The notes under the pieces are model-generated. The model was not told where the DNA came from, did not search any database, and saw only the letters and a program-made list of their open reading frames with translations. From a virus: a DNA stretch of 64,000 nucleotides. Shown here piece by piece: positions 1 through 64,000 of the stretch; the stretch's first letter is position 1; every line of letters begins with the position of its first letter. The DNA lies in the IMG/VR virus record IMGVR_UViG_3300025121_000282, positions 186,001-250,000 of that record. The stretch is one strand, 5' to 3'. The position numbers and the translations under genes were made by a program.

Positions 1-1
1 T

Positions 2-586
2 GTCAGCCACCACTGTCTGAGGGGGGAACAGGTTCGTATCCCTCAAGAAAAAATTGGTGACCTTCCGGACTCTGACTTCTACGAAGATGATGTCGTTGCT
101 TTTACCCGAGACCATGCTTGGCCCAAGGGCACTGAGCTTGTGGTTTGCAACATCGATTATAACAGTGACATGAGAACTGTCAGGCACTACAGTGTGGGGC
201 CCAAAGACGGTGGCACTACCTACGCCGACACGGAAGACCTGCGGCTTGTCTCGCGTGGAAACGTGTGGAAGAAGTATCACGGTCTGCCGATGACGTTTCC
301 TTTCCTCCAGGAAGAGATGGACTTTGCCCTGAGGATTGCAGCATGCGACGAGATGAAAAATCCTCGCCAGGATAACATGTACTCCTGGAATCTAGCAGAG
401 ATCATGGATGCCATCAAAGCAGGGGAGGTGGATTGTTTCACCAACGGAAGCATCATTGGGTCCCTGGCAGGTGGTAGACCCCGGCTCGTTGCCTACCGGC
501 TCCATGACCGCGACTTGGCGGAGCGGGCCCGGAAGCACATGCTTACCCGGTTTACGGATGAATTCGTGCGTAGCAGGAGCCGATAA
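2..586 (+). CDS. hypothetical protein, 5' end outside window
   Basis: The reading frame is open from base 2, so the gene begins upstream of the window and about 194 residues are visible. A GTG at 140 is an internal codon or a weak alternative start without a Shine-Dalgarno (SD) sequence. The protein is soluble and mixed charged, with no recognised domain; the C-terminus is very basic (FVRSRSR). The TAA stop shares one base with the ATG of the next gene, which suggests translational coupling. Function unknown. Confidence 0.7.
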   Translation, partial: VSHHCLRGEQVRIPQEKIGDLPDSDFYEDDVVAFTRDHAWPKGTELVVCNIDYNSDMRTVRHYSVGPKDGGTTYADTEDLRLVSRGNVWKKYHGLPMTFPFLQEEMDFALRIAACDEMKNPRQDNMYSWNLAEIMDAIKAGEVDCFTNGSIIGSLAGGRPRLVAYRLHDRDLAERARKHMLTRFTDEFVRSRSR

Positions 587-1158
587 TGAACGACAACAAC
601 CTTATTGCTGCCACGGTTTTGCTTGGTGGGCCTGCCGTCTCGATGGCGATGGGTTGTAAGCACCCGATGCAAACCGAGGACGGGCGTGTTTTGGTGTGTA
701 TGGCCCAGGCTGGAGAGTGTCGCCACAACTCGCGCCACTACGAATCCGGGATGAGTTCTGAGCGGGCTTGGTCGCTTCCGCAGATCGAACCCGGCTGTGA
801 CCGTAGGTGTGGGTACAGGATGGAGGTAGCCGACCCATCTGTGGACACCGTGTGGACTCGGTACCACAGGCAATACGATTTGGCCGGGTTTGAGTATTAC
901 AAACGGGCTCAGGACGCTTGCGGCTACAATATCCGTCTTCATGCTCAGCGGAAAGAGCAGGCAAAACGGGATGGGGTACCCATCGACAGTGTGCGTTTTA
1001 CGTACAGTCATGATTCACGAACCTGTCCTGAGTGTTCCAAACCCCAGGTTGTCCCTGCCAACAACTGGGTCGACACGGTTCGTGAGAAACTTAAGGCCGC
1101 GTCTCGTGTGGAAATGTCCAGGTACGGTTATAACTGTACCTACTACGACAATGAATAA
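586..1158 (+). CDS. hypothetical Cys-containing protein
   Basis: 190 residues, starting at the ATG that overlaps the previous stop. The N-terminus is hydrophobic (residues 6-22) and followed by a Cys in AMGC, so a lipoprotein or membrane anchor is possible, but no basic n-region precedes it. A CPEC pair lies near residue 150 and several other Cys/His are scattered, so metal binding is conceivable. I do not recognise the family. Confidence 0.6.
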   Translation: MNDNNLIAATVLLGGPAVSMAMGCKHPMQTEDGRVLVCMAQAGECRHNSRHYESGMSSERAWSLPQIEPGCDRRCGYRMEVADPSVDTVWTRYHRQYDLAGFEYYKRAQDACGYNIRLHAQRKEQAKRDGVPIDSVRFTYSHDSRTCPECSKPQVVPANNWVDTVREKLKAASRVEMSRYGYNCTYYDNE

Positions 1159-1435
1159 AACTAAGCCCACCTATGGGAACCCCGAGCGGGCTTTTGAAGT
1201 GCGTGTTCTCGAATTGCACATCGAGTCACTGGAAGACCAGATAGAAGTATCCAGAGCTGGACTGGACAGCCTCAAGAAAGCGGCCGTCGTCCAGATTCTG
1301 GGTTATAACCCAGGCACAATCCGCACTTTAGGATGGAGTTGTCCGGAGTCCCCAATCGGAGAGTGCGTAGTGCCGCTTCGAGGGAGTGACAGAGGGTGCT
1401 GCCTGTTTTGTGATCTGCCTGACGAAAGAAAATAA
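1151..1435 (+). CDS. small coiled-coil hypothetical protein
   Basis: 94 residues from the ATG at 1151, which overlaps the end of the upstream gene by 8 bases. Residues 14-40 (LELHIESLEDQIEVSRAGL) have heptad-like spacing and may form a short coiled coil. The C-terminus carries a CCLFC cluster. It is the last gene of a three-gene coupled run and is convergent with the - strand gene that ends at 1440. Confidence 0.6.
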   Translation: MNKTKPTYGNPERAFEVRVLELHIESLEDQIEVSRAGLDSLKKAAVVQILGYNPGTIRTLGWSCPESPIGECVVPLRGSDRGCCLFCDLPDERK

Positions 1436-1439
1436 TTTT

Positions 1440-2096
1440 TTAGTGAATGTTAATCTTGAGGGTCTTATAGCCCTGATACTCATCCTTACCTAACTCGTAC
1501 TTCCACCCCAACTTGTCCAACAACTTCTTCGCCTTTTCAAGCTGGTCGGACTTGCCAGAGATGTAGGTGGTTCCGTTTGGCTCAAGCGGACACATCTTGG
1601 GGTCTCTCGGGTCCATTTCCTTAAAGAATTCCTCAGCCTGCCTAAACTGGGTGGGGAATTTCTTCTGGGCCTCTATTCGGTCTTTCCACCCACCACTTGC
1701 TTCTTTATGCTTAACCACACCATTTTCAATCAAAAAATCTAATAGTTCGTCGATGCTCTTACTGTCAATTTTCCCAAGCTCGTGGGTGTACTCGTTCTCC
1801 CAGGCCAGTTCATCTGGGTCTGTAGACCAAGACCTGGAAATCATGTCTCTGAGTTTATCAGCCTCAGGGTTACTAGTGTGGCGGTCGATGTGGACAACAC
1901 CACCGTAATTGCTCACGTGGGTCTCGTTGTCATTTTCAACAAACTCGTGGCCCAACCACTTAGTCGCTGCTTTAATAGCGTCCTCTTTGGTCAGGTTCTT
2001 CTCTATAATGTGCTCGCCGTCTACATCTTCTACTACAACCTTGTATTTCAAAGCTGAACTTGCAGCAACAATTTTTAATTTTGAAGAAAACCTCAT
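1440..2096 (-). CDS. hypothetical protein, AT-rich - strand gene
   Basis: 218 residues. I chose the ATG at 2096 because GGGAGGA lies seven bases upstream; the frame continues 28 codons further back, but that part runs through a repeated element (2151-2174) and has no SD. The protein is highly charged and rich in Lys, Glu and Asp, and the last 40 residues (SDQLEKAKKLLDKLGWKYE) look like a small alpha/beta unit. A TATAAC box lies upstream on the - strand. Its composition is more AT-rich than its + strand neighbours. Function unknown. Confidence 0.65.
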   Translation of the reverse strand: MRFSSKLKIVAASSALKYKVVVEDVDGEHIIEKNLTKEDAIKAATKWLGHEFVENDNETHVSNYGGVVHIDRHTSNPEADKLRDMISRSWSTDPDELAWENEYTHELGKIDSKSIDELLDFLIENGVVKHKEASGGWKDRIEAQKKFPTQFRQAEEFFKEMDPRDPKMCPLEPNGTTYISGKSDQLEKAKKLLDKLGWKYELGKDEYQGYKTLKINIH

Positions 2097-2150
2097 CTCA
2101 ATCCTCCCGTTGTGTATTCTCTTAGTTATAAGTGTTACAGAAGTATGAGC

Positions 2151-2174
2151 GCAGTAATGGCTGCGGGCGGGGAT
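2151..2174 (+). repeat. GCAATAATGGCTGCGGGCG element, copy 1
   Basis: Copy 1 of a 24-base element that recurs at 17638-17661 and 24062-24085 in the same orientation. It differs from copy 3 at a single base. The core CGCA...TGCG is self-complementary around an 8-base loop. Unlike the other copies it has no C-tract in front. Confidence 0.6.
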
Positions 2175-2248
2175 GAACACCCGCTCTCGTGTAAGCGCTC
2201 GTGTGCGTGCGTGTCCGAGTGGGTGTGTTCCAACCTTTACAGACTACA

Positions 2249-2276
2249 TTGACTGACAATTCTGACTATTGAACGG
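2249..2276 (+). promoter_or_regulatory. module promoter for the 2319 gene
   Basis: TTGACT, 16-base spacer, GAACGG; leftmost copy of the module, 42 bases before the ATG. Confidence 0.4.
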
Positions 2277-2318
2277 GAGAGTGTGTCCACACTTACCTGA
2301 AAGAGGGGGTATAAGTTT

Positions 2319-2570
2319 ATGGCCAAACTTTACGTAGTGTCTACCTGGGGGTTCGATAACGATTCCGTTATCGAGAAAGCCCTGGAAGAACTGAACGTGG
2401 AATTCCTGAAAGTTCCACGGAAAACGGACTGGTCCGACTTCAGAGTGAACCTCGCAGGCGAACACATTGTGGCTCTCTCCGAGAGGTTTGATGTGATGAT
2501 TCACCACGTTACAGGTGACAAAAAGATGATTTTTCTGGATATTAAGGGCAGCAGATTTAAACAGAGGTAA
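2319..2570 (+). CDS. hypothetical small protein
   Basis: 83 residues from ATG 2319, with an AGAGGGGG SD eight bases upstream. The compact alpha/beta pattern begins MAKLYVVSTWGF. The gene is convergent with, and directly abuts, the - strand gene 2571-2810. No family recognised. Confidence 0.6.
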   Translation: MAKLYVVSTWGFDNDSVIEKALEELNVEFLKVPRKTDWSDFRVNLAGEHIVALSERFDVMIHHVTGDKKMIFLDIKGSRFKQR

Positions 2571-2810
2571 TTAGAACTGTTGCCAAATATTCCCAGGTGC
2601 TGCTTGGGGGAGGGGTGGCGCAGAGGTTGTCCCTTTTAGAACGAAAGTGGCATCTCCTGGAATGATGCGCACGGCATCTCCGTTTGGTGCACGTTCCAGG
2701 TGGAGAACTCTGCTATCGCTCATCTCGTATTGGTCGAAGTCTACCACATCATCTGGTATGATGGGTTCGTTGCCTTCGGGTAGATATTTGATTATAACCT
2801 GTATTTTCAT
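2571..2810 (-). CDS. hypothetical small protein, - strand
   Basis: 79 residues from ATG 2810. The N-terminal half is charged and the C-terminal 18 residues are Pro/Ala-rich and probably disordered. A perfect TATAAT box lies about 30 bases upstream on the - strand (complement of 2841-2846), unlike the TTGAC/GAA module used by + strand neighbours. SD is weak. Function unknown. Confidence 0.5.
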   Translation of the reverse strand: MKIQVIIKYLPEGNEPIIPDDVVDFDQYEMSDSRVLHLERAPNGDAVRIIPGDATFVLKGTTSAPPLPQAAPGNIWQQF

Positions 2811-2859
2811 GTAATAATTCTACAATTTACCAAAGCACAGATTATACGCTCTCAGAGGA

Positions 2860-2887
2860 TTGACGATGGGTGGCGAGGGGTGAAGGA
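2860..2887 (+). promoter_or_regulatory. module promoter for the 2927 gene
   Basis: TTGACG, 16-base spacer, GAAGGA; preceded by AGAGGA much as in the copies before the two paralogues. Confidence 0.5.
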
Positions 2888-2926
2888 CCCCAGAAGAGAG
2901 AATCAATCAACTAACTGAGATGGAGA

Positions 2927-3409
2927 ATGAAAATGTCTGGTCGTCGCCCCCGAATCGTCGCTTCTTCCCTCGCCCTTCTCGCCCTTCTCGCCCCCGCGAA
3001 CGCTGCCCCTGAGGAGCAGGGGCAGGAGCCGGTCACGGATGGCCTCCCTGGACCCATCGTGACGCCCGAGCCCGAGCCGGTCCTGGAGCCCGTCTCGCCC
3101 CCCACGGCTGCTCTGCAGCAGAAGGCCCCGGCGCCCCTCTGTCTCTGCGGATGCCTCGTGCAGACCTCCTCGGTTCGTCGCCTCTTCCGCCAGGGCCACG
3201 ACGCCCGCCTCGTGGGCTTCGTCGCTCGTGGCAAGCTGGCCGATGGCTCCGAGCCGAGCCCCGAGCAGACCGCAGCGGCGAACCAGATCCGGAGTGCCAA
3301 GGCTTGGACCGCCGCCCGCCGTCTCCCGCCGGTCCTGGAGGCCGCGACCCAGGAGGAAATCTCGGCCACGGAGCAGGCGGGAGAGGCCACTGCTTCCAAC
3401 GTGGGCTGA
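2927..3409 (+). CDS. CxCGC/GHDAR putative zinc protein, paralogue 1
   Basis: 160 residues, start ATG 2927. The core PLCLCGCLVQTS (about residues 71-82) followed by FRQGHDAR is shared with the proteins at 18505 and 26000. Three closely spaced Cys plus the His suggest a small metal site; related CxCGC...PGHDAR stretches are known to me from phage and actinobacterial hypothetical proteins. The N-terminus differs from its paralogues: a basic start then SLALLALLAPANAA resembles a cleavable signal peptide, whereas the others carry Lys/Thr/Ser tails. A Pro/Glu linker and an Ala-rich C-terminal region ending ASNVG follow. The stop is directly followed by a promoter for a candidate RNA. Function unknown. 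Confidence 0.65.
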   Translation: MKMSGRRPRIVASSLALLALLAPANAAPEEQGQEPVTDGLPGPIVTPEPEPVLEPVSPPTAALQQKAPAPLCLCGCLVQTSSVRRLFRQGHDARLVGFVARGKLADGSEPSPEQTAAANQIRSAKAWTAARRLPPVLEAATQEEISATEQAGEATASNVG

Positions 3410-3437
3410 TTGACCTGTGTCCCCACCGGGTGAAGAA
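3410..3437 (+). promoter_or_regulatory. module promoter for candidate RNA at 3441
   Basis: TTGACC, 16-base spacer, GAAGAA, starting one base after the upstream stop codon. No ORF with an SD follows; a stem-loop RNA candidate does. Confidence 0.6.
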
Positions 3438-3440
3438 TTG

Positions 3441-3554
3441 CAAGACCCGGCTGGAAGTCCTAACTGCAGCGGCCCCTCCCTGTTCATCCTCCCTGTTCAC
3501 AGTGAGGCCCAACATGGACCATCCAATGCTTCGGGGATTCTCAGTCGGGTCTTG
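3441..3554 (+). ncRNA. candidate structured RNA F
   Basis: A perfect 9-bp closing stem (CAAGACCCG at 3441-3449 with CGGGTCTTG at 3546-3554) encloses about 96 bases. Inside are a GTCC/GGAC pairing and a direct repeat of TCCTCCCTGTTCA. It begins four bases after the GAAGAA box of a module promoter and ends just before the next promoter. No convincing ORF lies inside. Size and layout match the other candidates at 17-24 kb, but no known RNA family is recognised. Confidence 0.45.
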
Positions 3555-3565
3555 TTGTATCTGGG

Positions 3566-3593
3566 TTGACCCGGTTTGTTTCCATGTGAAGAA
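3566..3593 (+). promoter_or_regulatory. module promoter for 3614-3851
   Basis: TTGACC, 16-base spacer ending TTTCCATGT, GAAGAA; followed by AAGGAGGA. Confidence 0.6.
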
Positions 3594-3613
3594 TTATAAG
3601 GAGGAACTATAAA

Positions 3614-3664
3614 ATGGCCCCAGTTCACCCTGCGATCCAGTACCTCAAAGACTTGAGGCTCTGA
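3614..3664 (+). pseudogene. truncated 5' copy of the 3848 gene
   Basis: A 16-codon ORF with a strong AAGGAGG SD and a full promoter, ending in QYLKDLRL. The 22 bases CAGTACCTCAAAGACTTGAGG-CT at about 3639-3660 recur exactly inside the gene at 3848-4090, where they encode the same QYLKDLRL. This looks like a duplicated gene that lost everything after residue 16. It may persist as a leader peptide for 3666. Confidence 0.5.
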
Positions 3665-3665
3665 G

Positions 3666-3851
3666 TTGGACTTCACCCGTGCCTCGGTGTGGGTTGACCC
3701 CGACTACTGTCCGCCGAATGATGACAAGACCTTCCGGGTGGACCTCCCCAACAAAGACGTGTTTGTCATCGTTTACCTGCCCGGTGCTGTAGGCCTGAAC
3801 GGCTCGGAAGTGGGCGGGGAATACGGAGATTACGAGGAGTTCGAAAAATGA
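3666..3851 (+). CDS. small acidic hypothetical protein
   Basis: 61 residues if TTG 3666 is used, immediately after the stop of the 16-codon ORF; an internal GTG at about 3687 is an alternative. There is no SD of its own, so expression would depend on re-initiation. The protein is acidic, with an internal beta-rich stretch (DVFVIVYLPGAVGL). The stop overlaps the next ATG (ATGA). Confidence 0.45.
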   Translation: MDFTRASVWVDPDYCPPNDDKTFRVDLPNKDVFVIVYLPGAVGLNGSEVGGEYGDYEEFEK

Positions 3852-4090
3852 GCCTCCCCCACAACGACCCCCAAGTTCTCGGCTATTACCACCAGTACCT
3901 CAAAGACTTGAGGCTGGTTCTGGGTGACCTTGAGTTTTCTCCCAACCTTAACGTGGAGAAAATCATCTGGAAGGGTGCGGAAATCGCAGCCTTGGCGGGG
4001 TACAGCGGGGCATCCAACGATGGTGGTGGTTGGAAACACGTTCTGGAGGGGACCCTGAACTTGTTGTACCGGAGATCAATCGTGGGTTGA
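3848..4090 (+). CDS. hypothetical protein, parent of truncated copy
   Basis: 80 residues, ATG overlapping the upstream stop. Helical N-terminal half (HQYLKDLRLVLGDLEF), then a Gly-rich segment. It contains the 22-base sequence duplicated at about 3639-3660. Its TGA stop lies inside the next TTGACC box (GGT TGA CC). Function unknown. Confidence 0.6.
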   Translation: MSLPHNDPQVLGYYHQYLKDLRLVLGDLEFSPNLNVEKIIWKGAEIAALAGYSGASNDGGGWKHVLEGTLNLLYRRSIVG

Positions 4091-4126
4091 CCACAATCCA
4101 CCAGATAACAAATAGGGGTTTTAGTC

Positions 4127-4381
4127 ATGATATCAGTCTCCGCTGATACAGACCCAGATTTCCTTGCGGCAGTAAACCAGATGGTCGCACAAAACATCGC
4201 CGGTCGGGGGGCGCCTGACCGGGTAAAAATAACCATTCAGAACACTAGCGTTTACTTTCAGGGTCCGGTGAGTTTCCTCGATAGTACCGACCTGGAGCGA
4301 CTTTGCGGATGGCCGGTCCGAGTGTGGTACCACGACCTCACTTCGTTTTTGGTTTGTTACCAGAAGCCAAACCGGGATTGA
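4127..4381 (+). CDS. hypothetical small protein
   Basis: 84 residues from ATG 4127, SD AGGGG. A TTGACC box starts at 4087 but no GAANNN box is found at the usual spacing, so this promoter is doubtful. The protein mixes helical and beta segments and ends NRD; its TGA stop lies within the TTGACC at 4378. Confidence 0.6.
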   Translation: MISVSADTDPDFLAAVNQMVAQNIAGRGAPDRVKITIQNTSVYFQGPVSFLDSTDLERLCGWPVRVWYHDLTSFLVCYQKPNRD

Positions 4382-4405
4382 CCACAACACTCTCCAGACG
4401 AAGAG
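4378..4405 (+). promoter_or_regulatory. module promoter for the 4441 gene
   Basis: TTGACC, 16-base spacer, GAAGAG; the stop of the 4127 gene lies in the first box. Confidence 0.5.
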
Positions 4406-4440
4406 TACCAGACAGAAACCATTATAGGGAGTATTTCAAC

Positions 4441-4650
4441 TTGATTCACCTTTTCTTTCTCGCCATGGCCTCCAGCCTTTCTCCCAACGCCTCCAGCCTC
4501 GACCTGAGTAACATCCCCCACGAGTTTGGGGACACCCGCTACGACGGCAAATGTTGGGAGACGCCCGTCCACCTTATGGACCGTGGTCGCACGATCATTA
4601 TCCGGAAGTGTGAGGGGTGGAAGAACGCAGTGGTCATCCAGTCGAACTGA
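4441..4650 (+). CDS. hypothetical small protein, TTG start preferred
   Basis: 69 residues from TTG 4441, chosen because AGGGAG lies nine bases upstream; the ATG at 4465 has no SD. With the TTG start the N-terminus is hydrophobic (MIHLFFLAM). The rest is polar with two Cys. Function unknown. Confidence 0.45.
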   Translation: MIHLFFLAMASSLSPNASSLDLSNIPHEFGDTRYDGKCWETPVHLMDRGRTIIIRKCEGWKNAVVIQSN

Positions 4651-4678
4651 TTACAACACCATTCAGGAGGACTCTAAA

Positions 4679-4960
4679 ATGTGGCATCCCATTCAGTGCG
4701 GGCGGCCTCGCCATGAGGCTGACCACCCGTTCACGCTATTCGGTGAACTTGTCAAGTACGGAGACACACTGGAGTTCCTCCTACCTGACGGCCATGTCCA
4801 CCCCCCGGTCATGGTTCATGGGGGAAGTGAAAACATCATGGGCGGCACGACGGAGGTGTATGTCTACCTGACTCTGCACGGTCTGTCTGTCAGATATGGG
4901 TTTGGTGCTCTCGCCCAATGCATGGTGAGTGCACGTAAAGCCACCCCGACTCCCGGTTGA
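4679..4960 (+). CDS. hypothetical protein
   Basis: 93 residues from ATG 4679 behind a strong AGGAGGA SD. His-rich N-terminal half (CGRPRHEADHPF, DGHVHPPVMVHGG) and a beta-rich centre. It ends in Gly with its TGA in the TTGACT box at 4957. No family recognised. Confidence 0.6.
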   Translation: MWHPIQCGRPRHEADHPFTLFGELVKYGDTLEFLLPDGHVHPPVMVHGGSENIMGGTTEVYVYLTLHGLSVRYGFGALAQCMVSARKATPTPG

Positions 4961-4985
4961 CTGTAGTCCGTTTCCATGTGAAAAC
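4957..4985 (+). promoter_or_regulatory. module promoter for the 5015 gene
   Basis: TTGACT, 17-base spacer ending TTTCCATGT, GAAAAC. Confidence 0.5.
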
Positions 4986-5014
4986 CAAAGAATCCTAACA
5001 GGGGGACTAAGACA

Positions 5015-5248
5015 ATGAGCGAACACATGATCAGCGTCGACATCTACGTGGACCGCAACAGCCATCCTCACAAACCCGACTATCAGTACCACGTTTCGGC
5101 GCACCTCGCTGGAATTCCCCCGTTGGGATACCGAATTGTAGTCCCAGAGGACAACAACGGAGGAACAACTTACAAGTCCTACGTGGTGGTCGAGGGCTCA
5201 ATGCGGACACACGAACCCGTTGTGATTCTGTACTGCCGGGCGGTGTAA
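5015..5248 (+). CDS. hypothetical small protein
   Basis: 77 residues, ATG 5015, SD AGGGGGA. It is beta-rich throughout with alternating hydrophobics (YKSYVVVEGS, EPVVILYC). It lies just upstream of the tRNA transcription unit. Function unknown. Confidence 0.6.
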   Translation: MSEHMISVDIYVDRNSHPHKPDYQYHVSAHLAGIPPLGYRIVVPEDNNGGTTYKSYVVVEGSMRTHEPVVILYCRAV

Positions 5249-5260
5249 GGCAACCCTGGA

Positions 5261-5288
5261 TTGACCGGGACCGAGACAAGACGAAGAA
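5261..5288 (+). promoter_or_regulatory. module promoter for tRNA-Leu
   Basis: TTGACC, 16-base spacer, GAAGAA, ten bases before the tRNA 5' end. Because a tRNA gene follows, this copy cannot be a translation signal, which supports a promoter role for the whole family. Confidence 0.7.
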
Positions 5289-5297
5289 TCCCAGAGA

Positions 5298-5385
5298 GCG
5301 AGAGTGGCGAAAAACAGGAAGACGCCCTAGCTTCAGGTGCTAGGGGCTGCAAGGCACTCAGGTTCGAATCCTGACTCTCGTACCA
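5298..5385 (+). tRNA. tRNA-Leu (anticodon CAG)
   Basis: Acceptor 5298-5304 (GCGAGAG) pairs with 5375-5381 (CTCTCGT, one G-U). A 3-bp D stem (GCG/CGC) has a 13-base loop containing GG. The anticodon stem CTAGC/GCTAG encloses loop TTCAGGT, giving anticodon CAG at 5334-5336. A long class II variable arm follows, then a T arm TCAGG/CCTGA with loop TTCGAAT. Discriminator A and an encoded CCA end the gene at 5385. It would read CTG, a codon that suits the GC-rich left region. This is the only tRNA found. Confidence 0.9.
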
Positions 5386-5413
5386 CGGTCCAACAAAGGA
5401 GCACTGTTTAAAA

Positions 5414-5464
5414 ATGACCAAATATAATCTTCTGTTCTACGATTTAATCGACCCGTGCCCGTAG
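5414..5464 (+). CDS. possible 16-residue peptide
   Basis: ATG 5414 to TAG 5464 encodes MTKYNLLFYDLIDPCP. An AAAGGAG lies twelve bases upstream, further than usual. It would be co-transcribed with the tRNA. The support is only the start context, so it may not be a gene. Confidence 0.25.
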   Translation: MTKYNLLFYDLIDPCP

Positions 5465-5622
5465 CATCCCTGCCCGCTTCGACTTTTCTAGGGTACATGT
5501 ACGGTGACACGGGAAGGTTCCAATCCCTTTTTGAGTTGTCTAAACCAGTTTAAAGTATGGGTAACAATAAAATGATTCGAGCACCGCCCCGCTGAGGTTA
5601 TGTTAGTTTTTGATAAAAGAAA

Positions 5623-5678
5623 CCAAATGCCCAGACTGGATGACACCGAAACCAAGGTGCTCCTGTTCTGGGCATTGG
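5623..5678 (+). other. stem-loop, possible terminator or small RNA
   Basis: CCAAATGCCCAGA at 5623-5635 pairs with TCTGGGCATTGG at 5667-5678 with one bulged base, around an inner CACC/GGTG hairpin. No U-run follows. It lies between the tRNA unit and the next promoter, so it could end the tRNA transcript. Confidence 0.4.
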
Positions 5679-5703
5679 CGTATTTAGAATACGAAAACCA
5701 TAA

Positions 5704-5732
5704 TTGACTATAATATGTCTCCATGTGAAGAG
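5704..5732 (+). promoter_or_regulatory. module promoter for the 5752 gene
   Basis: TTGACT, 17-base spacer ending CCATGT, GAAGAG; SD AAGGAG follows. Confidence 0.55.
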
Positions 5733-5751
5733 TCTCATAAGGAGAAACCAA

Positions 5752-6096
5752 ATGACAGACCCTGTACGGTTCCACATTGATGCCATCCCCAGAGATTTCG
5801 CGCCCACAACCGAAACGGTCATCCTGTTTGACGATGTGGCGGAGCTTCACATTGATGTCAGGGACCCGGGGGAACTGTGGAAGGTCTGGTTCAAGGACGA
5901 CACTGATTACCCATACCCCACAGAGCGGATGAGTTACGACCACAGCAACCAAACCTGGACGTGGTGTTTCTACGATTACAACGTCCAGGTTCCATGTGAG
6001 ACTTTCGGAATTTGCGCACAGACCGCCTGGATGACCTACATGTACCTGAGCATCCAGTACAGGAAGGGACGTGAGGGAGTCAAAGCCAAGGATTGA
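5752..6096 (+). CDS. hypothetical acidic protein
   Basis: 114 residues, ATG 5752, SD AAGGAG. Acidic, rich in aromatic residues in the second half (QTWTWCFYDYNVQVPC) and probably beta-rich. It ends KAKD, with the TGA inside the TTGACT box at 6093. Function unknown. Confidence 0.6.
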   Translation: MTDPVRFHIDAIPRDFAPTTETVILFDDVAELHIDVRDPGELWKVWFKDDTDYPYPTERMSYDHSNQTWTWCFYDYNVQVPCETFGICAQTAWMTYMYLSIQYRKGREGVKAKD

Positions 6097-6121
6097 CTGC
6101 AATCCGACTCCATGTGAAGAG
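6093..6121 (+). promoter_or_regulatory. module promoter for the 6141 gene
   Basis: TTGACT, 17-base spacer, GAAGAG; overlaps the upstream TGA stop. Confidence 0.55.
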
Positions 6122-6140
6122 CAGTAAGGGAGACGCCAAG

Positions 6141-6455
6141 ATGGTTATCAAACCTGGGACCAAATCCACTACCTTGGGAACGGGTTTGACTTTCAAGGTC
6201 CGAGACCACCGTGGGACATACGGATTTCCCGGCGACCAGTGTGGGTTTGTGTTCAGGTATGACTACCCTGTCCCCGATACTTCCAGGATGGAAGTCTACA
6301 CAATTCAGGCTGATATCGATCGGGATTGGCATGTGAGTTACACTTCCTGGGTTGGACCCAAAGAAGTTATTTGCGGACCCCATAATGAGTCCTACTGGTC
6401 CACAAACGAAGCGGCTGCCCAAGCCCTTGAGTGGTATTTGAAGAGTAGAGGTTGA
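6141..6455 (+). CDS. FPGDQ/ESYW family protein, paralogue 1
   Basis: 104 residues, ATG 6141, SD AAGGGAGA. It is a clear paralogue of the protein at 10975: both contain TTLGT.LTF, DHRG/DYRG, FPGDQ.GFVF, GPKE, ESYW.TNE and an Ala-rich end EW/ELYLK. The repeated pattern suggests one globular beta-rich domain. It ends in Gly with TGA in GGT TGA CC. Function unknown. Confidence 0.65.
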   Translation: MVIKPGTKSTTLGTGLTFKVRDHRGTYGFPGDQCGFVFRYDYPVPDTSRMEVYTIQADIDRDWHVSYTSWVGPKEVICGPHNESYWSTNEAAAQALEWYLKSRG

Positions 6456-6466
6456 CCGCAGTCAAG

Positions 6467-6712
6467 TCATCGAGGTGGTAGAATGCCCTCGTGCTTGATT
6501 CTTTTCTTATTCACTTCTACTATCAAGTCATAATCCGCCCGCAACTTTTCCCGCAGTTCTTCGCTGACTCCCGCAAAACCAAGCCCCGTTTTCTTTATTT
6601 CTGCCATGGTGACGCTGTAGGCATCGTTGGCCTTTTGGCACTGGTCCAACAGGTCTACCATGACGGGGTCGATTTGGGCTATTCGTCTCAGTTGTTTTGC
6701 GAGAGTTATCAT
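6467..6712 (-). CDS. small helical protein, - strand
   Basis: 81 residues from ATG 6712 on the - strand. Almost entirely alpha-helical and charged (EELREKLRADYDLIVEVNKK), soluble and coiled-coil-like. SD is weak. It lacks the TTGAC/GAA module and is more AT-rich than its + strand neighbours. It converges on the 6141 gene and diverges from the 6811 gene. Function unknown. Confidence 0.55.
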   Translation of the reverse strand: MITLAKQLRRIAQIDPVMVDLLDQCQKANDAYSVTMAEIKKTGLGFAGVSEELREKLRADYDLIVEVNKKRIKHEGILPPR

Positions 6713-6757
6713 TTTTGGCTCTTACATGTGTAGTATCCTGGTGGAATAAAAACACAA

Positions 6758-6786
6758 TTGACCATAGTATGTTCCGGTATGAAGAT
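6758..6786 (+). promoter_or_regulatory. module promoter for the 6811 gene
   Basis: TTGACC, 17-base spacer, GAAGAT; SD AGGAGGA follows. Confidence 0.55.
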
Positions 6787-6810
6787 CTGTATAGGAGGAA
6801 CCAATTAAAA

Positions 6811-7068
6811 ATGAGCGATTCCGACACCTACTACTACGTTTCCATCGTCTACTACGGTCACAAGGTCTTCAAGTGCCACGGAATGTGCCCCGACGAGGCG
6901 CATAAAGAGGTCTACCTCCCGCTCTTCGAACAGTATGGAAACAGTCTTCCGTGGCACCAGTGTGGGGATGCGCCCACCGAACGGTACAAGGTGGTCATGA
7001 TGCCCTACGTGGCCGACCGCATCACCCAGAACGAAAATGGGGAGTGGGTTGCTTTCACCGGAACCTGA
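6811..7068 (+). CDS. hypothetical small protein
   Basis: 85 residues, ATG 6811. It starts with a Tyr-rich beta stretch (DTYYYVSIVYYG) and contains CHGMC plus a later Cys, possibly a metal site. The regular pattern suggests a small alpha/beta fold. Family not recognised. Confidence 0.6.
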   Translation: MSDSDTYYYVSIVYYGHKVFKCHGMCPDEAHKEVYLPLFEQYGNSLPWHQCGDAPTERYKVVMMPYVADRITQNENGEWVAFTGT

Positions 7069-7069
7069 A

Positions 7070-7097
7070 TTAACTTGCCTGTTCTTCGGGTGAAAGA
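7070..7097 (+). promoter_or_regulatory. module promoter for the 7121 gene
   Basis: TTAACT, 16-base spacer, GAAAGA; SD AAAGGAG follows. Confidence 0.45.
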
Positions 7098-7120
7098 CCA
7101 CAGAAAGGAGTTGTAACCAA

Positions 7121-7273
7121 ATGCTCGAACAAATCATTCACTCATTTCAACACCTTCACATTCACAATGACCACGGGGAACTCACTGCCCTGGTCGGCCT
7201 GAGTGCCACCTTCGGCATTTCAATCCGCCTGTACTGGAGCCGGATTTGTGCTTTCTTCAAGAAGGGGTGCTGA
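7121..7273 (+). CDS. 50-residue membrane-associated peptide
   Basis: ATG 7121 with AAAGGAG nine to ten bases upstream, stop TGA at 7271. His-rich first third, then a hydrophobic segment (ALVGLSATFGISIRLYW) likely to cross or lie on the membrane, and a basic tail. It is probably co-transcribed with the damaged membrane ORF that follows. Function unknown. Confidence 0.5.
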   Translation: MLEQIIHSFQHLHIHNDHGELTALVGLSATFGISIRLYWSRICAFFKKGC

Positions 7274-7304
7274 TTATAATGAACATCTACAAAAAACCTT
7301 CCTG

Positions 7305-7507
7305 ATGAATGACCCCATTTTCGGCCAAACCATGGGCTTCAGTGCCATCTGGTTCACTTTCAGCCGAGGCCTTGAGTATTACAGCGGCGGCCTTTTCCCG
7401 GGTCCACCAACGTGTGGACCCGGTTCAGTTTCCGCATCCCGTTCGGGCTTCTGACCATCCTCTCGTACATCACGGTTTATTCCACGTACCTCGCCGTTCG
7501 GAGTTGA
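7305..7507 (+). pseudogene. split membrane ORF with a hairpin at the frame junction
   Basis: Frame 1 begins at ATG 7305 (MNDPIFGQTMGFSAIWFTF...) and stops at 7454. The -1 frame then reads VWTRFSFRIPFGLLTILSYI... to the TGA at 7505-7507, a typical transmembrane end. Joined near the CTTTTCCCGGG at about 7391 they give one plausible small membrane protein. A perfect 9-bp hairpin (CGGGTCCAC/GTGGACCCG) sits just after that point. Either a frameshift mutation or a -1 shift is possible. No classic slippery heptamer is present, so a mutation is more likely. Confidence 0.35.
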
Positions 7508-7509
7508 AA

Positions 7510-7815
7510 ATGGCTGACCGATTCATCAACAATGGTTGTCATGCGTGGTTTAGCTATAAGCAGGCAGAGGTGGCTGGGTATCGGGTCCATCAACGACCGG
7601 ATGGGACGACTTATCAGGTGACTACAATCAGTGACACCACAGACCACGGGTGTGGTTGGGATGACATGAAGTACCTCGGTGTCATCGGTCCGGATGATAC
7701 CTCTCTGGGCCAGTACGAGGCCACGGACCCCCTGCAGGCTATGCTCAATCGAGCCGCTGACGAGGCATGGAACGATGCCGCCCTCAACTACTACGAAGAA
7801 ATGGGGTGGGATTGA
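7510..7815 (+). CDS. HAWFS/HGCGWDDM family protein, paralogue 1
   Basis: 101 residues, ATG 7510, weak GGAG upstream. It shares HAWFS/HAWYS, QA..AG, RPDGTTY..TT, HGCGWDDM.YLG.IG with the proteins at 13446 and 16245; the C-terminal 40 residues differ in each copy. It ends GWD with TGA in TTGACC. The conserved Cys, His and Asp cluster hints at a catalytic or metal role, but no known family is recognised. Confidence 0.65.
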   Translation: MADRFINNGCHAWFSYKQAEVAGYRVHQRPDGTTYQVTTISDTTDHGCGWDDMKYLGVIGPDDTSLGQYEATDPLQAMLNRAADEAWNDAALNYYEEMGWD

Positions 7816-7839
7816 CCTATTCGGTGCCTGTGTGAATGG
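7812..7839 (+). promoter_or_regulatory. module promoter for the 7870 gene
   Basis: TTGACC, 16-base spacer, GAATGG; overlaps the upstream stop. Confidence 0.5.
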
Positions 7840-7869
7840 ACATGGTTGGCCACAAAGGAGCCCACTAAA

Positions 7870-8190
7870 ATGAAAGCCAAGGTCTCGTGTGAACTGTGTC
7901 CGAACGAGGAGGGTGTTTCCACCATGTACCTCGTTTTTGAGGCACCCTACCATTCTCCCAGCGGGGTTGAAGGAGTCTTTATCAACGAGGAATGCGGGGA
8001 TTGGGTCTCTATCTCCACCCTCGACGACGAGACCTTCACGTTTGCAGACGAAGTGAGTGGAAAAACCGCCACCTTCACCGAAAGAGAGTTGACTGCTCTC
8101 GTCTGCGAGGCCATGAAATCTCAGTATGGCTGGTCTTGGACTGGTCCCGTGATGTTTGTGGCAAAGGTCATGTACAAACACAAAGTCTGA
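7870..8190 (+). CDS. hypothetical protein
   Basis: 106 residues, ATG 7870, SD AAAGGAG. The N-terminal CELC pair and a later EECG suggest a possible zinc site. The middle is acidic and beta-rich, the C-terminus hydrophobic then basic (VAKVMYKHKV). Function unknown. Confidence 0.6.
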   Translation: MKAKVSCELCPNEEGVSTMYLVFEAPYHSPSGVEGVFINEECGDWVSISTLDDETFTFADEVSGKTATFTERELTALVCEAMKSQYGWSWTGPVMFVAKVMYKHKV

Positions 8191-8209
8191 CACCTTTTAG
8201 TCCTGACGG

Positions 8210-8237
8210 TTGACCGATCGTAGCCTCAGGTGAAGAA
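8210..8237 (+). promoter_or_regulatory. module promoter for the 8274 gene
   Basis: TTGACC, 16-base spacer, GAAGAA. Confidence 0.55.
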
Positions 8238-8273
8238 TTATAGACACCAATCGACTGCAACAAGGAAAATTGA

Positions 8274-8615
8274 ATGAAAGCCATCTGGAAAGCCAATCGG
8301 GTCGATTTCCGCCCGTCCAACGTGGACCCCAACAATCTGGGCGCGAGTCACTGGCAGAATGCTGAGACGGAGACTACGGTTTTCTGGATCGTGGCCTTTC
8401 TGGTGGCCACGGGTGACACGTGGCGATCGTTTCCGCGTTCGGAACTGAATGCCTGGGCCTTTGAACATGGGCACCGTCCGGCTGGAATCCATTTCAACAA
8501 ACTCTCGGTGTACGACGACAATGACTCGCGCTCCGAGTATGCCGACCTGATTACCGAGCCGTTGGGGGACAACGACATCCGTATGGTGCCGACGACCCGT
8601 TTTCTTTCTAGGTGA
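8274..8615 (+). CDS. hypothetical protein
   Basis: 113 residues, ATG 8274, SD AAGGAAA. Contains a short hydrophobic stretch (TTVFWIVAFLVATG) flanked by polar sequence; this may be a buried strand-helix rather than a membrane segment. The C-terminal half is acidic. Not recognised. Confidence 0.6.
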   Translation: MKAIWKANRVDFRPSNVDPNNLGASHWQNAETETTVFWIVAFLVATGDTWRSFPRSELNAWAFEHGHRPAGIHFNKLSVYDDNDSRSEYADLITEPLGDNDIRMVPTTRFLSR

Positions 8616-8669
8616 ACAATCTTACGAGACAATCAACCAATCAATTATTATAAAAGGACACCAATTATA

Positions 8670-9098
8670 ATGAAAATCTGGCTCAGCTATTCCACCCTCT
8701 GTCACTCCCTCGAAGCGGCGATCACCGACCCCAAGGTCGTTCTCCCCGAGCCGGGTGACTGTTTCTTCTTCGGGTGTCACGAGATTGTGGTTGGGTCCTG
8801 CCCCTACGCCGGGCACACAGGCCGCGAGTGGCCGCCTGGGGTCCTGTTTGCGGCACAGAAGCTGTTCATTACGGCCAAAAGCGTGAGACGTGCTCTCTGT
8901 TGTGGCGATCTTCGAGATGAGGGCAAAGATCTATGGGAAGAACTGGCAAAACTTACGGGGGCCCGCGACCGGTTCATGAGTGAGTTGGACCGGATTTTTG
9001 AGGATCGGTGCCGCGGGCAGGATTACTGTTATCCCACTGCGGTGGAAGTCCTGGAAAAGATGGGCATTGTGGGTGTGAGTCACACGACCCGCACTTGA
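8670..9098 (+). CDS. hypothetical Cys-rich protein
   Basis: 142 residues, ATG 8670 with AAAGGA upstream. Nine Cys (including CFFFGCHE and ALCCGD) are spread through the chain, and a helical segment follows (LWEELAKLTGARDRFMSELD). No TTGAC box was found at the expected place, only GAACAA at about 8614, so it may be read from the upstream unit. Function unknown. Confidence 0.6.
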   Translation: MKIWLSYSTLCHSLEAAITDPKVVLPEPGDCFFFGCHEIVVGSCPYAGHTGREWPPGVLFAAQKLFITAKSVRRALCCGDLRDEGKDLWEELAKLTGARDRFMSELDRIFEDRCRGQDYCYPTAVEVLEKMGIVGVSHTTRT

Positions 9099-9122
9099 CT
9101 AGTGCCATTGCCTGCTGAATGT
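9095..9122 (+). promoter_or_regulatory. module promoter for the 9141 gene
   Basis: TTGACT, 16-base spacer, GAATGT; the TGA stop of the 8670 gene lies in the first box. Confidence 0.45.
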
Positions 9123-9140
9123 ACCCTAGGAGAATCAATC

Positions 9141-9347
9141 ATGAATAAATTTGTGGTCACCACCACACGCATCCCCACCAATTTCAACGCCCCGACGTGC
9201 AATGTTGTGGAAGCGGAAACTGAGCAGGGTGCACTGCTCATCATCAAGGACTACTACCGCGACTTCAGTCTCCCTCAGTACGTGTACTCAGTCTCCCCCT
9301 ATGTTCCGCCCCCTGCTGGACGTATCTTGAACAGAGAAGAACTGTGA
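9141..9347 (+). CDS. hypothetical small protein
   Basis: 68 residues, ATG 9141, SD AGGAGA. The beta-alpha-beta pattern (KFVVTTTRI, EQGALLIIKDYY, QYVYSVSPY) suggests a small ferredoxin-like fold. The tail is Pro-rich. Function unknown. Confidence 0.6.
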   Translation: MNKFVVTTTRIPTNFNAPTCNVVEAETEQGALLIIKDYYRDFSLPQYVYSVSPYVPPPAGRILNREEL

Positions 9348-9351
9348 AGGA

Positions 9352-9379
9352 TTGACCAGGGTACTAACAGACTGAAGAA
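9352..9379 (+). promoter_or_regulatory. module promoter for the 9404 gene
   Basis: TTGACC, 16-base spacer, GAAGAA. Confidence 0.55.
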
Positions 9380-9403
9380 CAACAGACATTCAAGGAGCAA
9401 CTT

Positions 9404-9598
9404 TTGAACACTTCAGAACATGAACTTCGTGAACGCGTCTGTGGAATTCTCCAGTCCGGAGACTTGGCGCTCTACCAGATGAAGCGCCAATGGTTCAAGT
9501 CCAAGGCTGACGAAATTGCTATCCAGAGTCTGGAGGACCACCTTGCTTTGGTGCGTGCCTACCTCAAAAAGCGAGACGCCGAACTGAAGGGTGGCTGA
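9404..9598 (+). CDS. small helical protein, TTG start
   Basis: 64 residues starting at TTG 9404, set by the AAGGAG seven bases upstream; no in-frame ATG is better placed. The protein is all-alpha and charged (LEDHLALVRAYLKKRDAELK) with coiled-coil character. It is followed after one base by a 33-codon ORF. Confidence 0.55.
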   Translation: MNTSEHELRERVCGILQSGDLALYQMKRQWFKSKADEIAIQSLEDHLALVRAYLKKRDAELKGG

Positions 9599-9599
9599 A

Positions 9600-9701
9600 A
9601 TGTGGGAACTTTTTGAAGTGACTGGATGGGTTGGGGTTTTCAGTCTGACTATGGTGGGCATCGACTGGATCGGTGTCAAACTCGGCCTCTGGGTCGATTG
9701 A
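9600..9701 (+). CDS. 33-residue membrane peptide
   Basis: ATG 9600 overlaps the region of the previous stop (TGAAATG) and the TGA lies at 9699-9701. One hydrophobic segment (VTGWVGVFSLTMVGIDWIGV) could span the membrane. It ends LWVD, and the stop sits in a TTGACC sequence, like many genes here. Function unknown. Confidence 0.45.
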   Translation: MWELFEVTGWVGVFSLTMVGIDWIGVKLGLWVD

Positions 9702-9704
9702 CCG

Positions 9705-10019
9705 ATGCCTGACCTATATCTCACCCCGAGAAACATGGAAAGAATCGAGGCGGGCTGCAACATCCACGGTGGCTTTCATTTGAGCCCCGATTGCAGTGGG
9801 CTCTTACGCCATCATACTTGTCCCATTCCCAGACCAGTTGTGGTGTACAACTTGCAACCTGCCACTGCTACGGTGGCATACAAAGCCAAAATTACAATTG
9901 CTGGAATTGAAGTCGGGAACGTATGCTCCCTATGCTTCAATCAAGAAATGTCCAGACAAAATCAAGTAAAGATATCGGAAGCTCTAAAGGAGAACGAAGA
10001 TCATGGAAAATCAGTATGA
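9705..10019 (+). CDS. hypothetical protein with Cys/His clusters
   Basis: 104 residues, ATG 9705, three bases after the previous stop. Cys and His occur in pairs (GCNIHGGFH, RHHTC, CSLC), so a zinc-binding fold is possible. It overlaps the next gene by 17 bases. Not recognised. Confidence 0.55.
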   Translation: MPDLYLTPRNMERIEAGCNIHGGFHLSPDCSGLLRHHTCPIPRPVVVYNLQPATATVAYKAKITIAGIEVGNVCSLCFNQEMSRQNQVKISEALKENEDHGKSV

Positions 10020-10296
10020 ACTGTTGACGAGAATTCTGCAGGATGCCGGAATTCCCACTGCCACCACACCTCCGAAGCTTCAGCCGTATGGAGATGCCGC
10101 CAAGTGCCCACGCCTCTGGTGGCCAAATACGGAGACACCCTACGTCCAGGTGTGCATGACCAACTCCACCCCCGGACACGAGCGCTATGAGGTCGTGGAC
10201 GACCGGCACAACGCCTTTGGCTACGAACCCCTGGTCGTGGGCGAGGATGTCACGGCCTCAGATGCCACAGCCCTAGTGAGAAACATCCTGGCTTAG
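10003..10296 (+). CDS. hypothetical protein
   Basis: 97 residues, ATG 10003, SD AAGGAGA within the previous gene. Pro-rich N-terminal third, then a beta-rich stretch and a short C-terminal helix ending ALVRNILA. Translational coupling to the 9705 gene is likely. Function unknown. Confidence 0.6.
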   Translation: MENQYELLTRILQDAGIPTATTPPKLQPYGDAAKCPRLWWPNTETPYVQVCMTNSTPGHERYEVVDDRHNAFGYEPLVVGEDVTASDATALVRNILA

Positions 10297-10319
10297 GCCA
10301 TTCCCAGTGCTGCAATAAG

Positions 10320-10868
10320 TTAAATGCTACTGTAAGCCCTTAACACTTCTGCAACGTCGTCATACACTTCTGGTTCAGTCGCAACAGTAGCGCAGCAATT
10401 CACCGACCTGACCACTCTGGGCTGGAAGATTTCTACCAGGGTCCTGGTCTGCTCGTTCACAGCGTCCCTCAAAGTCCTAAAAATTCCCACACCACCCTTG
10501 ATTTTGTAATCGGTCTGCTTGTCGTCCAACGCAAGCTTTGCGCCCGCCTTGGTTATAGCCTTGTCTATAATTTTCCAAATTGCAGTCCGAGTCAACTTAC
10601 CCCAATGAAGGATAGACTTGAAAAGTAGGGATTTGGCTTCCAACTTATTCTTGCGTCCGTATTCCAGAAGGCGAGTCTGTAGGCTGGCTTTGACTTTGTC
10701 TGGCATTTGACAATCTCGCACCAGAGCCTGAGCTTGCCCATAAGTCAAACCTGAAATTTGCTTATCTGAGGTAATTCTCAGGTTTGCGCATAGGATGAGC
10801 AGTAACTTATCACGGTTTGAGTGGGCAACTTCTATCATGGTTTTGAAAAGTTTGGCTACAGTGCTCAT
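10320..10868 (-). CDS. hypothetical helical protein, - strand
   Basis: 182 residues, ATG 10868 with an AGGAGAG SD. A TATAAT box lies on the - strand (complement of 10900-10905), so it appears to use a canonical promoter rather than the TTGAC/GAA module. The protein is Lys-rich and mostly helical with two Cys near the end. It diverges from the 10975 gene and is more AT-rich than its neighbours. Function unknown. Confidence 0.65.
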   Translation of the reverse strand: MSTVAKLFKTMIEVAHSNRDKLLLILCANLRITSDKQISGLTYGQAQALVRDCQMPDKVKASLQTRLLEYGRKNKLEAKSLLFKSILHWGKLTRTAIWKIIDKAITKAGAKLALDDKQTDYKIKGGVGIFRTLRDAVNEQTRTLVEIFQPRVVRSVNCCATVATEPEVYDDVAEVLRAYSSI

Positions 10869-10919
10869 TTTGCAACTCTCCTGTTTACTTCTTGCTACTA
10901 TTATACAATGAAAAGACTA

Positions 10920-10947
10920 TTGACTCGAATTGTTTCCATACGAATAA
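10920..10947 (+). promoter_or_regulatory. module promoter for the 10975 gene
   Basis: TTGACT, 16-base spacer with TGTTTCCATA, GAATAA; divergent from the TATAAT promoter of the 10320-10868 gene. Confidence 0.5.
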
Positions 10948-10974
10948 CCACACACACCAACAAGGAGATTAAAA

Positions 10975-11286
10975 ATGGACATCAGCGACACAGACAATAA
11001 CACCACCCTGGGAACGTCGTTGACTTTCCTCATTCTGGACTACCGCGGGAAATACGACTTTCCTGGCGACCAAAACGGGTTTGTGTTCGAACATCGGAGG
11101 TCCATACCCAAGACCACCAGTACCGAGGGCTATGCCATCCGGACAGATGACACTGGTGGGGGGTGGCGGGTGGACTACATCCCCCAATTCGGTCCCAAAG
11201 AGACTGTCTACGGACCCAACCGGGAAAGCTACTGGCCCACCAACGAGGAAGCGGCTGCAGCCCTGGAGTTGTACCTGAAAGATTGA
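10975..11286 (+). CDS. FPGDQ/ESYW family protein, paralogue 2
   Basis: 103 residues, ATG 10975, SD AAGGAGA. Paralogue of the 6141 protein over nearly its full length (FPGDQNGFVF, GPKETVYGPN, ESYWPTNEE). A Gly/Trp-rich insert (DTGGGWRVDY) marks the middle. It ends YLKD with TGA inside the TTGACC at 11283. Function unknown. Confidence 0.65.
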   Translation: MDISDTDNNTTLGTSLTFLILDYRGKYDFPGDQNGFVFEHRRSIPKTTSTEGYAIRTDDTGGGWRVDYIPQFGPKETVYGPNRESYWPTNEEAAAALELYLKD

Positions 11287-11311
11287 CCGCAGTCTGTTTC
11301 CATGTGAATAG
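11283..11311 (+). promoter_or_regulatory. module promoter for the 11346 gene
   Basis: TTGACC, 17-base spacer GCAGTCTGTTTCCATGT, GAATAG; overlaps the upstream stop. Confidence 0.6.
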
Positions 11312-11345
11312 CCCCAGACACCAAGAACCACAAGGAGATTGAAGA

Positions 11346-11642
11346 ATGCGCTTCCTCAATGATAATGACCTCAGTGCTCTCGTCTGCCACATGAATCGTC
11401 AGATTGTGGGCTTGGCCTCAAGGTCGGTCAACGGGGAACGAGTCACGTTGATTGCCAAGCTCCACGTCGCCGTTCCCGATGATGACACGGTGGAGGACAC
11501 CGATGTGCCAGTGACCCCCTCGACAGAGCGAGGCACGATCACTTACCACACCCATCGCCACCTGGGCGGGGTCCTGCTGGAAGAGACGGACGGAACTCCG
11601 AGTCTCACACAGGCAATCCGGGAGTTCAATGAATGGATTTAG
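11346..11642 (+). CDS. hypothetical protein, distant paralogue of the 21448 protein
   Basis: 98 residues, ATG 11346, SD AAGGAGA. By eye it aligns with the 21448 protein: N.R..V, S.N.G.R..L.A...V..P.D.DT, a second beta-rich half, and a C-terminal FN. The identity is low, so common ancestry is inferred. Function unknown. Confidence 0.6.
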   Translation: MRFLNDNDLSALVCHMNRQIVGLASRSVNGERVTLIAKLHVAVPDDDTVEDTDVPVTPSTERGTITYHTHRHLGGVLLEETDGTPSLTQAIREFNEWI

Positions 11643-11645
11643 TTA

Positions 11646-11673
11646 TTAACGTAGATCGTTTCCATGTGAAGCA
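11646..11673 (+). promoter_or_regulatory. module promoter for the 11697 gene
   Basis: TTAACG, 16-base spacer ending TTTCCATGT, GAAGCA. Confidence 0.5.
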
Positions 11674-11696
11674 CCAACAAAGGAGACTGAAAGCCA

Positions 11697-11963
11697 ATGT
11701 CCAACCTCGAAGACGCCGATTTCACGCGGATCATCGAAGCGAGTCTCGCAGTGGAGAAAGCTGCGGACGAACTTCAGACCAAGCTCGCCTCTCTCCAGAA
11801 CAAGGTGGCACCATACCTACCCCCGAACAAGGGCTTGAGGGTTTGGATTGAAGCCATGAGAGCGGCGGCCTACTGTGACGGTCCTGGCGAGACTGGACAC
11901 GAAGACGGGAAGGTGTTTAGCTCTGCCCGCTTGGCCCGAGTCCTGCTGAGTGCCAGTGAATGA
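11697..11963 (+). CDS. small helical protein
   Basis: 88 residues, ATG 11697, SD AAAGGAGA. The N-terminal 40 residues are helical (VEKAADELQTKLASLQNKV). It ends in a helix and overlaps the next ATG (ATGA). Not recognised. Confidence 0.6.
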   Translation: MSNLEDADFTRIIEASLAVEKAADELQTKLASLQNKVAPYLPPNKGLRVWIEAMRAAAYCDGPGETGHEDGKVFSSARLARVLLSASE

Positions 11964-12163
11964 GTGCCAAAAAGAAGTGCTCATATTGTAAGCGGAGGCC
12001 AGTCACGTACTGCTCTCCAGCGGATTTTTGTAATATCTGTTGGGACCGCTGGTTCAAATCAGGTTGTCCCAATTTTGATGGCAAGCGGTGGGTTTTGAAA
12101 ATCGTCCGCTTCGTCAACAGCACAAAGAACAAAACCCGCAACACTAGGAGCAGGCCACAGTGA
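11960..12163 (+). CDS. small zinc-finger-like protein
   Basis: 67 residues, ATG overlapping the previous stop. It has CSYCKRRPVTYC followed by CNICWDRW, a CxxC...C...CxxC arrangement typical of a small zinc ribbon, then a very basic tail rich in Lys, Arg and Asn that could contact nucleic acid. A DNA- or RNA-binding role is inferred only from these features. Confidence 0.55.
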   Translation: MSAKKKCSYCKRRPVTYCSPADFCNICWDRWFKSGCPNFDGKRWVLKIVRFVNSTKNKTRNTRSRPQ

Positions 12164-12375
12164 AATTGGACATGGTTAAGTACCTTTCGTTTGAGGCAGT
12201 GGTACCTGTCAAAATGGACTCTAGCCATCGTGACCCCGAATTGGACGAACCCAAGGCACGGACGCTTCTCGCTTCGTTGGGGGTCGCACCGCGAGACACC
12301 AATCGTGCTCTGAAAATCCTTAGGGTGCGGGTCGAACAGGTGGCCGCCCAAGTCTCGTATGAGGACCTGATCTAG
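12160..12375 (+). CDS. hypothetical small protein, GTG start
   Basis: 71 residues from GTG 12160, set by AGGAG nine bases upstream and by its overlap with the previous TGA. The C-terminal half is helical with regular Leu/Val spacing. It is the last gene of a three-gene coupled set. Function unknown. Confidence 0.5.
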   Translation: MKLDMVKYLSFEAVVPVKMDSSHRDPELDEPKARTLLASLGVAPRDTNRALKILRVRVEQVAAQVSYEDLI

Positions 12376-12376
12376 A

Positions 12377-12405
12377 TTGACCACAGTCTGTTTCCATGTG
12401 AAGCA
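12377..12405 (+). promoter_or_regulatory. module promoter for the 12441 gene
   Basis: TTGACC, 17-base spacer ending TTTCCATGT, GAAGCA. Confidence 0.6.
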
Positions 12406-12440
12406 CTACGAGACACTAACTACAAGGGAGACTAACTACA

Positions 12441-12689
12441 ATGGCCGTTTACAATCGCACCAAGAAAGCTGACCGGGCACGGGAAATTGCTGATCGGCAG
12501 GCTGAGATTGAGGCCATTGAGGCCGGGCTTTGGCCTCGTGACATCAACGACCAGTTTCGGTGGTACGACCGGACTCCCACTTTTACCCCTGCTCAGTGGG
12601 CTCGGAAGATGTGTGAGGACACAATCGCCTACCTGACCGCAATTCCTGGTCGGATTGCAAATGGAGAACTGTCCGGATGGGAGGCGTAA
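12441..12689 (+). CDS. hypothetical small protein
   Basis: 82 residues, ATG 12441, SD AAGGGAGA. The N-terminal 30 residues form a charged helix (ADRAREIADRQAEIEAIEAG), followed by a Trp-rich segment. One base separates its stop from the next ATG. Function unknown. Confidence 0.6.
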   Translation: MAVYNRTKKADRAREIADRQAEIEAIEAGLWPRDINDQFRWYDRTPTFTPAQWARKMCEDTIAYLTAIPGRIANGELSGWEA

Positions 12690-12690
12690 G

Positions 12691-12924
12691 ATGAAGGTCT
12701 CCGAACTCATCCAGTGGCTGGCCACTCAAGACCAGGAGGCCACTGTTGAGGTTGTCGTACATATGGATCGTGGTAGTTACTACGAACAGGGTGGCACGGC
12801 TACGACCGAGGAATTCACCGGCGAACTGTCCGAATACACCGATTTCCGAGAAAACCAATTTGTCACCCCAGACCAGCCTCATTTCAACCGGCGATTCCTG
12901 CTTCTGGGTGTGTACAAAGGTTAA
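12691..12924 (+). CDS. hypothetical small protein
   Basis: 77 residues, ATG 12691. It begins MKVSELIQWLATQDQEATV and continues VVVHMDRG, a pattern I know from phage hypothetical proteins that start with a helix then a strand. Acidic middle. It ends in Gly, with TAA in the TTAACT box at 12921. Confidence 0.6.
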   Translation: MKVSELIQWLATQDQEATVEVVVHMDRGSYYEQGGTATTEEFTGELSEYTDFRENQFVTPDQPHFNRRFLLLGVYKG

Positions 12925-12949
12925 CTACAATCTGTTTCCATTTGAAAAG
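12921..12949 (+). promoter_or_regulatory. module promoter for the 12966 gene
   Basis: TTAACT, 17-base spacer, GAAAAG; the TAA stop lies in the first box. Confidence 0.5.
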
Positions 12950-12965
12950 AAGGGTGCAACTTACA

Positions 12966-13373
12966 ATGTCTACCGAAAAAGAAGCGACGACTACCCGCGC
13001 TGTTCTGAATCCGGCCACGACCAAGGACTGGCTCAAGTCTATGCTGACAAGCTCCCTTCGAAGGGTGACCCGGGTCGAAATTCACTACTTACCCCCAAGG
13101 TGGGCAGCTGTGGTCGAAATGGCATTCATGATGATGGAAGCCGTGTACTACCAACCGGGTGACGAACCCAAGGCGAGGGAAGCCGGTATCAAAATCATTG
13201 ATACGGCTGTGGAAGCCTTTAAGGGAGAATACACCGACAAGGCTGCGACTGCCCTAAACCAGATGGGTAGTATGCTGAGGTGTTGTAACGACTTGGACGA
13301 GCCAGCAGAGGTAAAGATGCTGGCTTACGTCAAGGAATTGATGGCCCGTCAGACCGAACCGGTCAAGAAATAA
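12966..13373 (+). CDS. hypothetical helical protein
   Basis: 135 residues, ATG 12966, SD AAGGGTG. Mostly alpha-helical, with a Met-rich segment (AAVVEMAFMMMEAVYY) and several amphipathic helices; soluble. The mean helix length would suit a bundle. Function unknown. Confidence 0.6.
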   Translation: MSTEKEATTTRAVLNPATTKDWLKSMLTSSLRRVTRVEIHYLPPRWAAVVEMAFMMMEAVYYQPGDEPKAREAGIKIIDTAVEAFKGEYTDKAATALNQMGSMLRCCNDLDEPAEVKMLAYVKELMARQTEPVKK

Positions 13374-13387
13374 CCAAAATCCTCGAC

Positions 13388-13415
13388 TTAACCAATCCTC
13401 GCCTGGAATGAAGAA
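13388..13415 (+). promoter_or_regulatory. module promoter for the 13446 gene
   Basis: TTAACC, 16-base spacer, GAAGAA. Confidence 0.5.
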
Positions 13416-13445
13416 CTGTACAGCAACAGGAAGGGACCGATTACA

Positions 13446-13724
13446 ATGGGAACTACCAGCGCGGGCCGCCATGCGTGGTACAGCCAGTCTCAAGCATGGG
13501 TGGCTGGTCATGTTACCTACCAGAGACCTGATGGGACGACCTATCAGGTGACTACAATCTCCAGCAGGCCCGAGCACGGGTGCGGTTGGGATGATATGAG
13601 GTACCTCGGTGTCATTGGTGAATCCGACATCTGCATCGGAAGCACCGAAGCACTTAACCCAAAACAAGCCAAGTTGGACAAAATCAATGATTTTGTCCGG
13701 TACAAAGAGTGGGAAATGGAATGA
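13446..13724 (+). CDS. HAWFS/HGCGWDDM family protein, paralogue 2
   Basis: 92 residues, ATG 13446. It shares HAWYS, RPDGTTYQVTTIS, HGCGWDDM and YLGVIG with the 7510 protein; the two are nearly identical across the core. The C-terminal tail is unique and helical. The stop overlaps the ATG of the next gene. Confidence 0.65.
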   Translation: MGTTSAGRHAWYSQSQAWVAGHVTYQRPDGTTYQVTTISSRPEHGCGWDDMRYLGVIGESDICIGSTEALNPKQAKLDKINDFVRYKEWEME

Positions 13725-13951
13725 AACAGTTTACTTTCTACTGGCTGGACGGCAAACGTGATGTCCTCTCGGGACGGGATGCGGCTGATGCCATGAACCG
13801 GGCGGGGTACGGTCATGGCGCCCTTGGTGCCCTGGACTTCCATGCCTGGGGGGACTGCAAGGAGTACGTCTGGAATCCCAAAACCCGGAGATGGGACAAT
13901 CCAGGGCTGAATGAGCGTCTCGACCGTGAGACGCTCATTCCCAAGGAGTAA
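13721..13951 (+). CDS. hypothetical FYWLDGK protein
   Basis: 76 residues from ATG 13721, which overlaps the previous stop. The pattern F.FYWLDGKRDVLSGRDAADAMNRAGYG...ALDF resembles a small hypothetical family seen in phages and bacteria, in which a beta-hairpin is followed by a helix. No function is known to me. Confidence 0.6.
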   Translation: MKQFTFYWLDGKRDVLSGRDAADAMNRAGYGHGALGALDFHAWGDCKEYVWNPKTRRWDNPGLNERLDRETLIPKE

Positions 13952-13956
13952 AAGAC

Positions 13957-14199
13957 GTGAATTCACACTTCGAACAAGTCGTCTGGCACGCCCAAAACGC
14001 TGGTTTCCAGGTAGAGACGCTGGCGGGAGACAATTGCAGCTTCCGTGTCTACCCCGACGATGGGAGTCGGTGGGCCACCGTCACCGTGGGGCACTCAGGT
14101 TTGGTGAGGTGGAATACCCCGGGAGCAGAATTCAGACAGTTCGACTCCCCAAGCGTGGCTTTCAAAGAACTTAAGAAGGCATGGGGGACAAATCTGTAG
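13957..14199 (+). CDS. hypothetical small protein, GTG start
   Basis: 80 residues, GTG 13957 with AAGGAG eight bases upstream. Alpha-beta-beta pattern (FEQVVWHAQNAG, CSFRVYPDD, WATVTVGHSG) suggests a compact domain. It ends the 13446-14199 run. Function unknown. Confidence 0.55.
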   Translation: MNSHFEQVVWHAQNAGFQVETLAGDNCSFRVYPDDGSRWATVTVGHSGLVRWNTPGAEFRQFDSPSVAFKELKKAWGTNL

Positions 14200-14269
14200 C
14201 TATACTGGTGCAGCCCCCACCGGTAGTGGAACATGCATCTACATGGTTTGCTCCCGCCTGAGAGAGTGA

Positions 14270-14297
14270 TTGACCCGATCTTTTCCCGTGCGAATAC
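14270..14297 (+). promoter_or_regulatory. module promoter for the 14335 gene
   Basis: TTGACC, 16-base spacer, GAATAC; the 70 bases upstream hold no ORF. Confidence 0.5.
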
Positions 14298-14334
14298 CTA
14301 TACCAATCAACCAATTATAATAAGGACACCATCA

Positions 14335-14751
14335 ATGTTTGACCCGCTCACCCATTACATGCAAACCATCCTGACACTCCTGGCAATGGACAATGACTCC
14401 CTGCGCGGTGCAGTTCAGGAGGCCCTCAAGCAGGACTCACTGGAGCCCATCAAGGGCGCCTTGAGTCCTCGCGATCTGGCCTACAATTTCTACCACAAGG
14501 AATGGGAAATTTGGGTTCAGATGGAGCTGTATCAGAGTTCCATGGAGCGGCGTCGAAACTGGGACGCTCTCAGCCGGGTAGAGGTTATGGTTTTTGGGCG
14601 GGCCACCCAAGGTCGAATCATCGAGACACTGGATGATGGTTTCTCCGTAGAGTTCGAAGATGAGATGGAAATCCCCATCGGGGAAATGTGGCCTTCTCAC
14701 CACGGATGCATGGGTGGTCTCTTCAAACGGGAAGACGTCACTTTCCTCTGA
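14335..14751 (+). CDS. hypothetical protein with SH3-like C-terminus
   Basis: 138 residues, ATG 14335, SD AAGGACA. Residues 1-75 are helical. The C-terminal 55 residues (GRATQGRIIETLDDGFSVEF...IPIGEMWP) have the strand-turn-strand rhythm of SH3/KOW-like barrels. This is a visual impression only. Confidence 0.6.
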   Translation: MFDPLTHYMQTILTLLAMDNDSLRGAVQEALKQDSLEPIKGALSPRDLAYNFYHKEWEIWVQMELYQSSMERRRNWDALSRVEVMVFGRATQGRIIETLDDGFSVEFEDEMEIPIGEMWPSHHGCMGGLFKREDVTFL

Positions 14752-14755
14752 CCGA

Positions 14756-14783
14756 TTGACCGCTTTCGTTTCCATGTGAAGAA
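14756..14783 (+). promoter_or_regulatory. module promoter for the 14806 ORF
   Basis: TTGACC, 16-base spacer ending TTTCCATGT, GAAGAA. Confidence 0.6.
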
Positions 14784-14805
14784 TCCCAGAAGGAGAGAAT
14801 TCAAA

Positions 14806-15109
14806 ATGCGCACGCTCGAATCACTCGCAGATGGCCGTCTTATCACTTTTCTCGGTGCCGTTTCGGTGGACTTTCGCCACGTTCTGACCTGCCCAACGGG
14901 TTCGAGAATCTGAAATTCTGTCCGTGGGATGGTGGAACTATCAGCACAAAAACGAGCCTCCATTTCTCATCCTGTCTCGGAGAGACAAGGGGATTTACAT
15001 CATCCCCGAATCCGAAGCTGGCGAATTGTTTGATGCCGGGTGGGTTCCCCCGAAGGTGACCAAACGGCTGGTGAATGGTGTCTTCGTGGCGGACGAGGAG
15101 AAAGTTTAG
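14806..15109 (+). pseudogene. ORF apparently split by a frameshift
   Basis: A well-started ORF (ATG 14806, SD AAGGAGA) stops after 35 codons at 14913. The next ORF, 61 codons from GTG 14924 to 15109 (GWWNYQHKNEPPFLILSRRD...), has no SD, and its frame extends back to a stop at about 14885. Together they would make one protein of about 100 residues, the usual size here. Two separate short genes cannot be excluded. Confidence 0.4.
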
Positions 15110-15114
15110 CTACA

Positions 15115-15540
15115 ATGAGTACTCTTAATCAGAAGTACAGCGACACAGATGGTGTGGGCCTCGGCCGGTGCGAAGAGTGTGGCTACATGTTCGTGAATGA
15201 GAACGAGCGCCACACCAAAACCGGTCTGCCCGGCTTCTCCTGTGAACTTCACAAAGCCGTGCATATCGATGACTGGATCGAACTGCCTCCTGCCAACGAC
15301 CAGGAAAAACTGGTCAAGGAGTGGTTCGACCACTTCCGACGTCCCGCCATTCAGAAAGATTACAAGTGGCTCGCGGCCCGCAAGGTTTTCTGCATTTTCG
15401 AGGGAAAGAGGATGCGTTGCACCGGGGCTTCAAGGATGGGTGACGTGTGGCTGACCTACAATCTTGTCAAGGACTTCGGATACGACCGGCGGGTGGACGT
15501 GGCGGGATGCTCTGATTGGACCGTCGAGGGCCCGAAGTGA
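15115..15540 (+). CDS. hypothetical zinc-ribbon-like protein
   Basis: 141 residues, ATG 15115. CEECGYMF (residues 19-26) followed by H and CELH about 20 residues later could form a four-ligand zinc site. The C-terminal half is basic and aromatic. There is no module promoter directly upstream, so it is probably read with the 14806 ORF. Function unknown. Confidence 0.6.
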   Translation: MSTLNQKYSDTDGVGLGRCEECGYMFVNENERHTKTGLPGFSCELHKAVHIDDWIELPPANDQEKLVKEWFDHFRRPAIQKDYKWLAARKVFCIFEGKRMRCTGASRMGDVWLTYNLVKDFGYDRRVDVAGCSDWTVEGPK

Positions 15541-15818
15541 AAGTTGCAATCTACAAGTCCCAGGGTGTGGTCCCGTTCCAGACTCGTGAATGGGACGTGT
15601 CGGAGGCATACGCCACCAACGAAGAGGCCATCCGAGTTTGCAATGCCATGAATTGGAAAATGGTGAGCGCAAACTGCAATCCGGGTGTCTTCACGGTTGA
15701 CGTGTCCGAGTCCCAGATGAACCTGTGGAAGCTCCACAAGCAAATGGACATCTGCGAGATTCCTACACTTGTCATGTTGTCTGATGGTATCCAATACCAT
15801 GTTGACCCATTGGGGTGA
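15537..15818 (+). CDS. hypothetical protein, GTG start
   Basis: 93 residues from GTG 15537, overlapping the previous TGA (GTGA). Beta-alpha pattern, VAIYKSQG..PFQTREWDVSEAYATNEEA, soluble. Coupled to its neighbours. Function unknown. Confidence 0.5.
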   Translation: MKVAIYKSQGVVPFQTREWDVSEAYATNEEAIRVCNAMNWKMVSANCNPGVFTVDVSESQMNLWKLHKQMDICEIPTLVMLSDGIQYHVDPLG

Positions 15819-15820
15819 CA

Positions 15821-16081
15821 ATGCAAATTAACGGCATCGACGTGTTGGTCGGGACCCAGGTGCAGTCGCTGGTCTTCGACTACGAAACCAGTGTGGCTCG
15901 TGGCGGGATTTGTCGTGGCGACATTGGCAATGTTGTACGCGTGGAACCCGAACGCGTTGAAGTTGTGTTCTACCCGTGGGGCGTCCCAACAATGTCCTGG
16001 TGGACAAAGAGCGAAACTGCACACCTGACCACACTCGTCCATATGCAGACAGTTTTGTGGCTCACCCTTGGTAGGAGATAA
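15821..16081 (+). CDS. hypothetical small beta-rich protein
   Basis: 86 residues from ATG 15821 with GGGGTG close upstream; a GTG at 15815 overlapping the previous stop is an alternative. Beta-rich with Val-rich strands (GNVVRVEPERVEVVFYPWG), possibly a small barrel. Function unknown. Confidence 0.5.
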   Translation: MQINGIDVLVGTQVQSLVFDYETSVARGGICRGDIGNVVRVEPERVEVVFYPWGVPTMSWWTKSETAHLTTLVHMQTVLWLTLGRR

Positions 16082-16097
16082 TCAGGTCCAACCCACG

Positions 16098-16220
16098 ATG
16101 GAAACAGAATGTGGAATCGATGATTTCTGGACGCTGGGTGTGTGGGTGAAATCGGAAACACGGGCTGACGTTACCCCCACACAATTGACCACCCTACTCT
16201 ACGGGCGAATTACATCCTAG
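16098..16220 (+). CDS. possible 40-residue protein
   Basis: ATG 16098 to TAG 16220, no clear SD. The next gene's promoter (16185-16212) lies inside its 3' end, which is unusual but not unique here. Little supports it beyond the open frame. Confidence 0.25.
   Translation: METECGIDDFWTLGVWVKSETRADVTPTQLTTLLYGRITS
16185..16212 (+). promoter_or_regulatory. module promoter for the 16245 gene
   Basis: TTGACC, 16-base spacer, GAATTA. Confidence 0.5.
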
Positions 16221-16244
16221 ACCCCAACAAGAAGATAAGAACAA

Positions 16245-16568
16245 ATGAGCAAGCAATTCAGCAGTGGTATGCACGCGTGGTTCAGCTGGAAACAGGCCGA
16301 AGCTGCTGGCGTTCGGACGCTGAAGCGTCCTGATGGGACAACCTACCATCTGACCACAGTGACTGCCGCACTCGAACACGGCTGTGGTTGGGATGACATG
16401 CAATATCTCGGGACCATTGGTGAAGATGACACCGACGTGTGCTCTACCATGTCCTCACGAGAAAACTGCAACCATGTGAAAAACACGACACTTCTCCCGT
16501 TGGATGTGGGTTCCAAAGAGTTCTTTAAACTGGTTCTGGACTGCGAGTCCAACCAGAAAAACAAGTAA
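16245..16568 (+). CDS. HAWFS/HGCGWDDM family protein, paralogue 3
   Basis: 107 residues, ATG 16245. It keeps HAWFSWKQAEAAG, RPDGTTY, HGCGWDDM and YLGTIGEDD, then diverges completely after residue 65 into a tail (CSTMSSRENCNHV...) unrelated to the other two copies. The upstream context has AGAAGATAAG but a weak SD. Confidence 0.65.
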   Translation: MSKQFSSGMHAWFSWKQAEAAGVRTLKRPDGTTYHLTTVTAALEHGCGWDDMQYLGTIGEDDTDVCSTMSSRENCNHVKNTTLLPLDVGSKEFFKLVLDCESNQKNK

Positions 16569-16623
16569 CATGACTGACTTGTCTCGGTGTCCACATGGAT
16601 AGTCAACAGAGGTAGTGCAACAG

Positions 16624-16935
16624 ATGGCCGACCTTCGACGTGAATTTACCACTGACCAGTACGAAGCCATGCGCCCAGATTTGGAAGAAGCAAGGGCTGC
16701 AGTTCTGGCTGCGCTTGCCCGACACCATGAACTGGGTCTGACCCAATGGGTCCGTCAAGATGCTGACTCTGTACCTGACCCTGCGGTAAAAGAGGCATTC
16801 AGCCTGTTGAATCAAGCGGCCAGACTCATCGACCGGGCTCAGTTCGAACTAGTGCTGCGCCTCCATACAACCGGAGCCATTGCACCCAAAAATGGCCCGA
16901 CAAGAGAGGCAACAAATGGCAACCATTCCCCGTGA
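16624..16935 (+). CDS. tandem-duplicated helical protein, copy 1
   Basis: 103 residues from ATG 16624, nine bases after GAGGTAG. It aligns along its length with the next protein: F T..QY.AM.PD.E.ARA.VLA.LARHHELG, D..PNPAVKEAF.LL.QA.RL.DRAQ.EL. All-helical, probably a bundle. No module promoter directly upstream. Function unknown. Confidence 0.6.
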   Translation: MADLRREFTTDQYEAMRPDLEEARAAVLAALARHHELGLTQWVRQDADSVPDPAVKEAFSLLNQAARLIDRAQFELVLRLHTTGAIAPKNGPTREATNGNHSP

Positions 16936-17203
16936 TTTCACCATTGCACAATACGACGCCATGGCCCCCGACTTCGAGGCCGCTCGTGCAGGCGTTCTCG
17001 CCCTATTGGCTCGCCACCATGAACTTGGTCAGAGTCATTGGTTGGGCGGTGATAGTGACTCTGCACCCAACCCCGCGGTCAAAGAAGCATTTGACCTGTT
17101 GCATCAAGCGGTAAGGCTCATGGACCGTGCTCAGCACGAACTGGTCATGCACCTCTGCGCAAACGGGCACATTCCTTTTCAAACCGATCAGAAACCGGAT
17201 TGA
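16916..17203 (+). CDS. tandem-duplicated helical protein, copy 2
   Basis: 95 residues from ATG 16916, overlapping copy 1 by 20 bases. The strong similarity to copy 1 and the adjacency show a recent tandem duplication. It ends KPD with the TGA in the TTGACC at 17200. Confidence 0.6.
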   Translation: MATIPRDFTIAQYDAMAPDFEAARAGVLALLARHHELGQSHWLGGDSDSAPNPAVKEAFDLLHQAVRLMDRAQHELVMHLCANGHIPFQTDQKPD

Positions 17204-17205
17204 CC
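17200..17205 (+). promoter_or_regulatory. -35-like box before candidate RNA A
   Basis: TTGACC overlapping the upstream TGA, but no GAANNN box follows at 16-17 bases; the spacer is replaced by a GCGGA/TCCGC dyad. Promoter activity is uncertain. Confidence 0.3.
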
Positions 17206-17222
17206 GCGGACTGTTTCCGCTC

Positions 17223-17503
17223 TCTTCAAGGAGCGAGACGACCCAGGATAGTCTTGCATGGGTGACGAAAAACTACCATGCTTAGCTGGAGAAGTAGTGC
17301 ACATCCAGTGAAATGTCGGCACTAGTTGTGGGTTCGGGTGACGCCGATAAGGGGCTGCAGACCCCAAGCGCAAACCCTCCAAATGTGGTATCACTTGGCG
17401 TAAAAAGCCAAGCAATTACGGACAAAGCCACACAAGGCCTGTTGATGGTCCTAGACAGGCTACAGCGCCCTCCCGGCCTCGCAAGTGGTTGAGAGGGCGC
17501 TGT
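17223..17503 (+). ncRNA. candidate structured RNA A
   Basis: About 280 ORF-free bases with successive hairpins: CTGGA/TCCAG, TCGGC/GCCGA, GGGG/CCCC, CTTGGC/GCCAAG (17394-17412), AGGCCTGT/ACAGGCT, and a final perfect 11-bp stem ACAGCGCCCTC/GAGGGCGCTGT (17462-17503). No run of codons with an SD competes. The last stem may end the transcript. No known RNA family recognised. Confidence 0.45.
17462..17503 (+). terminator. strong stem-loop, possible terminator
   Basis: Perfect 11-bp GC-rich stem with a 20-base loop at the end of candidate RNA A. The following GTCGTATTTG has only a short T run, so it is not a classic intrinsic terminator. Confidence 0.4.
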
Positions 17504-17530
17504 CGTATTTGAAATCTATGAACAAATAAA

Positions 17531-17558
17531 TTAACCAATCCTTTCGTGGGGTGAAGAA
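17531..17558 (+). promoter_or_regulatory. module promoter facing a non-coding region
   Basis: TTAACC, 16-base spacer, GAAGAA; no ORF with an SD follows for about 900 bases. Confidence 0.45.
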
Positions 17559-17616
17559 CTGTACACAGTGGGCTCGGTGCCACACCCGAACCTTCTTTCC
17601 ACGACTGATGCACCTA

Positions 17617-17661
17617 CCCCCCCCCCCCCCCCCCCCCGCAATAATGGCTGCGGGCGAGGAT
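17617..17661 (+). repeat. C21 tract plus GCAATAATGGCTGCGGGCG element, copy 2
   Basis: 21 consecutive C (17617-17637) run straight into the 24-base element (17638-17661). CCCGCA and TGCGGG can pair around the 8-base loop ATAATGGC. Copy 2 differs from copy 3 by one base and shares the following ATAGATGT. Confidence 0.65.
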
Positions 17662-18352
17662 AGATGTACCCGAATTCGCCCGTTGCGGTCCGCCTGTCAC
17701 CAGTACGTGGCATAGCTGCCCCCTCCCATCTGTACTCCCACGTGAATGCGGCTCGCACTCGCAACCGCCTATCAAACCCACACACCACTCAATTGCGCGC
17801 CCGCATCAAGTACCCACAATTTCGCAAACAGCATACACGAACACGGATGTACACGGAATCGTGTATGCTGTGCTTTCGTGTATGCCAGAACGGATGTACT
17901 GCATCACGCTCTCGCCAACACATGCAAGTGCTCACGTGAACGTACGGGCTGTCACATGTGGGCCCACACACGAGTGTGCTCAGTGTTCAAGAAAATTTGT
18001 CCACAATATCTCGTTCTGATTTCTGAAATTTGTCCGCACTGTTCCCACTCTCCCAAGACAACCACCCCAGCTTTGGAAGCCCCTCAGTTTAGAACTATTC
18101 ACCCCCTGACACCCCTCGAACCAAAGCTATTTACACGTCCACACCTAGAAACTTTCAACTTCTGGTGTGTTTATTTATACCTATGGTTCTAAAAAGCGGT
18201 CTATTATAACAAGGTGTCACCCTTTGGCCAAACCAGAGCCACAGGTTTGGGCCTGCCTTGGGTTTGGGGCTTGGGGGGGGGGAGTTGTTTTTCACCCAGT
18301 AGGGAGTGCTAGATAACCCGTATTTCGGGAGTCTCAAACCGTTGACTACCCA
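17662..18352 (+). other. non-coding stretch of about 690 bases
   Basis: Open frames here have no SD and a low-complexity CA/GT-rich composition. It holds a perfect 12-bp inverted repeat CAGCATACACGA (17829-17840 and 17859-17870), a direct repeat AAATTTGTCC (17993 and 18026), a TATAAC box at 18205, a CCAAACC/GGTTTGG hairpin (18228-18250) and a G10 tract (18273-18282). I see no gene. Confidence 0.5.
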
Positions 18353-18379
18353 TTGACGGAGCCCTGTAGGGGTGAAATA
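18353..18379 (+). promoter_or_regulatory. module promoter upstream of the 18402 hairpin
   Basis: TTGACG, 15-base spacer, GAAATA; the transcript would enter the hairpin at 18402-18452. Confidence 0.4.
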
Positions 18380-18401
18380 ACTCAGAGACGGAGATTTTCT
18401 T

Positions 18402-18452
18402 TCCCGCCTCGAAGAGACTCCCCCCCCCCGACTAAGGATTGACGAGGCGGGA
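18402..18452 (+). other. covarying hairpin H1 around GACTAAGGATTGAC
   Basis: TCCCGCCTC (18402-18410) pairs perfectly with GAGGCGGGA (18444-18452). The loop contains C10 and GACTAAGGATTGAC, the last six bases being the -35 box of the 18505 gene. The same loop core, with a different stem, precedes the paralogous gene at 26000. Confidence 0.5.
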
Positions 18453-18466
18453 TGGGGAGTGAAGAA
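18439..18466 (+). promoter_or_regulatory. module promoter for the 18505 gene
   Basis: TTGACG, 16-base spacer, GAAGAA; its first box lies within hairpin H1. Confidence 0.55.
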
Positions 18467-18504
18467 TCCCAGAGACAATCAACCGACTGAACAGGAGATT
18501 CCCA

Positions 18505-18975
18505 ATGACCACCAAGTCCACCAAGTCCACCACCAAGTCCCCCCGCGCTCCCAAGATCGTCGTCGAGAAGCTGGACGCCCTGGGCTTCCCGATTCCCGCC
18601 GCTGCGCAGGAGCCGGTCATCGTCCCGGTCGAAGAGACCAATCCGGGCGCGACCGGGGTCGCGCCCGTCGTCGTCGTCAAGGCGGTCCGAGTCGTCCCCG
18701 AGGCCCCGCTCTGCCTCTGCGGGTGCCTGACCCAGACCAGCCACCACACCCGGACCTTCCGCCAGGGCCACGACGCCCGGCTGGTGGGGATGTTCCGCAA
18801 GGCGCCCGAGGGCCTCTCGGAGGCGCAGGTCGCGGCGGCCACCCAGATCATCAACCGGAAGCTCCAGAGCGCCGCCGCGAAGCTCCCGGCCGCCTCCAAG
18901 CCCATCCTGGAGGCCGCTCCTGCAGAGCAGAACGAGACCACCAGCGACGAGGCCGCTGCTTCCAACGTGGGCTGA
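18505..18975 (+). CDS. CxCGC/GHDAR putative zinc protein, paralogue 2
   Basis: 156 residues, ATG 18505, SD AGGAGA. The N-terminus is a Lys/Thr/Ser/Pro tail (TKSTKSTTKSPR), like the DNA-contacting tails of some histone-like proteins. A Val/Pro linker follows, then PLCLCGCLTQTS and FRQGHDARLVG (about residues 71-97), then an Ala-rich helical region ending ASNVG. It is very close to the 26000 protein. Nucleic-acid binding is a reasonable guess from the tail plus the Cys/His core, but unproven. Confidence 0.65.
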   Translation: MTTKSTKSTTKSPRAPKIVVEKLDALGFPIPAAAQEPVIVPVEETNPGATGVAPVVVVKAVRVVPEAPLCLCGCLTQTSHHTRTFRQGHDARLVGMFRKAPEGLSEAQVAAATQIINRKLQSAAAKLPAASKPILEAAPAEQNETTSDEAAASNVG

Positions 18976-19030
18976 TCGGCCTTTCGCCTCCCGGACGGAG
19001 CGGTCAATCTTTGGGTGTCCGAGCCCGGGA

Positions 19031-19058
19031 TTGACCGCCCAAGGACCGAGGTGAATCA
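19031..19058 (+). promoter_or_regulatory. module promoter for candidate RNA B
   Basis: TTGACC, 16-base spacer, GAATCA; the RNA stem starts eight bases later. Confidence 0.6.
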
Positions 19059-19066
19059 TCCCGAGA

Positions 19067-19231
19067 TTGGCTGTTCAGAAATCGGTTCGAAACATTGAGG
19101 ATTGGCAACCACCCGGTACGTTCCGGGAAAGGGGTCAATCTTTAGGAGGTGGTTTGTCAGGACCACCAACCCAGCACATAGGCTGACACCTTTTGTGATT
19201 GGGTGCTTCGGACCGGTTTCTGAACAGCCAA
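19067..19231 (+). ncRNA. candidate structured RNA B
   Basis: The 25 bases at 19067-19091 pair along their full length with 19207-19231, with 23 Watson-Crick pairs and two G-U pairs. The enclosed 115 bases form further hairpins: AACCACC/GGTGGTT around CCCGG/CCGGG, and ACCCA..CACA with TGTG..TGGGT. No ORF with an SD lies inside. The G-U pairs fit selection on RNA rather than on a DNA palindrome. Confidence 0.6.
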
Positions 19232-19238
19232 ATGAGGA

Positions 19239-19267
19239 TTGACCGCTCTGGTCTCCGAGGCGAAGAG
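19239..19267 (+). promoter_or_regulatory. module promoter for candidate RNA C
   Basis: TTGACC, 17-base spacer, GAAGAG, three bases before the RNA C stem. Confidence 0.6.
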
Positions 19268-19270
19268 TTA

Positions 19271-19339
19271 TGTGGGGGTACCAATCGGCCCTAGAGGCCG
19301 GGGTCCACTGATACGTAATTCAGTATTGGTACCCCCACA
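19271..19339 (+). ncRNA. candidate structured RNA C, three-way junction
   Basis: A perfect 15-bp closing stem (TGTGGGGGTACCAAT with ATTGGTACCCCCACA) encloses two hairpins, CGGCC-CTAGA-GGCCG and ACTGA-TACGTAAT-TCAGT. That makes a 69-base three-way junction directly downstream of a promoter. A DNA recombination site is the main alternative. Confidence 0.55.
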
Positions 19340-19346
19340 TTGTCAA

Positions 19347-19374
19347 TTGACGAGAGTCACCCTCAGGTGAAGTG
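19347..19374 (+). promoter_or_regulatory. module promoter for candidate RNA D
   Basis: TTGACG, 16-base spacer, GAAGTG, four bases before the RNA D stem. Confidence 0.55.
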
Positions 19375-19378
19375 TCCT

Positions 19379-19551
19379 GGAAGAGAGGACAATCCAAGCC
19401 CCCGAGCCGTGTGGCCCGCCCGACTCCGCGGTAAGGCCTGCCACCCGCTTTGGGACTCAAGGGGCCTCTCTTCCCTTTTCAACTACACCCTCATTGGTCC
19501 TTTTCAAGAGACTGGTGGGGGCGCAGTCGTATTTGGGGTTCGAAAAGGACC
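19379..19551 (+). ncRNA. candidate structured RNA D
   Basis: GGAAGAGAGG (19379-19388) pairs perfectly with CCTCTCTTCC (19465-19474), with an inner GTGGC/GCCAC pairing. A second perfect 10-bp stem GGTCCTTTTC/GAAAAGGACC spans 19496-19551. A reading frame runs through but has no SD, and the next gene has its own promoter and SD. Ends in GTCGTATTTGG, similar to the end of RNA A. Confidence 0.5.
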
Positions 19552-19561
19552 AAAACCTGGA

Positions 19562-19589
19562 TTGACCGATTTTGTTTCCATGCGAAGAA
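19562..19589 (+). promoter_or_regulatory. module promoter for the 19610 gene
   Basis: TTGACC, 16-base spacer with TGTTTCCATGC, GAAGAA. Confidence 0.6.
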
Positions 19590-19609
19590 AGACAAGGAGG
19601 AACTCAAAA

Positions 19610-19843
19610 ATGTCCAGATTCAAACCCTCGGTTTCGCAGCTGATGGAGGTCCAGCACCGGGTGGACACTCAGAATCCGTCGCAAGTGGCACTCTTCTGCC
19701 GGGTGATTGGTGCCTCGATGCTTGCCAATGCTGCTGCCTCGATTCCCTCCGTCTGGAGAGCGGCTCGGGCCCAGTTGGCCATTGAGGCCGCCACGCTCAA
19801 TGTGGTCTTGGGCATCGACCTCGAAGTGGTTTGGTGCGATTGA
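19610..19843 (+). CDS. small helical protein
   Basis: 77 residues from ATG 19610, set by AAGGAGG nine to ten bases upstream. Ala-rich helices dominate (IGASMLANAAASIPSVWRAAR). It ends WCD, with the TGA inside TTGACT at 19840. Function unknown. Confidence 0.6.
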   Translation: MSRFKPSVSQLMEVQHRVDTQNPSQVALFCRVIGASMLANAAASIPSVWRAARAQLAIEAATLNVVLGIDLEVVWCD

Positions 19844-19867
19844 CTGATTTCGTTTCCATGTGAAGAA
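19840..19867 (+). promoter_or_regulatory. module promoter for the 19901 gene
   Basis: TTGACT, 16-base spacer ending TTTCCATGT, GAAGAA. Confidence 0.6.
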
Positions 19868-19900
19868 CGACACACAATCGACAGGGAGGGGCTAAAAAAG

Positions 19901-20173
19901 ATGGCACGCTTCTACGTTCAGGCGAGTGAGTACGAGTTGATTGCGTCCCTGGACGTGGTTGTGGCCGACACCTACGAGGCCATCCAACACTTTAACCGGC
20001 ACTTCAAGGGACGGGTTGGCGGGTGGAAAGACGTGAAGAGTTCCACCCACATCGTGATCAACCTTGACAACCCCAAAGAGCACTGGTTGGGAACCGACTC
20101 CTTCAAGCGCATCTGCACCGGGTGGCGCGAAGGTCGAGAATACTGGTCGGGTCCACACTCAATCGAGTATTAA
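19901..20173 (+). CDS. hypothetical small protein
   Basis: 90 residues, ATG 19901, SD AGGGAGG. An alpha/beta start (RFYVQASEYELIASLDVVVAD) then a Trp- and Gly-rich second half. The TAA stop lies in the TTAACC box at 20170. Function unknown. Confidence 0.6.
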   Translation: MARFYVQASEYELIASLDVVVADTYEAIQHFNRHFKGRVGGWKDVKSSTHIVINLDNPKEHWLGTDSFKRICTGWREGREYWSGPHSIEY

Positions 20174-20197
20174 CCGGTTCCATCTTCAGCTGAAAGA
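20170..20197 (+). promoter_or_regulatory. module promoter for the 20237 gene
   Basis: TTAACC, 16-base spacer, GAAAGA. Confidence 0.5.
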
Positions 20198-20236
20198 GAC
20201 TACGAGACACCGAACCAACTGAAAGGGGGATTCCAA

Positions 20237-20689
20237 ATGCTCAGCGAAGACCGACTCGAAGTTCTCGACCTCTACGGCTTCGGATGGAATCGCTTCTTTC
20301 AGACGGTCCACGAGCCGGACCCGGAAGTGAAGCGGTCCATGATCGGCGATGTGCTTCTCATGTGGGAGTTCGACAAGACAGGAGCCGAGTACCACTGGTA
20401 CGACCTGTTCACACGCCTCCGCCGAGACGAGCATGCGATCATCCTGGAGCAGCTGTTGGTCTTCATCGACCAGGGGTTCGTCCTCGGACCGTTCGCAGAC
20501 GACACCATCACCATCAACCCGGAAAAGCAGGAAGAACTGATGCTTTTCGTGGGTATGTGGCCGGAGGGTTTCGAGGCACCCGAGGGTGTGGAAGTTCTTC
20601 GCCTGACGGAAGAGGCCAAGGACATTCTCGAAACAGAGGGCGGAGAAGAGTACCTCATCGAGCAGGCGGTCAAAGCACTCAAGGATTGA
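20237..20689 (+). CDS. acidic hypothetical protein
   Basis: 150 residues, ATG 20237, SD AAAGGGGG. Strongly acidic, alternating helices and loops (EHAIILEQLLVFIDQGFVLG), ending KALKD with TGA inside the TTGACC at 20686. A negative charge of this degree recalls DNA-mimic or inhibitor proteins of phages, but there is no direct evidence. Confidence 0.6.
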   Translation: MLSEDRLEVLDLYGFGWNRFFQTVHEPDPEVKRSMIGDVLLMWEFDKTGAEYHWYDLFTRLRRDEHAIILEQLLVFIDQGFVLGPFADDTITINPEKQEELMLFVGMWPEGFEAPEGVEVLRLTEEAKDILETEGGEEYLIEQAVKALKD

Positions 20690-20713
20690 CCGGCCTCTCC
20701 TTCGGGTGAAGGA
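20686..20713 (+). promoter_or_regulatory. module promoter for the 20760 gene
   Basis: TTGACC, 16-base spacer, GAAGGA. Confidence 0.55.
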
Positions 20714-20759
20714 ACTAAGAGAGCACTTTCGCTCTCCTTTTCCAGCCCAGGAGGTCATA

Positions 20760-21065
20760 ATGTCCCGCATCGACGCCGAATTCAAGTCCGTTGTCGCTTT
20801 CGCCAGTTACAAGCTCGACAACGACGACCCCACCTTCACGGGTGCCGATTTGCAAACCCTCAACCGGGTGACGCTGACATCGGTCCCGAACATCAAGCTC
20901 CAATTGCTCGAACTTGGCCTGACCCAGGCCATTCCCGAAAAGGCCTCCGTGGTCCGAGGGTTCACCGCGAACTCGCACGACCGGTGGGCCGGCAACCCCT
21001 GCGCGGGTGGGTCGGGTGGGTCGTCGATCCAGAAGTTCGCAGGGAATGCGGCCGGCTGGAATTGA
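20760..21065 (+). CDS. hypothetical protein with Gly-rich tail
   Basis: 101 residues, ATG 20760, SD AGGAGG. Helical first half; the tail has GGSGGSS and an Asn-rich end. It ends in Asn, with TGA in AAT TGA CC. Function unknown. Confidence 0.6.
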   Translation: MSRIDAEFKSVVAFASYKLDNDDPTFTGADLQTLNRVTLTSVPNIKLQLLELGLTQAIPEKASVVRGFTANSHDRWAGNPCAGGSGGSSIQKFAGNAAGWN

Positions 21066-21089
21066 CCTGAAGTCCTGTGGGGCGAAAGT
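21062..21089 (+). promoter_or_regulatory. module promoter for the 21118 gene
   Basis: TTGACC, 16-base spacer, GAAAGT. Confidence 0.5.
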
Positions 21090-21117
21090 CCACACACCAA
21101 ACCAGGGAGTTTTCAGT

Positions 21118-21387
21118 ATGTCGCGAGGCAACTCACAAGTCAATCGAAACTACGAATGCGCCACAAAGATGGCCGAGTGTGCTGATTTCGTGGTTGAGCA
21201 CTTGGGCTCACACGCACACTTTCAGGTGCGATGGGGGCAATTCTGGGCGACGGTCCGCCTCGACAGAAATGGGGATGTCTCGTGCGGGAGTTTCAATCGA
21301 AACTTTTCGCCTTGGGGCTCATCCGCCTCTGTTTTTTCCGAATTGCTGAGACAGTGGAAGTCCGAGGGTGAACCCAAGGCTGATTGA
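21118..21387 (+). CDS. hypothetical small protein
   Basis: 89 residues, ATG 21118, SD AGGGAG. A helix (CATKMAECADFVVEHLGS) precedes a Trp-rich beta pair (FQVRWGQFWATVRLDRNGD), a beta-sandwich-like pattern. It ends KAD in TTGACC. Function unknown. Confidence 0.6.
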   Translation: MSRGNSQVNRNYECATKMAECADFVVEHLGSHAHFQVRWGQFWATVRLDRNGDVSCGSFNRNFSPWGSSASVFSELLRQWKSEGEPKAD

Positions 21388-21411
21388 CCCGTTTCCATTT
21401 CGGACGAAAAG
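21384..21411 (+). promoter_or_regulatory. module promoter for the 21448 gene
   Basis: TTGACC, 16-base spacer, GAAAAG. Confidence 0.5.
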
Positions 21412-21447
21412 ACTACGAGACACCAGCCAACAAAGGAGTAGTTTCCA

Positions 21448-21726
21448 ATGTCCCCACCCTTTCTGATCGATTTTCAGGCCATGCAAGACCACCTGAACTC
21501 AAGGGAGATGGTACTCGCTGCCTGTTCCATCAATCGGGGTCAGCACGCAGGACAGCGGCTACGGCTCGTGGCGCGTTTCCTGGTGGAAGACCCCGGTGAT
21601 AAGGACACGATTTTCTACTATGTCACCCGCACGTTCCAGGGTGATAAGGTGTACGAGGATGGGCCAAGCCCACGTCTGGCTCTCTCGGTGTCGCTGTTCA
21701 ACAGCATCTCCCTGGGCGAAGGTTGA
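21448..21726 (+). CDS. hypothetical protein, distant paralogue of the 11346 protein
   Basis: 92 residues, ATG 21448, SD AAAGGAG. It shares the order SR.MV..A.SIN, RLRLVARFLVEDPGDKDT and a C-terminal FNS with the 11346 protein. It ends in Gly, with TGA in TTGACC. Function unknown. Confidence 0.6.
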   Translation: MSPPFLIDFQAMQDHLNSREMVLAACSINRGQHAGQRLRLVARFLVEDPGDKDTIFYYVTRTFQGDKVYEDGPSPRLALSVSLFNSISLGEG

Positions 21727-21750
21727 CCCGCCTCGTTTCCATGTGAAGAC
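21723..21750 (+). promoter_or_regulatory. module promoter for the 21778 gene
   Basis: TTGACC, 16-base spacer ending TTTCCATGT, GAAGAC. Confidence 0.6.
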
Positions 21751-21777
21751 CAGCACACAATCAAGGAGGAAACAGTA

Positions 21778-22035
21778 ATGACTCTGGCCAACGACCCCCG
21801 CCGGTGGGGCGGGATTTGCAAGTGGGATGGAACTTCGGCTCCCACGGTGACCGTCCAACCCCGGCTCCTGGATCTCCAAGGGTACGACTCGAACGGTCAG
21901 TACTTCGGGCGCGGTCTCCCCCTCTACTGCGTCACAGACGAAGAGGGGGACATGAACTTCTTCGTTCGTGCGGAGGGCATGGACCACGCCCGAGAGTTGG
22001 TTCTGGAGCGGGTTCCCACCTGTCAGTTCGCCTAA
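21778..22035 (+). CDS. hypothetical small protein
   Basis: 85 residues, ATG 21778, SD AAGGAGG. The second half (LPLYCVTDEEGDMNFFVRAEGMDHARELV) has the strand-strand-helix look of a small sensor or ferredoxin-like domain. Function unknown. Confidence 0.6.
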   Translation: MTLANDPRRWGGICKWDGTSAPTVTVQPRLLDLQGYDSNGQYFGRGLPLYCVTDEEGDMNFFVRAEGMDHARELVLERVPTCQFA

Positions 22036-22042
22036 GTGGGAA

Positions 22043-22071
22043 TTGACTGAGGTCCGTTTCCACCTGAATTG
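22043..22071 (+). promoter_or_regulatory. module promoter for the 22099 gene
   Basis: TTGACT, 17-base spacer with CGTTTCCACC, GAATTG. Confidence 0.5.
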
Positions 22072-22098
22072 TGACACACTGAGAAATGGAGACTGAAA

Positions 22099-22323
22099 GT
22101 GGCCAACGTTCCCTACAAGTTTCGTGGTCTTCCCTGCAACATCACGACCGACGACAAGCTCTGGTGCATCGTCGGTCGCTTCGTCAATGAACGGGGTTGC
22201 GGTGGGGGCGCCTTGGAGTGGTGCTACGATGAGCAGGACGCCTCGGCTGTTCTGGCTCAGATGGTTCAGGACAGCCAGTTTCGAAACCTGCAAGCCATCA
22301 CGTATAAGCAGTTCTGCGCTTAA
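22099..22323 (+). CDS. hypothetical small protein, GTG start
   Basis: 74 residues, GTG 22099, SD GGAGA. Contains five Cys, two in GCGGGALEWC. The TAA stop lies in the TTAACC box at 22320. Function unknown. Confidence 0.55.
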   Translation: MANVPYKFRGLPCNITTDDKLWCIVGRFVNERGCGGGALEWCYDEQDASAVLAQMVQDSQFRNLQAITYKQFCA

Positions 22324-22347
22324 CCCACGCCGTTTCCATGTGAACAG
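22320..22347 (+). promoter_or_regulatory. module promoter for the 22374 gene
   Basis: TTAACC, 16-base spacer ending TTTCCATGT, GAACAG. Confidence 0.55.
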
Positions 22348-22373
22348 TCACGCACTGGAAAAGGAGACCGAAA

Positions 22374-22514
22374 ATGGTAAAGAATCTCATCATCGGTCTC
22401 CTGCTCGTTGCCTTCGTGGCACGGGCAAACCCAGAAAAGGTGGCTCATCTGAGCAAGATGGCCACGACTGGAGTCACCTACCTGGAGAAACAGGTCGGGT
22501 TCAAATTCTGGTGA
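22374..22514 (+). CDS. 46-residue secreted or membrane peptide
   Basis: ATG 22374, SD AAGGAGA, TGA at 22512. MVKNLIIGLLLVAFVARANP has a basic start, a hydrophobic core and a possible signal-peptidase site after ARA; the rest is a short amphipathic helix. It may be exported or anchored. Function unknown. Confidence 0.55.
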   Translation: MVKNLIIGLLLVAFVARANPEKVAHLSKMATTGVTYLEKQVGFKFW

Positions 22515-22515
22515 A

Positions 22516-22543
22516 TTGACCGCACCACAATTCGGACGAAGAG
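22516..22543 (+). promoter_or_regulatory. module promoter for the 22563 gene
   Basis: TTGACC, 16-base spacer, GAAGAG, starting next to the upstream stop. Confidence 0.55.
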
Positions 22544-22562
22544 TGTTGTAGGAGACACCCCC

Positions 22563-22868
22563 ATGTACAAGAGTTTGGCAGAGTTTCTAGCCTCAACGAA
22601 TTTGCTGGAGAGGTTGACCAACATCGACAGGGCCCTGAATGTAAACGGGGCCCTGTGCAACCACCATGACGGTGTGGTCTTCAAAATCAACTTCGGCCCC
22701 TATACGGCGAGTTGCATGTGGCTGGATACCGTGTCGGACAACACCTGGAATGTCCAACTCTCCTACCTGGATTCAGACCACAAATACCACCCGTTCGGTG
22801 GCAGCGTTTCAACCTCTGAGTTCAAGATCGTAAAGGGTGTAGCCGAGATCTGCGGACTCGGCAATTGA
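22563..22868 (+). CDS. hypothetical protein
   Basis: 101 residues, ATG 22563, SD AGGAGA. Helical N-terminus, then a beta-rich domain (VVFKINFGPYTASCMWLD). It ends in Asn with TGA in AAT TGA CG. Function unknown. Confidence 0.6.
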   Translation: MYKSLAEFLASTNLLERLTNIDRALNVNGALCNHHDGVVFKINFGPYTASCMWLDTVSDNTWNVQLSYLDSDHKYHPFGGSVSTSEFKIVKGVAEICGLGN

Positions 22869-22941
22869 CGGGGTCTTCTCCGGGTGAAGAGTCCCCGAGG
22901 CGCTTTTGCCTCCCTTGTCCTCTGGGGGTTTTAACCATGCC
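22864..22941 (+). repeat. 78-base direct repeat, copy 1 (promoter to start codon)
   Basis: Identical to 23168-23245. It spans TTGACG, GAAGAG, a GAGGC/GCCTC hairpin, the SD and the first codons (ATGCC), so it is a complete expression cassette. Confidence 0.8.
22865..22891 (+). promoter_or_regulatory. module promoter for the 22937 gene
   Basis: TTGACG, 15-base spacer, GAAGAG; duplicated exactly at 23169. Confidence 0.55.
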
Positions 22942-23155
22942 TTCTTCCGATCTCTCCTTTTCCTTTTCCGGCCGTCCCTACCGCGCCCGCCTTCTCTCCG
23001 AGCCCGGCAAGGGTGACGCGCTGGTCTTCGGTCTCAGCCTCAACCCGAAACTGGACAAGGTCTGGGTTCTGGTGCAACGTGACGGCGCGTGGGTGCGCCC
23101 CACGGGTGAAAAGCCCTCGGCTCTGGGGCGGGCCGCAGTCGCAGCGATCGGTTGA
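22937..23155 (+). CDS. hypothetical small beta-rich protein
   Basis: 72 residues from ATG 22937. Beta-rich (DLSFSFSGRPYRARLL, DKVWVLVQRDGAWVRP) with an Ala-rich end. Its leader is the same 78 bases as that of the next gene, so both should be expressed alike. Function unknown. Confidence 0.6.
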   Translation: MPSSDLSFSFSGRPYRARLLSEPGKGDALVFGLSLNPKLDKVWVLVQRDGAWVRPTGEKPSALGRAAVAAIG

Positions 23156-23167
23156 TCGGCGTTTCCG

Positions 23168-23245
23168 ATTGACGGGGTCTTCTCCGGGTGAAGAGTCCCC
23201 GAGGCGCTTTTGCCTCCCTTGTCCTCTGGGGGTTTTAACCATGCC
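23168..23245 (+). repeat. 78-base direct repeat, copy 2
   Basis: Exact second copy of 22864-22941; identity ends at the second codon of each gene. Confidence 0.8.
23169..23195 (+). promoter_or_regulatory. module promoter for the 23241 gene
   Basis: TTGACG, 15-base spacer, GAAGAG. Confidence 0.55.
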
Positions 23246-23540
23246 CGCCGCTGCCGCCCTTGCCCTCGACACGTTCCAGGCCAACCACGCGAATGACGAC
23301 CTTTGGGACGTCATGACGTTTGCTGATATGGTGGAAAACTGGCACCTTTCGACCCCCGAAGAAGAGTGCTTCAAAGCGGCTCTGGAGTTGGAGGGGCTCG
23401 GCCTCCTCACCGTCAGTACCGGATTTCTGTGCTACTCGGTCGAACTGACGGGCCTTGGGCGAGAGGCCTCCCAGATCTTCCACCAGCGGTTTTTGGACCG
23501 CGTGAAGGCCCAGAACCCGGACTTCGATGGCGTATGGTAA
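23241..23540 (+). CDS. small helical protein
   Basis: 99 residues, ATG 23241. All-alpha with one beta-hairpin-like stretch in the middle (GLLTVSTGFLCYSVELTGLG), as in small winged-helix domains. Apart from the leader it is unrelated to the 22937 protein. Function unknown. Confidence 0.6.
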   Translation: MPAAAALALDTFQANHANDDLWDVMTFADMVENWHLSTPEEECFKAALELEGLGLLTVSTGFLCYSVELTGLGREASQIFHQRFLDRVKAQNPDFDGVW

Positions 23541-23544
23541 GGGA

Positions 23545-23573
23545 TTGACTGAAATCTGTTTCCATGTGAATTG
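23545..23573 (+). promoter_or_regulatory. module promoter for the 23593 gene
   Basis: TTGACT, 17-base spacer ending TTTCCATGT, GAATTG. Confidence 0.6.
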
Positions 23574-23592
23574 TGACAAGGAGGAACTCAAA

Positions 23593-23820
23593 ATGGAAAC
23601 AGAAATCCTGACCCAGTGGTTCAACGAGGAAAGCGGCAATCACTGGATCGTGGTGGAAGACGCCATTGGGAAGTTTCTTCACAAGGGAAAACGGGTGGCA
23701 CTGCTGGCGGTCAGCGGTGATGTGGACAACACCTTCGTACTGAAGTGGGTTGTCGACCCCTGCTGGACGACGGAAGAGGAAGAATCGGCACTGTCAGTGC
23801 TTGGAGTTGCAGCCCGCTGA
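23593..23820 (+). CDS. hypothetical small acidic protein
   Basis: 75 residues, ATG 23593, SD AAGGAGG. Acidic, with strand segments KRVALLAVSGD and TFVLKWVVD. The gene is followed by an imperfect palindrome around its stop (CAGCGGG...CCCGCTG). Function unknown. Confidence 0.6.
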   Translation: METEILTQWFNEESGNHWIVVEDAIGKFLHKGKRVALLAVSGDVDNTFVLKWVVDPCWTTEEEESALSVLGVAAR

Positions 23821-23835
23821 ATCGATTCAGCGGGA

Positions 23836-23862
23836 TTGACCGCAGTTTTTTCGTGTGAATTA
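23836..23862 (+). promoter_or_regulatory. module promoter for candidate RNA E
   Basis: TTGACC, 15-base spacer, GAATTA; a TACAAT also lies at 23861-23866. Confidence 0.5.
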
Positions 23863-23865
23863 CAA

Positions 23866-24040
23866 TGTACCGGGGCGACCTCCGAAGGGCCACTTAGCTC
23901 TTAAACATGTGCCTACGCCCCAAAGTGCTATGCGGTAGGGTGCATGCAATAGTCGTCAATGGTGTCTGGCGTAAGTGTGCTGCGGGGTCGGGTCAATGTT
24001 CGACCGTAAGACCGTCTGAAGCACACAGACACCGTTCCTT
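23866..24040 (+). ncRNA. candidate structured RNA E
   Basis: GGGGCG (23872-23877) pairs with CGCCCC (23916-23921). A second domain has GGTGTCTG (23961-23968) with CAGACACC (24026-24033), and GTGTGC (23975) with GCACAC (24021) stacked on it, enclosing a GGTC/GACC hairpin. There is no ORF with an SD. The T-run CCTTTT follows the last stem, so it could terminate there. Confidence 0.5.
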
Positions 24041-24051
24041 TTAAAGCTGGA

Positions 24052-24085
24052 CCCCCCCCCTGCAATAATGGCTGCGGGCGGGGAT
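24052..24085 (+). repeat. C9 tract plus GCAATAATGGCTGCGGGCG element, copy 3
   Basis: Nine C (24052-24060), one T, then the 24-base element at 24062-24085 followed by ATAGATGT. It directly follows candidate RNA E. Confidence 0.65.
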
Positions 24086-24286
24086 AGATGTGTCAAACGT
24101 GTGGACACCTGCTACGCCTGTCAACGCGTCCACGCTGCATCCGCACAACCCACTCAGACGTACCCCCACGGGAGACATTCGAGCCGCACAATCCATTGTA
24201 ACCCGTTTCCACATAATAGTAAGTTGTGGTGGGTGGCAGGTTGTCCGAGGCATTTGAAAACTCACTGTTGAATCTTCCACCTGAGA
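24086..24286 (+). other. non-coding stretch after element copy 3
   Basis: About 200 bases, CA/GT-rich like the stretch after copy 2. No ORF with an SD, only a weak dyad GTGTGGACAC. Confidence 0.4.
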
Positions 24287-24314
24287 TTGACCCGTTTCCA
24301 TCTCGGGTGAAAAA
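24287..24314 (+). promoter_or_regulatory. module promoter for the 24319 gene
   Basis: TTGACC, 16-base spacer, GAAAAA, four bases before the ATG. Confidence 0.5.
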
Positions 24315-24318
24315 CAAC

Positions 24319-24714
24319 ATGGAAACAACATGGACCAATGAAGACGCAGCCGAAGCAGGACGAGCCTACCAAGGAGCCAACGACCCGGATTGGCAGGCAC
24401 CTGACCTGGACTGGCGGTACGAACCTGCTTTTCCAGTTGAAAAACTCATCCCGCTGATGCCGAGTGGGTTCAACGGCTGGAATTCGTGGCTGCTGGACGA
24501 GCGGCAGTGGGACGAGTCTGGAGGTACCAGTCGATGGGGCGACGAATTCACCGAGTGGTGGAAGCAACAGTCCGAGGATGAGCCCGTGGTCCTCGTGGAA
24601 TCGCACGATGGGTCCAAAATCCTTGGGATCTGGGATGGGTGGCCCCGGTCTGCGGTTTCCATCACCTCAAGGTTGCCGACCCTACCTGCCTTTGTGGGTC
24701 GGGCCAGACAATGA
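24319..24714 (+). CDS. hypothetical Trp-rich protein, possibly leaderless
   Basis: 131 residues from ATG 24319. The ATG is five bases past the GAAAAA box with no SD between, so the mRNA would start at or near the AUG. Trp-rich and acidic (DWRYEPAF, GNSWLLDERQW-like segments, FTEWWKQQSEDEP). The codons for VESHDG contain the 16-mer GAATCGCACGATGGGT that recurs in promoter spacers at 26974. Function unknown. Confidence 0.55.
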   Translation: METTWTNEDAAEAGRAYQGANDPDWQAPDLDWRYEPAFPVEKLIPLMPSGFNGWNSWLLDERQWDESGGTSRWGDEFTEWWKQQSEDEPVVLVESHDGSKILGIWDGWPRSAVSITSRLPTLPAFVGRARQ

Positions 24715-24746
24715 TTCAGCCATAACTCCCTGGTGACAAGTTGCAA

Positions 24747-24774
24747 TTGACCGAACTTTCGTTCAGGCGAAAGT
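24747..24774 (+). promoter_or_regulatory. module promoter for the 24807 gene
   Basis: TTGACC, 16-base spacer, GAAAGT. Confidence 0.5.
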
Positions 24775-24806
24775 TCTGGAGAGACAACCAACCACGAAGA
24801 TTCCAA

Positions 24807-25025
24807 ATGACCCTCCCCATCACGATTTTCGTTGTCACGACCGCCTCGTCCATTGACGAAAACACACCGAACCCGAAGGTGATGGTGGGACACCTCTCCG
24901 AAGGCGAAATCTGGAACCAGTTCACCGAGCTCCTGGGTGGGTCTGACTGCGAACTCATCCAGGAGAGCGAAACCCGCTGGACCGGCGTCGTGGGAGACCG
25001 GACGGTCTTCGCCTTCCACGCCTGA
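24807..25025 (+). CDS. hypothetical small protein
   Basis: 72 residues, ATG 24807. Starts with a hydrophobic strand (LPITIFVVTTASS); the C-terminal half is polar with a single Cys. SD is weak (GAAGA). Function unknown. Confidence 0.55.
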   Translation: MTLPITIFVVTTASSIDENTPNPKVMVGHLSEGEIWNQFTELLGGSDCELIQESETRWTGVVGDRTVFAFHA

Positions 25026-25085
25026 ACGATTGACGGGCTTTGTTTCTGTCTGACGAACACCACACCAACAAGGGAGACTTCGAAA

Positions 25086-25304
25086 ATGACTCGCGAAACC
25101 GTCACCAAGTGCATTGCCTTCATTTACATCTGCCTTTGCACCATTGGCCTCGGCGCCATGGCGGGCCTGCAGGAGCGGCAGTTCAGCGGGGCATGGTGGG
25201 TGCTCAGTCTCCTGATGGCCGCGGTCGTGGCGGTCATGGGCCTCATGGCCACCGTCTGCGAGCGCAAGCACCTGGGTTGGCGAATCTGGGTCGAAGAGTG
25301 CTGA
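25086..25304 (+). CDS. small two-TM membrane protein
   Basis: 72 residues, ATG 25086, SD AGGGAGA. Two hydrophobic helices (about residues 9-26 and 39-58) with a charged loop and a basic C-terminus. TTGACG occurs at 25030, but the spacer to GAACAC is 19 bases. Membrane location is clear; holin-like function cannot be claimed. Confidence 0.6.
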   Translation: MTRETVTKCIAFIYICLCTIGLGAMAGLQERQFSGAWWVLSLLMAAVVAVMGLMATVCERKHLGWRIWVEEC

Positions 25305-25332
25305 TTGACGGAGCCTCCTGAGGGGCGAAGAG
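25305..25332 (+). promoter_or_regulatory. module promoter for the 25365 gene
   Basis: TTGACG, 16-base spacer, GAAGAG. Confidence 0.55.
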
Positions 25333-25364
25333 TCCCAGACCAACAACCAAGAGGAGACCGCACG

Positions 25365-25709
25365 ATGCCATTCCCCACCCCCCAGATCGAAGCTGCCACT
25401 CCCACCCCCTGCTCCGCCTTTCGGGCGTGGGCTGTCTACGCCGACTTCGACGGCAATGCGCCTGACACCAAGGACCTCGTCCTTTGCGCCTCCGAACCGC
25501 TGGCGCAAGCGGCGGCAGAGTTCCTCGCGTGGGCTGCCGACGAGCAGCAGGCGAACTGTTACAATGGCGCTGACTGCGACCCTGATGCCGATGGTGTTGC
25601 CGTCCCATCGGTCGACGAAGCGAATCGCGCGAGGAATTTCGTGGTCCGCGAGACCGTGGCCTCTCGGGTCTGCACGACCTGGGACGAGGTGTTGGCCGAC
25701 CTTCGCTAA
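25365..25709 (+). CDS. hypothetical Ala-rich acidic protein
   Basis: 114 residues, ATG 25365, SD GAGGAGA. Alternates beta and Ala-rich helices and has a DCDPDADGVAV stretch reminiscent of a Ca-binding loop, although one loop alone is weak evidence. Followed by a strong hairpin that may end transcription. Confidence 0.6.
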   Translation: MPFPTPQIEAATPTPCSAFRAWAVYADFDGNAPDTKDLVLCASEPLAQAAAEFLAWAADEQQANCYNGADCDPDADGVAVPSVDEANRARNFVVRETVASRVCTTWDEVLADLR

Positions 25710-25741
25710 CCTGACCTTCGTCCTCGACTGAGAGTCGTCAA

Positions 25742-25779
25742 GCTGTGCCCAGTCTGCCGAGAGGTGGCCTGGGCACAGC
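25742..25779 (+). terminator. 11-bp perfect stem-loop, possible terminator
   Basis: GCTGTGCCCAG pairs with CTGGGCACAGC around a 16-base loop, 32 bases after the 25365 gene. No U-run follows. Confidence 0.4.
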
Positions 25780-25841
25780 CGTACCTGAGTTCTGAGAGAT
25801 TCGTCCTCACAGGCATCCGGCTCTTCGGGCTGATTGGCCGA

Positions 25842-25869
25842 TTGACGGAGGGTCGCAGCGGGTGAAAAA
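25842..25869 (+). promoter_or_regulatory. module promoter upstream of the 25907 hairpin
   Basis: TTGACG, 16-base spacer, GAAAAA; a short transcript from it would contain an AGAGGAC/GTCCTCC hairpin and enter H2. Confidence 0.45.
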
Positions 25870-25906
25870 GGATAAGAGGACGAGATAGTTTCGTTTCGGT
25901 CCTCCT

Positions 25907-25944
25907 GCCCCGGTCCCCCGACTAAGGATTGACGGACCCGGGGC
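25907..25944 (+). other. covarying hairpin H2 around GACTAAGGATTGAC
   Basis: GCCCCGGTCC (25907-25916) pairs with GGACCCGGGGC (25934-25944) with one bulged base. The loop CCCGACTAAGGATTGAC matches the loop of H1 at 18402, but the stem bases differ on both sides. Confidence 0.5.
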
Positions 25945-25956
25945 CGAGACGAAGAA
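25929..25956 (+). promoter_or_regulatory. module promoter for the 26000 gene
   Basis: TTGACG, 16-base spacer, GAAGAA; the first box lies in hairpin H2. Confidence 0.55.
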
Positions 25957-25999
25957 TCCCAGAGACAGCGAATCAACCCAAGACGAAGGAGATCATCCC

Positions 26000-26506
26000 A
26001 TGGCCACCAAGTCCACCAAGAGCACCACCAAGTCCCCCCGCGCCACCCGCAAGCAGGCCGAGGTCCTCGACGCCCTCGGTTTCCCGGTCCCCGCCATCAT
26101 GGAGGCCGCTCCCGAGCCCGTCGTGGCGCCCGAGCCCGAAATCCCGGTGGTCGTGGCCGTCAAGGCCGAAAAGGCGGTCCGAGTCGTCCCCGAGGCCCCG
26201 CTCTGCCTCTGCGGCTGCCTCGTGCAGACGAGCAGCCACCTGCGGACCTTCCGCCAGGGCCATGACGCCCGGCTGGTGGGCTTCCTGGCCGCCAACGAGC
26301 GGGCGGTCGCGAAGCAGAAGGAGGCCCCTCACAACCTCTCGGAGGCGCAGATCACCGCCGCCTGCCAGATCCGGAACCGCAAGGCGGAGGCCGCCGCCGC
26401 GAAGCTCCCTTCGACCTCGTCGAAGCCCGTGCTGGAGGCCGCTCCTGCGGAGCAGAACGAAGCCGAGCAGAGCACGGACGAGCAGGACGCCGCGAACGCC
26501 GGCTGA
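26000..26506 (+). CDS. CxCGC/GHDAR putative zinc protein, paralogue 3
   Basis: 168 residues, ATG 26000, SD AAGGAGA. Lys/Thr/Ser tail (TKSTKSTTKSPRATRK), Pro/Glu/Val linker, then PLCLCGCLVQTSSHLR and FRQGHDARLVGFLA (about residues 72-100), then an Ala-rich helical region. Nearly identical to the 18505 protein over the tail and core; the C-terminal tail is longer and acidic. Even the leader regions match. Possibly a nucleoid-type or RNA-binding factor; unproven. Confidence 0.65.
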   Translation: MATKSTKSTTKSPRATRKQAEVLDALGFPVPAIMEAAPEPVVAPEPEIPVVVAVKAEKAVRVVPEAPLCLCGCLVQTSSHLRTFRQGHDARLVGFLAANERAVAKQKEAPHNLSEAQITAACQIRNRKAEAAAAKLPSTSSKPVLEAAPAEQNEAEQSTDEQDAANAG

Positions 26507-26552
26507 TCGGGCCTTCGTCTGACCGACCCGCCCGTCAAGCTTTCCGAGCCGA

Positions 26553-26580
26553 TTGACCGCAGCCTCTGAGGGGCGAAGGA
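26553..26580 (+). promoter_or_regulatory. module promoter for the 26630 gene
   Basis: TTGACC, 16-base spacer, GAAGGA. The leader then folds GGGGCGAA (from 26569) onto TTCGCCCC (to 26602), running into C10 at 26599-26608. Confidence 0.5.
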
Positions 26581-26629
26581 ATCCCGAGGGCAGTTTCGCC
26601 CCCCCCCCACCAACAGAGGACCATTTACA

Positions 26630-26962
26630 ATGATCAGCGCTTTTCGGGACATGGTTGCTGAATTCGAACGGACCAAGGCTGCTTTCGAAGCCGCACAACG
26701 GAAGTTGGAGCAGGGACGGCGGCAGTGTGCCCATCTGTGGGGACCCACCCAATACGATCCCATCAGGACCAAGGGATACGAAAAGCAGGACCTCATGGGT
26801 CATTTCACGGTGAGCCAGGACGGTCACGTCAACGCTCCCACGGTGTACATCCCTCCGACCGAAACCCCGCAGTGGGTCCGCACCTGCGAACACTGTGGAC
26901 TGACCGAAACCACCCGGCAGACAACAGAGCAGAAGAGCTACACGCCGAAGTTCGGGCAGTAG
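26630..26962 (+). CDS. hypothetical protein with zinc-ribbon-like Cys/His
   Basis: 110 residues, ATG 26630, SD AGAGGA. A charged helix (residues 3-33) precedes CAHLWG; CEHCGLTET occurs near residue 88. The C..H and CxxC pairs at a distance resemble a split zinc ribbon. Function unknown. Confidence 0.6.
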   Translation: MISAFRDMVAEFERTKAAFEAAQRKLEQGRRQCAHLWGPTQYDPIRTKGYEKQDLMGHFTVSQDGHVNAPTVYIPPTETPQWVRTCEHCGLTETTRQTTEQKSYTPKFGQ

Positions 26963-26967
26963 GGGGA

Positions 26968-26995
26968 TTGACCGAATCGCACGATGGGTGAAAGA
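26968..26995 (+). promoter_or_regulatory. module promoter for the 27000 gene
   Basis: TTGACC, 16-base spacer GAATCGCACGATGGGT, GAAAGA; ATG follows four bases later. Confidence 0.5.
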
Positions 26996-26999
26996 ACAT

Positions 27000-27260
27000 A
27001 TGAGCACACCACAAGAAATCCAGGCCCAGAAAACCCTCATTCAGCGGCTCGATGCGGCCGGAATCCTGGACAGTGAGAAGGACTGCGACTTCAAGCTTCG
27101 GGACGAGTTGTTCTTCCGGGTGGGCAACACGATCTTCGGGTATGAGGACCCCACAATCACGGAGGTTCCCTCAACCACGATGGGTGACGATGTCAGCACC
27201 TACGAGGTGAACTACGTCAGAATGCTCGCCGTGTGGGTTGACCCGGTCAAGATCCTGTAG
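27000..27260 (+). CDS. hypothetical small protein, possibly leaderless
   Basis: 86 residues from ATG 27000. The start lies four bases past the GAAAGA box and no SD exists, so a leaderless mRNA is likely. Charged N-terminal helix then mixed alpha/beta. The next promoter lies in its last codons. Function unknown. Confidence 0.55.
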   Translation: MSTPQEIQAQKTLIQRLDAAGILDSEKDCDFKLRDELFFRVGNTIFGYEDPTITEVPSTTMGDDVSTYEVNYVRMLAVWVDPVKIL

Positions 27261-27265
27261 AAAAA
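27238..27265 (+). promoter_or_regulatory. module promoter for the 27279 gene
   Basis: TTGACC, 16-base spacer, GAAAAA, inside the end of the 27000 gene. Confidence 0.4.
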
Positions 27266-27278
27266 TGGGTCAAGTAAA

Positions 27279-27578
27279 ATGAAATGGTGGCTCTCATTCT
27301 GCGATGCAACCCTACCAAGGGGCTCTCAATTCTTGGGTGCTTGCATCGTGGAAGGTGAAAGCATGATCGAGGCGGTAAAGAGTGCACATCGCCTCGGATG
27401 CAACCCTGGTGGAGAAGTCCAGGGCTGTCCTGTTCAAGAAGATCTGGTCATTGCCGATAGGTGGCTTTCACGCTTGTTATCGCGTGAAGAGTGTACACAG
27501 GTGGATGAAGAAGTGTACAAGGCCAAGTTGAAATTGACCGAATCGCACGATCGGTTGAACAAAGGTGCGGGACACTAA
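27279..27578 (+). CDS. hypothetical small protein
   Basis: 99 residues, ATG 27279, weak SD. Starts MKWWLSFCDAT; residues 25-45 form a helix (GESMIEAVKSAHRLG), followed by CNPGGEVQGCPV, a pattern seen in small phage proteins of unknown function. It overlaps the HNH gene by 14 bases. Confidence 0.55.
   Translation: MKWWLSFCDATLPRGSQFLGACIVEGESMIEAVKSAHRLGCNPGGEVQGCPVQEDLVIADRWLSRLLSREECTQVDEEVYKAKLKLTESHDRLNKGAGH
27534..27562 (+). promoter_or_regulatory. module promoter for the HNH gene
   Basis: TTGACC, 17-base spacer beginning GAATCGCACGAT, GAACAA, within the previous gene. Confidence 0.4.
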
Positions 27579-28128
27579 CTCAGTTAGCAAAGAATGCCTA
27601 CATTGCAAGGTTTCGTTTGTCCCACCGTACAGAAATAGACAAAAGAAATTTTGTTGTGTAGAGCACTCTCGTCTGTGGCAGAGCCAAACCCTGACTAACC
27701 AGAACACCGTCTCACGCGACGGGAAGTGTCGAAAGTGTGCTATCACCATAGACACCAACTTTCCGGGCAAAAATAGAGGTGGGCGTAGTAGACTATGTGC
27801 CAAGTGTTTCAGCAACTACACCAGTGAGCGTTATCTTTCCAGAAAACTGGCTTTAATTGAGTTTTTGGGCGGAAAATGTCATGACTATGGGCAGCAGTAC
27901 CATTATGCTGCCATGCAGTTTCATCACACGGACCCCAACAGCAAAGAGTTTGACTGGAGCCGTTTAAGACGACAGTCTCTCGCCACTGTGCTAAATGAAA
28001 TTAGCAAGTGTGCTTTGCTCTGCAATAATTGCCATGCAATAAGGCACTGTCAATCCCAGATAAGTGACGAGTCTCTAAGAATGAAAAATAACTTCCTCGC
28101 TGACTTAAGATCGGCGCACGCCTTTTAA
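27565..28128 (+). CDS. HNH endonuclease
   Basis: 187 residues, GTG 27565. An N-terminal Cys cluster (CLHCKVSF...KFCC) and a second (CRKC) resemble zinc ribbons. The HNH core is GGKCHDYG...AAMQFHHTDPNSKEF...EISKCALLCNNCHAIRH (about residues 95-160), matching free-standing phage homing endonucleases; HH and the later N and H are present. The usual CxxC at its start reads CHDY, so one zinc ligand is missing and activity may be reduced. It is less GC-rich than its left neighbours, consistent with mobility. Confidence 0.8.
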   Translation: MRDTNSVSKECLHCKVSFVPPYRNRQKKFCCVEHSRLWQSQTLTNQNTVSRDGKCRKCAITIDTNFPGKNRGGRSRLCAKCFSNYTSERYLSRKLALIEFLGGKCHDYGQQYHYAAMQFHHTDPNSKEFDWSRLRRQSLATVLNEISKCALLCNNCHAIRHCQSQISDESLRMKNNFLADLRSAHAF

Positions 28129-28202
28129 GCGTTGAGGTTCTGGGTTTCTACCCCCAGGTTGAAACCACCACCCGCAAGAATCGATGCGCCCCGAAAAGAA
28201 AG

Positions 28203-28254
28203 AATCGCACGATGAGTCCCCTGGTGATTGTCCATCACGGGTTATCGTGCGATT
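28203..28254 (+). promoter_or_regulatory. inverted repeat AATCGCACGAT, operator-like
   Basis: AATCGCACGAT (28203-28213) pairs with ATCGTGCGATT (28244-28254), around an inner GGTGAT/ATCACC-like hairpin. Its right arm touches the TTGACC at 28253. The half-site recurs near several promoters between 24.6 and 28.6 kb. Confidence 0.45.
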
Positions 28255-28280
28255 GACCCGTCCAACCCGAGATTGAAGTA
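28253..28280 (+). promoter_or_regulatory. module promoter for 28285-28541
   Basis: TTGACC, 16-base spacer, GAAGTA; abuts the inverted repeat. Confidence 0.5.
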
Positions 28281-28284
28281 ATCC

Positions 28285-28317
28285 ATGGCACACACATCCC
28301 ACAAAAGGTCCTTGTAA
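28285..28317 (+). CDS. possible 10-residue leader peptide
   Basis: ATG 28285 encodes MAHTSHKRSL and its TAA overlaps the ATG of the next ORF (TAATGA), which suggests coupling. Very short and without an SD; speculative. Confidence 0.2.
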   Translation: MAHTSHKRSL

Positions 28318-28541
28318 TGACAACCCCGGCAGGGCCCATGGCGACAGAGTACGTGGCACACGCTGAAACTTGTCCGCGATGTGAGACTGTAGACCGTGGA
28401 GTTGTGTCTGATTCCCGATTAAGACCAGGGTCCAGATGTCCAGTAGGTAAAATACTGGTCAAAGCAGCAGTGAGGGAAGATGTCCGTTTAGGCAGGTGCC
28501 ATCCCAACGGGCAAAGCAAGAGTTTTGTGTCCCCCAAGTAG
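28317..28541 (+). CDS. hypothetical zinc-ribbon-like small protein
   Basis: 74 residues, ATG 28317, SD AAAGG. TCPRCETVDRG near residue 18 with later Cys residues (RCPVGK, RCHPNG) suggests a short zinc ribbon. Basic overall (many Arg and Lys). Function unknown. Confidence 0.5.
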   Translation: MTTPAGPMATEYVAHAETCPRCETVDRGVVSDSRLRPGSRCPVGKILVKAAVREDVRLGRCHPNGQSKSFVSPK

Positions 28542-28603
28542 TTCTACTATCCGAAGTCGTGGTCAATCACAGACCATAATCGTGCGATTCCAGAAGGTTG
28601 TAA

Positions 28604-28631
28604 TTGACGAATCGCATGATGGGGTGAAAAA
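28604..28631 (+). promoter_or_regulatory. module promoter in the intergenic hub
   Basis: TTGACG, 16-base spacer containing AATCGCATGAT, GAAAAA; no clear gene downstream. Confidence 0.4.
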
Positions 28632-28673
28632 TAGTGGGAGTCCGAGAAATTACAACAGGGCAAAGGTGGATAA

Positions 28674-28701
28674 TTGACAGAGCACGGGGAAGGTGGAAAT
28701 A
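28674..28701 (+). promoter_or_regulatory. module promoter in the intergenic hub
   Basis: TTGACA, 16-base spacer, GAAATA; next plausible start is ATG 28928. Confidence 0.4.
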
Positions 28702-28927
28702 CCCCACGGAAGGAAACGGGGGAGTCCGAAATATACCCCATTTCCCGAAAGGTCGGGGGCCGTCAAATGTATATATCGATATATATTTCCAGAGGTATAT
28801 ATCATCTTGCGCGTGCTCCAATGTACCTGGACGAATATTCGGATACAAACGTTTGATAACTTGTTAGTGCTGTTTTGGTCGCACCTACGTTGTTTCGTTG
28901 TTCCATTAAAAACAGGAGTGTGTGACC

Positions 28928-29149
28928 ATGCTCGTCTACCTACTCATCAATGAAAAAGCCACTACCTACCTAGACAAGTGGCGGCTATTCGCTTCTAAAC
29001 AGGAGTGCTTAGCCGCTGCCCGAAAGCTGGGTTATGGTTCGTCCCCGTTCGGAGAATTCGGTTCTCTGAGTGACGAGCCTGGAAAAATTACCCAGGAGAT
29101 GGGTTGTAACCGACTGGCTTGGATATCACCATGGTTCCTGTCATACTAG
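28928..29149 (+). CDS. hypothetical small protein
   Basis: 73 residues from ATG 28928; AGGAG ten bases upstream. Strand-helix start (MLVYLLINEKATTYLDKWR) then a helix with AAARKLG, a layout found in small phage proteins. This is the first gene of the more AT-rich region. Function unknown. Confidence 0.55.
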   Translation: MLVYLLINEKATTYLDKWRLFASKQECLAAARKLGYGSSPFGEFGSLSDEPGKITQEMGCNRLAWISPWFLSY

Positions 29150-29305
29150 ACATACCATAGTGAATATACTGTATTGCAGTATGCACCCGGGTTGGTTGTT
29201 ATCTCCTCAAGGTTGTAGTACTATTTTGGTTTTGGAAATTATTTATATCTGGGCTGCAGTAGGTACAAATATTCGGTCAGGATAGAAATTGGAGATTGTA
29301 ATTAG

Positions 29306-29533
29306 ATGCTTGCACTTGGCTTATTTTTAATCACCATCGGCTCAGCTGGTATTGCCATAATTTTGTTTGAGGCTGTAATCGAACTCAGCAAAATGAAACG
29401 CAGAGTCTTCAGCAGCGATCAGTGGGTCGACTTGTTTTCTCAAAACATTATCCTGTTGACAGTAAGTGCTTTGGCTGCTTTTTCCGTCCTTGTGGGGGTT
29501 GTTTTGACCCTCGTTGGTTTGCTCAAAAACTGA
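29306..29533 (+). CDS. small two-TM membrane protein
   Basis: 75 residues, ATG 29306, SD GGAGA. Two transmembrane helices (about residues 2-23 and 47-72) joined by a charged loop (SKMKRRVFSSDQW). Function unknown. The 150 bases upstream hold an ATACTG/CAGTAT hairpin at about 29177. Confidence 0.6.
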   Translation: MLALGLFLITIGSAGIAIILFEAVIELSKMKRRVFSSDQWVDLFSQNIILLTVSALAAFSVLVGVVLTLVGLLKN

Positions 29534-29546
29534 GGAGCGTAATGCC

Positions 29547-30338
29547 ATGTCTGAATTGGTAGCCCTTTCTAAAACCTTGCCTCGTCACCCGGGATACGTG
29601 TCCTTCGTGAACGAATCTAGATTTTTACCCGGCAGAAGCCGAATACTCCGTGAGCAAGGAGTCGTTGTCTTTGTCCGTGAATCAGACGGGACGGGAGGAC
29701 TAGAATTCCCGTTCTGGTGTAATTTCCAAAAACTAAAAGACTTGGGTCATACCAAGGGCTGGGTTCCAAAATGGTTTGTCCCCGCGGGCAGAGGACGCGC
29801 CTTGCTTCGGGTCAAACCAACCGAGTACAAAACAATGCCTCTCGGAGAATTCAAGTACAAGACGTGCGAGCCCAACTATCAGTATCAGGACGAGGTAATC
29901 ATGAAAGACTTCTTCCGGCACGCAGAGGGCATCCGGGACGGCTTGTTTGATAACAGGACCTCGTCCGACTTCAAGGGTGAGGAAAACAATTTCAACGACA
30001 CGTTGAGAGCCATTTATGCCAAAATAGCTTCACGTGATTTCCCGTTCGAGGTCGGTGACTGGGTCTATGTCCCGTTGAACGGCGGAGAACTTCAGACCAA
30101 AGCCCAGATTCAGCTGACGAAATATGACTTTGACCCGAATTGTTGTGTTGTGAGACTCGAACCATTTCTTGCGGAAGACGCCACTGGGAAATCCAAACTT
30201 CTCACCAGCGGGGGTGTCCAGGTTATTAGAAAAAGCTTGGTTACGCAACGGGCTTTTCCTCCGGTCCCGTACGAATCCAAGCGAGGAATCGGCGCCAAAT
30301 ACGACCCGACTCCTTATATCAATCTCGATTGGGAATAA
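29547..30338 (+). CDS. hypothetical protein
   Basis: 263 residues from ATG 29547, set by GAGGAG nine bases upstream. Basic and aromatic, with no membrane segment. A central acidic loop (DNRTSSDFKGEENNFNDT) separates two beta-rich halves. No known domain recognised. Confidence 0.7.
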   Translation: MSELVALSKTLPRHPGYVSFVNESRFLPGRSRILREQGVVVFVRESDGTGGLEFPFWCNFQKLKDLGHTKGWVPKWFVPAGRGRALLRVKPTEYKTMPLGEFKYKTCEPNYQYQDEVIMKDFFRHAEGIRDGLFDNRTSSDFKGEENNFNDTLRAIYAKIASRDFPFEVGDWVYVPLNGGELQTKAQIQLTKYDFDPNCCVVRLEPFLAEDATGKSKLLTSGGVQVIRKSLVTQRAFPPVPYESKRGIGAKYDPTPYINLDWE

Positions 30339-30360
30339 GTACAAGGCGCAGTAATTATAA

Positions 30361-30388
30361 TTGACTACAAGCTCGGTCTACTGAAATA
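30361..30388 (+). promoter_or_regulatory. module promoter for the 30418 gene
   Basis: TTGACT, 16-base spacer, GAAATA; the rightmost copy seen. Confidence 0.45.
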
Positions 30389-30417
30389 CCCCCACAACCA
30401 AAGGAATAGAGTTTACA

Positions 30418-30681
30418 ATGAGCAAACAATTGATGGCTATCAGTATCCTTGAAGACATGATTGTAGCTGGATGGTCTCCTGAGACTTCTATCCTGGACGC
30501 CATACAGTTCTTGCAAACGTCCACAGATGTGGCAAACCTCCAACCCACAGAAGATTATAACAGAACTCAACGAATTAGAAAACTTAAGCGGGACCTTGCT
30601 CAGGCTGGAGACAGGAGAGACTCGGACGCATGCGACGAAATTGAGGCTGAACTTGACAAACTTCGCGGTTATTGCACCTGA
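30418..30681 (+). CDS. small helical protein
   Basis: 87 residues, ATG 30418, weak SD (AAAGGAAT). All-helical; the last 35 residues form a charged coiled-coil-like segment (IRKLKRDLAQAGDRRDSDAC). It overlaps the next gene. Function unknown. Confidence 0.6.
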   Translation: MSKQLMAISILEDMIVAGWSPETSILDAIQFLQTSTDVANLQPTEDYNRTQRIRKLKRDLAQAGDRRDSDACDEIEAELDKLRGYCT

Positions 30682-31033
30682 GAACCAGCTGTTTAAAAAT
30701 GCATGCAGGGTTGCCTGCAACTGGGCCATACACCAGTATCTCCAGGCCAACGCTGGGGGGTGTGTAGATTTTGCAGCCAAGTCTACTTGGCACATCGAGT
30801 TGTGCAATTTTTACGTGGCTACGTTTTACGGTTTACCCGATGGTTTTGGGGCGGGCAGCTTTTACCCTGAGGCGCACTCAAAAATACATTCTGAGACCCA
30901 AGAATTAACCGGGTACTTGGACACTGCTATCGGTTTCCCGATCAGAGGCATTCCGGACTACGACCAGCTGGCGTCAAAGTTTTTTGAAATATTCCACACC
31001 ATTGCAATGGCAACATTGGAGTCGCAGCATTGA
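30653..31033 (+). CDS. hypothetical protein, TTG start likely
   Basis: 126 residues from TTG 30653, with TTGAGG upstream and a 29-base overlap with the previous gene; the frame is open further back to a GTG at 30527, which would overlap far more. Helical with many aromatic residues. Function unknown. Confidence 0.5.
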   Translation: MTNFAVIAPENQLFKNACRVACNWAIHQYLQANAGGCVDFAAKSTWHIELCNFYVATFYGLPDGFGAGSFYPEAHSKIHSETQELTGYLDTAIGFPIRGIPDYDQLASKFFEIFHTIAMATLESQH

Positions 31034-31392
31034 CACCCGACCATGAATTGCAAACCTTGGGTAATGAGAAGTTTCCGGCCAACTCTGCCAACGTTATTCG
31101 GTGGTGGACGCTTCCTGATAACGCTTACGTGGTGATGTTTGAGTATTATGATGGCTGTGACCTGGAAAATGAGTCAACACCGCTTCCGATGATCCACGGG
31201 GCAATCCGCTTTGATGGGTGTGCAAACTTGTATTCCGACAATCCTGATGGCTCTGGTATGCATTTTTGCGGACCTTATGCAGCACAGGTCATTTTACGCA
31301 TGTACCAAATCGCAGGCGAACAGATGGGTCAGGACTTTAACATCCCAGCTTTGCCTAAAAACTACTCGTTGGAGCGTTACAATGAGCCTTAA
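31030..31392 (+). CDS. hypothetical protein, TTG start
   Basis: 120 residues from TTG 31030, overlapping the previous TGA. Beta-rich centre (NAYVVMFEYYDG..., HGAIRFDG) and a helical C-terminus. Overlaps the next ATG by 11 bases. Function unknown. Confidence 0.55.
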   Translation: MTPDHELQTLGNEKFPANSANVIRWWTLPDNAYVVMFEYYDGCDLENESTPLPMIHGAIRFDGCANLYSDNPDGSGMHFCGPYAAQVILRMYQIAGEQMGQDFNIPALPKNYSLERYNEP

Positions 31393-32062
31393 TGACCGTC
31401 TTTGTCCCCCACCCAATGAGAAGCTCGCAATTATCGGGATTGAAGTTTCATTCTCAATTCCGGTATTCTTGTCTGTGGAACAAGACCGTGAACTGTCGAA
31501 TCTTATAGGTGAGATTGTCGAATCCCGTTATAATCAGCCCACCGAGGGTGTCCATTGGGTATCAGGCTATGGCTCCAAACCAAATTACAGCCGAATGGAT
31601 GCGATCTTTTTGGGACTAAAACCGGACCCTGAAGCCCCGGAAGATGGAGAGCCCACCTATAACGATTCTATTTATCAGATTGTAACCACAGCCCGTGAAT
31701 TTGTATCTGATTCAGAGCGCTATAATACCAAACTTGAGAGAGACCAGCACCCAAATCCGGTCCCTGAACCGGTCCGCATAGACAAACGCCCTAGCCGCAG
31801 AAGTTATTCTCAGCACGACGAGCGGCTCGACACGCTACCCGAGGGAACCATCATAAGGGACCACACAGGGGTCGTCGTGCATGTGCGTCAAAGTGACTGT
31901 TGGCTCGGTTTTGACTTTAGCAGAGAGGTAGAAACGTACAACCTTACCTACCCTGTGCAGGTTATCTGGGTTCCGGAAACAGAGATTTGTACAGCATGCA
32001 ACGGTGTAACTACAGTTTGTGAAACGTGCGGGTCTCGCGGATGGGTACTTCCCACGCCTTAA
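31382..32062 (+). CDS. hypothetical protein with C-terminal zinc ribbon
   Basis: 226 residues, ATG 31382. The end, CTACNGVTTVCETCGSRGW, has CxxCxG...CxxCxxRG, like one half of a DnaJ-type zinc finger. The central 35 residues are Arg/Pro-rich and probably a linker. Residues 135-190 form a beta-rich domain (GTIIRDHTGVVVHVRQSDCW). Function unknown. Confidence 0.6.
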   Translation: MSLNDRLCPPPNEKLAIIGIEVSFSIPVFLSVEQDRELSNLIGEIVESRYNQPTEGVHWVSGYGSKPNYSRMDAIFLGLKPDPEAPEDGEPTYNDSIYQIVTTAREFVSDSERYNTKLERDQHPNPVPEPVRIDKRPSRRSYSQHDERLDTLPEGTIIRDHTGVVVHVRQSDCWLGFDFSREVETYNLTYPVQVIWVPETEICTACNGVTTVCETCGSRGWVLPTP

Positions 32063-32082
32063 AAAGACGGTTAGTCTACAAA

Positions 32083-32793
32083 ATGAACGTGTATGGTCAT
32101 ACTATAAATCACGCCTTAGTGTCAAATAGACTCAAATTTTATATTGACAGAGGAAGAGATTACGTAGATATCTCGGCTGAGTGCCAAAATTGTGGCGCTT
32201 GTTTACATTTTGAATTGGACTCTCAAAAGAATCTCTTTGTCGAGTCTATGTACCCATTTCCTAGTGTGACTCCGTGGAGTGACCCATTTTTGGTGAATTT
32301 TGCAAAACCATTTGAGTGTCCGTATCAGGAAGTTATACCTCTGTCATTTGATTTTGAGGTTAAATCCGGTGTAATAGCCCTCGGAAATGATTTCAGAGGA
32401 AACCTTGAGCTAGAACCTAAAGTCACGCCTTACTTCTCCTACAAAGGTTTGCTTGGTGACCGTACCTACATCCAGCACCGCTATGAATCTTTAAAATATT
32501 TGACAGGTCGAGTCGGCAATACCCACATAACTTTTGTCGACAAGGACGGCGGAATTGATGTTGTGGAGGGGTGGGGCGAAAACGCCGTCCACGAGTTCTC
32601 AACTGAACTGTGGTGGTTCATGATAATGGACGCCGCAGACCTACCATTTGGTTGCACAGACTCGTTTGGTCGTAAAATTGGTTTTCACAAAGTGGAATCC
32701 GGTTGGTACAAATTTACCTACCATCAAGAACTTCTACTAACCGAACTAACCGAGTCACAAGTGTGGGCTACCCTGAGGAAAATTGTATTGTAG
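32083..32793 (+). CDS. hypothetical protein
   Basis: 236 residues from ATG 32083; the open frame extends 19 codons upstream into the previous gene. CQNCGACLHF near residue 37 may bind a metal. Mostly beta-rich with aromatic residues. Three bases separate it from the nucleoside hydrolase gene. Function unknown. Confidence 0.6.
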   Translation: MNVYGHTINHALVSNRLKFYIDRGRDYVDISAECQNCGACLHFELDSQKNLFVESMYPFPSVTPWSDPFLVNFAKPFECPYQEVIPLSFDFEVKSGVIALGNDFRGNLELEPKVTPYFSYKGLLGDRTYIQHRYESLKYLTGRVGNTHITFVDKDGGIDVVEGWGENAVHEFSTELWWFMIMDAADLPFGCTDSFGRKIGFHKVESGWYKFTYHQELLLTELTESQVWATLRKIVL

Positions 32794-32796
32794 TAC

Positions 32797-33684
32797 ATGC
32801 TTAAAATAATTCTAGACATGGAGACTCAGGACCCGGATGATGTGCTGACCCTGGCTATGCTTGCGGACCATCCACAAGTAGACCTGCTTGCTGTCACCGT
32901 CACCCCCGGAACTCCACACCAAATAGGTGTGGTTTCTCATGTGTTGTGGTTACTGGAAAAAGAAAGTGTACCAGTTGGTAGCTTCAATATCAACCACACA
33001 AAAGGCAGAGGGACTCCACAGGAACATTATGTGACCTGTGTCTCCGACTGGCATTATAAAGCTTTTGGCCCCATGGAACCAATTTCGAAGACTGAAGTCG
33101 GGTGGCAGTTGTTGGAGCGGACTTTAGGCCCTGATACAACCTTAGTAACGGGTGCTCCGCTCAAAAATCCGGGTGCTCTTCTTGAGAATACTGCAAATTC
33201 TAACTTGGGACGCATTTTTGTCCAGGGTGGTTTTGCTGGGCAGGGAGTGGTTCCGGAGTGCGACCAATTGCCAAAATTCAAAGGTTTGGTTTCATGCCCC
33301 ACCTTCAATCTGAACGGCGACCCCAAGGCTGCACTGAGAGTTCTGGAATCTAAAAGGTTCTCTGAACGTAAAATGGTGTCTAAAAATGTTTGCCATGGGG
33401 TTACTTACACCCAAGAGTTCCACGACAAGTTAAGAACCATGGAACGTAGCCGTCAAGGTTTGCGACTGATCACCCGTGTCATGAATTCCAAGATCGGTAA
33501 AGCACTACACGACCCTTTGACAGCTTGCTGTGCCATCGAGCCCAAAATAGGGAAATGGGCTCCTGTTATTGTGTTTAGGACTGTCCATGATGAGTGGGGG
33601 AGTGAGCTAAGCCCAGAATCCACTACTCAAATCATAACATCTTACGACCCCAATTTGTTTTTCCGTACCTTCAGTGCAACCTAA
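32797..33684 (+). CDS. nucleoside hydrolase-like protein
   Basis: 295 residues, ATG 32797. The N-terminal DMETQDPDDVLTLAML (from residue 7) matches the calcium-binding DxDxGxDPDD motif of inosine-uridine nucleoside hydrolases, with Glu and Gln at two motif positions. FNLNGDPKAALRVL matches the FNxxxDPEAA motif, and HDPLTACCAI near residue 240 the conserved C-terminal HDPLA. The family cleaves nucleosides to base and ribose. Normal length for the family. In a phage it could feed nucleobase salvage or remove modified nucleosides. The altered metal motif leaves catalysis open. Confidence 0.75.
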   Translation: MLKIILDMETQDPDDVLTLAMLADHPQVDLLAVTVTPGTPHQIGVVSHVLWLLEKESVPVGSFNINHTKGRGTPQEHYVTCVSDWHYKAFGPMEPISKTEVGWQLLERTLGPDTTLVTGAPLKNPGALLENTANSNLGRIFVQGGFAGQGVVPECDQLPKFKGLVSCPTFNLNGDPKAALRVLESKRFSERKMVSKNVCHGVTYTQEFHDKLRTMERSRQGLRLITRVMNSKIGKALHDPLTACCAIEPKIGKWAPVIVFRTVHDEWGSELSPESTTQIITSYDPNLFFRTFSAT

Positions 33685-33708
33685 TTTGTAAACCGAGGAG
33701 AGTTAAAA

Positions 33709-34959
33709 GTGTCTTACTCAATTCACGAAGTCCTGGGGATTCCTGTTATTTTCAATACCACAGGCACACCGATGGTATCTGTAAGGGTCATTGTGAATGC
33801 GGGTAGTACCCATGAGGACGTCCCTGGTACTGCTCACTTTTTGGAGCACATGTTTTTCAAGGGTTCCGAAAAGAGAGGTTATGAAGAGATAAACCGTATT
33901 GCGGCCAGAATGGGCAATACGAATGCGTACACGTGCCCCAACCGAACAGTGTTCACCATAGATACCGTAGAAGGAAAAGTCTTGGAGGCTCTAGAGCTTC
34001 TGCTTGAAATGTTGTTTACACCCAAACTCGATCCTGCTGAGATAGAAAAAGAGCGGAGTGTAATTTTAGAAGAGTGGAGGGCAGGCGAGGACGACCCGGT
34101 GGGCTTTATGATAGAAAGCGCTGTGAACTTGGTGTCCCCCAATCGTAATGGCCGACCAGTTATTGGAACCGAAGACTCAATAAAAAGTATTACTGCAAAT
34201 ACCCTCAGGGATTTCAGGTCCAAAAACTATACCAGACAAAATTTGGCTATTGCTATTATTGGTGGAACCACAATTGATTCTGAACCAATAGACAGCGCAA
34301 TTGCAGGGTATGGGTGGTACCTTATCGACTCTAGCAAAAATGATATAGTTACACTAGAAAAGGACTTCAAACCCTGGGAAGAAGATCACAGCAGAGCCAT
34401 TACCCACGTGGCCGGTCAAGCTGGTATATGTCTATTTACACCCTGGGTCTCAGCAGCCGAGGACCAAAACCTCGCTAGCCATGTTTTGGCAAATATGCTC
34501 GGCGAGGGCATGCACAGCCTTCTATTTAATAGACTTCGAGAACAAAGTGGTCTCTGTTATGCCACGGGATGTTCACCCATGGGCTCGTGGGACGACCAGT
34601 CTCTTTTGTGTTATGCTCTTTTGAGTCCCGAGAATGTGATTCGGGGTGTAACAGAAATGAAAGCAGTTTTAGAAGAGCTTGCCCTAGGCCAGTTTGACGA
34701 CGACCTTTTAGAAATTAGTCTAGCTAACAGTTTGTTTGCCAGTGCATCCCGGTCCGAAACCGCTTCGGGGTGGGCTCAAACTTTTGTTGATGATTACTTC
34801 TACTTCGAAAAGGTAGGACTCATACCCGAAATCTTCCATGGGTATGACTTCATTACAAGTAGGCTAGGCTCCATGGACATGGTCCAACTGCGGGAAGAGA
34901 TTATTGTGATAGCCAAAAAGATGGTAACCCAGTCTTTGACAGTTGTTATGAATGGGTAA
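33709..34959 (+). CDS. M16 family zinc metallopeptidase
   Basis: 416 residues, GTG 33709 behind GAGGAG. HFLEH at residues 43-47 is the inverted zinc motif of M16 (pitrilysin, processing-peptidase) enzymes, and EKERSVILEEW (residues 113-123) supplies the third ligand. The protein resembles the short bacterial M16B type. A C-terminal M16-like half with LREQSGLCYATG near residues 280-290 is present. M16 enzymes act as dimers or tandem halves and degrade short polypeptides; no partner gene is seen in the window. The target could be host or virion peptides. Confidence 0.9.
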   Translation: MSYSIHEVLGIPVIFNTTGTPMVSVRVIVNAGSTHEDVPGTAHFLEHMFFKGSEKRGYEEINRIAARMGNTNAYTCPNRTVFTIDTVEGKVLEALELLLEMLFTPKLDPAEIEKERSVILEEWRAGEDDPVGFMIESAVNLVSPNRNGRPVIGTEDSIKSITANTLRDFRSKNYTRQNLAIAIIGGTTIDSEPIDSAIAGYGWYLIDSSKNDIVTLEKDFKPWEEDHSRAITHVAGQAGICLFTPWVSAAEDQNLASHVLANMLGEGMHSLLFNRLREQSGLCYATGCSPMGSWDDQSLLCYALLSPENVIRGVTEMKAVLEELALGQFDDDLLEISLANSLFASASRSETASGWAQTFVDDYFYFEKVGLIPEIFHGYDFITSRLGSMDMVQLREEIIVIAKKMVTQSLTVVMNG

Positions 34960-35227
34960 ACTAGAAATACTTAAGGCTTTTGCTTTTGCCCATGCTATAA
35001 CTGTTACAACCCTAATGCTGTCAAGTAATTTTGTGCCATTGCTTGTGACAATTTTCTGGGGCATAGGAGTTGTAATTAGTGGTTTAATAGAATTCAGAAT
35101 CCGACATCGACCGGGTCCACCATGGCAGATTAGAGCCATGCTGGTCATAAGCGGGTGGGGTATGCCCTTACTAGCCGTTGTCGGGAGCATTGTTTATGCC
35201 TGCAAAAAGACTAGGATTAACCAGTAA
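34952..35227 (+). CDS. small membrane protein
   Basis: 91 residues, ATG 34952, overlapping the peptidase gene by 8 bases. Two or three hydrophobic helices (residues 8-25, 27-46, 62-82) with a basic loop RIRHRPGPP. Co-expression with the M16 peptidase is likely. Function unknown. Confidence 0.6.
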   Translation: MGKLEILKAFAFAHAITVTTLMLSSNFVPLLVTIFWGIGVVISGLIEFRIRHRPGPPWQIRAMLVISGWGMPLLAVVGSIVYACKKTRINQ

Positions 35228-35248
35228 CCCGCTGCACGTAATTATAAT

Positions 35249-35464
35249 ATGCAGCACGACTCTTTAAACAAATTCAGACAATTTATCACTGAACAAATGA
35301 TTGCCCAGGGTATGTCCAGGTCTGATTTGTCCAGAGTTTTGGGTTTGCACAGGTCCAGGGTTACTAAAATTTTGGACCACGACGACAACCTAACTTTCAA
35401 AACCATGTACAGGGTGGCCCAGGCTTTGGGATACAAAATTGAAATCAACCTTACTAAAGAGTGA
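35249..35464 (+). CDS. XRE-family HTH protein
   Basis: 71 residues, ATG 35249. ITEQMIAQGMSRSDLSRVLGLHRSRVTKIL (residues 13-42) is a lambda-repressor-like helix-turn-helix, followed by LTFKTMYRVAQALG, the usual fourth helix. No dimerisation domain, so it resembles small Cro- or antitoxin-type proteins. TATAAT lies immediately before the ATG and no SD is present. It overlaps the next gene, and a toxin-antitoxin pairing is possible but unsupported. Confidence 0.8.
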   Translation: MQHDSLNKFRQFITEQMIAQGMSRSDLSRVLGLHRSRVTKILDHDDNLTFKTMYRVAQALGYKIEINLTKE

Positions 35465-35472
35465 TACTTACA

Positions 35473-35811
35473 ATGAACAAACCTGAAGAATTCCCCGATG
35501 GCAACGGGATCGTGTACCTGACGTCTCTGTTTATAATGCAAATTGAGAATAAGTTTGGTGAAGAAATACCCGCAGAAAAAGTAGACTTTGTTATAGACTC
35601 CATTGAAAGACATGCATCGGTATACGACGCCCTGATGGAGAAAGCCTTTAAGAAAGCCGGTGTTAAGACCCCGTCTGAAACTACAGGCGCGCTTCACCAA
35701 TCCGCTTTGGCACTGTGGGAGGTATGTTTTAGTTTAGCTATGTTGACCATGTTTAACAAGCAAACTTTGAGAGGTGTGAATAAGCTCATTTCTAAGAATA
35801 CGGAGGAGTGA
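35473..35811 (+). CDS. hypothetical helical protein
   Basis: 112 residues from ATG 35473; a GTG at 35461 that overlaps the HTH stop is the alternative start. All-alpha (ERHASVYDALMEKAFKKAG). Partner of the upstream HTH gene by position. Function unknown. Confidence 0.55.
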   Translation: MNKPEEFPDGNGIVYLTSLFIMQIENKFGEEIPAEKVDFVIDSIERHASVYDALMEKAFKKAGVKTPSETTGALHQSALALWEVCFSLAMLTMFNKQTLRGVNKLISKNTEE

Positions 35812-35813
35812 GA

Positions 35814-36134
35814 GTGTTTATCAAGGCACAGTCTCCATCAAATTTAGAGGGCTCTGTAGGTGGTTATGACGAGACTTACACTACAGCACCAAGCTGCTAC
35901 CGTTGCCCATGTGGGGAATCTTGGCCCCTAGGTGTGCTCACTCACACAGGGTACCTACCGGCAGGGAGTCCTAAGCCCAAAGGGCCCAATGTTTGGAGCG
36001 AACAGATTACACAAGGACCCATACGGGTAAAGCGGTGGTTGGCGTGTGGGATGTGTATAAATACTGCAACTGGCATTGCGATAGAAGTACGAGACTTATT
36101 TCTTGAGCGTTACCCGCCCGGTACTGCAGATTAG
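35814..36134 (+). CDS. hypothetical zinc-binding-like protein
   Basis: 106 residues from GTG 35814, chosen because GGAGG lies seven bases upstream; GTG 35808 is too close. CYRCPCGESWP and CGMC supply a likely four-Cys zinc site, similar to short rubredoxin-like knuckles. Converges on the - strand peptidase gene. Function unknown. Confidence 0.55.
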   Translation: MFIKAQSPSNLEGSVGGYDETYTTAPSCYRCPCGESWPLGVLTHTGYLPAGSPKPKGPNVWSEQITQGPIRVKRWLACGMCINTATGIAIEVRDLFLERYPPGTAD

Positions 36135-36502
36135 AGTATTTTACACAATATCCCAAATCTGTCTGGTTTCCCCACCAAACCAGCTTGGGATGGGTGGGGG
36201 TCGTGTACTATTTCCTCGTCCAACATAATCACAGCGTGCCTCAACCCTCTAGGACTTATCCCTGAACCAATGTAATGGACCACACTTGAGGTGCAAGGCT
36301 CTTCTTTGGTGTACATAAGCCAGAGCCCGTGTTTGGCTAAAAATGCTTCCTGTTCGTCCCAGTATTTGACCCCAAATTTTGCAAAATTGGGCACTTCTTC
36401 GATCGATAAGTCCAGTAAAGTTGCTATGCATGCTGCTTGACAATTACCCGGTTCAGAGCCGTCTGAACCGTCTCCGAAAGTGGTTTGAAATACAGGTGTC
36501 AC
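36131..36502 (-). CDS. papain-like cysteine peptidase
   Basis: 123 residues from GTG 36502 (GGAGG nine bases upstream); the longer frame from TTG 36547 lacks an SD. GNCQAACIATLLDL places Cys21 at the N-terminus of a helix, RHAVIMLDEEIVHDPHPS gives His89 and Asp101: the Cys-His-Asp order of papain-like folds. This small family, with GNC..AC.ASLL, GxSPRG.HAV and HDPHPS, is common in phages and bacteria as a hypothetical protein. It is one of few - strand genes in this region and has its own promoter region. Substrate unknown. Confidence 0.65.
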   Translation of the reverse strand: MTPVFQTTFGDGSDGSEPGNCQAACIATLLDLSIEEVPNFAKFGVKYWDEQEAFLAKHGLWLMYTKEEPCTSSVVHYIGSGISPRGLRHAVIMLDEEIVHDPHPSQAGLVGKPDRFGILCKIL

Positions 36503-36561
36503 TTGAGATAACCTCCAATTAACCCACCCTAACTGTATAGAAAACAACTAGGAGTGTACCG

Positions 36562-36885
36562 ATGCTGATTGCCCCACCGGGTACAAAAGTAAAAACGCTT
36601 TCTTTGTGGAGGCTGAGTTTTTATTTTTGTCCAACAAATCGCAGAATTGGTAGACTAATGGACATTCAACCGCCCATTCCTAGCGAAAAATACTTGGACC
36701 CTTGGTACCAATCTGACCTATGCGCCCCTATTGTTATACCAGCAGAGTCAATTTTGGTCATAGACCGAATTTATTTTGAAAAGAAAACCTCCAAAGTAAT
36801 TTTAAAAATGATCCTGGGGCACTGTCAGTACCGGTTGCTGTGCACTTTGTCTGATATAAACCAAATGGAGTACGAGCTTGCTTGA
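36562..36885 (+). CDS. hypothetical protein
   Basis: 107 residues, ATG 36562, SD AGGAG. Basic N-terminus with aromatic residues (SLWRLSFYFCPTNRR), strands later. Divergent from the 36131-36502 peptidase gene. Function unknown. Confidence 0.6.
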   Translation: MLIAPPGTKVKTLSLWRLSFYFCPTNRRIGRLMDIQPPIPSEKYLDPWYQSDLCAPIVIPAESILVIDRIYFEKKTSKVILKMILGHCQYRLLCTLSDINQMEYELA

Positions 36886-37075
36886 AGAGATCGATGACGA
36901 AACTCTAGCGGCTTTTGCTGAGGGTAGACTAACTAAACCTGAGTATGACACCGTAACTCAAAAGTTATTAAGCCAAAACACAGCTAGAGCAGCATTTAGG
37001 GATTTGTACCCGCATGAGTACCGCAAATGGGAGAACGGAAATTGGAACAATCAGTATCCATTGACACAGTATTGA
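36878..37075 (+). CDS. small acidic-to-basic helical protein, TTG start
   Basis: 65 residues from TTG 36878, overlapping the previous stop. LEEIDDETLAAFAEGRLTKPEYDTV is helical, and the end is rich in Asn and Trp. Function unknown. Confidence 0.45.
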   Translation: MLEEIDDETLAAFAEGRLTKPEYDTVTQKLLSQNTARAAFRDLYPHEYRKWENGNWNNQYPLTQY

Positions 37076-37305
37076 CAGCGTTTGTACACCAGTGTCACAT
37101 AGCCAAAAGAAGCGACCAAGAATCCTTATGCAATGTTGTGGCTACCATCCTGACTTTTTCGTTAAAAAAGATGGGCCCGACTTTAGATGGCTCTTTGCTA
37201 AAATTGTTAGATGGTACGGCGGCCTTGTTAGTGCATGACGTGATGCCACCAGAAAAGGTGCTTTCTGAACTAAAAATAGCCATTAACAACTTGTACATTC
37301 CATAA
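37027..37305 (+). CDS. hypothetical helical protein
   Basis: 92 residues from ATG 37027; TTG 37042 with GGGAGA upstream is an alternative that shortens the 49-base overlap. All-alpha, with amphipathic helices. Function unknown. Confidence 0.5.
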   Translation: MGERKLEQSVSIDTVLTAFVHQCHIAKRSDQESLCNVVATILTFSLKKMGPTLDGSLLKLLDGTAALLVHDVMPPEKVLSELKIAINNLYIP

Positions 37306-37318
37306 GAAAGGTTGCGCA

Positions 37319-37624
37319 ATGTTTACACTTACTCCTAGACTCACCCATTGGTCTTTAGAGAGTCTGGCACACAGGCTTACGCGTATCAGAAGCGAAAACC
37401 CGTTTATGATTGACAGAGAATCTTGGTCGCTGGGGTCTGACAACAACGTGTGGCTTCACGCCGGGGGCGCCCCAGGAACATTTAGAATAAACAACAGGAC
37501 CTTTGACACCCCGCAGTTTATTGCATTTATGGCATTTGTCGCATTTGAAATTGGGGAAGTAACCAGTCCAGTCCCTGAGATGATGGAAAAACTGAGGCCA
37601 TACATAGTACCCCGAAAGTGGTAA
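37319..37624 (+). CDS. hypothetical protein
   Basis: 101 residues, ATG 37319, SD AAAGG. Polar N-terminal half, then a hydrophobic helix (FIAFMAFVAFEIGEV) that may be buried. Function unknown. Confidence 0.6.
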   Translation: MFTLTPRLTHWSLESLAHRLTRIRSENPFMIDRESWSLGSDNNVWLHAGGAPGTFRINNRTFDTPQFIAFMAFVAFEIGEVTSPVPEMMEKLRPYIVPRKW

Positions 37625-37625
37625 A

Positions 37626-37901
37626 ATGAGATACAATCAAAAAGTAGCTGACGAGTTGTGGACGCAGTATAGCCAGCATGTACGGGTGTCCATGCTGTTG
37701 TGCGGCATACTAGTGCTTGCGTGCCTTTTAAACAGTGTAGCAGGATACATGGGATATTCCAATACATCGATGTCCCTTTGGGCCATTTCTGCTGTATTGT
37801 TTGTTGTTTTGCTGGTGTATGATCAGCGCAGGAGAACCTCAAGAGACAAATGGCGTTCATATACATTTTCGCTTGAGACGAACGAAACTGATAGTCTTTA
37901 A
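37626..37901 (+). CDS. two-TM protein, holin candidate
   Basis: 91 residues, ATG 37626. Two transmembrane helices (residues 22-40 and 50-68) with a short loop, a basic segment QRRRTSRDK and a polar tail. It lies shortly upstream of a transglycosylase-like gene and a lipoprotein gene, where a holin would be expected. The assignment rests on topology and position only. Confidence 0.5.
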   Translation: MRYNQKVADELWTQYSQHVRVSMLLCGILVLACLLNSVAGYMGYSNTSMSLWAISAVLFVVLLVYDQRRRTSRDKWRSYTFSLETNETDSL

Positions 37902-37982
37902 ATCCCATCAAAAACTGAGGTGTCCTCAGAATAGAATCTCGCTTGGGAGGATGCGAGAAGGTACATAAACTCAAATCAAAGG

Positions 37983-38132
37983 ATGACTAAAATGAAAGTC
38001 TTTAATTCGGTTACGTGGTCAGAAATATATAAGTACACAAACTCATTATCTGTCAATGGACCTGTTGGGCTCACCCCCATTGTATTTATAGACGCGGGTA
38101 CCCGCGTCTTTTGTAAATCAACAGGTAAATGA
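37983..38132 (+). CDS. small hypothetical protein over a palindrome
   Basis: 49 residues, ATG 37983, weak SD AAAGG. Its codons include the perfect 18-base palindrome GACGCG..CGCGTC (38091-38108) followed by TTTT, which also looks like a terminator. One of the two readings is likely accidental. Confidence 0.35.
   Translation: MTKMKVFNSVTWSEIYKYTNSLSVNGPVGLTPIVFIDAGTRVFCKSTGK
38091..38112 (+). terminator. palindrome plus T-run, possible terminator
   Basis: GACGCGGGTACCCGCGTC followed by TTTT. A hairpin with no unpaired loop beyond the turn, in an AT-rich setting. Confidence 0.35.
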
Positions 38133-38253
38133 CCTGTAAAAAGATTGTAGTAACTAGTAATACCAAAAATTTTGAAGGAGATAGTAAAAAGACTCTGGTT
38201 TGTGGTGAGACAAACCAATACATACTAAAGCTTGTTATTAGTAGGTGGTTGCA

Positions 38254-38817
38254 ATGACAATACTGATCATGGCCACACTAATAAAAGCCTTCCTAGGAAC
38301 GCCAGAAGAAAGCCTTCCTAAATGTTCTGCGGCAACCCACAGATGGTGCCCAGAAAGAGCCAAGTTGTGGTCGTTACCTATAGACATGGCTATCAGGTAT
38401 ACTGGGACCAAAGTTAAGCGGTCTCAATTACAGGCCTTGGCTGCTATAGAGACAATACACGACCCTGAGGTGTATGCCAGGAAAAAAGACCCTACCGAGT
38501 ACCAACGAGGTCTTTACAGCATTATGTGCAAAGATGGGGATAAGGAAACTTGGGGTAGTCAAAAGTGGCTACATGTGCTGAGAAAAGCAGACCCTATGTT
38601 GCATGGCCTAAAATGTTCGGACATAGACAGTTCCAGCACTTGGTCTGTGTTTTTGCAAACAGTGTCCGCAATCAAGGTTTTGGAGTACATGAGTCCAGAT
38701 CTGGAACATGCAGCCACGGTAGTGTACGCTGGGAACAAAAAAAGTAAAAACCAAGAAATGAGGAAAGTTATGTTCAAAAGATTTACTAGGTACTTCGACG
38801 AAGTGCCAGAATTATGA
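38254..38817 (+). CDS. possible lytic transglycosylase-like protein
   Basis: 187 residues from ATG 38254 (TAGGTGG upstream). A hydrophobic start (LIMATLIKAFLG) may be a signal. AAIETIHDPEVYARK...YQRGLYSIM resembles the E...GLMQI core of SLT-type transglycosylases, and AATVVYAGN matches the ALAAYNAG motif. If so, it cleaves the glycan backbone of peptidoglycan. The similarity is weak and by eye. It overlaps the lipoprotein gene, which fits a lysis group. Confidence 0.45.
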   Translation: MTILIMATLIKAFLGTPEESLPKCSAATHRWCPERAKLWSLPIDMAIRYTGTKVKRSQLQALAAIETIHDPEVYARKKDPTEYQRGLYSIMCKDGDKETWGSQKWLHVLRKADPMLHGLKCSDIDSSSTWSVFLQTVSAIKVLEYMSPDLEHAATVVYAGNKKSKNQEMRKVMFKRFTRYFDEVPEL

Positions 38818-39080
38818 GGATGTGGATGTGGCTATGCACTATTTTCACAATGGGCCTATCTGGGTGTGGCTCTGCCCCGATAAATCTACCTCGTCCCAAA
38901 AAAGAGTTGAACACGAGGGTGTATAAGTGCTCATTTTCCGATAAAAAAGAACACAACGAACTGTGGGTGAGTGTGGTAATTAAAGTAAGTGGAGCACTAA
39001 TAGATGTAAGTAATAGTGCGGGCTTGGGTTCTGATAGGATAGAACTCAAGGCTAGGTGTTCTGAAAGCTACATCAACTAA
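38814..39080 (+). CDS. lipoprotein
   Basis: 88 residues, ATG 38814 overlapping the previous TGA. MRMWMWLCTIFTMGLSGC is a lipoprotein signal with LSGC as lipobox (Cys18), implying an inner- or outer-membrane lipid anchor. The mature part is charged and beta-rich. Position after a lysis-like enzyme recalls an o-spanin, but it lacks the Pro-rich sequence of Rz1 proteins. Confidence 0.65.
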   Translation: MRMWMWLCTIFTMGLSGCGSAPINLPRPKKELNTRVYKCSFSDKKEHNELWVSVVIKVSGALIDVSNSAGLGSDRIELKARCSESYIN

Positions 39081-39322
39081 ACCTTACTAGTACAAGATAT
39101 CTCGTTACATATCTACGTTTTAATCCCCCCCCCCAATCTTCAGCTTCATTGTTTGTTAGTCCCAAACTTGTGTGCAATGAGGTTGGGACTGCTGTACCCA
39201 ATTGTGGGTAAGGCCTGATGTCAAACCAAGCAACAAACTGTATGGCTGTTGATACGTCAATAGACTGTATAATAGCCATAGTTGACACAACAAAACCCGC
39301 ACAAAGCAGGTGAATTGAGTAC
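39081..39322 (+). other. 242-base intergenic region
   Basis: Holds C10 (39125-39134), an AGTCCCAA/TTGGGACT 8-bp hairpin around 39165-39190, and TATAAT at about 39268 that may serve the 39323 gene. A - strand ORF spans it but reads through the C-tract and has no SD. Confidence 0.5.
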
Positions 39323-39712
39323 ATGGATCTTCAACAAAAAGCAGAGGAGATGTTTTCCAGATTGGCAAGCATCAATCCGATTCTGGCTGATTTGATTAAA
39401 GAGGCCGCCAAAACTGGGGAGGCCGCTATAGTAGACCACCTGAAGTCCAGGTTATCCCCATTTATGTCTGTTACTTTAGGTGAAAAGTCTAAGTATGGTG
39501 CAATGGTTACCATGATTATTCAAGCAGAGCAATTAATGAAACTTATAGAATCAGACTACAGTATACTGTCTCCTGCTCAAACCATTGTTGTAGTCAAAAA
39601 GAGTGTCAACACCGGTAATGATGCCCCAGACTTATCTGACCTGGATGAGCATACACGTTCTGCAGGCCCGGGTCCCGTAAGAGCGCCAATGGCGTTTGTG
39701 AAACCGGCCTAA
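39323..39712 (+). CDS. hypothetical helical protein
   Basis: 129 residues, ATG 39323. Helical first 100 residues, disordered Pro/Ala/Gly end (RSAGPGPVRAPMA). The SD is weak. First gene of a run that reaches the metallopeptidase. Function unknown. Confidence 0.6.
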   Translation: MDLQQKAEEMFSRLASINPILADLIKEAAKTGEAAIVDHLKSRLSPFMSVTLGEKSKYGAMVTMIIQAEQLMKLIESDYSILSPAQTIVVVKKSVNTGNDAPDLSDLDEHTRSAGPGPVRAPMAFVKPA

Positions 39713-39715
39713 ACG

Positions 39716-40237
39716 ATGGCACACATAAAAAGTATAATAGTAACTGATTCAGAAGTTAAAATGCCAGATTTGCCTATTGACCTAAAAAGGCCAGTAGGGG
39801 TAATAGTTGCGTCTGTAGACTCAGACACCTTGTCAAATTTGGCTGATGTATTCTGTAGTCACAATATTATAGTGTCAAATTTAGTTCCGAAGTTTTTAGT
39901 AATAGATAACAACGGAACTAGAATGGCGCTGAAATGTGTAGAGGACAAGCCCAAGTCGTGCTTGTTAAAGATAGACGGCTGCAACACAAATGTTTTTGTG
40001 TACCAAGTAGGTAATAGCTGTTTTGTATTGAGTGATCCGGACATAAATGACACCAATTTTATCGCGGACCACCTGCAAAAAGTTACACAAGCAATATACC
40101 TGGACAACCCGCTTTTAACCGGAAAACAAATACCGATAATATTCGGAAATTCTATTCGTTTATTGCAAACTGTTGGATGTCCCAACTGGTTTGTTGAGTG
40201 GCACTTGAGAGATAAGGACAATCAAAATGGCATGTGA
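39716..40237 (+). CDS. hypothetical protein
   Basis: 173 residues, ATG 39716, three bases after the previous stop. Alternating beta and alpha (GVIVASVDSDTLSNLADVF, KFLVIDNNGTRMAL) suggests an alpha/beta domain. It overlaps the metallopeptidase gene by 11 bases. Function unknown. Confidence 0.6.
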   Translation: MAHIKSIIVTDSEVKMPDLPIDLKRPVGVIVASVDSDTLSNLADVFCSHNIIVSNLVPKFLVIDNNGTRMALKCVEDKPKSCLLKIDGCNTNVFVYQVGNSCFVLSDPDINDTNFIADHLQKVTQAIYLDNPLLTGKQIPIIFGNSIRLLQTVGCPNWFVEWHLRDKDNQNGM

Positions 40238-40823
40238 ATTTTGGCTTGCAGACGAAGTTAAAACAATTGCTGAGGGTTTGATTGCTGATGGTACTGACCA
40301 TTCGCATTTGGCCTCTGCAAAAATAGTATACATGTTTCGCGAGACACCCACCAAAAGGGGTGGCAAAATAGTGTATGCGACTATGTCCAAGATGTCTGCA
40401 ATGATGGCTGCACTCATCAGAGAGACGGAGACTTCTACTGAAGAAAAAATTAGTGGCCCAGACGCGATAGTGTTGGGCGCGTCAGTGTATACACCAGACA
40501 TAGCGGCTCAGATTGTGGCCGAGGGGACTTCTGAAGAGGATACACCGTCCAACAAGCCAAAAAGAGAAGAGTTTGTATTCTTAATGATGGTTGCGTGGGA
40601 ATGTTGGAAGGCTCTGGACGATAACAAGAAGAAAGCTCTGGTTGATCACGAATTGTGCCACGCCCAAGGCGAGGAAGACGAAGACACAGGTGACATGCGT
40701 TGGTTTACCATCGGCCATGACTATGAGGGGTTTTTATCAAATATAAAGAGATTTGGGTTCTGGACCCCAGAGTACCAGAGCATGGCAGACACTGTAGTAA
40801 AAATTGAAGACGAAAACTCGTAA
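40227..40823 (+). CDS. putative phage metallopeptidase (PF18894-like)
   Basis: 198 residues, ATG 40227. VDHELCHA (His141, Glu142, His145) is a zincin HExxH motif; His164 or Glu167 in IGHDYEGF could be the third ligand. The block FLMMVAWECWKALDDNKKKALVDHELCHA and the following acidic stretch match my memory of the putative phage metallopeptidase family PF18894. Its substrate is unknown. Acidic C-terminus. Confidence 0.8.
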   Translation: MACEFWLADEVKTIAEGLIADGTDHSHLASAKIVYMFRETPTKRGGKIVYATMSKMSAMMAALIRETETSTEEKISGPDAIVLGASVYTPDIAAQIVAEGTSEEDTPSNKPKREEFVFLMMVAWECWKALDDNKKKALVDHELCHAQGEEDEDTGDMRWFTIGHDYEGFLSNIKRFGFWTPEYQSMADTVVKIEDENS

Positions 40824-40846
40824 TCACTAACTAAGAGACAGAGGAC

Positions 40847-41038
40847 ATGAGAGAAGAAGCTGGAGAGCGTTTAAAAAATTTTCTTTTAGAGTACGAAGGA
40901 CTATGTAGGAAGTACAGGTGTGTACTGAACACCGAAAATTCTGAGGATGTAGTTCTTGTACCTTTAGAAGAATACGGACTCTATGGCAATTCTGAGTTAG
41001 AAAACCAAATCCGTAAGCTAGAATTATCCCTACCCTAG
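40847..41038 (+). CDS. small hypothetical protein
   Basis: 63 residues, ATG 40847, SD AGAGGA. Acidic helix-strand-helix; CRKYRC and a C-terminal ELENQIRKLEL helix. Function unknown. Confidence 0.55.
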   Translation: MREEAGERLKNFLLEYEGLCRKYRCVLNTENSEDVVLVPLEEYGLYGNSELENQIRKLELSLP

Positions 41039-41066
41039 CCCCCCTGATTACACGTAGGACCGCAAA

Positions 41067-41750
41067 ATGCTTTTAGTAAAGCCAACAGCCATAATTGAGG
41101 CTGGGACATTTGGCAATGAGGCCTTGTCTATCATAGAACGTGCAGGTAGGACATGTTACAAAAGCGAGCCTAAGGGAGAGTCAGCTGCTTTTGTAAGACG
41201 CATACTCGATAGCCAGCACGAATCTGTGATAGAGCATGCAGGCTTCTCTGTCAGATTCGTTGTGGACCGGGGTGTTTCTCACGAATTGGTACGCCATCGT
41301 TTGGCAGCATTCAGTCAAGAGTCTACACGGTATGTGAACTACAGCCGTAAGGGTGGTGGACACTGTCAGTTCATTATACCCAGCTGGCTGAGCGCAGAAT
41401 TGTTTGAGGGTGAAAACACAGAAAAGGATTTTTATACTCCCGCTCAAAATGGCTCATACAGCCTTTCGGCAGTACAGTGGCTTACTGCTATGCAAAGTGC
41501 AGAGAATGCCTACAGGGACCTGTGTGCTCTAGGTTGGACGGCTCAACAGGCCCGAAGTGTGTTGCCAAATAGTGCAAAAACTGAATTGGTTATGACAGCC
41601 AATTACAGAGAATGGCGCCATGTATTCAAACTACGGACATCAAAACAGGCTCACCCTCAGATGAGAGAGGTTATGGCCCCACTTCTCGACCAGATTAAAA
41701 CACTGGTTCCGGTTGTGTTTGATGACATAAACTTGCACAAGACTGTATAA
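41067..41750 (+). CDS. thyX: flavin-dependent thymidylate synthase ThyX
   Basis: 227 residues, ATG 41067. RHRLAAFSQES (76-86) is the ThyX motif RHRX7S, followed by TRYVNY. HESVIEHAGFSVRFVVDRG (51-69) and RSVLPNSAKTELVMTANYREWRHVFKLR cover the rest of the FAD/dUMP site. It methylates dUMP to dTMP using methylene-tetrahydrofolate, FAD and NADPH, secured for phage DNA synthesis. Full length for the family. It is separated by short gaps from its neighbours, and a TATAAT at its 3' end probably serves the next gene. Confidence 0.95.
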   Translation: MLLVKPTAIIEAGTFGNEALSIIERAGRTCYKSEPKGESAAFVRRILDSQHESVIEHAGFSVRFVVDRGVSHELVRHRLAAFSQESTRYVNYSRKGGGHCQFIIPSWLSAELFEGENTEKDFYTPAQNGSYSLSAVQWLTAMQSAENAYRDLCALGWTAQQARSVLPNSAKTELVMTANYREWRHVFKLRTSKQAHPQMREVMAPLLDQIKTLVPVVFDDINLHKTV

Positions 41751-41759
41751 TATAAAACC

Positions 41760-42176
41760 ATGCAATATGTAATAGACGTGCCTGAAACAGATGCATCACT
41801 AGTGTGGCAGCTAGTGATGCAATCCTTTATAAACAGCAGCAGGTACTCGGCATCAGAAATTAATTCTATTGAAATTAAAGTGTACCAAGAGTGGGATGAA
41901 GCCAAAAAGCGTATGTTTGTATTAGTACACAAACTTTTACAGAGTATGGACTATCTTAGTTTGGGGGCACTGCTGGGCCACTTTGGAAGACCGATTTTAC
42001 ACTCAGTAGAAGAGCGTAGATCAGCGGTGTCAGACTTGGTGGAAGATGGGATGATAGAGATTGTAAAGGTGTACAAAGATGACAAAGAATTAGAAGTCGT
42101 CTTAGTATGCCACCACAACGACAAAGTGAAACAGTTACTTCGCACCCTAATTAAAGGTGGGTCCAACAATGTCTAA
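41760..42176 (+). CDS. possible winged-helix protein
   Basis: 138 residues, ATG 41760. Residues 58-125 (LLQSMDYLSLGALLGHFG...HSVEERRSAVSDLVEDGMIEI) have the helix-helix-wing order of winged-helix DNA-binding domains. No SD stands out; TATAAT lies about 10 bases upstream, so it could be nearly leaderless. Overlaps the amidase gene by 8 bases. A regulator is possible. Confidence 0.5.
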   Translation: MQYVIDVPETDASLVWQLVMQSFINSSRYSASEINSIEIKVYQEWDEAKKRMFVLVHKLLQSMDYLSLGALLGHFGRPILHSVEERRSAVSDLVEDGMIEIVKVYKDDKELEVVLVCHHNDKVKQLLRTLIKGGSNNV

Positions 42177-43152
42177 CAATGCTTACAAAGGCGTACCGAA
42201 TCCTAAAAAAGATTCTGCGTATGCCTGTGAACTGAATGTACATTACTCTCAGAGCATCGGCTGGGGCGAAAAGACAAACGGGAAAGTAGTAGTTAAACCG
42301 CTACCGCCTCCATTGGATAAGTTATGTGGTCTTTTGGTTGACGACCCCATAGTAGCAATTAGTATTTTTGATTTTCAAACTGAATTTTCTGCCACTCACA
42401 CAGAGTCACCATTGGTGTGTGATGGCGTCATGGGGAATAAAACATTCTCGGTATTAAAGTCCACTTCTGTAAATCCTGTAGGGAGAGACTACATAGTACT
42501 AAACAAAGTACACGTTCCAGTGGACTTTAAGGTCATCTCATTTGATGAAAATGGCGGGTACTCATTTTACCCACACAGAAAAAATTATAGGTCGCGGGTT
42601 AACAAAATCACTGCCATAACGGTGCACTGGGATGCGGCACTATCGGCCATCTCGTGTTTCAACATTCTGTTGAGAAGGAATTTTTCCACACATTTCTGTG
42701 TGGACGTAGAGTGGGACGGTAAGAAACTTATACCTGTGGTTTATCAGTTTGGTGACCCATCGGACATGGTTACTCACCACGGTGGGTTTGTAAATGGTTG
42801 GACCATAGGGATTGATATATCTAATGCAGTAGACATGCAGTTTCAATCTAGCTATGTCTCCAGACTAAAAGTACCAAGACCCGTAGTGACCGGGTCTGTA
42901 CACGGCGATAAAAGCACTATACTAGGCTTTTATCCAGAGCAGAAGGCATGTCTCAAATCGTTGTGCCACGCTTTGATGAGAACCTACAACATCAAGCCTG
43001 TAGCGCCTACACACAAAGATACAATATCTCCTGAGGTATTCAAATCTTCCTGGTCCGGTGTTATGGGACACCTAAACTTAACAACCAATAAATGGGACCC
43101 GGGTCCGGAGTGGCCAAGTTTAGTGACTAGTATCGTTGATAGTTACAAATAA
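42169..43152 (+). CDS. N-acetylmuramoyl-L-alanine amidase (endolysin)
   Basis: 327 residues from ATG 42169 with AAAGGTGGG upstream. Residues 60-96 (FQTEFS...CDGVMGNKTFSVL) resemble a PG-binding-1 domain (DGxxGxxT). From residue 148 follows an Amidase_2/PGRP domain: TAITVHWD (His153), THFCVD, THHGG (203-206), IGIDISN and a C-terminal HLNLTTNKWDPG with the second zinc His and the K..DPG. It cleaves the bond between MurNAc and L-Ala in peptidoglycan. No signal peptide, so it likely needs a holin. Confidence 0.8.
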   Translation: MSNNAYKGVPNPKKDSAYACELNVHYSQSIGWGEKTNGKVVVKPLPPPLDKLCGLLVDDPIVAISIFDFQTEFSATHTESPLVCDGVMGNKTFSVLKSTSVNPVGRDYIVLNKVHVPVDFKVISFDENGGYSFYPHRKNYRSRVNKITAITVHWDAALSAISCFNILLRRNFSTHFCVDVEWDGKKLIPVVYQFGDPSDMVTHHGGFVNGWTIGIDISNAVDMQFQSSYVSRLKVPRPVVTGSVHGDKSTILGFYPEQKACLKSLCHALMRTYNIKPVAPTHKDTISPEVFKSSWSGVMGHLNLTTNKWDPGPEWPSLVTSIVDSYK

Positions 43153-43167
43153 AATTAAGGTTACAAA

Positions 43168-44436
43168 ATGATTGATAGATACTCTTATCCAGAAATGGTT
43201 AAGGTGTGGTCGGATGAGCATAAATACGACCTATGGTTTCAACTAGAAACTAAGGTATGCAGGGCCATGGAAAAGCTAGGAACTGTTCCACCTGGAACTG
43301 CGTCTGCCATAGAGAGTAACACTAAAATAAATATAAAAAGAATTTTAGAACTAGAGTCTATAGTGAGGCACGACGTCATAGCATTTTTAAGCCACATAGA
43401 AGAACAAAACGCAGACCATTCCCGTTGGTTGCATTTAGGGCTTACGAGTTCAGACATTACTGACACAACATTCTCAATTTTATTGGACGAGGCACTGTCT
43501 TTAATTGAAGGTCAGGTGTGTGAGCTATTGGACGTAATCAGGGAATTGGCTTATAAGCATAAATTTACTATGGTTATTGGACGAAGCCACGGGATGCACG
43601 CAGAACCAACAACATTCGGACTTATAATGGCTTCTTTTTATTCTGAATTTAAAAGAAATCAGGCAAGACTAAATCAGGCAAAAGAGGGTATAAACGTATG
43701 TAAGTTCAGTGGCCCTGTTGGCAACTTTTCCAGTATAGACCCGCTAGTAGAAGTTGAAATAAGTCTCAGGTCTGGAATGAGCCCAGAGCCGGCTGCATCC
43801 CAGATTATAAATAGAGATAGACACGCTTATTATTTTAGTGTACTTGCTTTAGTTGGTACAAGCATTGAGAGACTCGCTTTACAAATAAGACATTGGCAGA
43901 GAAGTGAAGTAGGGGAGGTAGAGGAACCTTTTTCGCCTCGTCAAAAGGGTTCCTCGGCAATGCCACACAAACACAACCCTATTATTTCTGAGAACCTGAC
44001 TGGACTAGCTAGAATGCTCAGAGGGTATGCCCAATCGGCCATGGAAAATGTAGCCCTGTGGCACGAAAGAGACATCAGTCACTCTAGTGTAGAAAGATTT
44101 ATTGGGCCAGACTCAACGTCTATTTTGTATTATATGCTGAAAAAGACTGTGTTTTTATTAAAAAATATGAGAGTAAACTCTGCCAAAATGGCGGAGAATT
44201 TGAATAAGTCTATGGACTACATCCACAGCCAAAAGTTGTTACTCGCACTTACAACAGGTGGAACACCAAGACAAGAGGCGTACACCCACATACAAAACGC
44301 CCTGAAGTCTGGGGAGAGCCTGGAAGAATGGTCTAAACGACAAATTGCAACCAGTGTGTTGGTTGATAAAGTATTCAATGGGCACCAAGACTACACCAAG
44401 CACGTGGACTACATCTTTGAACGTACATTTGTGTAA
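43168..44436 (+). CDS. purB: adenylosuccinate lyase PurB
   Basis: 422 residues, ATG 43168. The fumarase/ASL signature GSSAMPHKHNP is at 261-271 with the catalytic Ser263. TSSDITDT (93-100) and RSHGMHAEPTTFG (139-151, His141) complete the active site. The enzyme removes fumarate from adenylosuccinate (and SAICAR). Length is normal for the short bacterial type. It lies directly before the HD phosphohydrolase, with ThyX three genes upstream, so a purine dNTP role is likely. PurA/PurZ partners are not in this window. Confidence 0.95.
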   Translation: MIDRYSYPEMVKVWSDEHKYDLWFQLETKVCRAMEKLGTVPPGTASAIESNTKINIKRILELESIVRHDVIAFLSHIEEQNADHSRWLHLGLTSSDITDTTFSILLDEALSLIEGQVCELLDVIRELAYKHKFTMVIGRSHGMHAEPTTFGLIMASFYSEFKRNQARLNQAKEGINVCKFSGPVGNFSSIDPLVEVEISLRSGMSPEPAASQIINRDRHAYYFSVLALVGTSIERLALQIRHWQRSEVGEVEEPFSPRQKGSSAMPHKHNPIISENLTGLARMLRGYAQSAMENVALWHERDISHSSVERFIGPDSTSILYYMLKKTVFLLKNMRVNSAKMAENLNKSMDYIHSQKLLLALTTGGTPRQEAYTHIQNALKSGESLEEWSKRQIATSVLVDKVFNGHQDYTKHVDYIFERTFV

Positions 44437-44457
44437 AGTATTGGTACCAGGAAACAA

Positions 44458-45159
44458 ATGATAAAAAACACCACCATTACTACAACTGGAAGAATGATGA
44501 ACCTGGAAACAGGCTCTGAGATTTCGGTTGTAGACTTTGTGTCGTTATTTACCCAGCGTAGGTTTAGTACTGTTTCAGTACCGTGTGCCATTGACATCTC
44601 TACCCACCTCATAATTTGTGGAATGGTAGGGGCCAGATATTACAGATGGTTTAAAGACAGAGTGGACCCATGCCCGAGGCATGACTTTGTACTGGCGTGT
44701 TACCAGCATGACTTGCCGGAAACATTTTTAAGTGACATAGTTGTTCCGGTTAAAAATGTTGTTGGAAGAGAAGTAATAAATAAGATAGAAGATACTGCCT
44801 ACGCCGGTATCATGGGTTGGGCTTATGGCGAGGACACTCCCGTCGACCCACCACACGAAGCCCTAAAAGATGCAGACACCCTGGCCATGATAGCAGAGTT
44901 GTCGTGGTATCTAGAGTGCTGGCCTAGGCATAAAGGCTTAAGGACAGTACTGGTTCAGTCCTATGATTATCTTTCCAGACGGAATTTGATACCATTCATA
45001 CTCTCCAAAGAGGGTATGTTCATTAGAAACCCGATAGTTATGCATTATTTTTATTCTATGGACGCCAATTGTCTCAGAGACTTGGGGATATCCAATTATG
45101 ATGTTCCCAACGAAACATACTTCGATGAATGTGCATTTGAATCAAAGGACACCAAATAA
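44458..45159 (+). CDS. HD-domain phosphohydrolase, YfbR/DatZ-like
   Basis: 233 residues, ATG 44458. STHL (His50), YQHDLPETFLSDIVVPVK (His84, Asp85) and LKDADTL (Asp138/140) give the H...HD...D set. The HDxxExxxxDxxxPxK form is typical of YfbR-type 5'-deoxynucleotidases and phage DatZ dATP hydrolases, and the residue spacing fits. It could dephosphorylate dNMPs or dATP. Position between purB and the chaperonin suggests nucleotide metabolism. A precise substrate cannot be read from sequence. Confidence 0.75.
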   Translation: MIKNTTITTTGRMMNLETGSEISVVDFVSLFTQRRFSTVSVPCAIDISTHLIICGMVGARYYRWFKDRVDPCPRHDFVLACYQHDLPETFLSDIVVPVKNVVGREVINKIEDTAYAGIMGWAYGEDTPVDPPHEALKDADTLAMIAELSWYLECWPRHKGLRTVLVQSYDYLSRRNLIPFILSKEGMFIRNPIVMHYFYSMDANCLRDLGISNYDVPNETYFDECAFESKDTK

Positions 45160-46785
45160 ATGGACCAAACTAAAACCATAACCCACGGCACCATTGTTCG
45201 CAAGAAAATGGTACGAGGGGCTCAGATCTTAGCCAGAACTGTGGGAGTCACACTTGGCCCCAAGGGTAGAAATGTCATGATTGACCGGGCCATGCTCGGT
45301 CCTGTAATAACCAAGGATGGTGTCACAGTAGCGAAAGAGGTGATGCTCTCTGACCCGTTAGAGGACATGGGTGCCACTATCGTGCGTCAGGCGTCGGAAA
45401 AGACCTCCGACGACGCAGGAGACGGCACGACGACGGCTACTGTAATAGCGGGCAGGCTGATTACTGAGGCAAACAAACTGGTAGAGAGCGGGATGTCGCC
45501 TATAAACTTGCACAAAGGCATGCTTATAGCACAAAGATACATAACTGACCAGATTGGCCAAACTGCCACAAAAATATCCTCTGTTGAAGAAATAAAGGCA
45601 GTTGCTACACTGTCAGCCAATGGCGACACTACTATAGGTGACACAGTTTCTGAAGCCATGGACGCCGTTGGTAAAGACGGTGTCATAATGGTCGAAGAGT
45701 CCAACACCGTAAAAGATGTGCTTGAACTTATTGAGGGAGCCCGGTACGAAAAAGGCTGGAAGGACCAAGCCTTTGGCGGTATTTCGGGCACAGCAACACT
45801 GGAAAATCCGTATGTCTTAATTATAGGCGAAAGAGTAGAAGCAATCAATGCTTTTGTAGACACTATTCATTTTATTTTGGAGTCTGGCAGGCCCTTGTTG
45901 TTCATTGCAAATGATATAGCGTTGGACGCCTTGTCCACGTTTATCCTTAACCACAAAAAAGAACAACTCATTTGTTGTTGTGTTCCTGGTCCCTCATTTG
46001 GTCAGAAAATGAGGGATATGATGGAGGACTTGGCTATTTTTACTGGTGCAACGCTTATTGCAACAAATAAGGGCATCAAACCGTCCGACATCAAACCGGA
46101 ACACCTAGGAACATGCGACAAAGCCGTAATAAATAAAACTCACACTACTATATTTGGTGGTAAGGGTTCGAATGAGAACATTACGGCCAGAATCACATCG
46201 CTGCGCTCTCAAAGGGACAGTGCACTATCTCTTTTTGACAAAGACAGGTATCAAGAGAGAATCGGTATGCTGTCTGGCGGTATTGGTGTGATAAAGATAG
46301 GGGAAATGACAGAAGCAGCCCTGAGAGAGCGGAAGGCCCGTGTAGAGGACGCAATTGGGGCCACAAGGTCTGCCATAAAGCATGGCGTAGTAGCTGGTGG
46401 TGGCTCAATTTTGGCTAAAATCTCCGCAAGCATGGGTGACTTGGATGACTATGGGGAACATGACGTAGAAGAGTGTGCCGGGTGGAATGCTGTAAGAACA
46501 GCAATACAAGAACCTATACGACTCATCGCTAAAAATTGCGGAGTAAATGCAGATACTGTTTATAGGGTAGTGTCTAGCTCTGTAGACCCCAAATTTGGTT
46601 GGAACGCATCAACAGAGGAATACGGGGACTTGTTTATCGACGGGGTTATTGACCCATCAGCTGTAACTCAAAATGTTGTGGTTAATGCCATTTCTGCTGT
46701 CCATGGGATTTTGACATCTGAATGCGCTATTGTGTACACCCAGTATGTTAAAGATCAGGACTTGTCCGGAGGGCTCCATGTCTGA
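45160..46785 (+). CDS. groEL: GroEL-type chaperonin
   Basis: 541 residues, ATG 45160 immediately after the previous stop. ATP-site motifs TLGPKGRNV (31-39), TKDGVTVAKE (51-60) and GDGTTTATV (88-96, Asp89) are intact, as is RVEDAIGATRSAIKHGVVAGGG in the second half of the equatorial domain (the E. coli Asp398 region). The apical domain aligns end to end with bacterial GroEL but is divergent. The usual C-terminal GGM tail is replaced by DLSGGLHV. Phage chaperonins of EL- and OBP-like jumbo phages fold phage proteins, some without a cochaperonin. No groES is seen nearby. Confidence 0.95.
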   Translation: MDQTKTITHGTIVRKKMVRGAQILARTVGVTLGPKGRNVMIDRAMLGPVITKDGVTVAKEVMLSDPLEDMGATIVRQASEKTSDDAGDGTTTATVIAGRLITEANKLVESGMSPINLHKGMLIAQRYITDQIGQTATKISSVEEIKAVATLSANGDTTIGDTVSEAMDAVGKDGVIMVEESNTVKDVLELIEGARYEKGWKDQAFGGISGTATLENPYVLIIGERVEAINAFVDTIHFILESGRPLLFIANDIALDALSTFILNHKKEQLICCCVPGPSFGQKMRDMMEDLAIFTGATLIATNKGIKPSDIKPEHLGTCDKAVINKTHTTIFGGKGSNENITARITSLRSQRDSALSLFDKDRYQERIGMLSGGIGVIKIGEMTEAALRERKARVEDAIGATRSAIKHGVVAGGGSILAKISASMGDLDDYGEHDVEECAGWNAVRTAIQEPIRLIAKNCGVNADTVYRVVSSSVDPKFGWNASTEEYGDLFIDGVIDPSAVTQNVVVNAISAVHGILTSECAIVYTQYVKDQDLSGGLHV

Positions 46786-47080
46786 GGTAAACACTGACAA
46801 AATACCGCAGGACTTAGTATCCTCCGGATACTTACAGGAAGCGAACAGACAGTTTTTCCACCTGCTAGGGCTAGCTTTAGGTGTGGTGGAAGAGGACGAT
46901 GGGTCGATTTCCAAACTATTTATTTTAGACTACAGAGACGACCCTGAGGGTATGGCATTTGATGATGCGTTTATTTCTAGTGACGACGCAAAGAAAAAAG
47001 CGGGTCACATTAAATTTGAATTGGCACGAAAGTCAGTGGTAAGACTTAAAAATTTGGGGTATGTAGTACAACCAGTTTAG
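46778..47080 (+). CDS. hypothetical acidic protein
   Basis: 100 residues from ATG 46778, overlapping the chaperonin gene by 8 bases with GGAGGG four bases upstream. Acidic, helical, with no mobile-loop or IVLP-type motif, so it is not a GroES. Coupled to the chaperonin. Function unknown. Confidence 0.6.
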   Translation: MSEVNTDKIPQDLVSSGYLQEANRQFFHLLGLALGVVEEDDGSISKLFILDYRDDPEGMAFDDAFISSDDAKKKAGHIKFELARKSVVRLKNLGYVVQPV

Positions 47081-47352
47081 TTTATCTGTTCTGGGTCAAT
47101 ATAAATCAGTATTCTCCTAACTTCAAAACTACTTCTTAACTCGATGTCGAGACTATTCAAATAGTCCCGTGCCGACTCCACGTCAGAGAACACACCAAAT
47201 TCAGGCATAAATCTGGCACTTATGATTTGTTCGGGTGTTATACCCATACCTAACAGAGACTTACATAATTTGGGAACCCCAGAGCGATGTTTTTGTACCA
47301 CAATCCACCGCTCGTCACCTGGGTCATTGTCATGAAATGGGTCATTGACCAT
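47077..47352 (-). CDS. hypothetical small protein, - strand
   Basis: 91 residues from ATG 47352, set by AGGAGA four bases upstream; a longer start at 47385 has no SD. Acidic start (NDPFHDNDPGDERW), then an alpha/beta unit ending LIYIDPEQIN. It overlaps the 46778 gene by four bases at their 3' ends. Function unknown. Confidence 0.55.
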   Translation of the reverse strand: MVNDPFHDNDPGDERWIVVQKHRSGVPKLCKSLLGMGITPEQIISARFMPEFGVFSDVESARDYLNSLDIELRSSFEVRRILIYIDPEQIN

Positions 47353-47402
47353 GTGCTCTCCTGTTGCAATACACTGTACATCCACTAGAAAGTAATCCTA
47401 AC

Positions 47403-47882
47403 GTGTACATTTACAACAAAATAGTACTCGGTGTTGCAGTAACAAAGGACCAGTTCTTCGTTAAGTCAGGTCGCAAACTGCAGTGTGGGCATTTAGTTGT
47501 TCTACCCATTAAGAAATTTTGCGCTGAGTGTGGCAAATCAGCTAAGTTGAAAGAAACCTTTGTCCCCACAGAGAACTTTGCTGACTGGTGTAGAAAAAGT
47601 GGTATTTCACTTTCTAAGGCTTGGCTTCCGGACGAAACCATTCCCGGTCAACTGGCGGCATTTCAGGTAAACCCCATTTACGACATAGAGTGTAAGGGTG
47701 AAGGTCAAATAGCATTTGGTTTTTGCATGTACTTTTGCACTGGAAGCGACGAGGGGTGCAGGGTAAACTTTGACCTGTTAGGTGCCATCCATGAGTATAA
47801 GGTTAAGTTGTTTTTGGCGCTAACTGAATTGGGACTGTCTGGAGAACCAGTGCTATACCCAACTGTCATGGCATCATACTAA
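47403..47882 (+). CDS. hypothetical zinc-ribbon-like protein
   Basis: 159 residues from GTG 47403; a TTG at 47364 is an alternative but would almost touch the divergent gene's start. CGHLVVLPIKKFCAECG (residues 24-40) looks like a zinc ribbon. The second half has four further Cys (FGFCMYFC). Function unknown. Confidence 0.5.
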   Translation: MYIYNKIVLGVAVTKDQFFVKSGRKLQCGHLVVLPIKKFCAECGKSAKLKETFVPTENFADWCRKSGISLSKAWLPDETIPGQLAAFQVNPIYDIECKGEGQIAFGFCMYFCTGSDEGCRVNFDLLGAIHEYKVKLFLALTELGLSGEPVLYPTVMASY

Positions 47883-47896
47883 GAGGCTCCAAGTTA

Positions 47897-48436
47897 ATGA
47901 GACTAAATGCCCGCCTAGAAGAGATTCGGGTTCACCTCGGTCATTGTCTTAACAAGGACTCGCAAAGAGTGTGCGATATAGACGCCGCCAAGGCTATACT
48001 GGGTAGTATGGGTGGTTCAGACCTGGATGCTGATTGGGAAGAACGGGTATGTAGAGAAGAGGCAGAACGACTCATCAGCACGGCTGAGAATTCAAAAATT
48101 CCATTTTCTAAGTGGGTGTGGCTAGACGACCCTACTCTATGGGACTTAACCGATAGGCCGGGTTTCCCATTTGGCTGTTTAAATGAAGATGGGATGATGA
48201 CGGACGAAGAAGAAGCTGAATTTGAGGCCTATACCCAGAGGATAAAACAGCTTGAATCCCTGACATTTAAGGGAAGTGTACACTGCGTTCCTGGAGTTGT
48301 AATAAAGTTGTACGATGGCACAGAACACGTGTTGGGCGGACGTTTGCCTGACCTATATGTGGACACCGACTGGTGGACCACAGAGATTTTGGTCATTGCA
48401 TACATACCGTCCCCATTTTATAGTCAGTCTGTGTGA
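47897..48436 (+). CDS. hypothetical acidic protein
   Basis: 179 residues, ATG 47897, SD AGAGG. Acidic helical region (TDEEEAEFEAYTQRIKQLE) and a beta-rich C-terminus. It is the last + strand gene; the tail module converges on it. Function unknown. Confidence 0.6.
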   Translation: MRLNARLEEIRVHLGHCLNKDSQRVCDIDAAKAILGSMGGSDLDADWEERVCREEAERLISTAENSKIPFSKWVWLDDPTLWDLTDRPGFPFGCLNEDGMMTDEEEAEFEAYTQRIKQLESLTFKGSVHCVPGVVIKLYDGTEHVLGGRLPDLYVDTDWWTTEILVIAYIPSPFYSQSV

Positions 48437-48440
48437 TGGC

Positions 48441-48698
48441 TTACTGACAGCTTTCTATCTTATCACAAGACAAAATAGAAGAAACACACTTGGGCTTTAA
48501 GTTGTGCCCATTAGTCAAAGACTGCCGACAAAATACTTCACAAGTAGTGCCGTCCTCCAGTGGTTTCCCTTCCTCGCACCCTAATTTTACTAAATTTTGA
48601 CACGCAAGCGGACAGTCTTCTGCTCCACCCACTTCTTGCACTACATATGCTGGAACACAACCTGGAATAAATAAGAAAACTGCTGAAAGCATCTTCAT
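48441..48698 (-). CDS. secreted Cys-rich protein
   Basis: 85 residues from ATG 48698 (AGGAAA upstream). MKMLSAVFLFIPGCVPA is a signal or lipoprotein signal. The mature part has eight spaced Cys (CPLAC, LGC, TCEVFC, KC, SC, SC), matching a small hypothetical family with the layout C.LAC..L..LGC..G.PL.DG.TCE.FC that I know from several bacteria and phages. Disulphide-rich and probably periplasmic or virion-associated. It overlaps the peptidase gene by four bases. Confidence 0.6.
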   Translation of the reverse strand: MKMLSAVFLFIPGCVPAYVVQEVGGAEDCPLACQNLVKLGCEEGKPLEDGTTCEVFCRQSLTNGHNLKPKCVSSILSCDKIESCQ

Positions 48699-49492
48699 TT
48701 TTTGTTTCCTAGTGCAAAGGGGTCCCAAGGAGCCGAAACTACAAAGGGGTCGTCTGTTAGGGTAAAGTCCGCAATCACATCCGGGTCCATAAAATAGTAT
48801 CCGTCGTACCCCCACTTGGTGCCCCAGGAATTTTCTCCTATAAAGTTCGTCCCATCCCACCCCACCAAAACTGTAATATGTCCACCTTCAGTAGTGCTCG
48901 GCTTTCCAATTACCATGTCCGGTTTTTTACCATAACCGTCCCAGTTGTTGCCAATTAAGGTTCCCACTACAACAGGGCAATTGTTGCGCAGGGCTTTAAT
49001 GCATGCATCCACCCTGTAAGACCCAATTCCTCGAATTCTATAGTATGAATCAATTTTGTTTACATAGGCTCTGCGCATGGCTGCCCACGATGGGGCAACT
49101 GAGACCTTACTTAAATCAAATGGCCACACTACATCTTCGCATACACCAAATCTTTTTAAGGCGTCACATGCTGCACTGATGGTAGTCCCGTTGTCAACCC
49201 TGCCACCATCAGGTCCACCTCTCAATTCTCTGGCTAGGTAATACAAAGCTAACACAGACAGGTCTATGTGCTTTGATTTTCCATACGTAAGTATTCTTTT
49301 AATTTCCAGGGCTTTAATTACGCCCTGAGCTACACAACTGTTTGACCCTTTTTGGTTGTGTCTGGGCGATGAATAGTCCCTTAGGTCCACCGTCCCCGCA
49401 CCTGAAGTGCCAAGCATGGGAGACAGTCTGTCCTCAAATGACCAATCACCCGGATGCTCACCCTCCCCGGAATAGCCGTACTTAATTACCAC
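48695..49492 (-). CDS. C1 papain-family cysteine peptidase
   Basis: 265 residues from GTG 49492 with GGAGG five bases upstream. Q47KGSNSC53 is the oxyanion Gln and catalytic Cys, GGHITVLVGWD has His205, and GENSWGTKWG the Asn221 and the SWG block. No propeptide of normal length, since the domain begins near residue 35. Located at the start of the tail module's 3' end, so it may process virion proteins or act on host surface proteins at entry. Confidence 0.85.
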   Translation of the reverse strand: MVIKYGYSGEGEHPGDWSFEDRLSPMLGTSGAGTVDLRDYSSPRHNQKGSNSCVAQGVIKALEIKRILTYGKSKHIDLSVLALYYLARELRGGPDGGRVDNGTTISAACDALKRFGVCEDVVWPFDLSKVSVAPSWAAMRRAYVNKIDSYYRIRGIGSYRVDACIKALRNNCPVVVGTLIGNNWDGYGKKPDMVIGKPSTTEGGHITVLVGWDGTNFIGENSWGTKWGYDGYYFMDPDVIADFTLTDDPFVVSAPWDPFALGNKK

Positions 49493-50121
49493 ACTATCCT
49501 CCAGGTCAAAGAGTATGTGGCACCCGATGGCTTATTTATTACTTTCATAGTTTTATAGTTGATTAAAATATCTACACCCTCTTGGGATGCATCCCCGCCT
49601 GCTGTAACTATACTGATGCCAGCATCTGGGCCAGAGGGGGCGTTTCCGCCCACTATTCCCATTTCTACCCACGGCCCCACGGCTTCGGCTTCGGCAAATG
49701 TAGTAGTAAAGTCCACTATGTTGGATGGGGCAGCTTGTTCATCCCCATTTTCATCTCTAAACGAAGTTCCAGAAAATGTTTTTCTGAAAAATTCAGCAAC
49801 AAGAGCGCGCTGAGTCGATGTTGGTGCTGGCGGATCCTGTTTATCCCAAGCTGGGTCTCCTGACCCTACCGCTAGAGCAACAGCCCCACCGCCCGGCCCA
49901 CCTGAGTTTTTCATAAGCCAAGCTATAAGAATAGAGTGGTCGCCAGTGATTACATTTGCAGCCGAGTATACCTCTGTCCAATTACCATCGGGGCCCATCT
50001 CTTTAATTGAAATGTGGCCTGATGGCTTCCTTGAGTAAGTTTCTTTGTGTATCCACTTGGAAACAGACTTAACTGAGGTTTCGTCGTTTAGTCTATTTTT
50101 CCTGTACTTTGAGGTTATCAC
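49486..50121 (-). CDS. putative tail/virion structural protein
   Basis: 211 residues from GTG 50121. Gly/Ala-rich, beta-rich; ends in KTMKVINKPSGATYSLTWRIVW, a C-terminal pattern I associate with phage tail-fibre or baseplate-distal proteins. In a run with the large baseplate genes. Role inferred mainly from context. Confidence 0.55.
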   Translation of the reverse strand: MITSKYRKNRLNDETSVKSVSKWIHKETYSRKPSGHISIKEMGPDGNWTEVYSAANVITGDHSILIAWLMKNSGGPGGGAVALAVGSGDPAWDKQDPPAPTSTQRALVAEFFRKTFSGTSFRDENGDEQAAPSNIVDFTTTFAEAEAVGPWVEMGIVGGNAPSGPDAGISIVTAGGDASQEGVDILINYKTMKVINKPSGATYSLTWRIVW

Positions 50122-50136
50122 GTTGTCACCCTTAGT

Positions 50137-53100
50137 TTATGAAATGTACCCGATCAGGTCAACAGTTTCAGACACAGCTGCGGGACTACTAAACCTAAAA
50201 CTTGTGTTAAAAAGTGAACCTGGGCTTACTTCGGTATACCCACCGGGGTTGTCTAGCCCATCTTGAGGCTGGTTGTTAAACACAGATTCATCTACACTAA
50301 ACAGTCTAAATGATACAAAGGACACAAATGACTCACTTATGTCTTTTGTTACAGCATCCTCAAATAACAAGTCCAAAACATGTTTCACAAAATTTTTTAC
50401 AGGTCCAAATGCACCCGCATTAAAAGTACCAACACTATTAAACAGCATGTATTCCGAGTCGTAACCCTGGGTTGGAAATACATACGTGTCTGTCTGTACG
50501 GGGTTGTCTACGCTTAAACTAATAATCCCAAAATAGTCTGATGCTGGAAACAAAACATTTTCCAGTTTCCCATCTGACGTATGGTAATGGTCTACGTCCA
50601 GGTATAGGGCACTACTCGGGAAAGAATGTATCAGTATTTTATTTGCACTTATTTCCAAGTATTGTTTGCTGCTAGTTTTGTTGAATGCATAATCAAGATC
50701 AAGATCCAATTCCTCCAGTGTAACGCCACCAGATTGTGAAACTGGGACAATTGGGAACCGTCCATTTAGAACCGTCCATGTATCCATACTAGTAGACATG
50801 GAAGCCAAAAATTCATCGCTAACCGGATGGGTGTGTGCAGTTTTAGTGTACAAATGACTAGGGTCAGGTTGGATGTTGAAAGAATTCAGTACATTTTTCC
50901 CTGGGGATTCCTCAGAGTCAAATCCAGGGTGTAGCAGATACCTTAAAGATTTCACATCCAATATCAACACATTCTCGGTGTCGTAGGAACCTAGCCCAAC
51001 GCTGACACGACTGGAGTCTATGAATAGGTTGTTTAAATAGAAATCCCCATTTTCCCATTCAACCAAGCCGCCGTTTACGTGTAGTGTGGCGACCTCAAAA
51101 TCCATACCTATTTTAAACAAAATGTCACCAATAGAGTTTATCTCATTTAACGCCCATAAGATTTCAGAGTCTCCTGTTTTAATCCCCGGTATAACAGTAC
51201 TGGGTGGTGTGGGGACCACTGTTATTCTACTTAAGTTAACAGTGATACCCTCGCTATTGGTTGTACCATCACACCCCACCTGGATGTACTCGCCATTTGA
51301 GACTGATGAGACTTGCGTTGTACACGCAGTGCTGCCGTCTATTTGGACCAGGATGTCATTATTGTCTTTAAAAATTACGTCATAGGTGTGCTGCAGACTC
51401 CAGTCTACAGCGTACTCACCAACCAGTATTACGTCCTGAACGTATACCTGTATTTTTTTCCCATTGTCGTATACAAATTTTACTCTTAGTGTTTCTAGTG
51501 CATTGGATATGACAAAGTACACATTCGGACTGGTACTCACGTCGTTTATACTTAGACAGAATGAGACCACTTCAGTCCAGGCAGGGTTCCAGGTAGCCAT
51601 GGTATACCCAAAACTTGACCCGGATGGTGTGTACACACTCTGTGACTCATTTTCTAAGTTGGATATTATGCCGCCCCCAAAAGTTTGTAAAGTACATCCT
51701 ACGTCTTCCAGTAGAGAGTCTCCTACCCATCCCCACTTAGTGTTCACTTCCTCTAGACGCACAAGTTTTAAAAACAAGTCTACGCTGTACAAACCATTGG
51801 AAATGTGCGCTACCTGAAATTGAGTTTCAGACGATGCAATAACACCAATTTGAGTCTCTACTACTACAACCCCACACCCAATTTCTGTACGAGTAAAGTG
51901 ATACGGTGATGACAGCCCTGTGTCACCATATGAATAAATCCTGGATGTTTCGTCTGAGTTTGACTCGACACCCCATGTATTCGATTCGGCCCAGTCATCA
52001 CTTAAAGTAGTTGTGGGGTCCCATAGGTATTTTTTAAATCTGACAGGAGTTCTAATGCCTTCAGGCTTGGTGTAGGCCCTTACAAATTGCCACTCAGACA
52101 CTCCGTTGGCTACATAATCAAATGACCCAAACATTACACATGGGGTGGTGTGCTGTTTGGTGTAATTAAGTTCTGATACTTTTGGGAGACCACTCCACAA
52201 AAGAGTCGCTACCAACATTTCGTCCACATACAACGACACACTCTCTTCGTAATCCCAAGATAGCCTATACGTGTGAAAAGTAGACGTGTCTACTTCCAAT
52301 CCGTTGTGTGTCCACGATCCTTCTGACAGTTCGTCCCCGGTAGTCAGTAATGCGGGCAGTTCTCTTATGTTGCAGACAGCAGCTTTTATCCCGTTTGTAA
52401 CTATTACAGAAAACCCAGAGAATGCCCCATTACTCGCCACATTTGTGAGTTTAATTCTAAATACTACACTGGTGGAGAAATCTTGGTCAGGCAATGGCGC
52501 GGACCAGTATCTATTTGACAATGGAGTGCTGGTTAGAGTTAGTGCCCCATTGCCTACTGTAATCAGTCCCCCACTACCTCCGTCAGTCCACGGACTCGAT
52601 GGTAGAGCATCCCCTTCATATTGTATTACACTGTGCTCGGGAGCGTCCCACAAAGAGGACGGGTCCTCTTTGGAACGCATATTTAGCAAGAGTGACGTTG
52701 GGTCATTTAATACTGCAGAATTCTCTTTGCACACCATATGGTATGCATGGTACACCTCTTCCGGTTCCTCTACAGAACCAGTGTGCACTACACCAAAATC
52801 CTCTTCTGTGTCGGTCACGTCTATTAGATGGTTGGGATACCCCGACCCATTTAAAGAATTTAACACAAAATTTGGGTCGTTTAGCCTAGCAAAAGGTATG
52901 TTTGTGTATTGTACCCAGTAGTATGACACCAAAATTTCTGCGTTTATAGGTGGTGCATCTGATAACACTATACCAGGGACGGTGGGGTACACATCAGACA
53001 CTTCCACTTCGTCACCGTTGACAGTTACTATAACATCTGCAGATTGAGCTAACTGTGTACCCGCAGAATTCGTAAGTATGCGGCCCCTAGGGGTTATTGT

Positions 53101-53841
53101 ACTGCCGTGTATGTTAGCTGGCTCGTCTGTTTTGTGGTGTACTTTTTGGCCCCCAAGCTTGTGCACACCCTCTATACCTTCCCAGAATTTTCTCCCGTCC
53201 TCATAATAATACCACTGGACGTTAGATGTTATAGTTTCTTCTGTTTGTAAATCCACTTCTTCTTCAAACAGGTATGTAAGTTTGTATATAGTGTGTGCCG
53301 GTTTGATTAATGTGAGTACCTGTTTTAGAGTGTCGTCTATTTGACTGTTTGAGAGTTCTACACCGTCAATCTCTATGTCAAATGTAAACTGGTCGGAAAT
53401 GTCGTATGTACTATTTTTGTACCTCTCCCGTATTTGTACACTTCCAGAAAGTATTAGTTCCAGACCAGAACCAATACTTTCTTTTTTAGACCCTTGTAGC
53501 AACAACTTGAATAATGACATTAAAAACGCATTAAATTCGTCATCAGACATTGCTTTATTTGGTACATCGCCCTTAAATAGGTATACCCCCAAAAATTGCC
53601 ATAAAAACTCAGGCCTCACTTGAGTAAGGTTATTATCTTGTCTAATCTTGTCTAGTTTTATTTTGATCCTAGCTATTTCTCTGGCTATAGTGGACAGGTA
53701 CAAACCATAGTTTGTGGATGGAATTGCAGACCTATACTCTGATGGCAAAACCGCCATCAGAGACTGGAGTACTATCTTGGACTCGTCTCTGAGCAGAATA
53801 TCATACTTTTGCCCTGACTCTATTAGGTCCATACCTGCCAT
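50137..53841 (-). CDS. large tail protein with lectin-like domains
   Basis: 1234 residues. The first 200 residues (LLPSEYRSAIPST-type helical region, PEFLWQFLGVYLFKG, SGLELILSGSV) resemble tail protein I / baseplate gp6-end proteins, which mount fibres. Further on, at least two concanavalin-like units can be seen (DQDFSTSVVFRIKL...FHTYRLSWDYEESVSLYVDEML near 440-560, and a second near 700-850), each a beta-sandwich often involved in sugar binding. The rest is beta-rich. A receptor-binding role is inferred. Confidence 0.6.
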   Translation of the reverse strand: MAGMDLIESGQKYDILLRDESKIVLQSLMAVLPSEYRSAIPSTNYGLYLSTIAREIARIKIKLDKIRQDNNLTQVRPEFLWQFLGVYLFKGDVPNKAMSDDEFNAFLMSLFKLLLQGSKKESIGSGLELILSGSVQIRERYKNSTYDISDQFTFDIEIDGVELSNSQIDDTLKQVLTLIKPAHTIYKLTYLFEEEVDLQTEETITSNVQWYYYEDGRKFWEGIEGVHKLGGQKVHHKTDEPANIHGSTITPRGRILTNSAGTQLAQSADVIVTVNGDEVEVSDVYPTVPGIVLSDAPPINAEILVSYYWVQYTNIPFARLNDPNFVLNSLNGSGYPNHLIDVTDTEEDFGVVHTGSVEEPEEVYHAYHMVCKENSAVLNDPTSLLLNMRSKEDPSSLWDAPEHSVIQYEGDALPSSPWTDGGSGGLITVGNGALTLTSTPLSNRYWSAPLPDQDFSTSVVFRIKLTNVASNGAFSGFSVIVTNGIKAAVCNIRELPALLTTGDELSEGSWTHNGLEVDTSTFHTYRLSWDYEESVSLYVDEMLVATLLWSGLPKVSELNYTKQHTTPCVMFGSFDYVANGVSEWQFVRAYTKPEGIRTPVRFKKYLWDPTTTLSDDWAESNTWGVESNSDETSRIYSYGDTGLSSPYHFTRTEIGCGVVVVETQIGVIASSETQFQVAHISNGLYSVDLFLKLVRLEEVNTKWGWVGDSLLEDVGCTLQTFGGGIISNLENESQSVYTPSGSSFGYTMATWNPAWTEVVSFCLSINDVSTSPNVYFVISNALETLRVKFVYDNGKKIQVYVQDVILVGEYAVDWSLQHTYDVIFKDNNDILVQIDGSTACTTQVSSVSNGEYIQVGCDGTTNSEGITVNLSRITVVPTPPSTVIPGIKTGDSEILWALNEINSIGDILFKIGMDFEVATLHVNGGLVEWENGDFYLNNLFIDSSRVSVGLGSYDTENVLILDVKSLRYLLHPGFDSEESPGKNVLNSFNIQPDPSHLYTKTAHTHPVSDEFLASMSTSMDTWTVLNGRFPIVPVSQSGGVTLEELDLDLDYAFNKTSSKQYLEISANKILIHSFPSSALYLDVDHYHTSDGKLENVLFPASDYFGIISLSVDNPVQTDTYVFPTQGYDSEYMLFNSVGTFNAGAFGPVKNFVKHVLDLLFEDAVTKDISESFVSFVSFRLFSVDESVFNNQPQDGLDNPGGYTEVSPGSLFNTSFRFSSPAAVSETVDLIGYIS

Positions 53842-53925
53842 ACCCCGGTAAGTAGGTACGGGAACAAATTCCCGTTGTGATTATACACAGCTATGCGGTT
53901 GACCTCACACGACCTTTGTTTTTGA

Positions 53926-56900
53926 TTAAGAGGTCTGTTCATTTACACACGCCATACGTATCAAAGAAAACATCGCTCTCTCTATACTGGACACTCCTAT
54001 GTCCCTGGCCCCTGTAGACCCATAAACTGAATAGGTTGCTTCAAACATATAATCAGTGGGTATCTCGTTGGTTGGTATTGCTACCAAAACTCTATTTGCA
54101 GTCCTCAGTTTTCTTTCTATCTGCCTGTCTGCATCAGTGCTAAACCCAGCCAATGTTAGAGTGGCATCATCAGAATAGCCTGCCAATGACGCCCCATCAG
54201 ACCCTATAATAAATGCCCCATTTACGGTTCCACTGATTTCTGTCGCCGAGTCTATGCCGTGTGTGGTCATCGGCTGTGTCTCTTTAAACACCCCCACTGG
54301 CTGGGTTATCCAGTTTCCACCATGGTCCGAGGTTGGGTACTGTAAAGGTGATGTAAACAAGTACACACTAGTGTTGTATGTAGACTCTTCCACCAAGTGC
54401 ACAAACCCAGTACTGTCAGTTTTGCTATGCACCAATTCTGCCACTACAAGTGTGCCATCGGCTCGGGTCAGTCTGGCGAGCGGTACCACAACTTTATCCA
54501 CGCCTATGGCAGAGCCTATGGCTGTAATAACATCAGACTGGTCTAAAGAGACTCCTGGACGTTTACTTTCCTGCAGTCTCCCTAAAGCCGTTCTTATGTT
54601 TATGTCTGCTTGCACTGGATCAAATTTAGGCACAAGTACCACTGTGGCCTCTACGTCCACCCACGCACTTAGATTCTCTTTTATTATGACGTCAGCGGTA
54701 GCATGCTTTTTTAAATTAGTTGCGGCATTAATTCTATCAATTATTCTGTTGGTGACGTATGTTACAGTAAAATTCTCGTCGTGGGCATAGTCAACATAAA
54801 CCACTCCTCCATCTGGTATGCTTCCAGATGCGACCCTGGTTATTGTTGTGTAGTCTGACACGGACACGGCGCTCGTTATAGTGTAATCTTCCCCCAATGT
54901 GTATTCTACTTCACCACCCGCGTCCTCGTATACAGCTACACTACTTGGGTTTATACCAAATTGATCAAGCCTTAGTGGAATCACACCTAGCAGGGTGTGA
55001 TTTTCTTTTGCTACTAGTAGCGGGTCTCCACTGGGCATCCAGGTATTACCACTTAGTATTCTATTAATCTGAACCCTATCATTGGACCCTGATGACCTTC
55101 CAATGGTGCGTGGGTCTGCGTCTGCTATAAAGTCAAAGTGTGTACCCTCTACGAGTAGCCCGGAAACATCTCCAACTAGGGTCACTACTGACCTAGCAGG
55201 TTGGGTTTTTAGCACATAAGCAGAATTCAACTGAAACGCATAATCTATTCGTACTACATCATCTGGATTGTAATCAATTTGGTTCAATGCATCCGGATTC
55301 AGCTTGATCTGGTTGTATAACACATCGGGGTAAGTTAAAACCCCAGTTAATACAAATCTCTTGCCTGTGGTTACATTGTATGCCCCAAGACCCCTGTCCA
55401 CATCATCAATAACTTGTTTTATGGGGCTATTTTGGGTCAGCCTACTATCATTTAAAGTAAACAACAGGTCTTGTGATTCCCCAACAAATGTGGCCAGTAC
55501 TTTTCTTCCTTCCCCAAAGTTAAATGCAAATGTTTCTGTTACTACATCTAATTCTTCCCCACATACCCACACATCTACTTTACCACCAACATGCTTTTCG
55601 CGTATTGGGTCCCAATCTCTAAACATAGACGGGTGTTGGGCATCCACAACTTCCACGTCAGTAACCCCAGAAATTCTAGCGGTCTGCTCGTAACCATTCT
55701 TTGTTCCTGAGTCTACTGCCAACCCAAGCAGCGACCGTTCTGCTAAACTTAAATTATTTTCATTTTCTTCACCATAGGCTATAGCAAGGTCATTGGTTAC
55801 CCTTAATGAACCAAACCCATACCCCGGTTTATTTACTCTGTTGGGCGGTTTATTTCCTACTTTGCCACTTACTCTAGCGATAATTTGTATAGACCCTGTT
55901 TGCCATACACCAGAGCTTGGGTCGTAGTAATCGTCTACCTCACCCGTGGCAGTAAACCCACCTACAACTGTATACTCAACAGTGGCCGAAGACTCGACCG
56001 AAGACTCACTATATACCTTTGACCCGGGTCTCACTGTTAATGAATTTAGGGAGACCGGCCTAGCGGTGGTCCATGCCCTGACATTTCCCTTTGCAAACTT
56101 GGGGCCCTGTCTGGTCACATTATAGTTAGAAGCCAGAGACTCAAACGAAAGGTCTATTATTCTTTGTACATCAGAATCGGTTTCTAACTTTAAAGCGGCC
56201 TTTAGTCCTATTTTGTAAGCATTGAGTGATACGGGGTCAGACACCCCGTCACCATCTGTGTCGTCAATGCCCAACAGTGTAGAAAACGATTTGGACCTAT
56301 GCGTGAAGTCAGCTAGAAAATGTATTCTTTCAAATTCTGACGCAAACGGGTCTATAAGCACTGTTCTATTAACAGACCCGGGTATGAGTGATACATCGGG
56401 CTGTTTTTGCATTATGTTTGTTATTATGGATTTGACTATGCCATCAAATTGGTCTACACTTATTTGACTGTAGTTGCTGCTAATTGCAATAGGTATACCT
56501 GAGAGTTCGTAAGACAGGGGACTTTCTATGTACTGGTGGGTGGCACTATCCCACGCTACGGAAGTACACACATAAAACAGCGGATTTCCGGGTGGTACTA
56601 AACTAAGTATGTCGGAGTTTAAGGTGCCATTTGACACCGTTGTCAATCTGTTATGATTAAACAAAAACACATCAGTAGTCAACACAGACACTAAGGTCAG
56701 GGTGGCTTTAATGCTACCATCCACATTTGTAACATCGAGTGTGGAGTCTATAATATTTTCCGAAATGTCTCCGTTACTGTTGGATGGTCCTACTTTTACA
56801 GATACACTCTCAGTAGATGTAATAACAGAAGAGACAGTGTCCAATTCTGTCTCTACAGACTCTTGGAAAGATACTTCAGTGACTAAGTCTTTGTTAAGTT

Positions 56901-57366
56901 TTAGGTACTTTCCTTTAGTGTCTGTGGATGCATAAAAATTATACCCTATAACTCCCGACTCCGGACTTTTGGACACTAACAGGTCAACAGAGTCTCTGTG
57001 TCTGCGAATTTTGAACCCAGTAGGTGGGGACAAAATAACGCCCAAGTTGGACGGATTAACCCGATGTATGTTTAAGGTGGTGGAAAATTTTACTTTTCCA
57101 AGCCCATCAGTGGTTCTAATCTCTAGTGTGTTCAGCCCACTTTGTAGAGGTATACCACTTTGTAAGTAAGATGGGTCTGGTATTACAAAATTGGGGTCGT
57201 CATAGTACACCATCCCATAAGAGGTCCAGCCCGACGAGTTTATACTTACCTGAACCAGAGCCGTACCTGCAGGTACGGCTCCAGATATGGAGATGGACTC
57301 TTTATTTGTAGTGAAAGAATGTGGTGACAAGACACCACTGTTAGGTGAATTTATGACAATGCTCAT
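53926..57366 (-). CDS. baseplate J-like protein
   Basis: 1146 residues, ATG 57366. Residues 1-110 form an Ig-like domain (SISGAVPAGTALVQVSINSSG) and about 115-200 an Fn3-like domain (GFKIRRHRDSVDLLVSKSP). From about 330, FDGIVKSIITNIMQKQPDVSLIPGSVNRTVLIDPFASEFERI...FLADFTHRSKSFSTLLGIDD is the classic baseplate-J (gp6/gp47-type) start, and the remainder, with PVGVFKE.., continues the wedge domain. Builds the baseplate wedge of contractile tails. Confidence 0.8.
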   Translation of the reverse strand: MSIVINSPNSGVLSPHSFTTNKESISISGAVPAGTALVQVSINSSGWTSYGMVYYDDPNFVIPDPSYLQSGIPLQSGLNTLEIRTTDGLGKVKFSTTLNIHRVNPSNLGVILSPPTGFKIRRHRDSVDLLVSKSPESGVIGYNFYASTDTKGKYLKLNKDLVTEVSFQESVETELDTVSSVITSTESVSVKVGPSNSNGDISENIIDSTLDVTNVDGSIKATLTLVSVLTTDVFLFNHNRLTTVSNGTLNSDILSLVPPGNPLFYVCTSVAWDSATHQYIESPLSYELSGIPIAISSNYSQISVDQFDGIVKSIITNIMQKQPDVSLIPGSVNRTVLIDPFASEFERIHFLADFTHRSKSFSTLLGIDDTDGDGVSDPVSLNAYKIGLKAALKLETDSDVQRIIDLSFESLASNYNVTRQGPKFAKGNVRAWTTARPVSLNSLTVRPGSKVYSESSVESSATVEYTVVGGFTATGEVDDYYDPSSGVWQTGSIQIIARVSGKVGNKPPNRVNKPGYGFGSLRVTNDLAIAYGEENENNLSLAERSLLGLAVDSGTKNGYEQTARISGVTDVEVVDAQHPSMFRDWDPIREKHVGGKVDVWVCGEELDVVTETFAFNFGEGRKVLATFVGESQDLLFTLNDSRLTQNSPIKQVIDDVDRGLGAYNVTTGKRFVLTGVLTYPDVLYNQIKLNPDALNQIDYNPDDVVRIDYAFQLNSAYVLKTQPARSVVTLVGDVSGLLVEGTHFDFIADADPRTIGRSSGSNDRVQINRILSGNTWMPSGDPLLVAKENHTLLGVIPLRLDQFGINPSSVAVYEDAGGEVEYTLGEDYTITSAVSVSDYTTITRVASGSIPDGGVVYVDYAHDENFTVTYVTNRIIDRINAATNLKKHATADVIIKENLSAWVDVEATVVLVPKFDPVQADINIRTALGRLQESKRPGVSLDQSDVITAIGSAIGVDKVVVPLARLTRADGTLVVAELVHSKTDSTGFVHLVEESTYNTSVYLFTSPLQYPTSDHGGNWITQPVGVFKETQPMTTHGIDSATEISGTVNGAFIIGSDGASLAGYSDDATLTLAGFSTDADRQIERKLRTANRVLVAIPTNEIPTDYMFEATYSVYGSTGARDIGVSSIERAMFSLIRMACVNEQTS

Positions 57367-57389
57367 GCTAATTCTGTCCCATAGAGAAA

Positions 57390-58463
57390 TTACCCGATTC
57401 TCATAGCACCATCAGTGCCACTCAAAAGTGGCAACTCCAGCATGGACCTCACTAAAGATGTTTTGAATGTCACTGGAGTGTTTCTTCTGCTCTTCAAACC
57501 TATGGCAATTCGGATAATGGTGGGGTCGTTTGCATCAAGTTTTACTGATATACCCTCTATTCTAAAAAGATACTCTCCGTCAGACACATACTGCACTCTT
57601 TCCTGCTGTTTTTTTATAGACTGTAATTTTTGTAAAACCTGAGAGATCTCAGACATAAGTCTTAAGTCTAAAGAAGCGTGGTATTTCTCTCCAATAACAG
57701 ACATAATTTGAGTGCCGTACCACGAGTGGAATCGGTTGGTCCCCCTCATAGTCAAGACAACATTTCTGGCTTCTTGCAGTAACAGTGCCTCTTCTTCTAT
57801 AGTTACGATTTCTCCACTTTCGTTATACCTCCAGTCGTTCTCCAGCCTAAGGCCAAAACACCTTCTGCAAGATTTTGCGGGAGTAACGTAGCTACACTCT
57901 ACTTTTACCCCTTGGCCAAAGAGGTTTCTTAAATCTTGCAAAAACACAATTTTTCTGTATTCGTCGAATAACCTAGAATCGTCGTCCACCACATTCCATG
58001 GTGGACACCAAACCGAACCTGTCACCATTCTATTGTTAGGTAATCCCAATTCTTCGTGAACCGCAGAACTTCCAAATCCTATGGAAGCTGCAGCACCCAA
58101 CTCTCTGGAGCGTATGCACAACTTGTTATTTGGTGCAGAAATGTGGATAGGTATTGACAACAATGACTGTCTTAACTTATTCAAGTCATAAGAACCGAGT
58201 ACCAACCGAAGGGTGTATTCTTCCCCATTTACTGTTAGGGACAAATCAGAAGAAGAGCTTATGGTTATAGGGAAGGTTTTGTTTGTGTCCCATTTGGCAG
58301 GTAGCATTAAACCACCCTGAGGCACATGTACATCGTTGACGTATACATCGTTGACAGAAGAGGGCGGGTAGGGTAACAAGCACTCGGTGCCATCTACAAG
58401 TTCAAGTTCATCTCTAAAAACTGAGTGTGGACAGGCATTCAATAAGTTAAAATCAAAGCTCAT
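57390..58463 (-). CDS. baseplate wedge protein, gp25-like C-terminus
   Basis: 357 residues, ATG 58463 with GGAGTG upstream. Residues 215-345 (EEEALLLQEARNVVLTMRGTNRFHSWYGTQ...VKLDANDPTIIRIAIGLKS) resemble the W / gp25-like baseplate fold. The N-terminal half is beta-rich and unassigned. Overlaps the upstream gene by four bases. Probable baseplate component. Confidence 0.6.
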   Translation of the reverse strand: MSFDFNLLNACPHSVFRDELELVDGTECLLPYPPSSVNDVYVNDVHVPQGGLMLPAKWDTNKTFPITISSSSDLSLTVNGEEYTLRLVLGSYDLNKLRQSLLSIPIHISAPNNKLCIRSRELGAAASIGFGSSAVHEELGLPNNRMVTGSVWCPPWNVVDDDSRLFDEYRKIVFLQDLRNLFGQGVKVECSYVTPAKSCRRCFGLRLENDWRYNESGEIVTIEEEALLLQEARNVVLTMRGTNRFHSWYGTQIMSVIGEKYHASLDLRLMSEISQVLQKLQSIKKQQERVQYVSDGEYLFRIEGISVKLDANDPTIIRIAIGLKSRRNTPVTFKTSLVRSMLELPLLSGTDGAMRIG

Positions 58464-59140
58464 GCCACACTCCCACCCATACCTGAGGTACTGTCGCCAG
58501 CAATGGTGCCTGCATTTAAATCCGAACCAGCCCTCGGAAATGAGGGGTCACTCATTACGATTTCAACTTGAGCCACCAAACTTTGTATAGACCTAGAACC
58601 GTCTACTTTAGTGAGGTCTTTTATTTTCGATTGTATAGAAACAAGTTTATCAGAATAGTCTATTGCTTTGAGTATTTTATACTCCCATCTACCCAATTTA
58701 GACTTGATAGATGGCAAGAAAAATTCTTTGAGTTCATAGACTGCTACAGCGGCATACGTGTCATTGTGCACCCGAACGTCTTTTTCAGAGCCGTCTTTAT
58801 TTACCAACATAGCCGGCGTGTCAGCATCACCCTGGGTATAACTCTGTGGAATTTTGGGGTCATAAATTGCAGGTATATCAAGGTCTAGTGGGTTGCCACC
58901 ATTTCGTTTATAATGCTCTATCAGTTGGGCAAGCCGGGTGCCCGGGGCCACGACCAAACGTGACAGCTTTTTCGTGGTGGGGTCGCGTTCCGTTTTTAGT
59001 ATTGTACCGTTTGCAGCCAGTTCTACAGTAGTCCAAATCATTATACCATTTAGTTCTATCTCTCTGTTGCCAATGTATGCTCTTAGTAACAGGTACTCTT
59101 CTAAAGTAAATGCGCCGGAAAAGTGTAGTGATGACGACAT
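58460..59140 (-). CDS. putative baseplate/tail protein
   Basis: 226 residues, ATG 59140. Starts LHFSGAFTLEEYLLLRAYIGNREIELNGIMIWTTVE, then a helical centre, and a Gly/Ser-rich end. No named family; context in the baseplate run. Confidence 0.55.
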   Translation of the reverse strand: MSSSLHFSGAFTLEEYLLLRAYIGNREIELNGIMIWTTVELAANGTILKTERDPTTKKLSRLVVAPGTRLAQLIEHYKRNGGNPLDLDIPAIYDPKIPQSYTQGDADTPAMLVNKDGSEKDVRVHNDTYAAVAVYELKEFFLPSIKSKLGRWEYKILKAIDYSDKLVSIQSKIKDLTKVDGSRSIQSLVAQVEIVMSDPSFPRAGSDLNAGTIAGDSTSGMGGSVA

Positions 59141-59143
59141 ACT

Positions 59144-61147
59144 TTATCCAGCCGCACCCAAAATTAAATCCCACAAAGGCTTAATAGCAGCAAAGCTTGG
59201 GCCGCCGTACAGTATGGTTATCCCAGCAGTGTATGCATTTGGGTCGGGTTGGATGGCATCTGACCTTTCATCGGGGTTGTCCGATGGTGCACCCACGCCC
59301 TCTTGCACCTTATTTAGAAAGTCATTTGTGCTGTTTGCTTGGTCCACATACACCAAGTAAAAGCCGCCCCTTAAATTCAGAATTTCCAGTATAATGTTCT
59401 CAATCATTTTAATTAATGATTCGAGTTTCTCTATTTTATGGTCCAACATGTCTATTGTAGCAATGATGTCCTTAATAGTGGAATCATAAGCCTCCATGAG
59501 AGCTTTTAATTCTGAAATAAGAGCATTTAAAAGTTCAGAAACTGGTGGTAAGAATTCTCTTAGTGGTCTTATGGTACTCCAATTCGGCTCAACACCGGAG
59601 ACCACGCCATACTTAAGTATTTTTCTGAGAACAGTGTCTATGAATACCCTGTCAACACCGCCTACTGCGTCGTCTGAAATACCTAGGCTACCTCTCAAAT
59701 TTCCACCAAGTAATGACCCCTCATCTCCAGGTCCTTGCCACCTTTCTATGCTGTCAGCAGAATCGGTATACAATTTTTCGATCATAGACCACGTACCTGG
59801 AAGTCGGTACAAAGCGGCCATGATGTCAGCTTCCAAACGACCTTTATCAGCTTTGACTACAGCAGCCATGCCATTAGCTACACTGGTGTTCCACTGTAAA
59901 GCACTGGTTTTGGCTATACTCGACCTGACATTTGTGTTGTTGTCTGTAACATTATTAATAGCCGCTACAGCATACTGATAACCTCTATAATTGCCTGTTA
60001 GCCCACCTTTTTCTTCCACTTCTAAAAGACAGGGTGCAGAAACATTAAATCCGGCCCACAATATCCTGGATACCAGTACTCTTATGTCGGCTATTTTTTT
60101 AGAGGGTATAGTTATAGACACTGGGTACGAGGGTGAACCAAGGATTCCGCCCTCAATAGTTAATTTTCCATTAGGGTCCACTGTGTACATAGGGGACCCA
60201 GACTTGGCCCTAACACGGTAGTAATATGTTTTTACTTCTGTGTCTGCAGGGGAGAGAGTTGCGTCTTTGTCCACGTAGGTATACGCATTTGTTAAAAAAC
60301 CCATGATGCCCGTGGAAACGTCTACTTGGTCTACGTCTCCGGTTGGGGCAATGTTTTCTATGACGTCAAAATACCTTACTACAGACCCAAATTTGTCAGT
60401 ACCCACCCACTGGTTAATATTAGCGCCCGGTACCTCGTCTGGGCTATCAGCGGGTCCGTAGGTATACTTACTATCACTTATTTTTGTTACAATGTACGGG
60501 AGGCCATTAGGGTACCTGGATCGCTCGACCTGCCACTCGGTAATCCCACCAAACCCCTGCCACTGGATCATAACCTCTGGATTGGGGTCAAAACTGTCAA
60601 GTAACCTGAGAATGGGTACCCCTCCCCTGTGCATTTTCACTGTCACCGGATTAGGAGCAGGCAGGCTTAGTTTTTTGTTTATACCAAACAGCTTTAATAG
60701 AGACAGTATGGCTTCCATCACAGTAGCAATGTTTCCACTGTCCGCTACTAGAACGAACCCACCAACGTTTGCATTAGACGAAAACTGGGGCCTATTGGGG
60801 TCATTCACATCTTCAAGTGACAATATTACAGTGTTTAAAAAGTTGTCTATGCCACCTTTTACATTCGAGTAACTGTTATCAGCCCCGGCTTCTGGCAGTA
60901 CCAACAGGGAATAAACACCTGCTTGGTCCAGGTCATTTAAAATTTGTTCTATAGCGGCCACAGCTATTTGAAGGGCTGTTCTTATCGGATTTCCTAAGTC
61001 TAGTAAGAACGCCTTTATTACTCTTAATACATTTCGTACAGCGCCAGTAAAAGCAAGTATGGAATCAAATGTATCAGTTACTGTTTCTATAGCTTCTCTA
61101 GCTACTAGAAGGTCCTCTATGGCTATACTTTTCCATTTCGCTGGCAT
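59144..61147 (-). CDS. putative tail structural protein with Fn3-like segments
   Basis: 667 residues, ATG 61147. Long helical N- and C-terminal parts (residues 1-110 and 540-620) flank a beta-rich centre with GFGGITEWQVERSRYPNGLPYIV, VKTYYYRVRAKSGSP and YRGYQYAVAAINNV, which look like Fn3-type repeats. Probably a structural virion protein. It overlaps the 61123 gene. Confidence 0.55.
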   Translation of the reverse strand: MPAKWKSIAIEDLLVAREAIETVTDTFDSILAFTGAVRNVLRVIKAFLLDLGNPIRTALQIAVAAIEQILNDLDQAGVYSLLVLPEAGADNSYSNVKGGIDNFLNTVILSLEDVNDPNRPQFSSNANVGGFVLVADSGNIATVMEAILSLLKLFGINKKLSLPAPNPVTVKMHRGGVPILRLLDSFDPNPEVMIQWQGFGGITEWQVERSRYPNGLPYIVTKISDSKYTYGPADSPDEVPGANINQWVGTDKFGSVVRYFDVIENIAPTGDVDQVDVSTGIMGFLTNAYTYVDKDATLSPADTEVKTYYYRVRAKSGSPMYTVDPNGKLTIEGGILGSPSYPVSITIPSKKIADIRVLVSRILWAGFNVSAPCLLEVEEKGGLTGNYRGYQYAVAAINNVTDNNTNVRSSIAKTSALQWNTSVANGMAAVVKADKGRLEADIMAALYRLPGTWSMIEKLYTDSADSIERWQGPGDEGSLLGGNLRGSLGISDDAVGGVDRVFIDTVLRKILKYGVVSGVEPNWSTIRPLREFLPPVSELLNALISELKALMEAYDSTIKDIIATIDMLDHKIEKLESLIKMIENIILEILNLRGGFYLVYVDQANSTNDFLNKVQEGVGAPSDNPDERSDAIQPDPNAYTAGITILYGGPSFAAIKPLWDLILGAAG

Positions 61148-61401
61148 TCTGCCTCTTTACGCTTCTGAATCAAATTCTGTTTTACAACTTCCAGAGCATC
61201 TCTTATACTTGTCAGGTGTTTTATTAGAGGTCCAGTGAACTGACTAGCCTCTACTTTTATAAATTTGTTTACATGCTCTCCAGTATCAGTGTTTTCAAGA
61301 TGGACTCCAGAAGTTCTTTCTCCTGCTGTTCTTTCTCCAAGTCCATTCTCAGTATTCTCTGCAAAAACCCCGATTTCAGGTTTATTCTTGAGTTGATCCA
61401 T
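61123..61401 (-). CDS. small structural-module protein with disordered start
   Basis: 92 residues from ATG 61401. The first 45 residues (KNKPEIGVFAENTENGLGERTAG) are low-complexity and lie over the 3' end of the 61269 gene in another frame, a 133-base overlap. The remainder is a helical region (GPLIKHLTSIRDALEVVKQNLIQKRKEAE). No start after the overlap was found. Confidence 0.5.
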   Translation of the reverse strand: MDQLKNKPEIGVFAENTENGLGERTAGERTSGVHLENTDTGEHVNKFIKVEASQFTGPLIKHLTSIRDALEVVKQNLIQKRKEAECQRNGKV

Positions 61402-64000
61402 GTGTATCTAACCCCATTAAGGTTTGGCCCTGAGTTCAGTATAGACTCTATTTTGTCTATCAACCCTTCACTCTCATTGAGTACGCCGTTTAAATAGTCT
61501 ATTCTCCCTTGAACGGCGGACAATCTGTCTGTCAGAACACCGTCAGTTGCGTCTCCATAAGTAGGATTTGGTGGGTTCCTTGGTGGGTCATACGTGATGA
61601 TTGGTATGTTTATGTCGTCCCATGCTATATACTGCCGTAAGTTAGTCCACCCCTCACATACAACCTCGACCACTTCTGTGCCAATAAACGGAACAGTGCC
61701 CCACACCTCAAAATCTATGTTTCCTGCAGATACAAACTCTTGAGACACAGTTATTTTGCTGTTATCTGGGTCTATAACACCAATGCTTAACATCGGATTC
61801 GTGTCGCTCGACACGTATACGACACCACTAGTTAGCCCCGTTAAGTCAACAGCGGTGATTATGTCCAGTTTGTTATTTTGGACAGCACCCGACCCAGATA
61901 CTATCAAACTACTTAAAACCTGTTCTCTTAGATTGTCCCAGTTGTCTATCTGGTTTGTGGGGGTGTTGTTGTCTATTCTGTACCGTACCCGCTTTGTCTC
62001 TAATTCAGTCCCAATTGATAGTGTTATGTCATTGTTGACTACAGACGAAACTTTTCTAATTAGTCTATTAGGGCTTTTGTCTGGTATAAATACCAAGTCT
62101 CCCTCAGACACCCCTGTCAGGTTTGATACGAAATCTGTGAGTACAGTATCTGCAACTTGACATTCTCCGTAAACCCTATTTCTTTGGTTCGTTTTAAATA
62201 TTCCACTCAGAGAGCCCATTGCCTCGGCATAATTTCTAATTAAATTTGAATCTCTCCTGGGCCTTCTTATGTATGCTTTTGTGTCCTCGTCATTAGAAGC
62301 CGAATCGTACCATCTAAAAGGGTGGGCTGCATCATACCCGGGGTACACCAGTCCGGTAACTACCACCAGGGTGTCCCCAGTTGATAAATTGCTGCTTTCT
62401 ACCAAGTATCGGCCAATGTTTGGCCCATACAAAATCAGTATTTGAGTACCGGGAGTAAATGTTTCAGTTAGATCTATGCTACGGCAAGTAATTCTTGAAA
62501 GGGATGTAATGTCCACCATCACAAATTCGTCCACATCCATACACCCTCTGTCGATAAACCATTGTTTGTCGTTTCCAGAAGGGAAACACCCTTTTACTGT
62601 TATGGTCGTCCCGTTGGAGGACAAAACTTCCCACACGCCATTACAAACCCCAACTCCGGGGACACCCTCGTCCACCGTAAGTTTTGATCCAACAGGTATA
62701 CTCAGGAAGTTATCAGCCCCCAGGTCGTGCGTCAGAATGGTTGACGTTGAAACCGCCCCACTTCTACGGATAACCAGTCTATAAGTGTGGTTCGCCCCAG
62801 CAATGTTAGAAAAGGGCACTCCTGCGTCTATTACAAATCTGGGGCTGGGTACATTGGTCATGGAGGCAATTTTGTACATGCCACCGTTTACTGCTGAGGT
62901 TATAACCAAATACTCATCCCCAGTCAGTGCTGATATGCCGCTCGGGGCGTCTAGCAACAGTATAGTTGGGTCGGACACAACACCAGTGCCCTCTTCGTAA
63001 TCAATTTCGTAATCAATTCCAACCCCATCAATTTTCATCCCAACGTATACAGAGTCGGCATCACTGGACAGGCACATTTGCATGCCACCGCTGCCAGAGT
63101 TTGATGCCTCAGGGATCACAACCAAATCTCCTACTATGGTCGTGCTAAACCCGCCCGCTTGAGTGAGTGTCATTCCGTCCCCAGACACAACCCCTGCCAG
63201 ACCAGTCAGTGATTCTTGTGTATCTGTTAACATGGACTGTAAATATTCTAACACCAAACTTAACAAATAAGGTTCTGTGTTTAAACTTGTAACAGGTGTG
63301 GTGCTCGAAACAGGTAGTTTTGGCTGGATTCTAGGTATAGAAAGGCACTCTCTGTCATCAGTTCCCACACTATTCAGAGCAGGTATTTTTCTAGGGTTGG
63401 GGTCTGTCCATACAGTTTTAAATTTGAATTTTACTAATTGGTTTGGTTCCGGGTAGTATGCAGAATCACCCGGGTCGTGAGTTACAACCCCATCTTCGGT
63501 CACGTCAAAGTTGGGGCCCTCTTTCCACTTTGGGTCCAATGTGTAGACCGTATCTCCAGCGTACACGATATGTTCTACTGTGCCCCATGCATCAATGGGA
63601 AGTCTCAATTTTGCTAGCAGTACAATTTCTTCTTCAGTAGGCGCACCACCATTTTGAAGCGTGATGCTGGTGGTAGTAGAATCGGTAACTTTAGAACCCG
63701 GGGCTGCTACAGTGCCATCAAGCCGTACTATACTTATTACATCCCCAGCTATTATTTGTCTAACCCCGTTTGCATAATCATTTATCGGATTGTTTACAGG
63801 TATAATTACCGCGCCGTCATTAACCCCTGAAGTTACAATGCAAACCCCAGGTTTTTTCCATCCTCGCACCCTGGACGGGTGCTCAGTTTCCAAGTCAAAC
63901 ACATCATCATCGTCGGCATATTCTAATGAGGGGTCTGTTATACCCTCTTTTACAGACCAAGTCGGGAAAAATCTGCTGTACTTGTGTCTTTCCCATGCAT
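61269..64000 (-). CDS. large structural protein, 5' end outside window
   Basis: The frame is open to the window edge (codons readable to 63998), giving more than 900 residues; a GTG at 63902 is internal. Beta-rich with many short strands and Gly/Asp turns, ending in a charged helix (MDLEKEQQEKELLESILKTLI). The style and position fit a tail or baseplate-associated protein; no family is recognised. Confidence 0.55.
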   Translation of the reverse strand, partial: AWERHKYSRFFPTWSVKEGITDPSLEYADDDDVFDLETEHPSRVRGWKKPGVCIVTSGVNDGAVIIPVNNPINDYANGVRQIIAGDVISIVRLDGTVAAPGSKVTDSTTTSITLQNGGAPTEEEIVLLAKLRLPIDAWGTVEHIVYAGDTVYTLDPKWKEGPNFDVTEDGVVTHDPGDSAYYPEPNQLVKFKFKTVWTDPNPRKIPALNSVGTDDRECLSIPRIQPKLPVSSTTPVTSLNTEPYLLSLVLEYLQSMLTDTQESLTGLAGVVSGDGMTLTQAGGFSTTIVGDLVVIPEASNSGSGGMQMCLSSDADSVYVGMKIDGVGIDYEIDYEEGTGVVSDPTILLLDAPSGISALTGDEYLVITSAVNGGMYKIASMTNVPSPRFVIDAGVPFSNIAGANHTYRLVIRRSGAVSTSTILTHDLGADNFLSIPVGSKLTVDEGVPGVGVCNGVWEVLSSNGTTITVKGCFPSGNDKQWFIDRGCMDVDEFVMVDITSLSRITCRSIDLTETFTPGTQILILYGPNIGRYLVESSNLSTGDTLVVVTGLVYPGYDAAHPFRWYDSASNDEDTKAYIRRPRRDSNLIRNYAEAMGSLSGIFKTNQRNRVYGECQVADTVLTDFVSNLTGVSEGDLVFIPDKSPNRLIRKVSSVVNNDITLSIGTELETKRVRYRIDNNTPTNQIDNWDNLREQVLSSLIVSGSGAVQNNKLDIITAVDLTGLTSGVVYVSSDTNPMLSIGVIDPDNSKITVSQEFVSAGNIDFEVWGTVPFIGTEVVEVVCEGWTNLRQYIAWDDINIPIITYDPPRNPPNPTYGDATDGVLTDRLSAVQGRIDYLNGVLNESEGLIDKIESILNSGPNLNGVRYTWINSRINLKSGFLQRILRMDLEKEQQEKELLESILKTLILESM

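Follow-up and report, generated by a model that had tools for sequence, protein, structure and literature searches.

A jumbo phage genome carries close to a hundred copies of a two-box module that very probably acts as a promoter. Nearly all copies lie on one strand, in a block of ~90 kb, ahead of tiny genes, a tRNA and small folded RNAs. The best overall reading, which we slightly favour, is a promoter class read by the host core RNA polymerase (RNAP) with a sigma specificity that is unusual or changed by the phage.

We analysed a window of 64,000 nucleotides that covers bases 186001-250000 of a virus record 314,886 bp long, by its size a jumbo phage. The phage encodes T4-like replication genes (UvsX-like recombinase, clamp and clamp loader), RIIA-like, GroEL-like and baseplate-like proteins, and PurZ with related enzymes. 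Megablast of 20 kb of the window against phage records gave no DNA-level match, and queries with PurB, GuaA and DNA polymerase found no close relative. Most named phage matches to GroEL and GuaA were set aside, as the genes appear to be bacterial and the records mislabelled or contaminated. Scanning IMG/VR with the strict consensus for relatives bearing the same motif returned only eight single chance matches.

A strand-biased array of one module

Exact matches to TTGAC-N16..18-GAA number 65 in the window versus 9.35 ± 3.2 expected, and nearly all are on the plus strand between 2.2 and 30.4 kb. The distance from TTGAC to GAA on the plus strand of the first 31 kb peaks sharply at 17 (n = 39), with 11 copies at 18 and 4 at 16; the other strand holds 6 copies in total at these distances. 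We refined a two-block matrix on genome 127-217 kb and counted sites of at least 8 bits, which yielded 98 on the plus strand of that region versus 6 on the minus strand and ~2.6 in shuffles. The window's share of the array (2860..30385, plus strand) comprises 59 sites of the form TT(G/A)AC-N16-18-GAA(G/T)AAY ahead of tiny genes, with scored positions spanning 2860-30361. Within array upstreams, the module was observed 29 times versus 0.6 expected, and only 5 of the 98 sites fall inside a running open reading frame (ORF).

To hold out part of the data, we built a matrix from the window only. Applied to the separate 126-186 kb region, it found 25 plus-strand sites, 3 minus-strand sites and 2.2 in shuffled sequence; in the late region it found 4 and 0 on the two strands. 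Late structural genes mostly lack the module. The few good copies outside the array are in gene orientation, such as the one at genome position 79216 on the minus strand, ahead of a 373-codon frame.

These counts bear on an earlier note, which had described nearly 60 promoter-like copies between 2.2 and 30.4 kb. That number stands, given the 59 plus-strand sites of at least 8 bits at 2.86-30.4 kb, but the first copy listed (2249) is weak and falls under the matrix threshold. The array is present over the 28 kb first described, yet the whole block measures ~90 kb: a matrix search of the kind that the note had called for confirmed the strand bias and extended the array left to ~127 kb. Its description of one copy per gene holds approximately, since in the window's part of the array 31 of 49 starts with a Shine-Dalgarno sequence have a site 15-80 nt upstream, and per-gene counts are themselves approximate because gene calls were ad hoc.

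Motif anatomy and predicted transcription start

The consensus reads gATT(G/A)ACC...TTTCC(A/G)(G/T)G(T/C)GAA(G/T)AA(T/C)cMYAnRR. TTGAC, the first box as originally given, is the majority form of a -35 box that is better written TT(G/A)AC, with TTAAC in ~19% of copies. The second box was first given as GAA(G/A)NN; its GAA is near-invariant, but GAA(G/T)AAY describes the remainder better. The spacer part TTTCCATG keeps its register with GAA and not with TTGAC, as does the conserved spacer part TTTCCATGT, found in a subset of copies.

Two features match those of a sigma-type promoter: a pair of conserved boxes whose spacing varies by ±1 (16-18 bp, inside the 15-19 bp range of such promoters), and a fixed pyrimidine-then-purine initiator downstream of the second box. 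Counting from the G of GAA in strong sites, position 9 is a pyrimidine in 93% and position 10 a purine in 92%, and these positions look like -1 and +1. Placing +1 at position 10 puts the beginning of GAA at -10 and TTGAC at -32 to -28. The next best candidate for +1 would be position 12, a purine in 93% of strong sites.

The module typically sits 20-50 nt ahead of Shine-Dalgarno starts (median about 40 nt), and such a start follows within 15-60 nt at 48% of sites versus 6.7% of random positions. The best-scoring copy, TTGACCGCTTTCGTTTCCATGTGAAGAATCCCA (14756..14788, plus strand, 39.8 bits), has its predicted +1 at 14788. Another plus-strand copy, of the TTTCCATGTGAA subtype (3566..3598), is followed by a leader, a Shine-Dalgarno sequence and an ATG. 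Two copies at 22865 and 23169 (22865..23258, plus strand) are identical in promoter and leader and form a duplicated promoter-leader unit. The sequence by itself establishes the array and where its copies sit, together with the initiator and the regularities of strand and spacing.

A tRNA and structured RNAs behind the module

The earlier report that copies also precede a tRNA and ORF-free RNAs was borne out, and the positions of these RNAs relative to the predicted start are informative. One copy (5261..5293, plus strand; predicted +1 5293) lies ahead of a tRNA-Leu (CAG) with an encoded CCA at 5298..5385 on the same strand, so that the tRNA's 5' end lies 5 nt beyond the predicted start. ARAGORN called this tRNA, with some doubt, as it had no Rfam match at E 0.5. 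A second copy (19031..19063, plus strand; predicted +1 19063) precedes a 165-nt structured non-coding RNA (19067..19231, plus strand; z = -10.3) with a 25-bp terminal stem that encloses a multi-branch loop bearing three hairpins. Its stem begins 4 nt after the predicted +1, and the RNA contains no plus-strand ORF of at least 60 aa and has no Rfam match. Just downstream, a copy of the longer spacing variant (19239..19272, plus strand; predicted +1 19272) is followed by a 69-nt structured non-coding RNA (19271..19339, plus strand; z = -4.8), whose long terminal stem starts from the predicted +1 to within a base. An Rfam search of window 1-32 kb found no match. All three RNAs, the tRNA and the two folded ones, start 0-5 nt past the predicted +1, and together they lend independent, indirect support to its placement.

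Compact cassettes with overlapping stop codons

Genes tied to the putative promoters are small (median 98 aa), and almost all lack a known family. Among the 25 that end between -60 and +40 nt of the following site, the stop codon falls exactly inside T-TGA-C or T-TAA-C at 10 gene ends, and for 19 the end lies between -7 and +4. The -35 box thus often doubles as the stop codon of the preceding gene. Three successive copies (21062, 21384 and 21723; 21062..21747, plus strand), in which TTGAC holds the preceding gene's TGA stop, illustrate this compact promoter-gene cassette. If the copies are transcribed as predicted, placing the stop codon within the -35 box would let a promoter-per-gene layout persist without intergenic space. 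Terminator-like hairpins or sites in the array were not above chance, so transcription is likely to read through between neighbouring cassettes.

Comparison with known promoter systems

Phages with very many promoters are already known, T4 and AR9 among them, and the view that a promoter per gene is very unusual for phages was overstated. T4 has dozens of early promoters that, like the array, share one strand, lie among tiny host-takeover genes and have a sigma-type two-box form; they are of the sigma-70 type with TATAAT, whereas the array has GAAKAAY. ECF (group 4) sigma promoters, GGAAC-N16/17-GTT/GTC, resemble the module in pairing a pentamer with a trinucleotide at a similar spacing and distance to +1. 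Their boxes differ, however, and GGAAC-type sites occur once in array upstreams against 1.0 expected.

In the jumbo phage AR9, start-site mapping placed 159 sites ahead of 134 of the 293 genes (PMC5312081), and its genome likewise holds a great many short promoters. AR9 differs in having its own multisubunit RNAPs and the motifs AAATATATATTAT and AACA-6-TA/G, while the array phage has no RpoB homolog. There is precedent, too, for two-part promoters that depend on a phage sigma: the late promoters of Salmonella phage 7-11, GTAAtg-16-aCTA, are used by host core RNAP with the phage sigma SaPh711_gp47 (PMC8948821). These too are phage-specific, with short boxes ~16-17 apart and a non-canonical -10, but they number only eight, serve late genes and have a known full sigma (PMC8948821). 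The array, by contrast, has ~98 copies with other boxes ahead of tiny non-structural genes, and no full sigma was found. Start-associated sequences of Cluster K mycobacteriophages are likewise one repeated element in one orientation upstream of many small genes; in the part of the report considered here, they are tied to translation starts, about half come with paired 17-bp inverted repeats, and no two-box, variable-spacer structure is described (PMC3203893). We met no precedent in the literature compared for this box pair, this array density or the stop-codon overlap.

Phage proteins that might read the array

The dedicated sigma factor or RNA polymerase proposed in the earlier note was sought and not found: our searches of the phage turned up no sigma region 2 (the record is possibly incomplete, and a very diverged form may escape detection), no full ECF sigma and no RpoB-like subunit. 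The RpoB-like family PF00562 was absent while controls were positive, and as far as an RpoB-like subunit goes, the phage does not resemble phiKZ/AR9-type phages with their own RNAP. A PF00940 search for single-subunit RNAP gave no match in the phage, and none in the control genomes either. Of the two sigma regions, 2 and 4, that mark phage-encoded systems of the 7-11/phiEco32 type, only region 4 is present.

That region belongs to a 215-aa sigma-region-4-like protein (genome 18879-19526) in which region 4 scores above the Pfam cut-off and a second helix-turn-helix is present. Its AlphaFold model, based on 5 sequences, matches solved sigma-4 domains (target TM 0.8-0.87). Just upstream are the clamp loader and a NusG-like gene, which matches a PHROG antiterminator (E 2.5e-6) but stays under the Pfam cut-off for NusG. 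The 485-kb phage LR745208, the nearest among named phages that carry the sigma-4-like protein, keeps this gene order. Its genome is not enriched in the array motif, and pair-enrichment revealed no strong or obvious motif of its own; other carriers of the protein have no clear excess either. That LR745208 has this cassette but not the motif speaks against a straightforward link between the protein and the array. Within its family, our phage's protein is the divergent member in the region-4 helix-turn-helix, which would fit a changed -35 target without proving one, and its own gene has no strong module upstream. We regard it as possible, though less likely than not, that this protein reads the array, and treat the link as a lead only.

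Alternative explanations

Promoter function is favoured because the boxes stay intact while the spacer varies by ±1, the initiator is fixed and copies abut a tRNA and folded RNAs. The same features uphold the earlier preference for transcription over translation as far as promoter-like behaviour goes, although not the dedicated reader attached to it. Many same-orientation copies, with TTTCCATGT conserved in a subset, are what a repressor or activator site might also give. We nevertheless consider it very unlikely that the module is a non-promoter protein-binding site (an operator, a stoperator or a start-associated sequence as in mycobacteriophages): two boxes, one-base spacing variation and a separate initiator are unexpected for a single site, TTTCCATGT is in register with GAA rather than TTGAC, and L5-type stoperators are one continuous asymmetric site with no variable spacer. 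Still more improbable is a translation or mRNA-processing signal. Copies do lie 20-50 nt ahead of start codons, but they also stand right ahead of the tRNA and two folded RNAs that have no reading frames, and the -35-like box is often within the preceding gene's stop codon.

Which sigma reads such a promoter is a harder question. As first described, the second box is not TATAAT: it has no T at -12, its GAA is near-invariant, and it departs from the housekeeping sigma-70 -10 element TANNNT (T at -12, A at -11, T at -7). TTGACN-16-18-TANNNT was found in 0 of 102 array upstreams, where canonical sigma-70, TATAAT, T4-late, ECF GGAAC and 7-11 patterns were not clearly enriched, and we found no strong alternative promoter motif upstream of non-array genes. 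These could even so be ordinary T4-early-style immediate-early promoters read by an unmodified host sigma, either alternative or unusual primary. Dense blocks of tiny genes without known function are typically early host-takeover genes, TTGAC with a 16-18 spacing fits sigma-70-family holoenzymes, AAKAAY at 17-bp spacing agrees with TATAAT at 4 of 6 positions (the AAGAAT cases), and a complete phage sigma was not found. If the array were immediate-early, moreover, the host holoenzyme would have to read it before any phage factor was made, which counts against phage-altered reading. We judge an unmodified host sigma possible but rather unlikely, given the near-invariant GAA and the loss of the housekeeping -12 T and -7 T. 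In addition, none of 397 genomes from Actinomycetota, a single phylum that may not be the host's, has an excess of the strict pattern; it occurs at most twice per genome of 1-10 Mb versus 10 times in the 0.3-Mb phage. That the specificity differs from that of the host housekeeping sigma seems more probable than not.

Proposed mechanism and significance

We infer the transcription of the array, its reader protein and its timing. In the favoured reading, in which host core RNAP has an unusual or phage-changed sigma specificity, a sigma-type holoenzyme would recognise both boxes at once, TT(G/A)AC around -32 to -28 and GAA(G/T)AAY from -10 onward, and would begin transcription at the position-10 purine, counted from the G of GAA. 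Each copy would drive either a tiny gene, alone or in a short group, or an RNA (a tRNA or a small structured RNA), with probable read-through to the cassette that follows. Since a normal housekeeping -10 does not look like GAAKAAY, the holoenzyme would most likely be host core RNAP whose specificity is changed by a phage sigma or a sigma-appropriating factor. Of the phage's proteins, the sigma-4-like one encoded beside the NusG-like factor is the strongest candidate for a component of this machinery.

A more speculative and quite improbable version is a split sigma, in which the free-standing region-4-like protein, with its two helix-turn-helix units, would read TT(G/A)AC and an unrecognised region-2 partner would read GAA. 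The DNA so read may contain 2-aminoadenine, a possibility raised by the encoded PurZ and related enzymes. If true, promoters would here be recognised by a new kind of system, one fitted to a modified genome.

If its transcription is confirmed, the array would be a very dense and uniform phage promoter array. Its roughly one hundred naturally varying copies of a single non-canonical promoter could be aligned directly to decipher a new sigma specificity. The array would also point to the sigma-4-like and NusG-like proteins as candidates to test, and would show where the transcription units lie in a dense block whose genes are almost without known relatives.

Nucleotide enzymes and DNA modification

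On the - strand, the phage carries a gene for a PurZ-like adenylosuccinate synthetase (sequence stretch L014:16256-18679, genome 286256-288679). The gene is split by an intein, and its product has QAWGSSGKG at the place of PurA's GDEGKGK. Taken with PurB-, GuaA- and GuaB-like enzymes (window 43168-44436, L012:14222-15745 and L012:15753-16859, respectively) and a family A DNA polymerase (L017:3575-6352), the predicted protein points to a possible 2-aminoadenine (Z) genome.

The PurZ-like gene sits between those of two Mom-like DNA modification proteins (L014:14678-16213 and L014:18682-19992, - strand). Outside the array, ARAGORN called a - strand tRNA with a CUA anticodon as tRNA-Pyl (L014:14600-14674). 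It is possibly an amber suppressor; TAG remains in use as a stop in the phage's predicted genes. Six - strand tRNA genes (Glu, Ser, Arg, Gln, Thr and Val) are scattered within L042:4375-16846.

Putative transcription genes, a peptidase and array contents

The NusG-like (L016:18328-18831) and sigma-4-like (L016:18879-19526) genes form a pair, adjoined by a clamp loader, that is common to the huge phage LR745208. Relatives of the sigma-4-like protein also occur in contigs L060 and L061, binned as Actinomycetota and Altiarchaeales.

An M16 (insulinase-like) peptidase is encoded at window 33709-34959.

Structured RNA 1 (window 19067-19231) is a strongly folded orphan (z -10.3) with no Rfam match. 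Three paralogous array genes (window 2933-3409, 18505-18975 and 26000-26506) share 47-49% identity in a multiple alignment, which suggests that the array grew through duplicated promoter-gene cassettes.
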